From positions 2,790,001-2,854,000 of the forward strand of contig CP136062.1 in NCBI GenBank assembly GCA_032622095.1: a DNA stretch of 64,000 bases, given 5' to 3'. The DNA is from Siphonodentalium dalli (lineage: Eukaryota; Mollusca; Scaphopoda; Gadilida; Siphonodentaliidae). The translations under genes and the position numbers were made by a program. The notes beneath the pieces are model-generated. The model worked only from the letters and a program-made list of their open reading frames with translations, ran no database searches and was not told the origin of the DNA. Numbering within the stretch: position 1 is the stretch's first letter; every line of letters starts with the position of its first letter. Below, piece after piece: positions 1 through 64,000 of this stretch.

Positions 1-2997
1 GAAAATTGGCCGAGATATGGTGACTTTTCTACCCGCGTCACCCAATTCCGAGGTATGGGTGGGGGTCACACCAGAACGTTCCAACTGAACACAGAAATGT
101 CAAGAAACCATAATATCGACATACCAATCAATTCCGCGCGATTTCATTATTATACTTCCATGTTTTACATGGAAGTATATTGTTTTTGTGATTTTTATTT
201 TTCTCTATTATTATTATTATTATTATTCTTCTTAGCAATTTTATAATGAGCATAGCTCAGTCAATACAAGAGTTAGAAAGCTAAAACTTTGAATGTATAT
301 ATATGTATACAAACTCTAGTGCTTAGGCCTATTGAGAATCATGTCCTCACTTGATTTGCAGAGTTATCTCCCTCTATGTGAAAAATTGGTGTTTTCAGAA
401 CTCCGAAAATATAAGGAGTACAGCACTGAAATTTGGTCGATAGATACATCTTGATATCGACTGAATCGTGAGCACATCAAAAACTTTGTCCGTCTTTCCT
501 CTCCAGAGTTATCTCCCATATATATGTCAACCTCGAAATGTTCTGATCGCCTGTTCTCACATAGCAAGAAAGATAGCTGGATTTAGTTTCTATGCTAGTG
601 CTGGCCGTTGTCAATATACTTCACAAAAATAATTTGGACAGGGTCGGACTTACATTTTTTGGTTAGGGTGGGGGCGAAATTTTCGCAATTTTATTTTTGC
701 GATGATTTCAACCATTTTTACTACCATGTATCTTTAGGACGTACTAATGATCCTCCTGAAAGAATTTTGTAAATCGGTTGAGAAATGTCCAAGTTACAGA
801 CCATCGAATATTGTATTCATACATTGGCTGAGGAGAAAGTGGTTGTGACCACAACTCCTCATAGACGACGCACATGAGCAGGATTTGGTTTATGTGAGCG
901 TGTTATTCATAGAGAGAAGACGAACTGGTGCAATTTTTACCAAGATCCAAAAATATTTGTCCCTATTAGGGAGGGGGGCAAAAATTGTCATTTTTTTATC
1001 GTCTCAGATTCGAACCAAAATTGTTGTGAAGTATCTATAGGACGTTCTGAGAGTACTCAAGAAAGAATTTTGTAAATCGGTTGAAAAATGTAGAAATTTT
1101 GGCCCATTAATTCTTATCAAGTTTACAGAAGATGCACTATGGATTTAAATTCCTACAACCAATCGTCACTTTTTTGGTGTCATTCGATGGGGAATTTCTA
1201 GTACTTCTAAACGATTACCTACTTGCCGTATTATGTCGATGGAAGCCAGAGATAATCGAAATGTATATACTGAACAGCATACATATAGGCCTACATAGTA
1301 GAATATCGCCACAATATCTTACTAAAACCCTACTATATAATAAAGGGGCATCAATTGCGAACACAATCACGCAAAAATTAGCTCGATATCTCGAAAATTG
1401 GCCGAGATATGGTGACTTTTCTACCCGCGTCACCCAATTCCGAGGTATGGGTGGGGGTCACACCAGAACGTTCCAACTGAACACAGAAATGTCAAGAAAC
1501 CATAATATCGACATACCAATCAATTCCGCGCGATTTCATTATTATACTTCCATGTTTTACATGGAAGTATATTGTTTTTGTGATTTTTATTTTTCTCTAT
1601 TATTATTATTATTATTATTCTTCTTAGCAATTTTATAATGAGCATAGCTCAGTCAATACAAGAGTTAGAAAGCTAAAACTTTGAATGTATATATATGTAT
1701 ACAAACTCTAGTGCTTAGGCCTATTGAGAATCATGTCCTCACTTGATTTGCAGAGTTATCTCCCTCTATGTGAAAAATTGGTGTTTTCAGAACTCCGAAA
1801 ATATAAGGAGTACAGCACTGAAATTTGGTCGATAGATACATCTTGATATCGACTGAATCGTGAGCACATCAAAAACTTTGTCCGTCTTTCCTCTCCAGAG
1901 TTATCTCCCATATATATGTCAACCTCGAAATGTTCTGATCGCCTGTTCTCACATAGCAAGAAAGATAGCTGGATTTAGTTTCTATGCTAGTGCTGGCCGT
2001 TGTCAATATACTTCACAAAAATAATTTGGACAGGGTCGGACTTACATTTTTTGGTTAGGGTGGGGGCGAAATTTTCGCAATTTTATTTTTGCGATGATTT
2101 CAACCATTTTTACTACCATGTATCTTTAGGACGTACTAATGATCCTCCTGAAAGAATTTTGTAAATCGGTTGAGAAATGTCCAAGTTACAGACCATCGAA
2201 TATTGTATTCATACATTGGCTGAGGAGAAAGTGGTTGTGACCACAACTCCTCATAGACGACGCACATGAGCAGGATTTGGTTTATGTGAGCGTGTTATTC
2301 ATAGAGAGAAGACGAACTGGTGCAATTTTTACCAAGATCCAAAAATATTTGTCCCTATTAGGGAGGGGGGCAAAAATTGTCATTTTTTTATCGTCTCAGA
2401 TTCGAACCAAAATTGTTGTGAAGTATCTATAGGACGTTCTGAGAGTACTCAAGAAAGAATTTTGTAAATCGGTTGAAAAATGTAGAAATTTTGGCCCATT
2501 AATTCTTATCAAGTTTACAGAAGATGCACTATGGATTTAAATTCCTACAACCAATCGTCACTTTTTTGGTGTCATTCGATGGGGAATTTCTAGTACTTCT
2601 AAACGATTACCTACTTGCCGTATTATGTCGATGGAAGCCAGAGATAATCGAAATGTATATACTGAACAGCATACATATAGGCCTACATAGTAGAATATCG
2701 CCACAATATCTTACTAAAACCCTACTATATAATAAAGGGGCATCAATTGCGAACACAATCACGCAAAAATTAGCTCGATATCTCGAAAATTGGCCGAGAT
2801 ATGGTGACTTTTCTACCCGCGTCACCCAATTCCGAGGTATGGGTGGGGGTCACACCAGAACGTTCCAACTGAACACAGAAATGTCAAGAAACCATAATAT
2901 CGACATACCAATCAATTCCGCGCGATTTCATTATTATACTTCCATGTTTTACATGGAAGTATATTGTTTTTGTGATTTTTATTTTTCTCTATTATTA
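1..2997. repeat. 1392-bp tandem array, left block (about 2.15 units)
   Basis: Sequence recurs with a period of exactly 1392 bp: the 27-nt palindrome is at 152-178, 1544-1570 and 2936-2962, and every landmark I compared matches between copies. Each unit holds the palindrome, a T-rich segment with CTCT(ATT)7, and about 1.2 kb made of diverged monomers of roughly 300-340 bp. For example, the stretch around 701-790 and the stretch around 1005-1090 are ancient copies of each other, both containing GAAAGAATTTTGTAAATCGG. The block stops inside the ATT run at 2997, where H1732 begins. A 168-195-residue open frame recurs in each unit, but comparison with the H1383 homologue shows no sign of protein constraint, so I do not call it a gene. 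Confidence 0.95.
152..178. repeat. H1392 unit palindrome (hairpin)
   Basis: ATACTTCCATGT and ACATGGAAGTAT form perfect 12-bp arms around a TTT loop. It recurs at 1544-1570, 2936-2962, 21539-21565 and 22931-22957. The same position in other families carries different but still complementary arms, which suggests the structure itself matters, perhaps as the 5' terminus used in rolling-circle transposition. Confidence 0.9.
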
Positions 2998-5900
2998 TTA
3001 TACTTCCATGGTGTAACCAAGGAAGTATATTGTTTTTCTACTGCGGCCGTTTTCTGTTTAATTGGAAATACTCAGAAACTAATGGGAGGAGGACCGCGAA
3101 ATCTCTAGCGAATGTAGGCATCTAAGGTCTACTAAAAATAATGCTATCCGGATGTTGGTCCAATATATTTTGACAGAGTTATGGCCCTTTTTCGATTATT
3201 TTTCATTATTATTATTATTATTATACTGGACACTTTTGCAACCCTTATTACTCGAAAAGTACCAGGAGTAGCACACTAAAACTTGGTACGTATCTTGGGA
3301 TCAAAGAGTTGTATGCCATCGTCGCATAACGAATATTGTCCGCGTTTTCCCCGAGGAGTTATCTCCCTTTATTTGAAAAAATGTCATTTTATTATCTCGG
3401 AAATTATAAGAAGCAGAGCATCGAAAATTAGACCGTATGCACATCTCGATATGCACTACTGCCCACGGGCATAAAAACTTGGGTCCGCCCTTTCCCTGAA
3501 GAGTTACCGCCCATAGTTGGCAAACCTCTATTTTATTGTACTCTGTTGTCCTCCCGTATCATTCCAGATAACTGTATTTGGTTTTTGTAGTCGTGTTGAC
3601 CGTTGTCAGCTTAGTCCGAGGAAGAAAATTTGACAGGGTTGGACATATATTTTTACACTGGGGTGGGGGCAATATTTTCGCAATTTTTTTTTATTATTGA
3701 CATTCATCTATTTAAGTATGTAGATTCCCTGAACGAAAACAAACCCATACCGGAAAGGATTTTTGTAATCCGAGAAGAAATGCAAGAGTTACGGGCCCTC
3801 AAAGTTTGCAATTTGGTCCCATGTGCTTGTGACCCTATCTCCTCCGAAGATGTCGAACTTTGGATGTCGTCTGATATCCCAGTGCGTGCGGTCTGAAGAG
3901 AGCACGCGATGGGCCAAATTTTGCCAGTGTCGGTTCAGTGTTGTGGGTCAGGGGAGGGGTGGTCCGGGGTACCAATTTTGTATTCTTCTCCGAATCGGAT
4001 GAAACTTGGAATATAACATCCATACCGCCAACCGATCTAGAAACTGAAAGAATTTCGAAAATCCATTGAAAAATGTCAGAGTTGTGGGCCTTCAAACAAT
4101 GCAAATTTGGCCCCATATGCTTGTGATCACATCTCCTCCGAAGATGTCAAACTTTGGATGTCAACTGATACGCCAATGCGTGCGGTCTGAAGAGAGCACG
4201 CGATGAGCCAAATTTTGCCAGTGTCGGTTCAGTGTTGTGGGTCAGGGGAGGGGTGGTCCGGGGTACCAAAATTTATTTCGTCTCCGAATCATATGAAACT
4301 TGATATATAACATATACCATACACGTTGATCATAAAACTGAAAACAGATTGTAAATCCGTTAAAAAATGGCGGAGATTTGGGCCCTCAAACTTTGAATGT
4401 GGGCCCGTATTCTTTCCAATAAACAAAATGTTATTCGTCTCTGAATCAGACAAAATTTATAACAAATAATCAATGTAAGTAGCTGATCACAATACTCAAA
4501 ACAATTTTTAAATCCATTGGAAAATAACGGAGTTACGGGCTCTCAAAATTCGCATTTTGGGCCGGGTTTGACTATTTCCCAATCCCGTCACCCAATTTCG
4601 AGGCAGGGGTGGGGTCACTCCCAAACACTTGAGATCAACCCACACATGTTAAGGGAAAGATATAATCATCCTAATTCATATTTTCCGTCCCTTAACTGCG
4701 ATTTATTGAGCTCATGATTTGCCCTATTATTATACTTCCATGGTGTAACCAAGGAAGTATATTGTTTTTCTACTGCGGCCGTTTTCTGTTTAATTGGAAA
4801 TACTCAGAAACTAATGGGAGGAGGACCGCGAAATCTCTAGCGAATGTAGGCATCTAAGGTCTACTAAAAATAATGCTATCCGGATGTTGGTCCAATATAT
4901 TTTGACAGAGTTATGGCCCTTTTTCGATTATTTTTCATTATTATTATTATTATTATACTGGACACTTTTGCAACCCTTATTACTCGAAAAGTACCAGGAG
5001 TAGCACACTAAAACTTGGTACGTATCTTGGGATCAAAGAGTTGTATGCCATCGTCGCATAACGAATATTGTCCGCGTTTTCCCCGAGGAGTTATCTCCCT
5101 TTATTTGAAAAAATGTCATTTTATTATCTCGGAAATTATAAGAAGCAGAGCATCGAAAATTAGACCGTATGCACATCTCGATATGCACTACTGCCCACGG
5201 GCATAAAAACTTGGGTCCGCCCTTTCCCTGAAGAGTTACCGCCCATAGTTGGCAAACCTCTATTTTATTGTACTCTGTTGTCCTCCCGTATCATTCCAGA
5301 TAACTGTATTTGGTTTTTGTAGTCGTGTTGACCGTTGTCAGCTTAGTCCGAGGAAGAAAATTTGACAGGGTTGGACATATATTTTTACACTGGGGTGGGG
5401 GCAATATTTTCGCAATTTTTTTTTATTATTGACATTCATCTATTTAAGTATGTAGATTCCCTGAACGAAAACAAACCCATACCGGAAAGGATTTTTGTAA
5501 TCCGAGAAGAAATGCAAGAGTTACGGGCCCTCAAAGTTTGCAATTTGGTCCCATGTGCTTGTGACCCTATCTCCTCCGAAGATGTCGAACTTTGGATGTC
5601 GTCTGATATCCCAGTGCGTGCGGTCTGAAGAGAGCACGCGATGGGCCAAATTTTGCCAGTGTCGGTTCAGTGTTGTGGGTCAGGGGAGGGGTGGTCCGGG
5701 GTACCAATTTTGTATTCTTCTCCGAATCGGATGAAACTTGGAATATAACATCCATACCGCCAACCGATCTAGAAACTGAAAGAATTTCGAAAATCCATTG
5801 AAAAATGTCAGAGTTGTGGGCCTTCAAACAATGCAAATTTGGCCCCATATGCTTGTGATCACATCTCCTCCGAAGATGTCAAACTTTGGATGTCAACTGA

Positions 5901-8404
5901 TACGCCAATGCGTGCGGTCTGAAGAGAGCACGCGATGAGCCAAATTTTGCCAGTGTCGGTTCAGTGTTGTGGGTCAGGGGAGGGGTGGTCCGGGGTACCA
6001 AAATTTATTTCGTCTCCGAATCATATGAAACTTGATATATAACATATACCATACACGTTGATCATAAAACTGAAAACAGATTGTAAATCCGTTAAAAAAT
6101 GGCGGAGATTTGGGCCCTCAAACTTTGAATGTGGGCCCGTATTCTTTCCAATAAACAAAATGTTATTCGTCTCTGAATCAGACAAAATTTATAACAAATA
6201 ATCAATGTAAGTAGCTGATCACAATACTCAAAACAATTTTTAAATCCATTGGAAAATAACGGAGTTACGGGCTCTCAAAATTCGCATTTTGGGCCGGGTT
6301 TGACTATTTCCCAATCCCGTCACCCAATTTCGAGGCAGGGGTGGGGTCACTCCCAAACACTTGAGATCAACCCACACATGTTAAGGGAAAGATATAATCA
6401 TCCTAATTCATATTTTCCGTCCCTTAACTGCGATTTATTGAGCTCATGATTTGCCCTATTATTATACTTCCATGGTGTAACCAAGGAAGTATATTGTTTT
6501 TCTACTGCGGCCGTTTTCTGTTTAATTGGAAATACTCAGAAACTAATGGGAGGAGGACCGCGAAATCTCTAGCGAATGTAGGCATCTAAGGTCTACTAAA
6601 AATAATGCTATCCGGATGTTGGTCCAATATATTTTGACAGAGTTATGGCCCTTTTTCGATTATTTTTCATTATTATTATTATTATTATACTGGACACTTT
6701 TGCAACCCTTATTACTCGAAAAGTACCAGGAGTAGCACACTAAAACTTGGTACGTATCTTGGGATCAAAGAGTTGTATGCCATCGTCGCATAACGAATAT
6801 TGTCCGCGTTTTCCCCGAGGAGTTATCTCCCTTTATTTGAAAAAATGTCATTTTATTATCTCGGAAATTATAAGAAGCAGAGCATCGAAAATTAGACCGT
6901 ATGCACATCTCGATATGCACTACTGCCCACGGGCATAAAAACTTGGGTCCGCCCTTTCCCTGAAGAGTTACCGCCCATAGTTGGCAAACCTCTATTTTAT
7001 TGTACTCTGTTGTCCTCCCGTATCATTCCAGATAACTGTATTTGGTTTTTGTAGTCGTGTTGACCGTTGTCAGCTTAGTCCGAGGAAGAAAATTTGACAG
7101 GGTTGGACATATATTTTTACACTGGGGTGGGGGCAATATTTTCGCAATTTTTTTTTATTATTGACATTCATCTATTTAAGTATGTAGATTCCCTGAACGA
7201 AAACAAACCCATACCGGAAAGGATTTTTGTAATCCGAGAAGAAATGCAAGAGTTACGGGCCCTCAAAGTTTGCAATTTGGTCCCATGTGCTTGTGACCCT
7301 ATCTCCTCCGAAGATGTCGAACTTTGGATGTCGTCTGATATCCCAGTGCGTGCGGTCTGAAGAGAGCACGCGATGGGCCAAATTTTGCCAGTGTCGGTTC
7401 AGTGTTGTGGGTCAGGGGAGGGGTGGTCCGGGGTACCAATTTTGTATTCTTCTCCGAATCGGATGAAACTTGGAATATAACATCCATACCGCCAACCGAT
7501 CTAGAAACTGAAAGAATTTCGAAAATCCATTGAAAAATGTCAGAGTTGTGGGCCTTCAAACAATGCAAATTTGGCCCCATATGCTTGTGATCACATCTCC
7601 TCCGAAGATGTCAAACTTTGGATGTCAACTGATACGCCAATGCGTGCGGTCTGAAGAGAGCACGCGATGAGCCAAATTTTGCCAGTGTCGGTTCAGTGTT
7701 GTGGGTCAGGGGAGGGGTGGTCCGGGGTACCAAAATTTATTTCGTCTCCGAATCATATGAAACTTGATATATAACATATACCATACACGTTGATCATAAA
7801 ACTGAAAACAGATTGTAAATCCGTTAAAAAATGGCGGAGATTTGGGCCCTCAAACTTTGAATGTGGGCCCGTATTCTTTCCAATAAACAAAATGTTATTC
7901 GTCTCTGAATCAGACAAAATTTATAACAAATAATCAATGTAAGTAGCTGATCACAATACTCAAAACAATTTTTAAATCCATTGGAAAATAACGGAGTTAC
8001 GGGCTCTCAAAATTCGCATTTTGGGCCGGGTTTGACTATTTCCCAATCCCGTCACCCAATTTCGAGGCAGGGGTGGGGTCACTCCCAAACACTTGAGATC
8101 AACCCACACATGTTAAGGGAAAGATATAATCATCCTAATTCATATTTTCCGTCCCTTAACTGCGATTTATTGAGCTCATGATTTGCCCTATTATTATACT
8201 TCCATGGTGTAACCAAGGAAGTATATTGTTTTTCTACTGCGGCCGTTTTCTGTTTAATTGGAAATACTCAGAAACTAATGGGAGGAGGACCGCGAAATCT
8301 CTAGCGAATGTAGGCATCTAAGGTCTACTAAAAATAATGCTATCCGGATGTTGGTCCAATATATTTTGACAGAGTTATGGCCCTTTTTCGATTATTTTTC
8401 ATTA
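2998..8404. repeat. 1732-bp tandem array, left block (about 3.1 units)
   Basis: The palindrome recurs at 3000-3028, 4732-4760, 6464-6492 and 8196-8224, a period of exactly 1732 bp, and the copies look identical wherever compared. Each unit contains its own internal direct duplication of about 300 bp: in the first unit, segments near 3807-4100 and 4101-4400 share the phrases CTCCGAAGATGTC and AGTGTCGGTTCAGTG. This is therefore a higher-order repeat. The unit also has a (ATT)6 stretch just after TTTTTC (3207-3234 region), which is the insertion site used by H1249. Short open frames of 63-93 codons recur but resemble no family I recognise. Confidence 0.95.
3000..3028. repeat. H1732 5' palindrome
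   Basis: ATACTTCC-A-TGGT and ACCA-A-GGAAGTAT pair with one A/A mismatch around a 3-nt loop. It stands at the 5' boundary of the element and again at the start of each 1732-bp unit (4732, 6464, 8196 and 16742). Confidence 0.85.
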
Positions 8405-11400
8405 TTATACTTACATATTTTAATATGGAAGTATATTGTTATTCAATTTTTTATTTTTCACTATTATTATTATTATTTATTATTCTTAATATATTTTGAA
8501 ACCCTTATATCTCAGAAAGTTTAAAAGTTAAAGCATTGAAATTTGGTAGGTATATGCACCATGCCAAGATGCATGGTAATGGAGCATTTAGGTTTGTGCC
8601 CTAACTTGCTTACCAGAGTTATGGTCCTTAAACCAAAATTTTGGAAAAAGTTTGTGCGCAGATTTTCTCCTGTAAGAAGTCAAGCAGCTGAATTCGGTTC
8701 TCGTAATGGTGTTAACTAAGGAAAGGGCACGAATCGGGGAAATTTTCACCAAGGTCCGAAAACAATTTGTTGACCCGGGGAGGGGTGCAAAATTTGTCAA
8801 TTTTTTTCTTGTCACCGATTCCAACCATTTTTACTGTCGGGTATCTATACGATGTACTGATGCTACTCGTGAAAGAATTTTGTAAATCGGGTGAGAAATG
8901 ACCAAGTTATAACACATCGAAAAATGTACTAATAAAGTCCATGTGTAGAAAGTGCTTGTGTCCCGATCTTCTCCTAGACGAAGCGCAACAGCTGGATTTG
9001 CTCTATGTGAGCGTCTTAAACATAGACAGAAGACCAAACCAGGACATTTTTACAAAGGCCCGCTCAATTTTTCCTGGGCTAAGGGAGGGGCAAAATATGT
9101 CAATTTTTTTTTTGTCGCCGATTTTAACCAAAATGGTTGTGAAGTATCTGTAGGATGTACTAAGTATTATCGTGCGTGAATTTTGTGAATCGGTTGACAA
9201 ATGTAGAAATGGTGGCCCTTTCCTTTTTTCAAGTTTACAGGGAAAGCACTATGAATTTATATTTCTTCAACCAATCGTGACGTGTTTGGTATCATTCGAT
9301 GGGGAATTTTTAGCTCTTTTAAACGATTATTCATTTGCTGCATTATGTCGAATGAGTCCGGAGATATTCAAAAAAGTATGAACCAGAAACATACATATTG
9401 GCCTACATAGTAAAATATCGGCGCAATACCTCACCAAAACCCTAGTAAATATTATAGGGGCATAAAATACGAACACAATGGCGCAAATATTAGCTCGATA
9501 TCTCGAAAATTGGCCGATATATGGCGACTTTTCTACCCGCGTCATCAAATTTCGAGGCATGGGTGGGGGTCACACCAGAACTTTCCAACTGAACACAGAA
9601 ATGTCAATAAACCATACTATCGACATTCCAATCAATTCCGAGCGATTCCCTTATTATACTTACATATTTTAATATGGAAGTATATTGTTATTCAATTTTT
9701 TATTTTTCACTATTATTATTATTATTTATTATTCTTAATATATTTTGAAACCCTTATATCTCAGAAAGTTTAAAAGTTAAAGCATTGAAATTTGGTAGGT
9801 ATATGCACCATGCCAAGATGCATGGTAATGGAGCATTTAGGTTTGTGCCCTAACTTGCTTACCAGAGTTATGGTCCTTAAACCAAAATTTTGGAAAAAGT
9901 TTGTGCGCAGATTTTCTCCTGTAAGAAGTCAAGCAGCTGAATTCGGTTCTCGTAATGGTGTTAACTAAGGAAAGGGCACGAATCGGGGAAATTTTCACCA
10001 AGGTCCGAAAACAATTTGTTGACCCGGGGAGGGGTGCAAAATTTGTCAATTTTTTTCTTGTCACCGATTCCAACCATTTTTACTGTCGGGTATCTATACG
10101 ATGTACTGATGCTACTCGTGAAAGAATTTTGTAAATCGGGTGAGAAATGACCAAGTTATAACACATCGAAAAATGTACTAATAAAGTCCATGTGTAGAAA
10201 GTGCTTGTGTCCCGATCTTCTCCTAGACGAAGCGCAACAGCTGGATTTGCTCTATGTGAGCGTCTTAAACATAGACAGAAGACCAAACCAGGACATTTTT
10301 ACAAAGGCCCGCTCAATTTTTCCTGGGCTAAGGGAGGGGCAAAATATGTCAATTTTTTTTTTGTCGCCGATTTTAACCAAAATGGTTGTGAAGTATCTGT
10401 AGGATGTACTAAGTATTATCGTGCGTGAATTTTGTGAATCGGTTGACAAATGTAGAAATGGTGGCCCTTTCCTTTTTTCAAGTTTACAGGGAAAGCACTA
10501 TGAATTTATATTTCTTCAACCAATCGTGACGTGTTTGGTATCATTCGATGGGGAATTTTTAGCTCTTTTAAACGATTATTCATTTGCTGCATTATGTCGA
10601 ATGAGTCCGGAGATATTCAAAAAAGTATGAACCAGAAACATACATATTGGCCTACATAGTAAAATATCGGCGCAATACCTCACCAAAACCCTAGTAAATA
10701 TTATAGGGGCATAAAATACGAACACAATGGCGCAAATATTAGCTCGATATCTCGAAAATTGGCCGATATATGGCGACTTTTCTACCCGCGTCATCAAATT
10801 TCGAGGCATGGGTGGGGGTCACACCAGAACTTTCCAACTGAACACAGAAATGTCAATAAACCATACTATCGACATTCCAATCAATTCCGAGCGATTCCCT
10901 TATTATACTTACATATTTTAATATGGAAGTATATTGTTATTCAATTTTTTATTTTTCACTATTATTATTATTATTTATTATTCTTAATATATTTTGAAAC
11001 CCTTATATCTCAGAAAGTTTAAAAGTTAAAGCATTGAAATTTGGTAGGTATATGCACCATGCCAAGATGCATGGTAATGGAGCATTTAGGTTTGTGCCCT
11101 AACTTGCTTACCAGAGTTATGGTCCTTAAACCAAAATTTTGGAAAAAGTTTGTGCGCAGATTTTCTCCTGTAAGAAGTCAAGCAGCTGAATTCGGTTCTC
11201 GTAATGGTGTTAACTAAGGAAAGGGCACGAATCGGGGAAATTTTCACCAAGGTCCGAAAACAATTTGTTGACCCGGGGAGGGGTGCAAAATTTGTCAATT
11301 TTTTTCTTGTCACCGATTCCAACCATTTTTACTGTCGGGTATCTATACGATGTACTGATGCTACTCGTGAAAGAATTTTGTAAATCGGGTGAGAAATGAC

Positions 11401-11552
11401 CAAGTTATAACACATCGAAAAATGTACTAATAAAGTCCATGTGTAGAAAGTGCTTGTGTCCCGATCTTCTCCTAGACGAAGCGCAACAGCTGGATTTGCT
11501 CTATGTGAGCGTCTTAAACATAGACAGAAGACCAAACCAGGACATTTTTACA
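8405..11552. repeat. 1249-bp tandem core array (about 2.5 units)
   Basis: The period is exactly 1249 bp (palindromes at 8407-8434, 9656-9683 and 10905-10932; arms ATACTTACATATT and AATATGGAAGTAT with one mismatch). Units look identical in the stretches compared. They are homologous to the H1392 and H1383 units: the last 120 bp of all three share CACACCAGAAC, TTCCAACTGAACACAG and CAATCAATTCCG. The third copy stops at 11552 in mid-unit, right after GACATTTTTACA, where the unique 3' segment begins. Confidence 0.95.
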
Positions 11553-12850
11553 ATGTCAAAAATTACACAAATGACCACTGGCGATATATTTCAACATCCA
11601 TTCATGTTGGCGCACTGTATTAAGTGTTGTATTGGCTAATGGGTAATCACTCAAAACAAAGTCGGCTGTCTGTCTTGCCGACCGGCCGTGATTATGCGGT
11701 TTTATCACGATGCGGCTTAAAAATGACATATTTTGAGTCCAAAAACGGTCGAAATTCATTAGTTTTAGAATAGTAGTTCGTTTTGTTTTCACTTTTTTTA
11801 AAACCCCCATTTTTTACAAAAATAATTCTCGACTTTGACATTTGAGAATTAACAGAACTGTGGTGTCCGTCGTATATTGTTATAACACTTCTCAGCATGG
11901 ACCACGTTTTCATAAAGCACAATCCGTCTTATGCGCGGACTTTCGCTTGCAGTTCTCAATTCAATTGAAACTATTTTCTATCCGTTCACGCGCCCGTAAA
12001 CCATTTTAATATATGATATATTCAAATTGAATGAATGGGAGTCAGCGTATCCCGTCCGACGCCCCAACCTTGCCACCCCTTAGTCGCTAATTTTGGTATC
12101 ATAATTTCGGAACGTGACACTTTGCGGTTTGGTATTGGTTTACCATCTGACATAGTGCATAATTTTGTTGAATTCAGATCTGACCATTTAAAAATTGTCT
12201 CTTTATCATCTGTATGTGTCACGAGTGAAAATATATGACTTTATTGTCCGACTGTTAAGACCGCCGATTGCATATTTCGCATTAATTGGACGAGACGTAA
12301 TGTAAAGTCTTATAACTTACGAATAGGCGACAACGTCGACGTCGTACATTCGTTCGCTACTCGGAAAATATACAATAAATGCCTTAAAGCGCCGACTAAT
12401 TCACCACCTGCGGGTATACAAGAATATGAATCACACCAAAATTAAGCGAATTGCATATGGAATGTGTAGGTATAAGCTGCCATGTATATATCATTTCCAG
12501 AATGCTACCATTTCATGACAATCTATTTGTTAAAATACGGCACCTTAAACTGTTGGGAACATCGCGATATAGGCAAGCGAGCAAAGAGAGTTTAATGTCA
12601 TCATACCATACGCTATTTCGCTGTTCCGAAATGGGTGGTCGATCAATGTAGCATAATTACATTGAACGACATATATAAGTATGTTTTTGTGTGAATAACG
12701 ATTGTTAACTTGGTATTATGAACTTATGCATGACTGTGAAGACTTGCAATAACATATTAAATGGTAAAATACGCGCATTCATATCCGTATATTCTCAAAA
12801 ATATCCGTCTATTTTACAAGCTCGACATGCTATATTTGTTTATGGTATAC
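11553..12850. other. H1249 unique 3' segment, first part; no gene seen
   Basis: This is single-copy sequence in the window with only short open frames (66-84 codons) on both strands and no recognisable product. A stretch at 11735-11800 is similar to 17789-17852 in the H1732 3' segment (both start GAGTCCAAAA and end GTTTTCACTTTTT). A small hairpin GTCGGC...GCCGAC lies near 11661-11682. Nothing else here can be supported. Confidence 0.6.
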
Positions 12851-13352
12851 CAGGGGGGTGAAAACAAAAATTCCGGCACGTATGCCGGGGTGGGTGGGTG
12901 ATCAAATCCACCAACAAGCAATTTTTTCCGCAACTAAAAAAAATAATTTCCTTCTTGTTTTTTAGTGTTTTGGCAACTGTAAACTGTAAACTGACTGCAG
13001 GCAGTTATCGTGTTGTATTTTGTTGCAAATTTTTAAATCCAAGATGGCCGCTGGCAGCCATGTTTTTTTGGCCGAATGACCTCAAAAGGACTCATTCCTA
13101 TTTACATGTCCATGTCAACATCCATGATAAATAGTATGCACAGAAATTCATATACAGCTGTTTACAGTGAATTCCCCCCCCCGCAAATCTCTGTTTTAGT
13201 GTTAACAGGGAGGGTGGGTGTCAAAAAATGGTCGGAAAAAACTGCCGAAAACGGAAAAACATTTGGCGAAGGGGGTGGGTGGGTACAAAAAATGATCGAA
13301 AGGGAAAAAATGCCATACGTGCCTGAAATTTTTGTCCGACCCCCCCCCCCTG
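12851..13352. mobile_element. hAT-like MITE, about 502 bp
   Basis: The ends are inverted repeats. The left end CAGGGGGGTG is followed by ACAAAAATTCCGGCACGTATG. The right end reads on the other strand CAGGGGGG, then ACAAAAATTTCAGGCACGTATG. The terminal arms match over about 40 bp with a length difference in the G run. The element is flanked by a 7-bp direct repeat GGTATAC (12844-12850 and 13353-13359). CAGGGG termini suggest the hAT superfamily, but hAT duplications are normally 8 bp, so another superfamily is possible. Open frames of 112-156 codons overlap it but lack any transposase motif I can see, so I take it as a non-autonomous deletion derivative. Confidence 0.7.
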
Positions 13353-14510
13353 GGTATACTACCGTTTCAACACATCGGCTATTTATCATTTTGCTGGTGA
13401 GAAGGCGTATGTTCAGTTTGGTGCTATTTATGTACACAGAAAAGGCACCATTACTCGGGAAAGCAACATACCGAAATGCATATAGATGTACGCGAATCAT
13501 GTTACGTTCTCACACAATGCAGCTTTCCCAAATCCGCGCTCTTTAAAATAGAATTGGCTGCATGACTGGCCTACTTCTGATGGCCAAAAATGTATACAAA
13601 ATTCGAACAAGCTGTGGAAAAGTTCGCGATCTTGGACAGTCAGTACAATCGGTTGGACAGTCAGTACAATCGGTATAAACGTTTGTAATGACATAACGTG
13701 TCTTGACAGCATTACCTGTTATGCTATTTTGATATGTTTCTAAATTATATTTAATGCTTGATTCCTGATACACATATATAGTGACATTTCAGTGATCTTT
13801 CTAGAGCGTTCCCGAGCATGATAGAACTTCAAATAAAACATATTCGCCTTTGTCCCATTCTGGTGATTTGGGCTCGTTTTTAGCATGTTACTAATTTTAT
13901 AATAAGGCGTAATCAAGACATGTGTTATCAGTTGTGTGAGTGATTGCCATTCGCGCATAATTATTTCATAAATAAATATATCCGCTGCACGTAGATATAA
14001 CCGTCACTTATAGTACTGGCCGTTGAAATCACTGACCCGACAAACTGATAAACCAAGACTTAACACTTGGCAAATTACAGATCGGCATTGATTTAAAACT
14101 TCGCACTTCATTGTGGACAGACTATAACTATCCGTATATTTCACGAGAATATACCATCCCATAGCAGTTATAATTTTTAACATCTCAAGTCTTTAATTTG
14201 GAATATATGCACAAGAGATAGACACATGTGTGCATGTGGAACCCGTGCATGTTCTTTATTCCCGTTGCCAATTAAATATATATATTGTACACATGTGGGT
14301 ATGTATACTAATAAAACCGAACTGTGTCTGTGTTCATTTGTTTGTCGGTCTGACCTGCTATTGGTGCCCAACCGGTTGGATCATGACAAACTAAAATTGG
14401 AACACACGGTGAATTGTCACGTGGAGTGTCATGGGATAGGTGCATCTGACGTCGTGTGATTTAATTTGGAATTCATGAATAATTTAATAACATGCTTACA
14501 TCTATATCTA
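13353..14510. other. H1249 unique 3' segment, middle part; no gene seen
   Basis: AT-rich single-copy sequence. The only structure I can support is a 21-bp perfect direct duplication at 13632-13673 (TTGGACAGTCAGTACAATCGG twice). Short open frames on both strands show no recognisable domain. Confidence 0.5.
13632..13673. repeat. 21-bp direct duplication
   Basis: Two perfect adjacent copies (13632-13652 and 13653-13673). The most likely origin is replication slippage. Confidence 0.9.
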
Positions 14511-14680
14511 CAGTATGCCCTAAGTAATCGACTCCTTAAACATAGCAGAATTATGGGTAATATTTCAGGATTTAGTGGGAAATATAGCCTGTTGACATTC
14601 ATCCGAAAGCTCTCCTGAATCCCGAAAAGTTACCCATAATTCTGCTCTGTTTAAGGGGTCGATTACATAAGGCATTACTG
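14511..14680. mobile_element. Tc1/mariner-like MITE, 170 bp
   Basis: The element begins CAGTATGCCCTAAGTAATCG and its other end on the reverse strand begins CAGTAATGCCTTATGTAATCG. The two arms continue to match for about 60 bp, including AGCAGAATTATGGGTAA, so most of the element is a fold-back. It is flanked by TA on both sides (14509-14510 and 14681-14682), the target duplication of the Tc1/mariner superfamily, and CAGT termini fit that group. There is no coding sequence. The arms have diverged by several bases, so it is not a very recent insertion. Confidence 0.8.
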
Positions 14681-15187
14681 TATATTTGCGAATTTCTGTC
14701 TGTCGGCCTGTGTCTGTCTTCTACAAAAATTACAGGAGACCATCTAGATGATACCAATGAGTCTACTAAGGGTAACTTTTTACGAGAAATATAATTTCAA
14801 AAGTAGCCTCATTCTTAATCTTTTATTTTTGCGAACTGATGTGTTTATGATGTTCATGTATCATAATATAAGGTCTGAAGTATGCATGGTTGTAACTAAA
14901 TAAATACTTCAATAGTTGTGGAACGGATTAATCGAGATAAACAAAATTACGATCGAAAAGGTGAGCCACTACTTATATTCCATGAATTTTTAAAGTTATA
15001 GATATAGTTATAATTATTGTGATTATGGTTACGGCTAGAGCATGGTTATGCTTATAGAAACATTTAGTATTGGGACATGGTACGGGTTGCCGATAGGTAT
15101 GGTTATGTTAAGATTTGGGTTATGGGAAAGGTAATGATTGAGAGGGGATTTGGATTGGAACATATATGATAATTATATGGAAGTATC
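14681..15187. other. H1249 unique 3' segment, last part; no gene seen
   Basis: AT-rich sequence. Between about 15000 and 15140 the words GGTTATG, GGTTACGG and GGGTTATGGG recur loosely, but without a regular period. No gene or RNA is supported. Confidence 0.5.
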
Positions 15188-15218
15188 AAACTTCCAATAG
15201 GAAGTTTAAAAATTCTAG
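15188..15218 (+). other. 3' terminus of H1249 (hairpin plus CTAG)
   Basis: AAACTTCC, loop AATA, GGAAGTTT, then AAAAATT and CTAG. This matches the Helitron 3' signal, in which a short hairpin about ten bases before CTRR ends the transposed strand. Confidence 0.85.
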
Positions 15219-17645
15219 TTATTATTATTATTATACTGGACACTTTTGCAACCCTTATTACTCGAAAAGTACCAGGAGTAGCACACTAAAACTTGGTACG
15301 TATCTTGGGATCAAAGAGTTGTATGCCATCGTCGCATAACGAATATTGTCCGCGTTTTCCCCGAGGAGTTATCTCCCTTTATTTGAAAAAATGTCATTTT
15401 ATTATCTCGGAAATTATAAGAAGCAGAGCATCGAAAATTAGACCGTATGCACATCTCGATATGCACTACTGCCCACGGGCATAAAAACTTGGGTCCGCCC
15501 TTTCCCTGAAGAGTTACCGCCCATAGTTGGCAAACCTCTATTTTATTGTACTCTGTTGTCCTCCCGTATCATTCCAGATAACTGTATTTGGTTTTTGTAG
15601 TCGTGTTGACCGTTGTCAGCTTAGTCCGAGGAAGAAAATTTGACAGGGTTGGACATATATTTTTACACTGGGGTGGGGGCAATATTTTCGCAATTTTTTT
15701 TTATTATTGACATTCATCTATTTAAGTATGTAGATTCCCTGAACGAAAACAAACCCATACCGGAAAGGATTTTTGTAATCCGAGAAGAAATGCAAGAGTT
15801 ACGGGCCCTCAAAGTTTGCAATTTGGTCCCATGTGCTTGTGACCCTATCTCCTCCGAAGATGTCGAACTTTGGATGTCGTCTGATATCCCAGTGCGTGCG
15901 GTCTGAAGAGAGCACGCGATGGGCCAAATTTTGCCAGTGTCGGTTCAGTGTTGTGGGTCAGGGGAGGGGTGGTCCGGGGTACCAATTTTGTATTCTTCTC
16001 CGAATCGGATGAAACTTGGAATATAACATCCATACCGCCAACCGATCTAGAAACTGAAAGAATTTCGAAAATCCATTGAAAAATGTCAGAGTTGTGGGCC
16101 TTCAAACAATGCAAATTTGGCCCCATATGCTTGTGATCACATCTCCTCCGAAGATGTCAAACTTTGGATGTCAACTGATACGCCAATGCGTGCGGTCTGA
16201 AGAGAGCACGCGATGAGCCAAATTTTGCCAGTGTCGGTTCAGTGTTGTGGGTCAGGGGAGGGGTGGTCCGGGGTACCAAAATTTATTTCGTCTCCGAATC
16301 ATATGAAACTTGATATATAACATATACCATACACGTTGATCATAAAACTGAAAACAGATTGTAAATCCGTTAAAAAATGGCGGAGATTTGGGCCCTCAAA
16401 CTTTGAATGTGGGCCCGTATTCTTTCCAATAAACAAAATGTTATTCGTCTCTGAATCAGACAAAATTTATAACAAATAATCAATGTAAGTAGCTGATCAC
16501 AATACTCAAAACAATTTTTAAATCCATTGGAAAATAACGGAGTTACGGGCTCTCAAAATTCGCATTTTGGGCCGGGTTTGACTATTTCCCAATCCCGTCA
16601 CCCAATTTCGAGGCAGGGGTGGGGTCACTCCCAAACACTTGAGATCAACCCACACATGTTAAGGGAAAGATATAATCATCCTAATTCATATTTTCCGTCC
16701 CTTAACTGCGATTTATTGAGCTCATGATTTGCCCTATTATTATACTTCCATGGTGTAACCAAGGAAGTATATTGTTTTTCTACTGCGGCCGTTTTCTGTT
16801 TAATTGGAAATACTCAGAAACTAATGGGAGGAGGACCGCGAAATCTCTAGCGAATGTAGGCATCTAAGGTCTACTAAAAATAATGCTATCCGGATGTTGG
16901 TCCAATATATTTTGACAGAGTTATGGCCCTTTTTCGATTATTTTTCATTATTATTATTATTATTATACTGGACACTTTTGCAACCCTTATTACTCGAAAA
17001 GTACCAGGAGTAGCACACTAAAACTTGGTACGTATCTTGGGATCAAAGAGTTGTATGCCATCGTCGCATAACGAATATTGTCCGCGTTTTCCCCGAGGAG
17101 TTATCTCCCTTTATTTGAAAAAATGTCATTTTATTATCTCGGAAATTATAAGAAGCAGAGCATCGAAAATTAGACCGTATGCACATCTCGATATGCACTA
17201 CTGCCCACGGGCATAAAAACTTGGGTCCGCCCTTTCCCTGAAGAGTTACCGCCCATAGTTGGCAAACCTCTATTTTATTGTACTCTGTTGTCCTCCCGTA
17301 TCATTCCAGATAACTGTATTTGGTTTTTGTAGTCGTGTTGACCGTTGTCAGCTTAGTCCGAGGAAGAAAATTTGACAGGGTTGGACATATATTTTTACAC
17401 TGGGGTGGGGGCAATATTTTCGCAATTTTTTTTTATTATTGACATTCATCTATTTAAGTATGTAGATTCCCTGAACGAAAACAAACCCATACCGGAAAGG
17501 ATTTTTGTAATCCGAGAAGAAATGCAAGAGTTACGGGCCCTCAAAGTTTGCAAGTGTCGGTCCAGTATTGTGGGTCAGGGGAGGGGTGGTCTGCGGTACC
17601 AATTTTTAATTCTTCTCAGAATCATATGAAATTTGGGATATAACA
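15219..17645. repeat. 1732-bp tandem array, right block, with diverged edge
   Basis: The interrupted H1732 unit resumes at 15219 with the rest of its ATT run and continues with the 1732-bp period (palindrome at 16742-16770). Near-identity ends after TCAAAGTTTGCA at 17552. From 17553 to about 17645 the sequence is still recognisable as H1732 unit material, but it is diverged and about 120 bp has been skipped, since AGTGTCGGTCCAGTATTG follows directly. An older, unhomogenised copy at the edge of an array is the usual pattern. Confidence 0.9.
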
Positions 17646-18541
17646 GAAATATGTCTATCCAAATGTAATTCGCGAACTATGAACGAATGTTGTACAAGCT
17701 CACATCTCATTCCCCAAACTATCCGTTACTTATTCATAAAAGTCATATTATGCTACACGCGAAACGGAGATAACTTTTGGGGAATCCAGAGTCCAAAACG
17801 GATCGAAATCGCCCTGTTCCAGAAAAGTCGTTCATTTTGTTTTCACTTTTTGAAAAAGGCTCCAATATTTCAACCAAAACTTTTGGACTTAGAACATTAT
17901 TTTTTTCTCAGTCAAGTGAAAAGAGCTCTTCAAAATAATTCCGCTTATATATATAATATATATTATCTATATATACGCCAAAAATTTGTCACTCCCCTCT
18001 CTCCTTCCTCCGGCTACCCCATCCTCCGTGGGATGGAACCTACCTCCGATTCGAATACACCCGTCATGCCGCGGGCCAGTCTCATTCCTCTACCAGAGAA
18101 CTGATAGAACGCCCGTCGAATACCAACAATCATTTCCAGAGTGCTATATTGGTATGAGTTCATATCGGAGCCGTTATAAAGCAAATAACTTGGATTTTAA
18201 TATAAACCCACCTATTCGTAAATTGTGTAGCCCATGGTGTGTGGTAAATTATCATTTTATCGTGTATAGTGTGTCATGAGCTATCTGCGTGCGTGCATTT
18301 CACTTTTGTATTTTCTTTCGCATCTTCAACGCACTGCATATCATATACAACCAAACAAAATACAAACATTACATTAATTTGATCACACAAGACTTCGTTA
18401 TATGGTGTATATTTCTACTAACGTAATGACGACGTATAGCCAATTATTCCATTTGCGATAACAACGATAAACACATAGAAACATGCAAACATCATCAGTT
18501 TCGTAAGATCAATTTGTATATTGTTTATATTCTAGTTATTT
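17646..18541. other. H1732 unique 3' segment, first part; no gene seen
   Basis: Single-copy AT-rich sequence with open frames of up to 141 codons that have no recognisable motif. 17789-17852 resembles 11735-11800. A TA-rich stretch lies at 17945-17975. No gene can be supported. Confidence 0.55.
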
Positions 18542-18650
18542 ATCGAATATAAAAAGCATCTTTACATTATCTTTAGTTTGGTATTATTCGTATTTGATGA
18601 TTAAAATACACCAAAACATGTTAAAAATAAAAAATAAAAAAAGATAATTT

Positions 18651-18726
18651 GACGGGATTCGAACTCACGTCGCAATAAAACACAAACTGAATGTTTGACG
18701 CTCTCTCCACTCGGCTACGCAGCGCG
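18651..18726 (-). pseudogene. tRNA-like (SINE-type) fragment, copy 1
   Basis: On the minus strand an A-box-like TAGCCGAGTGG (18707-18717) and a B-box-like GTTCGAATCCC (18654-18664) occur at tRNA-like spacing, followed by a T7 run that could end Pol III transcription. The acceptor arms do not pair, the base before the putative anticodon is not T, and the variable region is long and unstructured. It is therefore a tRNA-derived relic or SINE head, not a working tRNA. Confidence 0.65.
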
Positions 18727-18921
18727 CTGTTAATTTATAATAAAATATATTAGTATTAAATATGTAGGCATATAACTGTGTATATTTAAACTTTATATCC
18801 AAACTGATTGAAATCGAATATAAAAAGCATCTTTACATTATCTTTAGTTTGGTATTATTCGTATTTGATGATTAAAATACACCAAAACATGTTAAAAATA
18901 AAAAATAAAAAAAGATAATTT

Positions 18922-18998
18922 GACGGGATTCGAACTCACGTCGCAATAAAAACACAAACTGAAGGTTTGACGCTCTGACCACTCAGCTACGCACTGCG
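18922..18998 (-). pseudogene. tRNA-like (SINE-type) fragment, copy 2
   Basis: Duplicate of the preceding tRNA-like block. Its D-arm (GTAGCTGAGTGGTCAGAGCG) is closer to a canonical tRNA than that of copy 1, so this copy is nearer the ancestral state. The B box is again GTTCGAATCCC. The acceptor stem still does not pair, so I do not call a functional tRNA. Confidence 0.65.
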
Positions 18999-19086
18999 CT
19001 ATTAATTTATAAGAAAATATATTAGTATTAAATATATAGGCATATAACTGTGTATATTTAAACTTTATATCCAAACTGATTGAAAT

Positions 19087-19885
19087 GCGTGACTATATAT
19101 ATATATACCCCTTTCCGCTATACGGGGAACAGGAAAATGCACCTATTCTTCCCACCAAATCCAAAAGGGCTAATTAAAGAGCAAGGTAATGCCGTAGCAG
19201 GTACATTTGGATATTCTATTCACGCCCCCCCCCCAAATCTTGACCGCTATACTTCAAATTCAAACATCGAGAATTTTTTTGTTGACGAGTACATCTGATA
19301 GCTAGTGTTCACGCGCATCTAGAGCGCAATTTTCTAATTTTCAGATGGAACGGAACGGTTTACTCGTGACAACGCTATATATCATAAATATGTATACTTC
19401 TGTAGTCTATCACTAGCCGATTTTTAGCCCCAAATCCAAACGGGCCGATGTAGGAGCGAGTTTAATGCGGTGGTACATAAGCCGGTATACTGTAGGTATG
19501 ACTCTAAAATTTGACCTCTCTAATATAAACGCAACCTGCTCAAGGGAGTGTTTGTGTCGGGTGGGTTCAGATTTGGAAAATTCCACCGAAGATCAAATGG
19601 GCAAAATTACTCCGAAAATCATATATTGAGATAAAAACTTTTCGATGAGTGGATGTGATAAGTAGTATATAAACGCAAGATTAGTACACTTTTTAATGAT
19701 TTATATTGAACGGTTTAACCCTGGTAGCGTATAACGTTGTGACGGGTGATATATATTACTCAAATTCAAACCCTCTCTTCATGACGCAAATTCAAACGGA
19801 CTTAGCAAGAAGCAAGGCAAATGCATGAATATGCTCACCGATATACTATATAGGTATGTCCGCTCTACTGTAAAAGTAACCTATT
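19087..19885. repeat. Degenerate 300-400-bp modules in the H1732 3' segment
   Basis: Phrases such as CAAATCCAAAAGGGCTAATT (about 19157), CAAATCCAAACGGGCCGATG (about 19430), CAACCTGC, GGTGGGTTCAGATTT and GGATGTGATAAGTAGTAT recur in the same order roughly every 300 bp, strongly diverged. The same phrases in the same order occur at 32750-34080 in H1392, so the two 3' segments share ancestry. No coding potential is evident. Confidence 0.65.
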
Positions 19886-20145
19886 GTCACGATTTGACCT
19901 GTCCAAAACACTCCCCGGACAAAAGTTTTCCTAGGTATAAAATTTCGTCGAAATCCGATCGTTTTACTCGATTTTACCTTGAACTTACCATTTCGAATGT
20001 CAATGTCAGGTCGGGGTCACGACTTGACCCGCCCAAAAGACTCCCCGGACAAAAGTACCCCTAGGTATCAAATTTCGTGGAAATCCGCATGTTTTACCCG
20101 ATTTGACCTTCGATTGACCATTTTGAAGACCAAGGTCAGGTCGGG
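19886..20145 (-). repeat. 130-bp tandem pair, inverted relative of Helitron B core
   Basis: GTCACGAYTTGACC begins at 19886 and again at 20016, giving two diverged copies of 130 bp. Reverse-complemented, they align with 35185-35345 of Helitron B: AAGGTCAAATCGGGTAAAAC, GGGTACTTTTGT, CTTGACCTTGG and CTTCAAAAT occur there too. I read this as an old Helitron-derived fragment in the opposite orientation. A short GGGAT/GATGG run (about 20146-20164) follows. Confidence 0.65.
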
Positions 20146-20169
20146 ATGGGATGGGATGGGATGGAATAC

Positions 20170-20208
20170 CATGGAAGTATATCTGATTCCATGGAATCTG
20201 ACCTCTAG
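20170..20208 (+). other. 3' terminus of H1732
   Basis: CATGGAAGTAT, then the palindrome GATTCCATGGAATC (20185-20198), TGACCT and CTAG (20205-20208). It is followed immediately by the remainder of the interrupted H1392 ATT run. Confidence 0.8.
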
Positions 20209-22992
20209 TTATTATTATTATTCTTCTTAGCAATTTTATAATGAGCATAGCTCAGTCAATACAAGAGTTAGAAAGCTAAAACTTTGAATGTATATATATG
20301 TATACAAACTCTAGTGCTTAGGCCTATTGAGAATCATGTCCTCACTTGATTTGCAGAGTTATCTCCCTCTATGTGAAAAATTGGTGTTTTCAGAACTCCG
20401 AAAATATAAGGAGTACAGCACTGAAATTTGGTCGATAGATACATCTTGATATCGACTGAATCGTGAGCACATCAAAAACTTTGTCCGTCTTTCCTCTCCA
20501 GAGTTATCTCCCATATATATGTCAACCTCGAAATGTTCTGATCGCCTGTTCTCACATAGCAAGAAAGATAGCTGGATTTAGTTTCTATGCTAGTGCTGGC
20601 CGTTGTCAATATACTTCACAAAAATAATTTGGACAGGGTCGGACTTACATTTTTTGGTTAGGGTGGGGGCGAAATTTTCGCAATTTTATTTTTGCGATGA
20701 TTTCAACCATTTTTACTACCATGTATCTTTAGGACGTACTAATGATCCTCCTGAAAGAATTTTGTAAATCGGTTGAGAAATGTCCAAGTTACAGACCATC
20801 GAATATTGTATTCATACATTGGCTGAGGAGAAAGTGGTTGTGACCACAACTCCTCATAGACGACGCACATGAGCAGGATTTGGTTTATGTGAGCGTGTTA
20901 TTCATAGAGAGAAGACGAACTGGTGCAATTTTTACCAAGATCCAAAAATATTTGTCCCTATTAGGGAGGGGGGCAAAAATTGTCATTTTTTTATCGTCTC
21001 AGATTCGAACCAAAATTGTTGTGAAGTATCTATAGGACGTTCTGAGAGTACTCAAGAAAGAATTTTGTAAATCGGTTGAAAAATGTAGAAATTTTGGCCC
21101 ATTAATTCTTATCAAGTTTACAGAAGATGCACTATGGATTTAAATTCCTACAACCAATCGTCACTTTTTTGGTGTCATTCGATGGGGAATTTCTAGTACT
21201 TCTAAACGATTACCTACTTGCCGTATTATGTCGATGGAAGCCAGAGATAATCGAAATGTATATACTGAACAGCATACATATAGGCCTACATAGTAGAATA
21301 TCGCCACAATATCTTACTAAAACCCTACTATATAATAAAGGGGCATCAATTGCGAACACAATCACGCAAAAATTAGCTCGATATCTCGAAAATTGGCCGA
21401 GATATGGTGACTTTTCTACCCGCGTCACCCAATTCCGAGGTATGGGTGGGGGTCACACCAGAACGTTCCAACTGAACACAGAAATGTCAAGAAACCATAA
21501 TATCGACATACCAATCAATTCCGCGCGATTTCATTATTATACTTCCATGTTTTACATGGAAGTATATTGTTTTTGTGATTTTTATTTTTCTCTATTATTA
21601 TTATTATTATTATTCTTCTTAGCAATTTTATAATGAGCATAGCTCAGTCAATACAAGAGTTAGAAAGCTAAAACTTTGAATGTATATATATGTATACAAA
21701 CTCTAGTGCTTAGGCCTATTGAGAATCATGTCCTCACTTGATTTGCAGAGTTATCTCCCTCTATGTGAAAAATTGGTGTTTTCAGAACTCCGAAAATATA
21801 AGGAGTACAGCACTGAAATTTGGTCGATAGATACATCTTGATATCGACTGAATCGTGAGCACATCAAAAACTTTGTCCGTCTTTCCTCTCCAGAGTTATC
21901 TCCCATATATATGTCAACCTCGAAATGTTCTGATCGCCTGTTCTCACATAGCAAGAAAGATAGCTGGATTTAGTTTCTATGCTAGTGCTGGCCGTTGTCA
22001 ATATACTTCACAAAAATAATTTGGACAGGGTCGGACTTACATTTTTTGGTTAGGGTGGGGGCGAAATTTTCGCAATTTTATTTTTGCGATGATTTCAACC
22101 ATTTTTACTACCATGTATCTTTAGGACGTACTAATGATCCTCCTGAAAGAATTTTGTAAATCGGTTGAGAAATGTCCAAGTTACAGACCATCGAATATTG
22201 TATTCATACATTGGCTGAGGAGAAAGTGGTTGTGACCACAACTCCTCATAGACGACGCACATGAGCAGGATTTGGTTTATGTGAGCGTGTTATTCATAGA
22301 GAGAAGACGAACTGGTGCAATTTTTACCAAGATCCAAAAATATTTGTCCCTATTAGGGAGGGGGGCAAAAATTGTCATTTTTTTATCGTCTCAGATTCGA
22401 ACCAAAATTGTTGTGAAGTATCTATAGGACGTTCTGAGAGTACTCAAGAAAGAATTTTGTAAATCGGTTGAAAAATGTAGAAATTTTGGCCCATTAATTC
22501 TTATCAAGTTTACAGAAGATGCACTATGGATTTAAATTCCTACAACCAATCGTCACTTTTTTGGTGTCATTCGATGGGGAATTTCTAGTACTTCTAAACG
22601 ATTACCTACTTGCCGTATTATGTCGATGGAAGCCAGAGATAATCGAAATGTATATACTGAACAGCATACATATAGGCCTACATAGTAGAATATCGCCACA
22701 ATATCTTACTAAAACCCTACTATATAATAAAGGGGCATCAATTGCGAACACAATCACGCAAAAATTAGCTCGATATCTCGAAAATTGGCCGAGATATGGT
22801 GACTTTTCTACCCGCGTCACCCAATTCCGAGGTATGGGTGGGGGTCACACCAGAACGTTCCAACTGAACACAGAAATGTCAAGAAACCATAATATCGACA
22901 TACCAATCAATTCCGCGCGATTTCATTATTATACTTCCATGTTTTACATGGAAGTATATTGTTTTTGTGATTTTTATTTTTCTCTATTATTA
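20209..22992. repeat. 1392-bp tandem array, middle block (exactly two units long)
   Basis: H1392 resumes in the ATT run, and the palindrome recurs at 21539-21565 and 22931-22957. The block is 2784 bp, exactly two periods, because the insertions at its two ends lie at the same point of the unit. Sequence is identical to the left block wherever I compared. Confidence 0.95.
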
Positions 22993-25900
22993 TTATACTT
23001 CCATGTTTTAACATGGAAGTATATTGTAATTCTTCTGGCTTTTATTATTATTTTTTTTTTTCTTCTTATTATTCCAATAACACCCTTATATCTCGGGAAC
23101 GGCTGAACCGATTCGCCTGCGGTTTTTTTCTTCAGAATAAAACCTTGGGAGATCTCGCTAAATAGCCTATTGAGAATTTCGTCCGACCTTGACCTTCGGA
23201 GTTATCGCCATTTTATTGATTTTTGGGGGGATTTCTCGACACAAAAGTAACTTGCGAAATCGATGTTTGATCTCTTATATCGTCGAAACGGCTTGACCGA
23301 TTGATTTGAAATTTGGTACTTACATAGCCATTGAGTATACGAAGTCGATGTACAAATTGGGAGTTTTGTCTGACCTTGACCTTTGGAAACAACGCTCTTT
23401 ATCGGTTTTATTGTTGTGACCGTATCTCCTCCGAAACGGCTTGAGATATCGATTTCGGACTTTTTTCATTATTTGCGCCTCTATGTGTGTTCTAAAATAC
23501 TGAAAAATTATAGGGTTCGCACTTCCGGTTTAAAAGTTCGCTACTGGTCGAAGGATAAAACAACGCTCTTTATAGGAAATCCAGAACGGCTCGAGATATT
23601 GAGTTGGGACTTTTTGCATGATGTGCAGCAAACTCTGTGCTCTCGAACGATATATATAGTTAACGGATTTCACTTCCGGTTCGGGAGAACGGGCGTGTGG
23701 GTATGTATCACAAAACTATTTTGGCGCAGATTTTGATGAAATTTATTGGACATAATCTTTAGTTGTCGCTTACCACTATTCCGCTCAGATTTTTTAAATC
23801 GGACCTTAACTTCTCGAGTTATGGCTGCTTAAAAACCTAATTTTTATGGGGTTTTCGGACCCCAATAATGACTTGTAAAATTGCAAAATCGATATTTGAT
23901 TTCTTATACCGCCGAAACGGCTTGGCCGATTGATTTGAAATTTTGTATCTGCATAGCCGGTGGGCATTTGTTGTCGATGCATAAATAAGGAATTTCGTCT
24001 GACCTTGACCTTTGGCAACAACGCTCTTTATCGGTTTTATTGTTGTGAAGAGATCTCCTCCTAAATGGCTTGAGATATCGGGTTCGGACTTTTTTCATTA
24101 TTTTCGCATGTATGTGTGTTATGAACCGCCGAAAAATGATAGGGTTTGCACTTCCGGTTTAAAAGTTGACCCTGGGTCGAATAATAAAAGAACGCTCTTT
24201 ATTGTAAATCTAGAACGGCTTGAGATATTGAGTTGGGACTTTTTGCGTTATGTTCATCCAACTGTGCGATGTATAAAGATATATATAGTTAACGGATTTC
24301 ACTCCCGGTTCGGGAGAACGGGCGTGTGGGTATGTATCTCAAAACTATTTTGGCGCAGATTTTGATGAAATTTATTGGACATAATCTTTAGTTGTCGCTT
24401 ACCACTATTCCGCTCAGATTTTTAAAATCGGACCTAAACTTCTCGAGTTATGGCTGCTTAAAAACCTAATTTTTATGGGGTTTTCGGACCCCAATAATGA
24501 CTTGTAAAATTGCAAAATCGATATTTGATTTCTTATACCGCCGAAACGGCTTGGCCGATTGATTTGAAATTTTGTATCTGCATAGCCGGTGGGCATTTGT
24601 TGTCGATGCATAAATAAGGAATTTCGTCTGACCTTGACCTTTGGCAACAACGCTCTTTATCGGTTTTATTGTTGTGAAGAGATCTCCTCCTAAATAGCTT
24701 GAGATATCGGGTTCGGACTTTTTTCATTATTTTCGCATGTATGTGTGTTATGAACCGCCGAAAAATGATAGGGTTTGCTCTTCCGGTTTAAAAGTTGACC
24801 CTGGGTCGAATAATAAAAGAACGCTCTTTATTGTAAATCTAGAACGGCTTGAGATATTGAGTTGGGACTTTTTGCGTTATGTTCATCCAACTGTGCGATG
24901 TATAAAGATATATATAGTTAACGGATTTCACTTCCGGTTCGGGAGAACGGGCGTGTGGGTATGTATCTCAAAACTATTTTGGCGCAGATTTTGATGAAAT
25001 TTATTGGACATAATCTTTAGTTGTCGCTTACCACTATTCCGCTCAGATTTTTAAATTCGGACCTAAACTTCTCGAGTTATGGCTGCTTAAAAACCTAATT
25101 TTTATGGGGTTTTCGGACCCCAATAATGACTTGTAAAATTGCAAAATCGATATTTGATTTCTTATACCGCCGAAACGGCTTGGCCGATTGATTTGAAATT
25201 TTGTGTCTGCATAGCCGGTGGGCATTTGTTGTCGATGCATAAATAAGGAATTTTGTCTGACCTTGACCTTTGGAAATAACGCTCTCTATCTGTTTTATTG
25301 TTGTGAACGTATCTCCTCCGAAACGGCTTGAGATATCGATTTCGGACTTTCTTCTTTATTTGCGCATGTATGTGTGTTATGAACCGCCGAAAAATTATAG
25401 GGTTCGCACTTCCGGTTTAAAAGTTCGCTACTGGTCGAAGGATAAAAGAATGCTCTTTATAAAGAATCTAGAACGGCTTGAGATATTGAGTTGGGACTTT
25501 TTGGATGATGTGCAGCAAACTCTGCGCTCTCGAACGATATATTTAGTTAACGGAATTCACTTCCGGTTCGGGAGAACGGGCGTGTGGGTATGTATCTCAA
25601 AACTATTTTGGCGCAGATTTGGATGAAAATTTGGTGGACATAATCTTTAGTTGTTGTTGACCACTACCCCGCTCCGATTTTTAAAATAGGACTTAAACTT
25701 CTCAAGTTATTGCTGCTTAGAGACCTGATTTTTATGGGGTTTTCGGACCCCTAGAATGACTTGCAAAATTGCAAAATCGATGTTTGATTTCTTATACCGT
25801 CGAAACGGCTTGGCCAATTGATTTGAAATTTTGTGCCTGCATAGCCATTGAGCATACGCAGTCGATGCATTAATAAGGAATTTCGCCTGACCTTGACCTT

Positions 25901-26744
25901 TGGAACAACGCTCTTTATATGTTTTATTGTTGTTAACGTATCTCCTCCTAAACGGCTTGAGATATCTGGTTGGGACTTTTTTCATTATTTGCGCATGCAC
26001 ATGTGTTACACAACACCGAAAAATAATAGGGGTCGCCCTTCCGGTTTAAAAGTTGACCCTGGGTCGAATAATAAAAGAACTCTCTTTATACGAAATCCAG
26101 AACGGCTTGAGATATTGAGTTGGGACTTTTTGCGTTATGTGCATCCAACTGTGCGATGTATAAAGATATATATAGTTAACGGATTTCTCTTCCGGTTCTG
26201 GAGAACGGGCGTGTGTGTATGTACCTCAAAACTGTTTTGGCGCAGATTATAATGAAATTTTGTGGATATAATCTCTAGTTGCCGATGATCACTATCCCAC
26301 TCGAATTTTTTTAATCGGGCTAAAACTTCTGGAGTTATGGCTGCTTAAATACCTGGTTTTTGGGAAGGTTTCGTGCCACCATAATAACTTGCAAATCGAG
26401 TTACATTTCTCATATCGTCAAAACGGCTCAGCCAATTGATTTGAAATTTTGTACCTGCATAGCCATTGAGCATTCGCAGTTTTTGTGCATCAGACTCTGC
26501 GCTGTATGTTGATATATATAAGGTACTGATTTGAATTCCGGTTTGGGAGAACTGGCGAGTGGGTGCAGAATTTGATGAAATTTGGTGGATAAAATACTGT
26601 GGTTGGTGACTAGTACTATGGTATATAGTATCACAATACTCGCACGTGTTTGCTGACAACTAACTCGTTAATGGACGACACATGTTCCCGTCGTTGGCAA
26701 CATGGAAGTGTCGAAATTGCTGTGCAATTACAGTTTCATTCTAG
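22993..26744 (+). mobile_element. H3120 copy E1 (3752 bp)
   Basis: Both ends are present: the 5' palindrome at 22995-23022, the 3' hairpin at 26715-26729 and CTAG at 26741-26744. The body has five tandem modules of 629-630 bp, with phase points TGACCTTGACC at 23371, 24000, 24629, 25258 and 25888. Each module contains several diverged repeats of the phrase GAAACGGCTTGAGATATCG. Frames of 85-134 codons recur with the module period but contain no recognisable domain. Confidence 0.8.
23371..26517. repeat. 629-bp tandem modules in E1 (five copies)
   Basis: Modules are spaced 629, 629, 629 and 630 bp. Modules 2 and 3 (24000 and 24629) are almost identical, while the outer ones are more diverged. 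The same modules occur in E2 (27120, 27749, 28378 and 29008) and E3. Each begins with TGACCTTGACCTTTGG or a close variant. Confidence 0.9.
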
Positions 26745-29700
26745 TATTATACTTCCATGTTTTAACATGGAAGTATATTGTAATTCTTCTGGCTTTTATT
26801 ATTGTTCATTTTTCTTCTTATTCCAATAACATGCTTATATCTCAGGAACGGCTGGTCCGATTCACCTGCTGTTTTCGGTTTCAGTATATAACTTTAGAAG
26901 TTCTAGTAAAATGGCCTATTTAGAATTTCATCCGACCTTGACCTTCGGAGTTATCGCCATTTTGTTGATTTTTGGGGTTTTTTCGCGCTACCAAAATGAC
27001 TTACAAAATCGAGGTTTGATTTCTTATATCGTCGAAACGGTTGGACCGATTGATTTGGAATTTGGTATCTGTATAGCCATTGAGTATAAGCAGTCGATGC
27101 ATAAATAGGGAATTTTGTGTGACCTTGACCTTTGGAAATAACGCTCTTTATCAGTTTTATTGTTGTAAACGTATCTCCTCCTAAACGGCTTGAGATATCG
27201 AGTTCGGACTTTTTTAATTATTTGCGCATGTATGTGTGTTATAAACCACCGAAAAATAATAGGGTTCGCACTTCCGGTTTAAAAGTTCGCTACGAGTCGA
27301 AGGTTAAAACAATTCTCTGTATAGGGAATCCAGAACGGCTTGAGATATTGAGTTGGGACTTTTTGTATCATGTGCAGCAAACTCTGCGCTCTCTATTAAT
27401 ATATATAGTTAATGGATTCCACTTCCGGTTTGGGAGAACAGGCGTGTGGGTATGTATCTCAAAATTATTTTACCGCAGAATTTGATGAAATTTGGTGTAC
27501 ATAATCTTTAGTTATCGCTGACGACTACTCTACTGAAATTTTTGAAATCGGACTTAAACTTCTCGAGTTATGGCTGCTTAAAAACCTAATTTTTATGGGG
27601 TTTTCGGACCCCAATAATGACTTGTAAAATTGCAAAATCGATATTTGATTTCTTATACCGCCGAAACGGCTTGGCCGATTGATTTGAAATTTTGTATCTG
27701 CATAGCCGGTGGGCATTTGTTGTCGATGCATAAATAAGGAATTTCGTCTGACCTTGACCTTTGGCAACAACGCTCTTTATCGGTTTTATTGTTGTGAAGA
27801 GATCTCCTCCTAAATAGCTTGAGATATCGGGTTCGGACTTTTTTCATTATTTTCGCATGTATGTGTGTTATGAACCGCCGAAAAATGATAGGGTTTGCTC
27901 TTCCGGTTTAAAAGTTGACCCTGGGTCGAATAATAAAAGAACGCTCTTTATTGTAAATCTAGAACGGCTTGAGATATTGAGTTGGGACTTTTTGCGTTAT
28001 GTTCATCCAACTGTGCGATGTATAAAGATATATATAGTTAACGGATTTCACTTCCGGTTCGGGAGAACGGGCGTGTGGGTATGTATCTCAAAACTATTTT
28101 GGCGCAGATTTTGATGAAATTTATTGGACATAATCTTTAGTTGTCGCTTACCACTATTCCGCTCAGATTTTTAAATTCGGACCTAAACTTCTCGAGTTAT
28201 GGCTGCTTAAAAACCTAATTTTTATGGGGTTTTCGGACCCCAATAATGACTTGTAAAATTGCAAAATCGATATTTGATTTCTTATACCGCCGAAACGGCT
28301 TGGCCGATTGATTTGAAATTTTGTGTCTGCATAGCCGGTGGGCATTTGTTGTCGATGCATAAATAAGGAATTTTGTCTGACCTTGACCTTTGGAAATAAC
28401 GCTCTCTATCTGTTTTATTGTTGTGAACGTATCTCCTCCGAAACGGCTTGAGATATCGATTTCGGACTTTCTTCTTTATTTGCGCATGTATGTGTGTTAT
28501 GAACCGCCGAAAAATTATAGGGTTCGCACTTCCGGTTTAAAAGTTCGCTACTGGTCGAAGGATAAAAGAATGCTCTTTATAAAGAATCTAGAACGGCTTG
28601 AGATATTGAGTTGGGACTTTTTGGATGATGTGCAGCAAACTCTGCGCTCTCGAACGATATATTTAGTTAACGGAATTCACTTCCGGTTCGGGAGAACGGG
28701 CGTGTGGGTATGTATCTCAAAACTATTTTGGCGCAGATTTGGATGAAAATTTGGTGGACATAATCTTTAGTTGTTGTTGACCACTACCCCGCTCCGATTT
28801 TTAAAATAGGACTTAAACTTCTCAAGTTATTGCTGCTTAGAGACCTGATTTTTATGGGGTTTTCGGACCCCTAGAATGACTTGCAAAATTGCAAAATCGA
28901 TGTTTGATTTCTTATACCGTCGAAACGGCTTGGCCAATTGATTTGAAATTTTGTGCCTGCATAGCCATTGAGCATACGCAGTCGATGCATTAATAAGGAA
29001 TTTCGCCTGACCTTGACCTTTGGAACAACGCTCTTTATATGTTTTATTGTTGTTAACGTATCTCCTCCTAAACGGCTTGAGATATCTGGTTGGGACTTTT
29101 TTCATTATTTGCGCATGCACATGTGTTACACAACACCGAAAAATAATAGGGGTCGCCCTTCCGGTTTAAAAGTTGACCCTGGGTCGAATAATAAAAGAAC
29201 TCTCTTTATACGAAATCCAGAACGGCTTGAGATATTGAGTTGGGACTTTTTGCGTTATGTGCATCCAACTGTGCGATGTATAAAGATATATATAGTTAAC
29301 GGATTTCTCTTCCGGTTCTGGAGAACGGGCGTGTGTGTATGTACCTCAAAACTGTTTTGGCGCAGATTATAATGAAATTTTGTGGATATAATCTCTAGTT
29401 GCCGATGATCACTATCCCACTCGAATTTTTTTAATCGGGCTAAAACTTCTGGAGTTATGGCTGCTTAAATACCTGGTTTTTGGGAAGGTTTCGTGCCACC
29501 ATAATAACTTGCAAATCGAGTTACATTTCTCATATCGTCAAAACGGCTCAGCCAATTGATTTGAAATTTTGTACCTGCATAGCCATTGAGCATTCGCAGT
29601 TTTTGTGCATCAGACTCTGCGCTGTATGTTGATATATATAAGGTACTGATTTGAATTCCGGTTTGGGAGAACTGGCGAGTGGGTGCAGAATTTGATGAAA

Positions 29701-29864
29701 TTTGGTGGATAAAATACTGTGGTTGGTGACTAGTACTATGGTATATAGTATCACAATACTCGCACGTGTTTGCTGACAACTAACTCGTTAATGGACGACA
29801 CATGTTCCCGTCGTTGGCAACATGGAAGTGTCGAAATTGCTGTGCAATTACAGTTTCATTCTAG
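26745..29864 (+). mobile_element. H3120 copy E2 (3120 bp)
   Basis: The 5' palindrome is at 26749-26776, the hairpin at 29835-29849 and CTAG at 29861-29864. Its distal three quarters (from 27555) look identical to E1 24435-26744. Its proximal quarter is diverged from that of E1 but identical to that of E3. This mosaic shows that the 3120-bp duplication register does not coincide with the element ends. Confidence 0.8.
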
Positions 29865-31841
29865 TATTATACTTCCATGTTTTAACATGGAAGTATATTG
29901 TAATTCTTCTGGCTTTTATTATTGTTCATTTTTCTTCTTATTCCAATAACATGCTTATATCTCAGGAACGGCTGGTCCGATTCACCTGCTGTTTTCGGTT
30001 TCAGTATATAACTTTAGAAGTTCTAGTAAAATGGCCTATTTAGAATTTCATCCGACCTTGACCTTCGGAGTTATCGCCATTTTGTTGATTTTTGGGGTTT
30101 TTTCGCGCTACCAAAATGACTTACAAAATCGAGGTTTGATTTCTTATATCGTCGAAACGGTTGGACCGATTGATTTGGAATTTGGTATCTGTATAGCCAT
30201 TGAGTATAAGCAGTCGATGCATAAATAGGGAATTTTGTGTGACCTTGACCTTTGGAAATAACGCTCTTTATCAGTTTTATTGTTGTAAACGTATCTCCTC
30301 CTAAACGGCTTGAGATATCGAGTTCGGACTTTTTTAATTATTTGCGCATGTATGTGTGTTATAAACCACCGAAAAATAATAGGGTTCGCACTTCCGGTTT
30401 AAAAGTTCGCTACGAGTCGAAGGTTAAAACAATTCTCTGTATAGGGAATCCAGAACGGCTTGAGATATTGAGTTGGGACTTTTTGTATCATGTGCAGCAA
30501 ACTCTGCGCTCTCTATTAATATATATAGTTAATGGATTCCACTTCCGGTTTGGGAGAACAGGCGTGTGGGTATGTATCTCAAAATTATTTTACCGCAGAA
30601 TTTGATGAAATTTGGTGTACATAATCTTTAGTTATCGCTGACGACTACTCTACTGAAATTTTTGAAATCGGACTTAAACTTCTCGAGTTATGGCTGCTTA
30701 AAAACCTGATTTTTATGGGGTTTTCGGACCCCTAGAATGACTTGCAAAACTGCAAAATCGATGTTTGATTTCTTATATCGTTGAAACGGCTTGGCCAATT
30801 AATTTGAAATTTTGTACCTGCATAGCCATTGGGCATTCGCAGTCGATGCACAAATAAGGAATTTGTGTGATCTTGACCTTTGGAAAGAACGCTCTTTATC
30901 TGTTTTATTGTTGTTAACGTATCTCCTCCTAAACGGCTTGAAATATCGGGTTCGGACTTTTTCATTATTTGCGCATGCACATCTTTTATGAACCACCGAA
31001 ACATGATAGGGGTCGCACTTCCGGTTAAAAAGTTGACTATGGTCGAATAATAAAAGAACGCTCTTTATGCGAAATCCAGAACGGCTTGAGATATTGAGTT
31101 GGGACTTTTTGCGTACCTGCATAGCCATTTAACACGCGCAGTCGATGCACTAATATGGAATGTTTTATGACCTTGAGCTTGAGAAACAACAATCTTCATC
31201 TGTTTTATTATTGTTAACGTATCTCCTAAACGGCTTGAGATATCGGGTTCGGACTTTTTCATAATTTGCGGAAGTGTGTGTGTTATAAACAAATAGGGAA
31301 TTTCGTGTGACCTTGACCTTTGGAAGCAACGCTCTTTATCTGTTTTATTGTTGTTCCAGTATCTCCTCCGAAACGACGTGAGATATCGAGTTCGGACTTT
31401 TTTCATTATTTGCTCATTTATGTGTGTTATGTACCACCGAAAAATGATAGGGTTCGCACTTCCGGTTTAAAAGTTCGCTGCTGGTCGAAGGATAAAACAA
31501 CGCTCTTTATATGAAATCCAGAAGGGCTTGAGATATCGAGTTGGGACCTTTTGCATGATGTGCAGCAAACTTTGCGCTCTCAAAGGATATATATAGTTAA
31601 TGGATTTCACTTCCGGTTTGGGAGAACGGGCGTGTGGGTATGTATCTCAAAATGTTTTTGTTGCAGATTTTGATGGAATTTGGTGGATAGAATCTGTGGT
31701 TGCCGAGTATTACTATCAGCTACAGTATCACCATACTGATATGTGTCTCCTGAAAACTGACGCTTTATCAGGTGACACAATTTCCGTCATTGGTGAACAT
31801 GGAAGTATCGAAATTGCTGTGCAATTACAGTTTCATTCTAG
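29865..31841 (+). mobile_element. H3120 copy E3 (1977 bp, shortened)
   Basis: The 5' palindrome is at 29869-29896, the hairpin at 31812-31826 and CTAG at 31838-31841. It matches E2 up to 30707 and then follows its own, more diverged modules (phase points at 30868, 31168 and 31308, the third module only 140 bp long). It has fewer modules than E1 or E2. Its 3' end differs slightly (GGAAGTATCG rather than GGAAGTGTCG), so it is an older variant rather than a simple truncation. Confidence 0.8.
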
Positions 31842-32437
31842 TTATTATTATTATTCTTCTTAGCAATTTTATAATGAGCATAGCTCAGTCAATACAAGAG
31901 TTAGAAAGCTAAAACTTTGAATGTATATATATGTATACAAACTCTAGTGCTTAGGCCTATTGAGAATCATGTCCTCACTTGATTTGCAGAGTTATCTCCC
32001 TCTATGTGAAAAATTGGTGTTTTCAGAACTCCGAAAATATAAGGAGTACAGCACTGAAATTTGGTCGATAGATACATCTTGATATCGACTGAATCGTGAG
32101 CACATCAAAAACTTTGTCCGTCTTTCCTCTCCAGAGTTATCTCCCATATATATGTCAACCTCGAAATGTTCTGATCGCCTGTTCTCACATAGCAAGAAAG
32201 ATAGCTGGATTTAGTTTCTATGCTAGTGCTGGCCGTTGTCAATATACTTCACAAAAATAATTTGGACAGGGTCGGACTTACATTTTTTGGTTAGGGTGGG
32301 GGCGAAATTTTCGCAATTTTATTTTTGCGATGATTTCAACCATTTTTACTACCATGTATCTTTAGGACGTACTAATGATCCTCCTGAAAGAATTTTGTAA
32401 ATCGGTTTAGAAATGTCCAAGTTACAGACCATCGAAT
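31842..32437. repeat. 1392-bp tandem array, right block (last partial unit)
   Basis: H1392 resumes in its ATT run and continues with near-identical unit sequence to CCATCGAATATT at 32437, where the unique 3' segment takes over. One base differs from the other units near 32408 (GGTTTAG instead of GGTTGAG). Confidence 0.9.
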
Positions 32438-32595
32438 ATTATATAATTTGGCTAATGAAGGAGCATGGGAGAGGGTGAGACCATAACGGAAAGGCGACGA
32501 GACCATGCCGGGTGGTGATACCATGTCGGGGTGGTGAGACCAGGCCGAGGGTGGTGAGACCAGGCTGACCGGTGGCGGATGTAAACGTCAGATTT

Positions 32596-32631
<36 letters not shown>
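32438..32631. repeat. Minisatellite (18-22-bp units) followed by a 33-nt poly-A run
   Basis: About five imperfect repeats of GAGACCATGCCGGGTGGT lie at 32477-32575. They are followed by an uninterrupted A run at 32599-32631. The run could be a slippage product or the relic of a retroposed tail, but no retroposon body is recognisable next to it. Confidence 0.75.
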
Positions 32632-32632
<1 letters not shown>

Positions 32633-34087
32633 AAGTCCAGCGGAATAATATTTTTATTGCGTGCTCCAGATGGGAAGAGTGATTCGGACCGGAATATACC
32701 ATTCATCAGTTTTTTGTCTCAACCGTTACCGATCTACAGCATGGACAAGAAAATGACATATTTTTGGCGCCAATTCCAATGGGCTAATTGATGAGCAAGG
32801 TTAATGCAGGAGCGGGTATACTGGTATCTCACAGGTAGGCCCCCGAAGTTTGATAGCTCTACTGTAACAGCAACCTGCCCAACAGCGAGCGAGGTTCGGT
32901 GGGTTCAGACTTTTGGCAAATTCCAACAAAAATCAAAGGGGGGAAATTGTCTAAAAAATGAATCATCGAACTAAAAAATTTCTGAGTAGTGCATATGATA
33001 GATAGTATCCAAGCGCAACTTATTGATGTCTGCTTAATTGGCGCTAAGGTCGAAGGTTTTCTCGTAGCGAGGCTTTATAATGTAAATAAGTTTTGTTAAG
33101 TGCTGTATCACTAACCTATTTTTCTCGCCAAATCCGACCGGGTTAATGAAGGAGCGAGCTAATGCAGGAGCAGGTACGTCGATATACTTCTGATAATATC
33201 CGAAAGTTTGACCGCTCTACTATCAAAGCAACCTGACCAACGGAGAGCTCGTGTTCAGGTGGGTTCAAATTGGCAAATTCCAACAAAAACCAAAAGTTGA
33301 TAAATACTTCAAAATATCAAATACGGAGTTACAATTTTGCCGATGAGCGGGTGTGATAGGGGGTATCAACGCCCAACTCTGGTGCAATTTCTTAAGTTTC
33401 AGAGCAAAGGGTTTACTAGTGGCGACGCGATATAGCGTAATACGCACTACATGCTGATGAACACAGCCTGCCATAGATATATGGCAAAACTCGAAATTAT
33501 CCAATATTCCCTTCAAATTCAAACAGGCTAATGAAGGAGCGAGTGAAATGCGCTAGCAGGTACATCGGTATACAATAGATACATCCTGGAAGTTTGACTG
33601 TCGTTGTTTAAAAGCAATCCGTTTAACAGAGAGCTTGCATCGGTGTGGGTCGAGGCTTTCGGCAAATTCCGTGACATGTTCTAACTTTTAAAATAAATGC
33701 GCAATGAGTTAATCAGGATTAAGTGCCCGATATTACATGCATTCACATGTTAATAGGAAAATACCACCGGATGACTGTATACACTAGGACATTTATTAAT
33801 ATTAATATAATGCAGGGACAGGTACGTCGGTATACTGTCAGATTGCCCGCAAATTTTGACGGCTCTGCTATAAAAGCAACCTGCCCAACGGAGAGCTCGG
33901 TTAGGGATAGTTCACACGTTTTGAAAAATTCCACCAAAACTCAATGGGAGGGCGGGGTGGAACCCGAATCCAGATAATGCAAAATTGACGAGTGGATGTG
34001 ATGGGTAGTATCTATGTGCAACTTTAGTGCGATTTTCTAAGTTTTTGAGCGAACGACTATAGAATGTTGCACGGCCGTAGCATTATA
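32632..34087. repeat. Degenerate 300-400-bp modules in the H1392 3' segment; no gene seen
   Basis: Four diverged modules carry, in order, GGGCTAATTGATGAGCAAGG (about 32780) or GCTAATGAAGGAGCGAGT (about 33524) and related phrases, then ATGCAGGAGCGGGTA, GTCGGTATACTG, GCAACCTGCCCAACGGAGAG, GGTGGGTTC, GGCAAATTCCAAC and GATGGGTAGTATC. Starts are near 32760, 33120, 33508 and 33805. They match the modules at 19087-19885 in H1732. No frame is conserved between modules, so this is non-coding. Confidence 0.65.
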
Positions 34088-34593
34088 TCTCATATATATT
34101 TTGATGACCTCTGTCTGTCTGTATGTCTGTATGTCTGTATGTCATTAATACAAATCTACGATTCTCGACCGATCGGGACAAAACTTGGTACGTGTGTGTA
34201 GTTTGACCAAGCGGTGGTCGTTGTCGTATCGGCGAGCCCGTGCAACGCCCGTGCAGCGCATGCGCAGACGAGATCTCGGAAACGGGTGGAGCTATCGACT
34301 TGAAATTTGCTATGTGAATGTATCTTGCCCCGGATGCGAATTTTATCGGGTCAACGAGCCCGTGCGGCGCCAGCTTCGCGCATGCGCAGACGAGATCTCG
34401 GAAACGGATGGAGCTATCGACTTGAAATTTGCTATGTGAATGTATCTTACCCCGGATACGAATTTTATCGGGTCGCAGAGTCCGTGCGACGCCAGCTTCG
34501 CGCATGCGCATACCAGATCTCGGAAACGGGTGGAGCTATCGACTTGAAATTTGGTTTTTGAATAGCCCGGACAACGTGGGGCTCATCGGCTAG
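34088..34593 (+). mobile_element. Helitron A (506 bp, non-autonomous)
   Basis: It starts TCTCATATATATTTTGATG directly after an A, and ends AGCCC...GGGCT (hairpin, 34564-34582), CATCGG and CTAG (34590-34593), the canonical TC...CTRR form of Helitrons. Inside are a CTGT/ATGT tetranucleotide run (34110-34143) and three 122-bp tandem repeats, each containing GCGCATGCGC. It is followed directly by Helitron B. Confidence 0.75.
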
Positions 34594-35360
34594 TCTATTA
34601 TATATTTTGAAAGATCTGTGTGTGTGTGTGTGTGTGTGTGTATCTGTGTGTGGGTGTGTGTGTGTGTGTAATCGATGGACTCAAAAATGGCTGAACCAAT
34701 TTCGATGAAATTTGGTATGTGGGGGTATTTTCGGGTCAGGAGTAACATAGGCCTATTGATTTTCAGATCCGAGGTCAACTTTTCACGTGCCGATGTCAAA
34801 TCTGTTTTACGCCGTTTTGCGCTAATATTTTTCAGTTCGGTGCTCACAAATCGATTCGATATAGCGCGAATAATAAATTGCCAGTCATATAATTTGCACG
34901 GTTAGAATCTGTGTGGCTTCATCTTTCCAACGATGTATAATCTGTATGTATCCGTTTTAGTTATCTGCCTCAATTATTAAGAAGAAGTGGTACGATCTTC
35001 TATCAGGGTAAAAACAATGCGTAACTTCTATGACGTCGTTAGAGTTCATAACGTTAGATAACGTTAACGCTCAATCGGCCGATGCATTTGACTGTTTCAG
35101 ACGTCTTGGCGATATCTCGGGCACCGATGGTAATTTATCTTTACGTGTGTAAATGTGGCGCGTTTATATACTTGAGTGGAAATAAAATAGGGTTAAAAGG
35201 TCAAATCGGGTAAAACCGGATGGATTTCGACGGGTACTTTTGTCGGGTACTTTTGTTCGGGCAGTGTTTTGGACGAGTCAAATCGTGACCCCACTTGACC
35301 TTGGCCTTCAAAATAGACAATTCAAGGTCAAACCCCGGACGAAGTCGGGTCACCTTCTAG
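34594..35360 (+). mobile_element. Helitron B (767 bp, non-autonomous)
   Basis: It starts TCTATTATATATTTTGAAAG immediately after the CTAG of Helitron A. A TG microsatellite (34617-34669) follows the 5' end. The body contains GATGGACTCAAAAATGGCTG and CGATGAAATTTGGTATG (34703-34719). The end CCCCGGACGAAGTCGGG can fold into a bulged hairpin and is followed by TCACCTT and CTAG (35357-35360). No Rep or helicase coding sequence is seen. Confidence 0.75.
34617..34669. repeat. TG microsatellite in Helitron B
   Basis: (TG)n with a few interruptions (TATC, GGG), 20-25 bases inside the Helitron 5' end. Confidence 0.95.
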
Positions 35361-35380
35361 TCTATTATATATTTTGAAAG

Positions 35381-35441
<61 letters not shown>

Positions 35442-36094
35442 TTTGTGTGTAATCGATGGACTCAAAAACGACTCAGCCAATTTCGATGAAACTTGGTACG
35501 TGGGGGTATTTTCGGGCCACGAGTAACATAGGCCTATTAATTTGTTCGTGCGTGGTCAACTTTTCACGTGCCGAGGTCAAATCTGTTTTTACGCCGTTTT
35601 GCGCTAATATATTTCAGTTCGGTGCTCACAAATCGATTCGATATAGCTCGAATAATAAATTGCCAGTCATATAATTTGCACGTTTAGAATCTGTGGCGTT
35701 TCACCTTTCCAATGATGTATCACACGCCTGTGTACGTTTAAAGTTTCTACCTTAATTATCGGGAAGAACACAGGATCATGCTTCGCTCATCGAAAATCAT
35801 TGCGTAAAAAAATATATTACGCCATCAACATATCGTGACGTGATCGCGTTAACTCTTAACAGGCCGATGTCGCGTTAACTCATCACCGGCCGAGGTATCC
35901 GCAAATGACATTGGGCTATATATCTCGAAAACGGGTGTAGCTATCGACTTGAAATTTGGTATGTGAATGTCGGGTCGTCGAGCCCGTGCGACACCAGCTG
36001 CGCGCATGCGCAGACCATATCTAGGAAACGGGTGGAGCAATCGACTTAAAATTTGGTTTTTGAATAGCCCGGACGAAGTCGAGTCACCTTCTAG
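35361..36094 (+). mobile_element. Helitron C (734 bp, non-autonomous)
   Basis: It starts with the same 5' end as B (TCTATTATATATTTTGAAAG) right after B's CTAG. A long TG microsatellite (35382-35450) and a body about 80-90% similar to B (35451-35700) follow. The 3' portion instead resembles A: a GCGCATGCGC repeat and TATCGACTTGAAATTTGG. It ends CCCGGACGAAGTCG, AGTCACCTT and CTAG (36091-36094). It is thus a mosaic of a B-type 5' half and an A-type 3' half. Confidence 0.75.
35382..35450. repeat. TG microsatellite in Helitron C
   Basis: Almost pure (TG)n to about 35438, then TTTGTTTGTGTGT, at the same position as in Helitron B. Confidence 0.95.
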
Positions 36095-36475
36095 TTAATG
36101 ATATATATCTTAAGACTTTCATGGCCTACAATGGTATGTAGTATTTCGCTTATGTGGTGTGAGAGTGTTTGTTATAAATTAGCCGCTAGGGTTGTGGCGT
36201 ATTGCATACTATTAGTATCATTATAACAATCGTAATAAGAGACTAAGGGCAGTAATCGCCACGACAGTTTTAACAATTAAATCCGCATATATCATTAATA
36301 ATTACCAACAGGTCGAAATTCTGAACTTACAATCCATGGCTATGATCTTTTTCTCATTAATTTCTTTTAATTATTTAATATATAGTTTCCATATAATATA
36401 AAGATTGTGTTCGTTAAAAATTAAATATTCCATGGAAGTATAAAATTTCTGGCATTTCAGAAATTTAAATCCTAG
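36095..36475 (+). other. End of H1392 3' segment and its 3' terminus
   Basis: AT-rich single-copy sequence without a gene. From 36431 it carries CATGGAAGTAT, then a hairpin with arms AAATTTCTG and CAGAAATTT, then CTAG at 36472-36475. H1383 unit sequence (TTCAATTTATT) begins at the next base. Confidence 0.8.
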
Positions 36476-39400
36476 TTCAATTTATTATTTTTCTCCTCTA
36501 TTATTATTATTCTAAGCAATTTTTCAACTCTTATATCTCCGGAAGTACAAGAGATAGGGAGCTGAAATTTCGTATGCATATAGACCTATACTATTTCTAA
36601 CTAATAAGAGTATATAGGATGTTGCCCACGATTGGTTTACAGAGTTATCTCCCTTTTTGTGAAAAAATGGGGTTGCTGCATCTCGAAAAGTATGAGCAGC
36701 AGAGACTCAAAATTTGGACCATATGTAGAACTCATGATTCCCTATTGAATCCATACATTATAATTTATGTCCGCGCTTTTTCTACAGAGTTGTCGCCCAT
36801 GATTCGCAAAATTCGATTTATTTCATATCATGTAACCGCCTATAACATGCACGGTATCCATATTTGAGAGATTTTATGTAGTTACCCGTTATCAACTTGC
36901 TACGAAAACAAGTTTTAAACAGGGACGGACTTATATTTTTGGGTTTTGGGTGGGGGCAAAATTTTCGCAATTTTTTTTTTCGATGATTTCAACTATTTTT
37001 ACTGTCGTGTATCTATAGGGTGTACTAATGATCCTCCTGAAAGAATTTTGGAAATCGGTTCAGAATTGTCCAAGTTACAGACCATCGCAAATTGTATTCA
37101 TACATCGATTGAGGAGAAAGTGCTTGTGGACAAAACTCCTCCTAGACGACGCACGCGAACTGGATTTGGTCTATGTGAGCGTGTTATCCATAGAAAGAAG
37201 ACGAAATGGTGCAATTTTGACGAAGATCCAAAAACATTGGTCCATATTAGGGAGGGGGCAAAAATTGTCATATTTTTTTGGTCTCCGATTTGAACCAAAA
37301 TTGTTGTGAAGTATCTATAAGATGTACCGAGTGAAATTATGAGTGAATTTTGTGAATCGGTTGAAAAATGTAGAAATTGTGGCCCCTTCATTTTTTTCAA
37401 GTTTACAGAAGATGCACTATGAATTCAAATTCCTTCAACCAATCGTCAATTGTTTAGTGTCATTCGGTGGGGAATTTATAATACTTTTAAACGATTACCG
37501 ACTTGCCTTATTATGTCGATGGAAGCCAGATATAATCGAAATGTATGTACTGAACAGCATTAATATAGGTCTATATAGTAGAATATCGCCACAATATCTT
37601 ACTAGAACCCTACTAAATATTAAAGGGGCATCAAATGCGAACACAATGACGCAAAAATTAGCTCGATATCTCGAAGATTAGCCGAGATATGGCGACTTTT
37701 CTACACGCATCACCTAATTCCGAGGCAAGGGTGGGGGTCACACCAGAACGTTCCAACTGAACACAGAAATGTCAATAAACCATACTATCGACATACCAAT
37801 CAATTCCGTGCGAATCCCTTATTATACTTCCATATTTTAATATGGAAGTATATTGTTATTCAATTTATTATTTTTCTCCTCTATTATTATTATTCTAAGC
37901 AATTTTTCAACTCTTATATCTCCGGAAGTACAAGAGATAGGGAGCTGAAATTTCGTATGCATATAGACCTATACTATTTCTAACTAATAAGAGTATATAG
38001 GATGTTGCCCACGATTGGTTTACAGAGTTATCTCCCTTTTTGTGAAAAAATGGGGTTGCTGTATCTCGAAAAGTATGAGCAGCAGAGACTCAAAATTTGG
38101 ACCATATGTAGAACTCAGGATTCCCTATTGAATCCATACATTATAATTTATGTCCGCGCTTTTTCTACAGAGTTGTCGCCCATGATTCGCAAAATTCGAT
38201 TTATTTCATATCATGTAACCGCCTATAACATGCACGGTATCCATATTTGAGAGATTTTATGTAGTTACCCGTTATCAACTTGCTACGAAAACAAGTTTTA
38301 AACAGGGACGGACTTATATTTTTGGGTTTTGGGTGGGGGCAAAATTTTCGCAATTTTTTTTTCGATGATTTCAACTATTTTTACTGTCGTGTATCTATAG
38401 GGTGTACTAATGATCCTCCTGAAAGAATTTTGGAAATCGGTTCAGAATTGTCCAAGTTACAGACCATCGCAAATTGTATTCATACATCGATTGAGGAGAA
38501 AGTGCTTGTGGACAAAACTCCTCCTAGACGACGCACGCGAACTGGATTTGGTCTATGTGAGCGTGTTATCCATAGAAAGAAGACGAAATGGTGCAATTTT
38601 GACGAAGATCCAAAAACATTGGTCCATATTAGGGAGGGGGCAAAAATTGTCATATTTTTTTGGTCTCCGATTTGAACCAAAATTGTTGTGAAGTATCTAT
38701 AAGATGTACCGAGTGAAATTATGAGTGAATTTTGTGAATCGGTTGAAAAATGTAGAAATTGTGGCCCCTTCATTTTTTTCAAGTTTACAGAAGATGCACT
38801 ATGAATTCAAATTCCTTCAACCAATCGTCAATTGTTTAGTGTCATTCGGTGGGGAATTTATAATACTTTTAAACGATTACCGACTTGCCTTATTATGTCG
38901 ATGGAAGCCAGATATAATCGAAATGTATGTACTGAACAGCATTAATATAGGTCTATATAGTAGAATATCGCCACAATATCTTACTAGAACCCTACTAAAT
39001 ATTAAAGGGGCATCAAATGCGAACACAATGACGCAAAAATTAGCTCGATATCTCGAAGATTAGCCGAGATATGGCGACTTTTCTACACGCATCACCTAAT
39101 TCCGAGGCAAGGGTGGGGGTCACACCAGAACGTTCCAACTGAACACAGAAATGTCAATAAACCATACTATCGACATACCAATCAATTCCGTGCGAATCCC
39201 TTATTATACTTCCATATTTTAATATGGAAGTATATTGTTATTCAATTTATTATTTTTCTCCTCTATTATTATTATTCTAAGCAATTTTTCAACTCTTATA
39301 TCTCCGGAAGTACAAGAGATAGGGAGCTGAAATTTCGTATGCATATAGACCTATACTATTTCTAACTAATAAGAGTATATAGGATGTTGCCCACGATTGG

Positions 39401-42400
39401 TTTACAGAGTTATCTCCCTTTTTGTGAAAAAATGGGGTTGCTGTATCTCGAAAAGTATGAGCAGCAGAGACTCAAAATTTGGACCATATGTAGAACTCAG
39501 GATTCCCTATTGAATCCATACATTATAATTTATGTCCGCGCTTTTTCTACAGAGTTGTCGCCCATGATTCGCAAAATTCGATTTATTTCATATCATGTAA
39601 CCGCCTATAACATGCACGGTATCCATATTTGAGAGATTTTATGTAGTTACCCGTTATCAACTTGCTACGAAAACAAGTTTTAAACAGGGACGGACTTATA
39701 TTTTTGGGTTTTGGGTGGGGGCAAAATTTTCGCAATTTTTTTTTTCGATGATTTCAACTATTTTTACTGTCGTGTATCTATAGGGTGTACTAATGATCCT
39801 CCTGAAAGAATTTTGGAAATCGGTTCAGAATTGTCCAAGTTACAGACCATCGCAAATTGTATTCATACATCGATTGAGGAGAAAGTGCTTGTGGACAAAA
39901 CTCCTCCTAGACGACGCACGCGAACTGGATTTGGTCTATGTGAGCGTGTTATCCATAGAAAGAAGACGAAATGGTGCAATTTTGACGAAGATCCAAAAAC
40001 ATTGGTCCATATTAGGGAGGGGGCAAAAATTGTCATATTTTTTTGGTCTCCGATTTGAACCAAAATTGTTGTGAAGTATCTATAAGATGTACCGAGTGAA
40101 ATTATGAGTGAATTTTGTGAATCGGTTGAAAAATGTAGAAATTGTGGCCCCTTCATTTTTTTCAAGTTTACAGAAGATGCACTATGAATTCAAATTCCTT
40201 CAACCAATCGTCAATTGTTTAGTGTCATTCGGTGGGGAATTTATAATACTTTTAAACGATTACCGACTTGCCTTATTATGTCGATGGAAGCCAGATATAA
40301 TCGAAATGTATGTACTGAACAGCATTAATATAGGTCTATATAGTAGAATATCGCCACAATATCTTACTAGAACCCTACTAAATATTAAAGGGGCATCAAA
40401 TGCGAACACAATGACGCAAAAATTAGCTCGATATCTCGAAGATTAGCCGAGATATGGCGACTTTTCTACACGCATCACCTAATTCCGAGGCAAGGGTGGG
40501 GGTCACACCAGAACGTTCCAACTGAACACAGAAATGTCAATAAACCATACTATCGACATACCAATCAATTCCGTGCGAATCCCTTATTATACTTCCATAT
40601 TTTAATATGGAAGTATATTGTTATTCAATTTATTATTTTTCTCCTCTATTATTATTATTCTAAGCAATTTTTCAACTCTTATATCTCCGGAAGTACAAGA
40701 GATAGGGAGCTGAAATTTCGTATGCATATAGACCTATACTATTTCTAACTAATAAGAGTATATAGGATGTTGCCCACGATTGGTTTACAGAGTTATCTCC
40801 CTTTTTGTGAAAAAATGGGGTTGCTGTATCTCGAAAAGTATGAGCAGCAGAGACTCAAAATTTGGACCATATGTAGAACTCAGGATTCCCTATTGAATCC
40901 ATACATTATAATTTATGTCCGCGCTTTTTCTACAGAGTTGTCGCCCATGATTCGCAAAATTCGATTTATTTCATATCATGTAACCGCCTATAACATGCAC
41001 GGTATCCATATTTGAGAGATTTTATGTAGTTACCCGTTATCAACTTGCTACGAAAACAAGTTTTAAACAGGGACGGACTTATATTTTTGGGTTTTGGGTG
41101 GGGGCAAAATTTTCGCAATTTTTTTTTTCGATGATTTCAACTATTTTTACTGTCGTGTATCTATATGGTGTACTAATGATCCTCCTGAAAGAATTTTGGA
41201 AATCGGTTCAGAATTGTCCAAGTTACAGACCATCGCAAATTGTATTCATACATCGATTGAGGAGAAAGTGCTTGTGGACAAAACTCCTCCTAGACGACGC
41301 ACGCGAACTGGATTTGGTCTATGTGAGCGTGTTATCCATAGAAAGAAGACGAAATGGTGCAATTTTGACGAAGATCCAAAAACATTGGTCCATATTAGGG
41401 AGGGGGCAAAAATTGTCATATTTTTTTGGTCTCCGATTTGAACCAAAATTGTTGTGAAGTATCTATAAGATGTACCGAGTGAAATTATGAGTGAATTTTG
41501 TGAATCGGTTGAAAAATGTAGAAATTGTGGCCCCTTCATTTTTTTCAAGTTTACAGAAGATGCACTATGAATTCAAATTCCTTCAACCAATCGTCAATTG
41601 TTTAGTGTCATTCGGTGGGGAATTTATAATACTTTTAAACGATTACCGACTTGCCTTATTATGTCGATGGAAGCCAGATATAATCGAAATGTATGTACTG
41701 AACAGCATTAATATAGGTCTATATAGTAGAATATCGCCACAATATCTTACTAGAACCCTACTAAATATTAAAGGGGCATCAAATGCGAACACAATGACGC
41801 AAAAATTAGCTCGATATCTCGAAGATTAGCCGAGATATGGCGACTTTTCTACACGCATCACCTAATTCCGAGGCAAGGGTGGGGGTCACACCAGAACGTT
41901 CCAACTGAACACAGAAATGTCAATAAACCATACTATCGACATACCAATCAATTCCGTGCGAATCCCTTATTATACTTCCATATTTTAATATGGAAGTATA
42001 TTGTTATTCAATTTATTATTTTTCTCCTCTATTATTATTATTCTAAGCAATTTTTCAACTCTTATATCTCCGGAAGTACAAGAGATAGGGAGCTGAAATT
42101 TCGTATGCATATAGACCTATACTATTTCTAACTAATAAGAGTATATAGGATGTTGCTCACGATTGGTTTACAGAGTTATCTCCCTTTTTGTGAAAAAATG
42201 GGGTTGCTGTATCTCGAAAAGTATGAGCAGCAGAGACTCAAAATTTGGACCATATGTAGAACTCAGGATTCCCTATTGAATCCATACATTATAATTTATG
42301 TCCGCGCTTTTTCTACAGAGTTGTCGCCCATGATTCGCAAAATTCGATTTATTTCATATCATGTAACCGCCTATAACATGCACGGTATCCATATTTGAGA

Positions 42401-44737
42401 GATTTTATGTAGTTACCCGTTATCAACTTGCTACGAAAACAAGTTTTAAACAGGGACGGACTTATATTTTTGGGTTTTGGGTGGGGGCAAAATTTTCGCA
42501 ATTTTTTTTTTCGATGATTTCAACTATTTTTACTGTCGTGTATCTATAGGGTGTACTAATGATCCTCCTGAAAGAATTTTGGAAATCGGTTCAGAATTGT
42601 CCAAGTTACAGACCATCGCAAATTGTATTCATACATCGATTGAGGAGAAAGTGCTTGTGGACAAAACTCCTCCTAGACGACGCACGCGAACTGGATTTGG
42701 TCTATGTGAGCGTGTTATCCATAGAAAGAAGACGAAATGGTGCAATTTTGACGAAGATCCAAAAACATTGGTCCATATTAGGGAGGGGGCAAAAATTGTC
42801 ATATTTTTTTGGTCTCCGATTTGAACCAAAATTGTTGTGAAGTATCTATAAGATGTACCGAGTGAAATTATGAGTGAATTTTGTGAATCGGTTGAAAAAT
42901 GTAGAAATTGTGGCCCCTTCATTTTTTTCAAGTTTACAGAAGATGCACTATGAATTCAAATTCCTTCAACCAATCGTCAATTGTTTAGTGTCATTCGGTG
43001 GGGAATTTATAATACTTTTAAACGATTACCGACTTGCCTTATTATGTCGATGGAAGCCAGATATAATCGAAATGTATGTACTGAACAGCATTAATATAGG
43101 TCTATATAGTAGAATATCGCCACAATATCTTACTAGAACCCTACTAAATATTAAAGGGGCATCAAATGCGAACACAATGACGCAAAAATTAGCTCGATAT
43201 CTCGAAGATTAGCCGAGATATGGCGACTTTTCTACACGCATCACCTAATTCCGAGGCAAGGGTGGGGGTCACACCAGAACGTTCCAACTGAACACAGAAA
43301 TGTCAATAAACCATACTATCGACATACCAATCAATTCCGTGCGAATCCCTTATTATACTTCCATATTTTAATATGGAAGTATATTGTTATTCAATTTATT
43401 ATTTTTCTCCTCTATTATTATTATTCTAAGCAATTTTTCAACTCTTATATCTCCGGAAGTACAAGAGATAGGGAGCTGAAATTTCGTATGCATATAGACC
43501 TATACTATTTCTAACTAATAAGAGTATATAGGATGTTGCCCACGATTGGTTTACAGAGTTATCTCCCTTTTTGTGAAAAAATGGGGTTGCTGTATCTCGA
43601 AAAGTATGAGCAGCAGAGACTCAAAATTTGGACCATATGTAGAACTCAGGATTCCCTATTGAATCCATACATTATAATTTATGTCCGCGCTTTTTCTACA
43701 GAGTTGTCGCCCATGATTCGCAAAATTCGATTTATTTCATATCATGTAACCGCCTATAACATGCACGGTATCCATATTTGAGAGATTTTATGTAGTTACC
43801 CGTTATCAACTTGCTACGAAAACAAGTTTTAAACAGGGACGGACTTATATTTTTGGGTTTTGGGTGGGGGCAAAATTTTCGCAATTTTTTTTTTCGATGA
43901 TTTCAACTATTTTTACTGTCGTGTATCTATAGGGTGTACTAATGATCCTCCTGAAAGAATTTTGGAAATCGGTTCAGAATTGTCCAAGTTACAGACCATC
44001 GCAAATTGTATTCATACATCGATTGAGGAGAAAGTGCTTGTGGACAAAACTCCTCCTAGACGACGCACGCGAACTGGATTTGGTCTATGTGAGCGTGTTA
44101 TCCATAGAAAGAAGACGAAATGGTGCAATTTTGACGAAGATCCAAAAACATTGGTCCATATTAGGGAGGGGGCAAAAATTGTCATATTTTTTTGGTCTCC
44201 GATTTGAACCAAAATTGTTGTGAAGTATCTATAAGATGTACCGAGTGAAATTATGAGTGAATTTTGTGAATCGGTTGAAAAATGTAGAAATTGTGGCCCC
44301 TTCATTTTTTTCAAGTTTACAGAAGATGCACTATGAATTCAAATTCCTTCAACCAATCGTCAATTGTTTAGTGTCATTCGGTGGGGAATTTATAATACTT
44401 TTAAACGATTACCGACTTGCCTTATTATGTCGATGGAAGCCAGATATAATCGAAATGTATGTACTGAACAGCATTAATATAGGTCTATATAGTAGAATAT
44501 CGCCACAATATCTTACTAGAACCCTACTAAATATTAAAGGGGCATCAAATGCGAACACAATGACGCAAAAATTAGCTCGATATCTCGAAGATTAGCCGAG
44601 ATATGGCGACTTTTCTACACGCATCACCTAATTCCGAGGCAAGGGTGGGGGTCACACCAGAACGTTCCAACTGAACACAGAAATGTCAATAAACCATACT
44701 ATCGACATACCAATCAATTCCGTGCGAATCCCTTATT
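36476..44737. repeat. H1383 units 1-6, type A
   Basis: These units read CGCAAATTGTATTCATACATC followed by GATTGAGG at the diagnostic site. They mostly have a T10 run (unit 2 has T9). Unit 1, next to the H1392 end, has extra private changes near 36681 and 36737. Type A agrees with the H1392 unit at this site and is therefore likely ancestral. Confidence 0.85.
37824..37851. repeat. H1383 unit palindrome
   Basis: ATACTTCCATATT and AATATGGAAGTAT are perfect 13-bp arms around TT. It recurs at each unit start (39206, 40589, 41972, 43355, 44738 and onward by 1383). Confidence 0.95.
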
Positions 44738-47700
44738 ATACTTCCATATTTTAATATGGAAGTATATTGTTATTCAATTTATTATTTTTCTCCTCTATTA
44801 TTATTATTCTAAGCAATTTTTCAACTCTTATATCTCCGGAAGTACAAGAGATAGGGAGCTGAAATTTCGTATGCATATAGACCTATACTATTTCTAACTA
44901 ATAAGAGTATATAGGATGTTGCCCACGATTGGTTTACAGAGTTATCTCCCTTTTTGTGAAAAAATGGGGTTGCTGTATCTCGAAAAGTATGAGCAGCAGA
45001 GACTCAAAATTTGGACCATATGTAGAACTCAGGATTCCCTATTGAATCCATACATTATAATTTATGTCCGCGCTTTTTCTACAGAGTTGTCGCCCATGAT
45101 TCGCAAAATTCGATTTATTTCATATCATGTAACCGCCTATAACATGCACGGTATCCATATTTGAGAGATTTTATGTAGTTACCCGTTATCAACTTGCTAC
45201 GAAAACAAGTTTTAAACAGGGACGGACTTATATTTTTGGGTTTTGGGTGGGGGCAAAATTTTCGCAATTTTTTTTTCGATGATTTCAACTATTTTTACTG
45301 TCGTGTATCTATAGGGTGTACTAATGATCCTCCTGAAAGAATTTTGGAAATCGGTTCAGAATTGTCCAAGTTACAGACCATCGCAAATGGTATTCATACC
45401 ATGAATTGAGGAGAAAGTGCTTGTGGACAAAACTCCTCCTAGACGACGCACGCGAACTGGATTTGGTCTATGTGAGCGTGTTATCCATAGAAAGAAGACG
45501 AAATGGTGCAATTTTGACGAAGATCCAAAAACATTGGTCCATATTAGGGAGGGGGCAAAAATTGTCATATTTTTTTGGTCTCCGATTTGAACCAAAATTG
45601 TTGTGAAGTATCTATAAGATGTACCGAGTGAAATTATGAGTGAATTTTGTGAATCGGTTGAAAAATGTAGAAATTGTGGCCCCTTCATTTTTTTCAAGTT
45701 TACAGAAGATGCACTATGAATTCAAATTCCTTCAACCAATCGTCAATTGTTTAGTGTCATTCGGTGGGGAATTTATAATACTTTTAAACGATTACCGACT
45801 TGCCTTATTATGTCGATGGAAGCCAGATATAATCGAAATGTATGTACTGAACAGCATTAATATAGGTCTATATAGTAGAATATCGCCACAATATCTTACT
45901 AGAACCCTACTAAATATTAAAGGGGCATCAAATGCGAACACAATGACGCAAAAATTAGCTCGATATCTCGAAGATTAGCCGAGATATGGCGACTTTTCTA
46001 CACGCATCACCTAATTCCGAGGCAAGGGTGGGGGTCACACCAGAACGTTCCAACTGAACACAGAAATGTCAATAAACCATACTATCGACATACCAATCAA
46101 TTCCGTGCGAATCCCTTATTATACTTCCATATTTTAATATGGAAGTATATTGTTATTCAATTTATTATTTTTCTCCTCTATTATTATTATTCTAAGCAAT
46201 TTTTCAACTCTTATATCTCCGGAAGTACAAGAGATAGGGAGCTGAAATTTCGTATGCATATAGACCTATACTATTTCTAACTAATAAGAGTATATAGGAT
46301 GTTGCCCACGATTGGTTTACAGAGTTATCTCCCTTTTTGTGAAAAAATGGGGTTGCTGTATCTCGAAAAGTATGAGCAGCAGAGACTCAAAATTTGGACC
46401 ATATGTAGAACTCAGGATTCCCTATTGAATCCATACATTATAATTTATGTCCGCGCTTTTTCTACAGAGTTGTCGCCCATGATTCGCAAAATTCGATTTA
46501 TTTCATATCATGTAACCGCCTATAACATGCACGGTATCCATATTTGAGAGATTTTATGTAGTTACCCGTTATCAACTTGCTACGAAAACAAGTTTTAAAC
46601 AGGGACGGACTTATATTTTTGGGTTTTGGGTGGGGGCAAAATTTTCGCAATTTTTTTTTCGATGATTTCAACTATTTTTACTGTCGTGTATCTATAGGGT
46701 GTACTAATGATCCTCCTGAAAGAATTTTGGAAATCGGTTCAGAATTGTCCAAGTTACAGACCATCGCAAATGGTATTCATACCATGAATTGAGGAGAAAG
46801 TGCTTGTGGACAAAACTCCTCCTAGACGACGCACGCGAACTGGATTTGGTCTATGTGAGCGTGTTATCCATAGAAAGAAGACGAAATGGTGCAATTTTGA
46901 CGAAGATCCAAAAACATTGGTCCATATTAGGGAGGGGGCAAAAATTGTCATATTTTTTTGGTCTCCGATTTGAACCAAAATTGTTGTGAAGTATCTATAA
47001 GATGTACCGAGTGAAATTATGAGTGAATTTTGTGAATCGGTTGAAAAATGTAGAAATTGTGGCCCCTTCATTTTTTTCAAGTTTACAGAAGATGCACTAT
47101 GAATTCAAATTCCTTCAACCAATCGTCAATTGTTTAGTGTCATTCGGTGGGGAATTTATAATACTTTTAAACGATTACCGACTTGCCTTATTATGTCGAT
47201 GGAAGCCAGATATAATCGAAATGTATGTACTGAACAGCATTAATATAGGTCTATATAGTAGAATATCGCCACAATATCTTACTAGAACCCTACTAAATAT
47301 TAAAGGGGCATCAAATGCGAACACAATGACGCAAAAATTAGCTCGATATCTCGAAGATTAGCCGAGATATGGCGACTTTTCTACACGCATCACCTAATTC
47401 CGAGGCAAGGGTGGGGGTCACACCAGAACGTTCCAACTGAACACAGAAATGTCAATAAACCATACTATCGACATACCAATCAATTCCGTGCGAATCCCTT
47501 ATTATACTTCCATATTTTAATATGGAAGTATATTGTTATTCAATTTATTATTTTTCTCCTCTATTATTATTATTCTAAGCAATTTTTCAACTCTTATATC
47601 TCCGGAAGTACAAGAGATAGGGAGCTGAAATTTCGTATGCATATAGACCTATACTATTTCTAACTAATAAGAGTATATAGGATGTTGCCCACGATTGGTT

Positions 47701-50700
47701 TACAGAGTTATCTCCCTTTTTGTGAAAAAATGGGGTTGCTGTATCTCGAAAAGTATGAGCAGCAGAGACTCAAAATTTGGACCATATGTAGAACTCAGGA
47801 TTCCCTATTGAATCCATACATTATAATTTATGTCCGCGCTTTTTCTACAGAGTTGTCGCCCATGATTCGCAAAATTCGATTTATTTCATATCATGTAACC
47901 GCCTATAACATGCACGGTATCCATATTTGAGAGATTTTATGTAGTTACCCGTTATCAACTTGCTACGAAAACAAGTTTTAAACAGGGACGGACTTATATT
48001 TTTGGGTTTTGGGTGGGGGCAAAATTTTCGCAATTTTTTTTTCGATGATTTCAACTATTTTTACTGTCGTGTATCTATAGGGTGTACTAATGATCCTCCT
48101 GAAAGAATTTTGGAAATCGGTTCAGAATTGTCCAAGTTACAGACCATCGCAAATGGTATTCATACCATGAATTGAGGAGAAAGTGCTTGTGGACAAAACT
48201 CCTCCTAGACGACGCACGCGAACTGGATTTGGTCTATGTGAGCGTGTTATCCATAGAAAGAAGACGAAATGGTGCAATTTTGACGAAGATCCAAAAACAT
48301 TGGTCCATATTAGGGAGGGGGCAAAAATTGTCATATTTTTTTGGTCTCCGATTTGAACCAAAATTGTTGTGAAGTATCTATAAGATGTACCGAGTGAAAT
48401 TATGAGTGAATTTTGTGAATCGGTTGAAAAATGTAGAAATTGTGGCCCCTTCATTTTTTTCAAGTTTACAGAAGATGCACTATGAATTCAAATTCCTTCA
48501 ACCAATCGTCAATTGTTTAGTGTCATTCGGTGGGGAATTTATAATACTTTTAAACGATTACCGACTTGCCTTATTATGTCGATGGAAGCCAGATATAATC
48601 GAAATGTATGTACTGAACAGCATTAATATAGGTCTATATAGTAGAATATCGCCACAATATCTTACTAGAACCCTACTAAATATTAAAGGGGCATCAAATG
48701 CGAACACAATGACGCAAAAATTAGCTCGATATCTCGAAGATTAGCCGAGATATGGCGACTTTTCTACACGCATCACCTAATTCCGAGGCAAGGGTGGGGG
48801 TCACACCAGAACGTTCCAACTGAACACAGAAATGTCAATAAACCATACTATCGACATACCAATCAATTCCGTGCGAATCCCTTATTATACTTCCATATTT
48901 TAATATGGAAGTATATTGTTATTCAATTTATTATTTTTCTCCTCTATTATTATTATTCTAAGCAATTTTTCAACTCTTATATCTCCGGAAGTACAAGAGA
49001 TAGGGAGCTGAAATTTCGTATGCATATAGACCTATACTATTTCTAACTAATAAGAGTATATAGGATGTTGCCCACGATTGGTTTACAGAGTTATCTCCCT
49101 TTTTGTGAAAAAATGGGGTTGCTGTATCTCGGAAAGTATGAGCAGCAGAGACTCAAAATTTGGACCATATGTAGAACTCAGGATTCCCTATTGAATCCAT
49201 ACATTATAATTTATGTCCGCGCTTTTTCTACAGAGTTGTCGCCCATGATTCGCAAAATTCGATTTATTTCATATCATGTAACCGCCTATAACATGCACGG
49301 TATCCATATTTGAGAGATTTTATGTAGTTACCCGTTATCAACTTGCTACGAAAACAAGTTTTAAACAGGGACGGACTTATATTTTTGGGTTTTGGGTGGG
49401 GGCAAAATTTTCGCAATTTTTTTTTCGATGATTTCAACTATTTTTACTGTCGTGTATCTATAGGGTGTACTAATGATCCTCCTGAAAGAATTTTGGAAAT
49501 CGGTTCAGAATTGTCCAAGTTACAGACCATCGCAAATGGTATTCATACCATGAATTGAGGAGAAAGTGCTTGTGGACAAAACTCCTCCTAGACGACGCAC
49601 GCGAACTGGATTTGGTCTATGTGAGCGTGTTATCCATAGAAAGAAGACGAAATGGTGCAATTTTGACGAAGATCCAAAAACATTGGTCCATATTAGGGAG
49701 GGGGCAAAAATTGTCATATTTTTTTGGTCTCCGATTTGAACCAAAATTGTTGTGAAGTATCTATAAGATGTACCGAGTGAAATTATGAGTGAATTTTGTG
49801 AATCGGTTGAAAAATGTAGAAATTGTGGCCCCTTCATTTTTTTCAAGTTTACAGAAGATGCACTATGAATTCAAATTCCTTCAACCAATCGTCAATTGTT
49901 TAGTGTCATTCGGTGGGGAATTTATAATACTTTTAAACGATTACCGACTTGCCTTATTATGTCGATGGAAGCCAGATATAATCGAAATGTATGTACTGAA
50001 CAGCATTAATATAGGTCTATATAGTAGAATATCGCCACAATATCTTACTAGAACCCTACTAAATATTAAAGGGGCATCAAATGCGAACACAATGACGCAA
50101 AAATTAGCTCGATATCTCGAAGATTAGCCGAGATATGGCGACTTTTCTACACGCATCACCTAATTCCGAGGCAAGGGTGGGGGTCACACCAGAACGTTCC
50201 AACTGAACACAGAAATGTCAATAAACCATACTATCGACATACCAATCAATTCCGTGCGAATCCCTTATTATACTTCCATATTTTAATATGGAAGTATATT
50301 GTTATTCAATTTATTATTTTTCTCCTCTATTATTATTATTCTAAGCAATTTTTCAACTCTTATATCTCCGGAAGTACAAGAGATAGGGAGCTGAAATTTC
50401 GTATGCATATAGACCTATACTATTTCTAACTAATAAGAGTATATAGGATGTTGCCCACGATTGGTTTACAGAGTTATCTCCCTTTTTGTGAAAAAATGGG
50501 GTTGCTGTATCTCGAAAAGTATGAGCAGCAGAGACTCAAAATTTGGACCATATGTAGAACTCAGGATTCCCTATTGAATCCATACATTATAATTTATGTC
50601 CGCGCTTTTTCTACAGAGTTGTCGCCCATGATTCGCAAAATTCGATTTATTTCATATCATGTAACCGCCTATAACATGCACGGTATCCATATTTGAGAGA

Positions 50701-53700
50701 TTTTATGTAGTTACCCGTTATCAACTTGCTACGAAAACAAGTTTTAAACAGGGACGGACTTATATTTTTGGGTTTTGGGTGGGGGCAAAATTTTCGCAAT
50801 TTTTTTTTCGATGATTTCAACTATTTTTACTGTCGTGTATCTATAGGGTGTACTAATGATCCTCCTGAAAGAATTTTGGAAATCGGTTCAGAATTGTCCA
50901 AGTTACAGACCATCGCAAATGGTATTCATACCATGAATTGAGGAGAAAGTGCTTGTGGACAAAACTCCTCCTAGACGACGCACGCGAACTGGATTTGGTC
51001 TATGTGAGCGTGTTATCCATAGAAAGAAGACGAAATGGTGCAATTTTGACGAAGATCCAAAAACATTGGTCCATATTAGGGAGGGGGCAAAAATTGTCAT
51101 ATTTTTTTGGTCTCCGATTTGAACCAAAATTGTTGTGAAGTATCTATAAGATGTACCGAGTGAAATTATGAGTGAATTTTGTGAATCGGTTGAAAAATGT
51201 AGAAATTGTGGCCCCTTCATTTTTTTCAAGTTTACAGAAGATGCACTATGAATTCAAATTCCTTCAACCAATCGTCAATTGTTTAGTGTCATTCGGTGGG
51301 GAATTTATAATACTTTTAAACGATTACCGACTTGCCTTATTATGTCGATGGAAGCCAGATATAATCGAAATGTATGTACTGAACAGCATTAATATAGGTC
51401 TATATAGTAGAATATCGCCACAATATCTTACTAGAACCCTACTAAATATTAAAGGGGCATCAAATGCGAACACAATGACGCAAAAATTAGCTCGATATCT
51501 CGAAGATTAGCCGAGATATGGCGACTTTTCTACACGCATCACCTAATTCCGAGGCAAGGGTGGGGGTCACACCAGAACGTTCCAACTGAACACAGAAATG
51601 TCAATAAACCATACTATCGACATACCAATCAATTCCGTGCGAATCCCTTATTATACTTCCATATTTTAATATGGAAGTATATTGTTATTCAATTTATTAT
51701 TTTTCTCCTCTATTATTATTATTCTAAGCAATTTTTCAACTCTTATATCTCCGGAAGTACAAGAGATAGGGAGCTGAAATTTCGTATGCATATAGACCTA
51801 TACTATTTCTAACTAATAAGAGTATATAGGATGTTGCCCACGATTGGTTTACAGAGTTATCTCCCTTTTTGTGAAAAAATGGGGTTGCTGTATCTCGAAA
51901 AGTATGAGCAGCAGAGACTCAAAATTTGGACCATATGTAGAACTCAGGATTCCCTATTGAATCCATACATTATAATTTATGTCCGCGCTTTTTCTACAGA
52001 GTTGTCGCCCATGATTCGCAAAATTCGATTTATTTCATATCATGTAACCGCCTATAACATGCACGGTATCCATATTTGAGAGATTTTATGTAGTTACCCG
52101 TTATCAACTTGCTACGAAAACAAGTTTTAAACAGGGACGGACTTATATTTTTGGGTTTTGGGTGGGGGCAAAATTTTCGCAATTTTTTTTTCGATGATTT
52201 CAACTATTTTTACTGTCGTGTATCTATAGGGTGTACTAATGATCCTCCTGAAAGAATTTTGGAAATCGGTTCAGAATTGTCCAAGTTACAGACCATCGCA
52301 AATGGTATTCATACCATGAATTGAGGAGAAAGTGCTTGTGGACAAAACTCCTCCTAGACGACGCACGCGAACTGGATTTGGTCTATGTGAGCGTGTTATC
52401 CATAGAAAGAAGACGAAATGGTGCAATTTTGACGAAGATCCAAAAACATTGGTCCATATTAGGGAGGGGGCAAAAATTGTCATATTTTTTTGGTCTCCGA
52501 TTTGAACCAAAATTGTTGTGAAGTATCTATAAGATGTACCGAGTGAAATTATGAGTGAATTTTGTGAATCGGTTGAAAAATGTAGAAATTGTGGCCCCTT
52601 CATTTTTTTCAAGTTTACAGAAGATGCACTATGAATTCAAATTCCTTCAACCAATCGTCAATTGTTTAGTGTCATTCGGTGGGGAATTTATAATACTTTT
52701 AAACGATTACCGACTTGCCTTATTATGTCGATGGAAGCCAGATATAATCGAAATGTATGTACTGAACAGCATTAATATAGGTCTATATAGTAGAATATCG
52801 CCACAATATCTTACTAGAACCCTACTAAATATTAAAGGGGCATCAAATGCGAACACAATGACGCAAAAATTAGCTCGATATCTCGAAGATTAGCCGAGAT
52901 ATGGCGACTTTTCTACACGCATCACCTAATTCCGAGGCAAGGGTGGGGGTCACACCAGAACGTTCCAACTGAACACAGAAATGTCAATAAACCATACTAT
53001 CGACATACCAATCAATTCCGTGCGAATCCCTTATTATACTTCCATATTTTAATATGGAAGTATATTGTTATTCAATTTATTATTTTTCTCCTCTATTATT
53101 ATTATTCTAAGCAATTTTTCAACTCTTATATCTCCGGAAGTACAAGAGATAGGGAGCTGAAATTTCGTATGCATATAGACCTATACTATTTCTAACTAAT
53201 AAGAGTATATAGGATGTTGCCCACGATTGGTTTACAGAGTTATCTCCCTTTTTGTGAAAAAATGGGGTTGCTGTATCTCGAAAAGTATGAGCAGCAGAGA
53301 CTCAAAATTTGGACCATATGTAGAACTCAGGATTCCCTATTGAATCCATACATTATAATTTATGTCCGCGCTTTTTCTACAGAGTTGTCGCCCATGATTC
53401 GCAAAATTCGATTTATTTCATATCATGTAACCGCCTATAACATGCACGGTATCCATATTTGAGAGATTTTATGTAGTTACCCGTTATCAACTTGCTACGA
53501 AAACAAGTTTTAAACAGGGACGGACTTATATTTTTGGGTTTTGGGTGGGGGCAAAATTTTCGCAATTTTTTTTTCGATGATTTCAACTATTTTTACTGTC
53601 GTGTATCTATAGGGTGTACTAATGATCCTCCTGAAAGAATTTTGGAAATCGGTTCAGAATTGTCCAAGTTACAGACCATCGCAAATGGTATTCATACCAT

Positions 53701-56700
53701 GAATTGAGGAGAAAGTGCTTGTGGACAAAACTCCTCCTAGACGACGCACGCGAACTGGATTTGGTCTATGTGAGCGTGTTATCCATAGAAAGAAGACGAA
53801 ATGGTGCAATTTTGACGAAGATCCAAAAACATTGGTCCATATTAGGGAGGGGGCAAAAATTGTCATATTTTTTTGGTCTCCGATTTGAACCAAAATTGTT
53901 GTGAAGTATCTATAAGATGTACCGAGTGAAATTATGAGTGAATTTTGTGAATCGGTTGAAAAATGTAGAAATTGTGGCCCCTTCATTTTTTTCAAGTTTA
54001 CAGAAGATGCACTATGAATTCAAATTCCTTCAACCAATCGTCAATTGTTTAGTGTCATTCGGTGGGGAATTTATAATACTTTTAAACGATTACCGACTTG
54101 CCTTATTATGTCGATGGAAGCCAGATATAATCGAAATGTATGTACTGAACAGCATTAATATAGGTCTATATAGTAGAATATCGCCACAATATCTTACTAG
54201 AACCCTACTAAATATTAAAGGGGCATCAAATGCGAACACAATGACGCAAAAATTAGCTCGATATCTCGAAGATTAGCCGAGATATGGCGACTTTTCTACA
54301 CGCATCACCTAATTCCGAGGCAAGGGTGGGGGTCACACCAGAACGTTCCAACTGAACACAGAAATGTCAATAAACCATACTATCGACATACCAATCAATT
54401 CCGTGCGAATCCCTTATTATACTTCCATATTTTAATATGGAAGTATATTGTTATTCAATTTATTATTTTTCTCCTCTATTATTATTATTCTAAGCAATTT
54501 TTCAACTCTTATATCTCCGGAAGTACAAGAGATAGGGAGCTGAAATTTCGTATGCATATAGACCTATACTATTTCTAACTAATAAGAGTATATAGGATGT
54601 TGCCCACGATTGGTTTACAGAGTTATCTCCCTTTTTGTGAAAAAATGGGGTTGCTGTATCTCGAAAAGTATGAGCAGCAGAGACTCAAAATTTGGACCAT
54701 ATGTAGAACTCAGGATTCCCTATTGAATCCATACATTATAATTTATGTCCGCGCTTTTTCTACAGAGTTGTCGCCCATGATTCGCAAAATTCGATTTATT
54801 TCATATCATGTAACCGCCTATAACATGCACGGTATCCATATTTGAGAGATTTTATGTAGTTACCCGTTATCAACTTGCTACGAAAACAAGTTTTAAACAG
54901 GGACGGACTTATATTTTTGGGTTTTGGGTGGGGGCAAAATTTTCGCAATTTTTTTTTCGATGATTTCAACTATTTTTACTGTCGTGTATCTATAGGGTGT
55001 ACTAATGATCCTCCTGAAAGAATTTTGGAAATCGGTTCAGAATTGTCCAAGTTACAGACCATCGCAAATGGTATTCATACCATGAATTGAGGAGAAAGTG
55101 CTTGTGGACAAAACTCCTCCTAGACGACGCACGCGAACTGGATTTGGTCTATGTGAGCGTGTTATCCATAGAAAGAAGACGAAATGGTGCAATTTTGACG
55201 AAGATCCAAAAACATTGGTCCATATTAGGGAGGGGGCAAAAATTGTCATATTTTTTTGGTCTCCGATTTGAACCAAAATTGTTGTGAAGTATCTATAAGA
55301 TGTACCGAGTGAAATTATGAGTGAATTTTGTGAATCGGTTGAAAAATGTAGAAATTGTGGCCCCTTCATTTTTTTCAAGTTTACAGAAGATGCACTATGA
55401 ATTCAAATTCCTTCAACCAATCGTCAATTGTTTAGTGTCATTCGGTGGGGAATTTATAATACTTTTAAACGATTACCGACTTGCCTTATTATGTCGATGG
55501 AAGCCAGATATAATCGAAATGTATGTACTGAACAGCATTAATATAGGTCTATATAGTAGAATATCGCCACAATATCTTACTAGAACCCTACTAAATATTA
55601 AAGGGGCATCAAATGCGAACACAATGACGCAAAAATTAGCTCGATATCTCGAAGATTAGCCGAGATATGGCGACTTTTCTACACGCATCACCTAATTCCG
55701 AGGCAAGGGTGGGGGTCACACCAGAACGTTCCAACTGAACACAGAAATGTCAATAAACCATACTATCGACATACCAATCAATTCCGTGCGAATCCCTTAT
55801 TATACTTCCATATTTTAATATGGAAGTATATTGTTATTCAATTTATTATTTTTCTCCTCTATTATTATTATTCTAAGCAATTTTTCAACTCTTATATCTC
55901 CGGAAGTACAAGAGATAGGGAGCTGAAATTTCGTATGCATATAGACCTATACTATTTCTAACTAATAAGAGTATATAGGATGTTGCCCACGATTGGTTTA
56001 CAGAGTTATCTCCCTTTTTGTGAAAAAATGGGGTTGCTGTATCTCGAAAAGTATGAGCAGCAGAGACTCAAAATTTGGACCATATGTAGAACTCAGGATT
56101 CCCTATTGAATCCATACATTATAATTTATGTCCGCGCTTTTTCTACAGAGTTGTCGCCCATGATTCGCAAAATTCGATTTATTTCATATCATGTAACCGC
56201 CTATAACATGCACGGTATCCATATTTGAGAGATTTTATGTAGTTACCCGTTATCAACTTGCTACGAAAACAAGTTTTAAACAGGGACGGACTTATATTTT
56301 TGGGTTTTGGGTGGGGGCAAAATTTTCGCAATTTTTTTTTCGATGATTTCAACTATTTTTACTGTCGTGTATCTATAGGGTGTACTAATGATCCTCCTGA
56401 AAGAATTTTGGAAATCGGTTCAGAATTGTCCAAGTTACAGACCATCGCAAATGGTATTCATACCATGAATTGAGGAGAAAGTGCTTGTGGACAAAACTCC
56501 TCCTAGACGACGCACGCGAACTGGATTTGGTCTATGTGAGCGTGTTATCCATAGAAAGAAGACGAAATGGTGCAATTTTGACGAAGATCCAAAAACATTG
56601 GTCCATATTAGGGAGGGGGCAAAAATTGTCATATTTTTTTGGTCTCCGATTTGAACCAAAATTGTTGTGAAGTATCTATAAGATGTACCGAGTGAAATTA

Positions 56701-59700
56701 TGAGTGAATTTTGTGAATCGGTTGAAAAATGTAGAAATTGTGGCCCCTTCATTTTTTTCAAGTTTACAGAAGATGCACTATGAATTCAAATTCCTTCAAC
56801 CAATCGTCAATTGTTTAGTGTCATTCGGTGGGGAATTTATAATACTTTTAAACGATTACCGACTTGCCTTATTATGTCGATGGAAGCCAGATATAATCGA
56901 AATGTATGTACTGAACAGCATTAATATAGGTCTATATAGTAGAATATCGCCACAATATCTTACTAGAACCCTACTAAATATTAAAGGGGCATCAAATGCG
57001 AACACAATGACGCAAAAATTAGCTCGATATCTCGAAGATTAGCCGAGATATGGCGACTTTTCTACACGCATCACCTAATTCCGAGGCAAGGGTGGGGGTC
57101 ACACCAGAACGTTCCAACTGAACACAGAAATGTCAATAAACCATACTATCGACATACCAATCAATTCCGTGCGAATCCCTTATTATACTTCCATATTTTA
57201 ATATGGAAGTATATTGTTATTCAATTTATTATTTTTCTCCTCTATTATTATTATTCTAAGCAATTTTTCAACTCTTATATCTCCGGAAGTACAAGAGATA
57301 GGGAGCTGAAATTTCGTATGCATATAGACCTATACTATTTCTAACTAATAAGAGTATATAGGATGTTGCCCACGATTGGTTTACAGAGTTATCTCCCTTT
57401 TTGTGAAAAAATGGGGTTGCTGTATCTCGAAAAGTATGAGCAGCAGAGACTCAAAATTTGGACCATATGTAGAACTCAGGATTCCCTATTGAATCCATAC
57501 ATTATAATTTATGTCCGCGCTTTTTCTACAGAGTTGTCGCCCATGATTCGCAAAATTCGATTTATTTCATATCATGTAACCGCCTATAACATGCACGGTA
57601 TCCATATTTGAGAGATTTTATGTAGTTACCCGTTATCAACTTGCTACGAAAACAAGTTTTAAACAGGGACGGACTTATATTTTTGGGTTTTGGGTGGGGG
57701 CAAAATTTTCGCAATTTTTTTTTCGATGATTTCAACTATTTTTACTGTCGTGTATCTATAGGGTGTACTAATGATCCTCCTGAAAGAATTTTGGAAATCG
57801 GTTCAGAATTGTCCAAGTTACAGACCATCGCAAATGGTATTCATACCATGAATTGAGGAGAAAGTGCTTGTGGACAAAACTCCTCCTAGACGACGCACGC
57901 GAACTGGATTTGGTCTATGTGAGCGTGTTATCCATAGAAAGAAGACGAAATGGTGCAATTTTGACGAAGATCCAAAAACATTGGTCCATATTAGGGAGGG
58001 GGCAAAAATTGTCATATTTTTTTGGTCTCCGATTTGAACCAAAATTGTTGTGAAGTATCTATAAGATGTACCGAGTGAAATTATGAGTGAATTTTGTGAA
58101 TCGGTTGAAAAATGTAGAAATTGTGGCCCCTTCATTTTTTTCAAGTTTACAGAAGATGCACTATGAATTCAAATTCCTTCAACCAATCGTCAATTGTTTA
58201 GTGTCATTCGGTGGGGAATTTATAATACTTTTAAACGATTACCGACTTGCCTTATTATGTCGATGGAAGCCAGATATAATCGAAATGTATGTACTGAACA
58301 GCATTAATATAGGTCTATATAGTAGAATATCGCCACAATATCTTACTAGAACCCTACTAAATATTAAAGGGGCATCAAATGCGAACACAATGACGCAAAA
58401 ATTAGCTCGATATCTCGAAGATTAGCCGAGATATGGCGACTTTTCTACACGCATCACCTAATTCCGAGGCAAGGGTGGGGGTCACACCAGAACGTTCCAA
58501 CTGAACACAGAAATGTCAATAAACCATACTATCGACATACCAATCAATTCCGTGCGAATCCCTTATTATACTTCCATATTTTAATATGGAAGTATATTGT
58601 TATTCAATTTATTATTTTTCTCCTCTATTATTATTATTCTAAGCAATTTTTCAACTCTTATATCTCCGGAAGTACAAGAGATAGGGAGCTGAAATTTCGT
58701 ATGCATATAGACCTATACTATTTCTAACTAATAAGAGTATATAGGATGTTGCCCACGATTGGTTTACAGAGTTATCTCCCTTTTTGTGAAAAAATGGGGT
58801 TGCTGTATCTCGAAAAGTATGAGCAGCAGAGACTCAAAATTTGGACCATATGTAGAACTCAGGATTCCCTATTGAATCCATACATTATAATTTATGTCCG
58901 CGCTTTTTCTACAGAGTTGTCGCCCATGATTCGCAAAATTCGATTTATTTCATATCATGTAACCGCCTATAACATGCACGGTATCCATATTTGAGAGATT
59001 TTATGTAGTTACCCGTTATCAACTTGCTACGAAAACAAGTTTTAAACAGGGACGGACTTATATTTTTGGGTTTTGGGTGGGGGCAAAATTTTCGCAATTT
59101 TTTTTTCGATGATTTCAACTATTTTTACTGTCGTGTATCTATAGGGTGTACTAATGATCCTCCTGAAAGAATTTTGGAAATCGGTTCAGAATTGTCCAAG
59201 TTACAGACCATCGCAAATGGTATTCATACCATGAATTGAGGAGAAAGTGCTTGTGGACAAAACTCCTCCTAGACGACGCACGCGAACTGGATTTGGTCTA
59301 TGTGAGCGTGTTATCCATAGAAAGAAGACGAAATGGTGCAATTTTGACGAAGATCCAAAAACATTGGTCCATATTAGGGAGGGGGCAAAAATTGTCATAT
59401 TTTTTTGGTCTCCGATTTGAACCAAAATTGTTGTGAAGTATCTATAAGATGTACCGAGTGAAATTATGAGTGAATTTTGTGAATCGGTTGAAAAATGTAG
59501 AAATTGTGGCCCCTTCATTTTTTTCAAGTTTACAGAAGATGCACTATGAATTCAAATTCCTTCAACCAATCGTCAATTGTTTAGTGTCATTCGGTGGGGA
59601 ATTTATAATACTTTTAAACGATTACCGACTTGCCTTATTATGTCGATGGAAGCCAGATATAATCGAAATGTATGTACTGAACAGCATTAATATAGGTCTA

Positions 59701-62700
59701 TATAGTAGAATATCGCCACAATATCTTACTAGAACCCTACTAAATATTAAAGGGGCATCAAATGCGAACACAATGACGCAAAAATTAGCTCGATATCTCG
59801 AAGATTAGCCGAGATATGGCGACTTTTCTACACGCATCACCTAATTCCGAGGCAAGGGTGGGGGTCACACCAGAACGTTCCAACTGAACACAGAAATGTC
59901 AATAAACCATACTATCGACATACCAATCAATTCCGTGCGAATCCCTTATTATACTTCCATATTTTAATATGGAAGTATATTGTTATTCAATTTATTATTT
60001 TTCTCCTCTATTATTATTATTCTAAGCAATTTTTCAACTCTTATATCTCCGGAAGTACAAGAGATAGGGAGCTGAAATTTCGTATGCATATAGACCTATA
60101 CTATTTCTAACTAATAAGAGTATATAGGATGTTGCCCACGATTGGTTTACAGAGTTATCTCCCTTTTTGTGAAAAAATGGGGTTGCTGTATCTCGAAAAG
60201 TATGAGCAGCAGAGACTCAAAATTTGGACCATATGTAGAACTCAGGATTCCCTATTGAATCCATACATTATAATTTATGTCCGCGCTTTTTCTACAGAGT
60301 TGTCGCCCATGATTCGCAAAATTCGATTTATTTCATATCATGTAACCGCCTATAACATGCACGGTATCCATATTTGAGAGATTTTATGTAGTTACCCGTT
60401 ATCAACTTGCTACGAAAACAAGTTTTAAACAGGGACGGACTTATATTTTTGGGTTTTGGGTGGGGGCAAAATTTTCGCAATTTTTTTTTCGATGATTTCA
60501 ACTATTTTTACTGTCGTGTATCTATAGGGTGTACTAATGATCCTCCTGAAAGAATTTTGGAAATCGGTTCAGAATTGTCCAAGTTACAGACCATCGCAAA
60601 TGGTATTCATACCATGAATTGAGGAGAAAGTGCTTGTGGACAAAACTCCTCCTAGACGACGCACGCGAACTGGATTTGGTCTATGTGAGCGTGTTATCCA
60701 TAGAAAGAAGACGAAATGGTGCAATTTTGACGAAGATCCAAAAACATTGGTCCATATTAGGGAGGGGGCAAAAATTGTCATATTTTTTTGGTCTCCGATT
60801 TGAACCAAAATTGTTGTGAAGTATCTATAAGATGTACCGAGTGAAATTATGAGTGAATTTTGTGAATCGGTTGAAAAATGTAGAAATTGTGGCCCCTTCA
60901 TTTTTTTCAAGTTTACAGAAGATGCACTATGAATTCAAATTCCTTCAACCAATCGTCAATTGTTTAGTGTCATTCGGTGGGGAATTTATAATACTTTTAA
61001 ACGATTACCGACTTGCCTTATTATGTCGATGGAAGCCAGATATAATCGAAATGTATGTACTGAACAGCATTAATATAGGTCTATATAGTAGAATATCGCC
61101 ACAATATCTTACTAGAACCCTACTAAATATTAAAGGGGCATCAAATGCGAACACAATGACGCAAAAATTAGCTCGATATCTCGAAGATTAGCCGAGATAT
61201 GGCGACTTTTCTACACGCATCACCTAATTCCGAGGCAAGGGTGGGGGTCACACCAGAACGTTCCAACTGAACACAGAAATGTCAATAAACCATACTATCG
61301 ACATACCAATCAATTCCGTGCGAATCCCTTATTATACTTCCATATTTTAATATGGAAGTATATTGTTATTCAATTTATTATTTTTCTCCTCTATTATTAT
61401 TATTCTAAGCAATTTTTCAACTCTTATATCTCCGGAAGTACAAGAGATAGGGAGCTGAAATTTCGTATGCATATAGACCTATACTATTTCTAACTAATAA
61501 GAGTATATAGGATGTTGCCCACGATTGGTTTACAGAGTTATCTCCCTTTTTGTGAAAAAATGGGGTTGCTGTATCTCGAAAAGTATGAGCAGCAGAGACT
61601 CAAAATTTGGACCATATGTAGAACTCAGGATTCCCTATTGAATCCATACATTATAATTTATGTCCGCGCTTTTTCTACAGAGTTGTCGCCCATGATTCGC
61701 AAAATTCGATTTATTTCATATCATGTAACCGCCTATAACATGCACGGTATCCATATTTGAGAGATTTTATGTAGTTACCCGTTATCAACTTGCTACGAAA
61801 ACAAGTTTTAAACAGGGACGGACTTATATTTTTGGGTTTTGGGTGGGGGCAAAATTTTCGCAATTTTTTTTTCGATGATTTCAACTATTTTTACTGTCGT
61901 GTATCTATAGGGTGTACTAATGATCCTCCTGAAAGAATTTTGGAAATCGGTTCAGAATTGTCCAAGTTACAGACCATCGCAAATGGTATTCATACCATGA
62001 ATTGAGGAGAAAGTGCTTGTGGACAAAACTCCTCCTAGACGACGCACGCGAACTGGATTTGGTCTATGTGAGCGTGTTATCCATAGAAAGAAGACGAAAT
62101 GGTGCAATTTTGACGAAGATCCAAAAACATTGGTCCATATTAGGGAGGGGGCAAAAATTGTCATATTTTTTTGGTCTCCGATTTGAACCAAAATTGTTGT
62201 GAAGTATCTATAAGATGTACCGAGTGAAATTATGAGTGAATTTTGTGAATCGGTTGAAAAATGTAGAAATTGTGGCCCCTTCATTTTTTTCAAGTTTACA
62301 GAAGATGCACTATGAATTCAAATTCCTTCAACCAATCGTCAATTGTTTAGTGTCATTCGGTGGGGAATTTATAATACTTTTAAACGATTACCGACTTGCC
62401 TTATTATGTCGATGGAAGCCAGATATAATCGAAATGTATGTACTGAACAGCATTAATATAGGTCTATATAGTAGAATATCGCCACAATATCTTACTAGAA
62501 CCCTACTAAATATTAAAGGGGCATCAAATGCGAACACAATGACGCAAAAATTAGCTCGATATCTCGAAGATTAGCCGAGATATGGCGACTTTTCTACACG
62601 CATCACCTAATTCCGAGGCAAGGGTGGGGGTCACACCAGAACGTTCCAACTGAACACAGAAATGTCAATAAACCATACTATCGACATACCAATCAATTCC

Positions 62701-64000
62701 GTGCGAATCCCTTATTATACTTCCATATTTTAATATGGAAGTATATTGTTATTCAATTTATTATTTTTCTCCTCTATTATTATTATTCTAAGCAATTTTT
62801 CAACTCTTATATCTCCGGAAGTACAAGAGATAGGGAGCTGAAATTTCGTATGCATATAGACCTATACTATTTCTAACTAATAAGAGTATATAGGATGTTG
62901 CCCACGATTGGTTTACAGAGTTATCTCCCTTTTTGTGAAAAAATGGGGTTGCTGTATCTCGAAAAGTATGAGCAGCAGAGACTCAAAATTTGGACCATAT
63001 GTAGAACTCAGGATTCCCTATTGAATCCATACATTATAATTTATGTCCGCGCTTTTTCTACAGAGTTGTCGCCCATGATTCGCAAAATTCGATTTATTTC
63101 ATATCATGTAACCGCCTATAACATGCACGGTATCCATATTTGAGAGATTTTATGTAGTTACCCGTTATCAACTTGCTACGAAAACAAGTTTTAAACAGGG
63201 ACGGACTTATATTTTTGGGTTTTGGGTGGGGGCAAAATTTTCGCAATTTTTTTTTCGATGATTTCAACTATTTTTACTGTCGTGTATCTATAGGGTGTAC
63301 TAATGATCCTCCTGAAAGAATTTTGGAAATCGGTTCAGAATTGTCCAAGTTACAGACCATCGCAAATGGTATTCATACCATGAATTGAGGAGAAAGTGCT
63401 TGTGGACAAAACTCCTCCTAGACGACGCACGCGAACTGGATTTGGTCTATGTGAGCGTGTTATCCATAGAAAGAAGACGAAATGGTGCAATTTTGACGAA
63501 GATCCAAAAACATTGGTCCATATTAGGGAGGGGGCAAAAATTGTCATATTTTTTTGGTCTCCGATTTGAACCAAAATTGTTGTGAAGTATCTATAAGATG
63601 TACCGAGTGAAATTATGAGTGAATTTTGTGAATCGGTTGAAAAATGTAGAAATTGTGGCCCCTTCATTTTTTTCAAGTTTACAGAAGATGCACTATGAAT
63701 TCAAATTCCTTCAACCAATCGTCAATTGTTTAGTGTCATTCGGTGGGGAATTTATAATACTTTTAAACGATTACCGACTTGCCTTATTATGTCGATGGAA
63801 GCCAGATATAATCGAAATGTATGTACTGAACAGCATTAATATAGGTCTATATAGTAGAATATCGCCACAATATCTTACTAGAACCCTACTAAATATTAAA
63901 GGGGCATCAAATGCGAACACAATGACGCAAAAATTAGCTCGATATCTCGAAGATTAGCCGAGATATGGCGACTTTTCTACACGCATCACCTAATTCCGAG
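44738..64000. repeat. H1383 units 7-20, type B
   Basis: All 14 units carry CAAATGGTATTCATACCATG at the diagnostic site (first at 45385-45404) and a T9 run. The change creates a 16-bp interrupted palindrome ATGGTATTCATACCAT (45387-45402 in unit 7). The clean block boundary indicates that these units arose by local amplification of one variant unit. Confidence 0.9.

Follow-up and report, generated by a model that had tools for sequence, protein, structure and literature searches.

Tandem arrays of probable Helentron-like, non-autonomous rolling-circle elements inserted into one another in a 64-kb window

The window, meaning the whole 64-kb stretch of DNA that was analysed, contains tandem arrays with five periods (1392, 1732, 1249, 3120 and 1383 bp), henceforth referred to as H1392, H1732, H1249, H3120 and H1383, with U and T denoting the unit and tail of the same number. 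The spacing of shared 24-mers across the window supports all five arrays in the places given by the original prediction. No stop-to-stop open reading frame (ORF) of more than 202 aa was found in the window, the longer repeated ORFs being array units, and no RNA genes were found in the window. The features are as follows.

1–2997, + strand: left part of the H1392 array; units start at 148, 1540 and 2932, and the last unit is broken at offset 66.
2932–2997, + strand: example of the left module; subTIR hairpin TATACTTCCATG/CATGGAAGTAT, then the (ATT)n tract, interrupted here.
2998–8404, + strand: left part of the H1732 array; 5' motifs at 2996, 4728, 6460 and 8192; last unit broken at offset 213; 0 mismatches between units.
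8405–15218, + strand: H1249 element of 6814 bp, consisting of two complete units, 653 bp from a third, a tail and a CTAG end; its excision restores H1732.
11554–15218, + strand: single tail of H1249; two ORFs from it were searched, with no Pfam match.
15219–20208, + strand: right part of H1732; remainder of the broken unit, partial last unit 16738–17553 (816 bp), tail 17554–20208 and CTAG end.
20209–22992, + strand: middle part of the H1392 array; exactly 2 x 1392 bp, bounded by two insertions at an equal unit offset (66).
22993–31841, + strand: H3120 element, 8849 bp; three whole copies head-to-tail; 5' motifs at 22991, 26745 and 29865; CTAG ends at 26744, 29864 and 31841.
31842–36475, + strand: right part of H1392; remainder of the broken unit, a partial unit reaching about 32440 with a single mismatch at 32408, tail and CTAG end.
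34088–36094, + strand: oligomer of a small element inside the H1392 tail; three copies head-to-tail with TC...CTAG ends.
36476–64000, + strand: H1383 array; a leading partial unit from 0-based offset 39 and 19 unit starts after it; continues beyond the window.

All 35 copies of the 5' motif, counted in the window for both motif variants, lie on the + strand and none on the − strand. The description of the arrays as five related families holds for U1249, U1383 and U1392, which are ~79–80% identical over 877–1400 bp reaching to or near their distal ends. Relatedness is uneven beyond these three: for U1732 the likeness is 69% over ~340 bp, with further short pieces, and H3120 has in common with the other families about its first 80–110 bp and the kind of 3' end.

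HINEs are non-coding relatives of Helentrons whose anatomy, in the passages of PMC4067079 and PMC7492417 drawn on here, includes a 5' subTIR, a 3' subTIR and a microsatellite. The 5' ends of the families in the window read TATTATACTTCCAT, or TATTATACTTACAT in H1249, and pair with an inverted copy that follows, so that each of the five families has its 5' subTIR within a few nt of the 5' terminus with the inverted copy behind it, as in HINEs. Folded as single-stranded DNA, the 5' hairpin was observed in all five, and 0 of 200 shuffled sequences folded as well in each. The + strand has 39 occurrences of the motif GGAAGTAT: 35 belong to 5' modules and the remaining four to the four outermost 3' ends, one apiece; its reverse complement occurs in 32 copies, in 5' modules only. 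A 3' subTIR, ATGGAAGT[AG]T, precedes the final CTAG at all six CTAG ends examined (four element ends and two internal H3120 ends), with its inner edge 28–34 nt and its outer edge 38–44 nt from the 3' end; the end of H1383 lies outside the window. In the cited part of PMC4067079 the 3' subTIR of mite HINEs is placed about 38–60 nt from the 3' terminus, and the HINE position was found at 6/6 CTAG ends here.

The 3' palindrome was matched or bettered by 3 of 200 shuffles for H1249, 5 of 200 for H1732, 1 of 200 for H1392 and 48 of 200 for the terminal end of H3120. The 3' stem of H1732 overlaps the subTIR. At the internal H3120 3' end at 29864 only 1 of 200 shuffles was as good, but the fold is a different one that includes the subTIR. 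An (ATT)4–7 tract lies at unit offset 60–80 in U1383, U1249 and U1392 and at offset 210–227 in U1732. The tract of U1732 is ~170 bp behind the hairpin and does not adjoin it. U3120 contains no (ATT) run of three or more.

Ten stop-to-stop ORFs from the tails and H3120 (9 of the 17 ORFs of at least 95 aa, and one from H3120 copy 3) were searched with Pfam, and no Rep/helicase domain was found in them. Their single match, Omptin, was sub-threshold (E 0.11) and was regarded as a chance match. Because these ten ORFs lack a Rep/helicase domain, identification as rolling-circle elements, which had been predicted and is well supported, draws on ends and architecture. Canonical Helitrons (Helitron1) have 5'-TC, 3' CTRR, an A^T target and no inverted repeats; the arrays here have no 5'-TC and carry inverted subTIRs, and do not belong with them. 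Their CTAG ends nevertheless fit CTRR, and an A^T target is possible. The small oligomer at 34088–36094 is Helitron-like, with copies of 506, 767 and 734 bp whose TC...CTAG ends lie between A and T. Exact matches to the 5' terminus were absent from viral contigs (searched with one variant) and from bacterial and archaeal genomes (two-fold degenerate pattern), as expected because this is a eukaryotic repeat, and a literature text search combining the subTIR letters with 'Helitron' returned no paper. We read the window, with a probability of about 0.8, as a nest of non-autonomous Helentron-like rolling-circle elements of the HINE type, arranged in tandem and inserted in one another.

The nesting was examined by excising three intervals in silico: 8405–15218 (H1249, 6814 bp), 2998–20208 (H1732 with H1249, 17211 bp) and 22993–31841 (H3120, 8849 bp), with uninterrupted units of the same host arrays serving as empty sites. 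Each removal restores the host period, as had been claimed. After excision of 8405–15218, H1732 gave 6,012 consecutive unit-to-unit comparisons without a mismatch up to its partial last unit, and after excision of 2998–20208 and 22993–31841, H1392 gave 4,955. In a shifted-cut control the right cut was moved by 12 offsets (1, 2, 3, 6, 10 and 50 either way) and the next 400 positions were compared; 270–308 of 400 bases mismatched, compared to 0 of 400 for the unshifted cut, in all three excisions. The junctions are where they had originally been put, apart from a slide: because the element start repeats the target, the boundary base of each of the three excisions can be moved by 0 to 4 bases with the restored sequence unchanged, which leaves the exact base undefined. 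No target duplication is needed to restore the host, and both A^T and T^T fit given this slide.

The interrupted units establish that H1392 is older than H1732 and H3120, and that H1732 is older than H1249. The fourth nesting in the original prediction, H1392 inside H1383, is seen from one side: on the 3' side of H1392 the H1383 unit resumes at 0-based offset 39, and the left part would lie upstream of the window. That part of the proposed time order in which the H1383 array predates H1392 accordingly depends on a single junction. As about 6,000 and 5,000 comparisons were free of mismatches, the rule of three would place divergence within the H1732 and H1392 arrays below roughly 0.05–0.06%, which suggests that array formation and the insertions were recent, or that conversion erased the differences.

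H1249, H1732 and H1392 share one organization. Their unit carries the left module and lacks the 3' end, and the sole terminator is located in the tail, giving the 'many 5' ends, one 3' end' structure of truncated tandem Helitron arrays. H3120 does not fit this structure, each of its copies having a 3' end of its own, and the end of H1383 is outside the window. Within H1249 a further 1,902 consecutive comparisons were mismatch-free, in addition to those given above for H1732 and H1392. The partial last unit extends 653 bp (H1249), 816 bp (H1732) or 632 bp (H1392) before its first mismatch. Each array has one tail, of 2.6–4 kb, found once in the window. Tails are mostly unrelated between families, and a common origin is for the most part unsupported: among the matches listed, T1392 and T1732 are ~70% alike over 314 bp plus shorter pieces, and T1249 and T1732 are 77% alike over 69 bp. 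Since the units are ~79–80% alike while the tails mostly differ, the comparison points to an old, shared unit and to tail exchange. At the start of the H1732 tail, 92 bp are 88% like the distal part of U1732, and the last H1392 copy, after a single mismatch, matches for 32 further bases and then departs. Both features have the look of a junction with an older copy whose 3' end was still in place; in H1249 the unit/tail comparison revealed no trace of such a join.

H3120 is a mosaic oligomer of three whole, unequal copies, each ending in CTAG. Its sole long perfect 3120-bp periodicity runs from 24435 to 30707 (6.3 kb) and starts and ends inside copies. Copy 2 is itself a mosaic, identical to copy 3 over its first 843 bp and to copy 1 from 811 to its end, and the likeness between copies 1 and 3 is ~87% over 1.26 kb. 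With its outer copies no closer than this, H3120 was not taken for a simple fresh concatemer. Because they are only ~87% alike while the flanking H1392 units are identical, the outer copies had probably diverged before arrival and travelled together, past internal 3' ends. H3120 may have acquired its 3120-bp duplication before or after it inserted. The internal 3' subTIRs of H3120 read ATGGAAGTGT, and all four outermost ends read ATGGAAGTAT. Because the two internal ends are copies of each other, this change at presumably bypassed ends amounts to one independent event at most, and is taken as a lead, not proof.

Insertion sites were compared with the TT steps available. U1392 contains 159 TT steps, 7 of them within its only (ATT) tract of at least three repeats, and U1732 contains 186, 6 of them within its only such tract. 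Two elements, H1732 and H3120, inserted into U1392 at the identical base, offset 66, in the ATT tract, and H1249 entered U1732 at offset 213, also in the ATT tract, while H1392 entered U1383 at offset 39, outside it. Three of four insertions thus lie in the host unit's only tract of at least three repeats, with P = 1.8e-4 for at least three of four if every TT is an equal target, in a test framed after the sites had been seen. The evidence supports a narrower form of the idea that related elements use one another's arrays as landing pads: it is the (ATT)n microsatellite, within the 5' part of the host unit, that serves as the pad. It is plausible, as was also suggested, that this would allow the loci to expand while sparing genes.

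The best reading of these observations, and probably the correct one, is rolling-circle copying in which terminators were lost or bypassed, together with insertion into a self-carried ATT tract. The left module consists of the 5' subTIR hairpin with its inverted copy followed, in four of the five families, by the ATT microsatellite, and the element ends in the 3' subTIR, usually a small palindrome, and CTAG. A circular copy without the terminator would be copied round and round, by an enzyme from a presumed source, giving identical truncated units. The plain truncated-circle model predicts the distal part of the unit in the last copy, and counting against it the last copy is here cut inside the unit; an extra joining step must therefore be assumed, in which the array, by recombination or template switch, would be joined within its last unit to an older, diverged copy retaining the 3' end. 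The whole array would then have been mobile as a single element, beginning at its first 5' end and ending at the terminator so gained. H3120, an oligomer of whole copies, would probably have moved as one, running past the two internal 3' ends that carry ATGGAAGTGT instead of ATGGAAGTAT. The insertion target would be a TT (or AT) step, with a preference for (ATT)n. In four families the 5' part of each unit contains the tract, and in ATT the TT step exists on a single strand. Relatives would therefore insert close to each other's 5' ends, all facing the same way, and build oriented nests; a pad that fixes orientation as well as position would fit the all-plus arrangement.

Several observations sit uneasily with this reading, namely the H1392 insertion outside the ATT tract, the terminal H3120 palindrome that is no better than shuffles, the absence of a tract from U3120 and the distance between tract and hairpin in U1732. 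The arrays could instead be ordinary satellites homogenised by unequal crossing-over and gene conversion, with transposon ends as passengers and the nests as occasional insertions into satellites. H1383 consists of two blocks of near-identical neighbouring units, its 18 full units varying at 8 columns, which unequal exchange would also produce. In the other arrays, unit identity is as compatible with recent homogenisation as with recent copying, and the perfect 3120-bp duplication starts and ends inside copies as unequal exchange would have it. We nevertheless consider this unlikely: H1249, H1732 and H3120 each start, within the host, with the 5' terminus of a transposon and close with CTAG, and array and tail excise as a single unit.

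About equally improbable is that the oligomers arose from repeated insertion of single elements at the same target beside an earlier one and not from rolling-circle copying. The site preference seen in the window would favour such insertion, as would the ~87% likeness of the outer H3120 copies and the ATT-like bases between the ends at their junctions (CTAG-TATTA-TACTTCC), and the cited part of PMC12628747 gives this route for Drosophila TE dimers. It does not, however, readily make the H1249, H1732 and H1392 arrays, whose identical inner units lack a 3' end, and it needs a later duplication for the perfect 3120-bp periodicity over 6.3 kb. That an assembler joined similar arrays from different loci is very improbable. 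Units identical over kilobases are hard for assemblers, and with units so alike the copy number may be in error, but at the three contained junction pairs the host is recovered with base precision, the ends match Helentron-type termini, chance joins would not end at CTAG every time, and three elements are anchored by their single-copy tails.

On the reading of copied and nested rolling-circle elements, a broader proposal is offered tentatively, with the odds against it. The ATT microsatellite would act as a self-carried, strand-oriented landing pad that draws relatives near the 5' end, head-to-tail, each nesting creating a composite with multiple 5' ends that is movable by the inner terminator. 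Families with common ends could move each other's arrays and exchange tails, and altering one base of the 3' subTIR might suffice to convert a terminator into a site of read-through, lengthening the mobile unit. Within 64 kb the window brings together truncated units that are identical, single terminators, tails that differ and insertion sites that are exact, and it is a legible record of rolling-circle transposons becoming satellite-like arrays. Two questions become testable in one genome: whether the HINE-typical microsatellite is itself the target, and whether read-through and array growth accompany loss of the 3' subTIR.

Compared to the HINE/DINE-1 elements described in the cited passages (Thomas et al. 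2014, PMC4067079; Cg_HINE of oyster, PMC7492417), the elements here are alike in a 5' subTIR that is palindromic or has an inverted copy, tandem repeats, a 3' subTIR and no coding capacity found. A microsatellite behind the 5' subTIR, present in four of the five families, a palindrome near the 3' end, better than nearly all shuffles in three, and a TT or T-rich target may be further points of likeness. They differ in scale, as the oyster monomers (PMC7492417, same passages) are predominantly 140–180 bp and lie between the two modules, whereas the unit here is 1.2–1.7 kb (3.1 kb in H3120) and contains the left module; the oyster microsatellites have mostly four-base motifs, and here the motif is ATT. 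Like the proto-Helentron of Phytophthora infestans as outlined in PMC4067079, the elements at slide 0 read 5'-TT ... CTAG-3' between A and T; that element is ~14 kb and coding, while those in the window have subTIRs at their ends and no protein domain found in the 10 ORFs tested.

In the model of Xiong, Dooner and Du (2016), as relayed in parts of PMC12628747 and PMC8268682, rolling-circle copying of a terminator-less circle yields many 5' ends and one 3' end, and the resulting truncated arrays resemble those here in their repeated 5' part and single terminator. According to the same accounts, those arrays are plant Helitrons and partly decayed, whereas in the window the ends are of Helentron type, the units are identical, the last copy breaks off within the unit and several such arrays are nested. 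FoHeli of Fusarium oxysporum likewise shows self-insertion and several 5' termini with one 3' terminus, and Metarhizium acridum provides one case of three copies in tandem (PMC5148889, in the sections cited); the duplicated 5' pieces of FoHeli are typically short (<200 bp) and those sections describe no long, mutually nested arrays, in contrast to the long nested arrays here. The inter-inserted Helitron/satellite loci of Crassostrea gigas (PMC12628747) also have tandemised or truncated parts inserted within other elements; the cited portion of that paper gives no base-exact excision or order of events, both of which are available here. As far as the cited parts of PMC12628747 and PMC5148889 extend, truncated tandem Helitrons, self-insertion and inter-inserted oyster loci are already in print, known in outline from oysters, fungi and plants. 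The window is an unusually clear new example and not a new kind, distinguished by large units carrying the left module, a legible nesting order, a shared ATT site and differing tails.

In the four array families of these nested Helentron-like elements, units are joined at a T followed directly by TATTATAC, as seen at unit starts 1540, 4728, 9652 and 46117. TATTA always precedes the 5' end at these junctions, as if the founding copy had once lain inside an ATT tract.

The array of the H1383 family (36476-64000) is divided into two blocks, the leading partial unit with units 1-5 and units 6-19, by four of its eight variable columns. A fifth column splits the blocks likewise, except that unit 1 groups with the second block. 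This block pattern suggests that the array was amplified in two rounds.

Among the three head-to-tail copies of H3120, the subTIR (the short inverted-repeat motif near the element end) is ATGGAAGTGT at both internal 3' ends (26741-26744 and 29861-29864) and ATGGAAGTAT at the outermost 3' end (31838-31841). This difference is a possible cause of terminator bypass at the internal ends.

The H1732 tail carries a direct duplication of ~272 bp at 18542-19086, the copies being 96% identical. The duplication includes a stretch resembling, by eye, an inverted tRNA-like sequence, for which there was no ARAGORN prediction and no Rfam match at gathering score.

One further feature was located within the H1392 tail:

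34088-36094, small-element oligomer, three copies head-to-tail

The copies, with 75-96% identity in the pieces common to them, abut end to end with TC...CTAG ends, CTAG being followed directly by TCTATTATA at the junction. This oligomer may represent an additional, older layer of the nest. It sits between an A and a T; these flanking bases, like the TC...CTAG ends, are also seen in canonical Helitrons.
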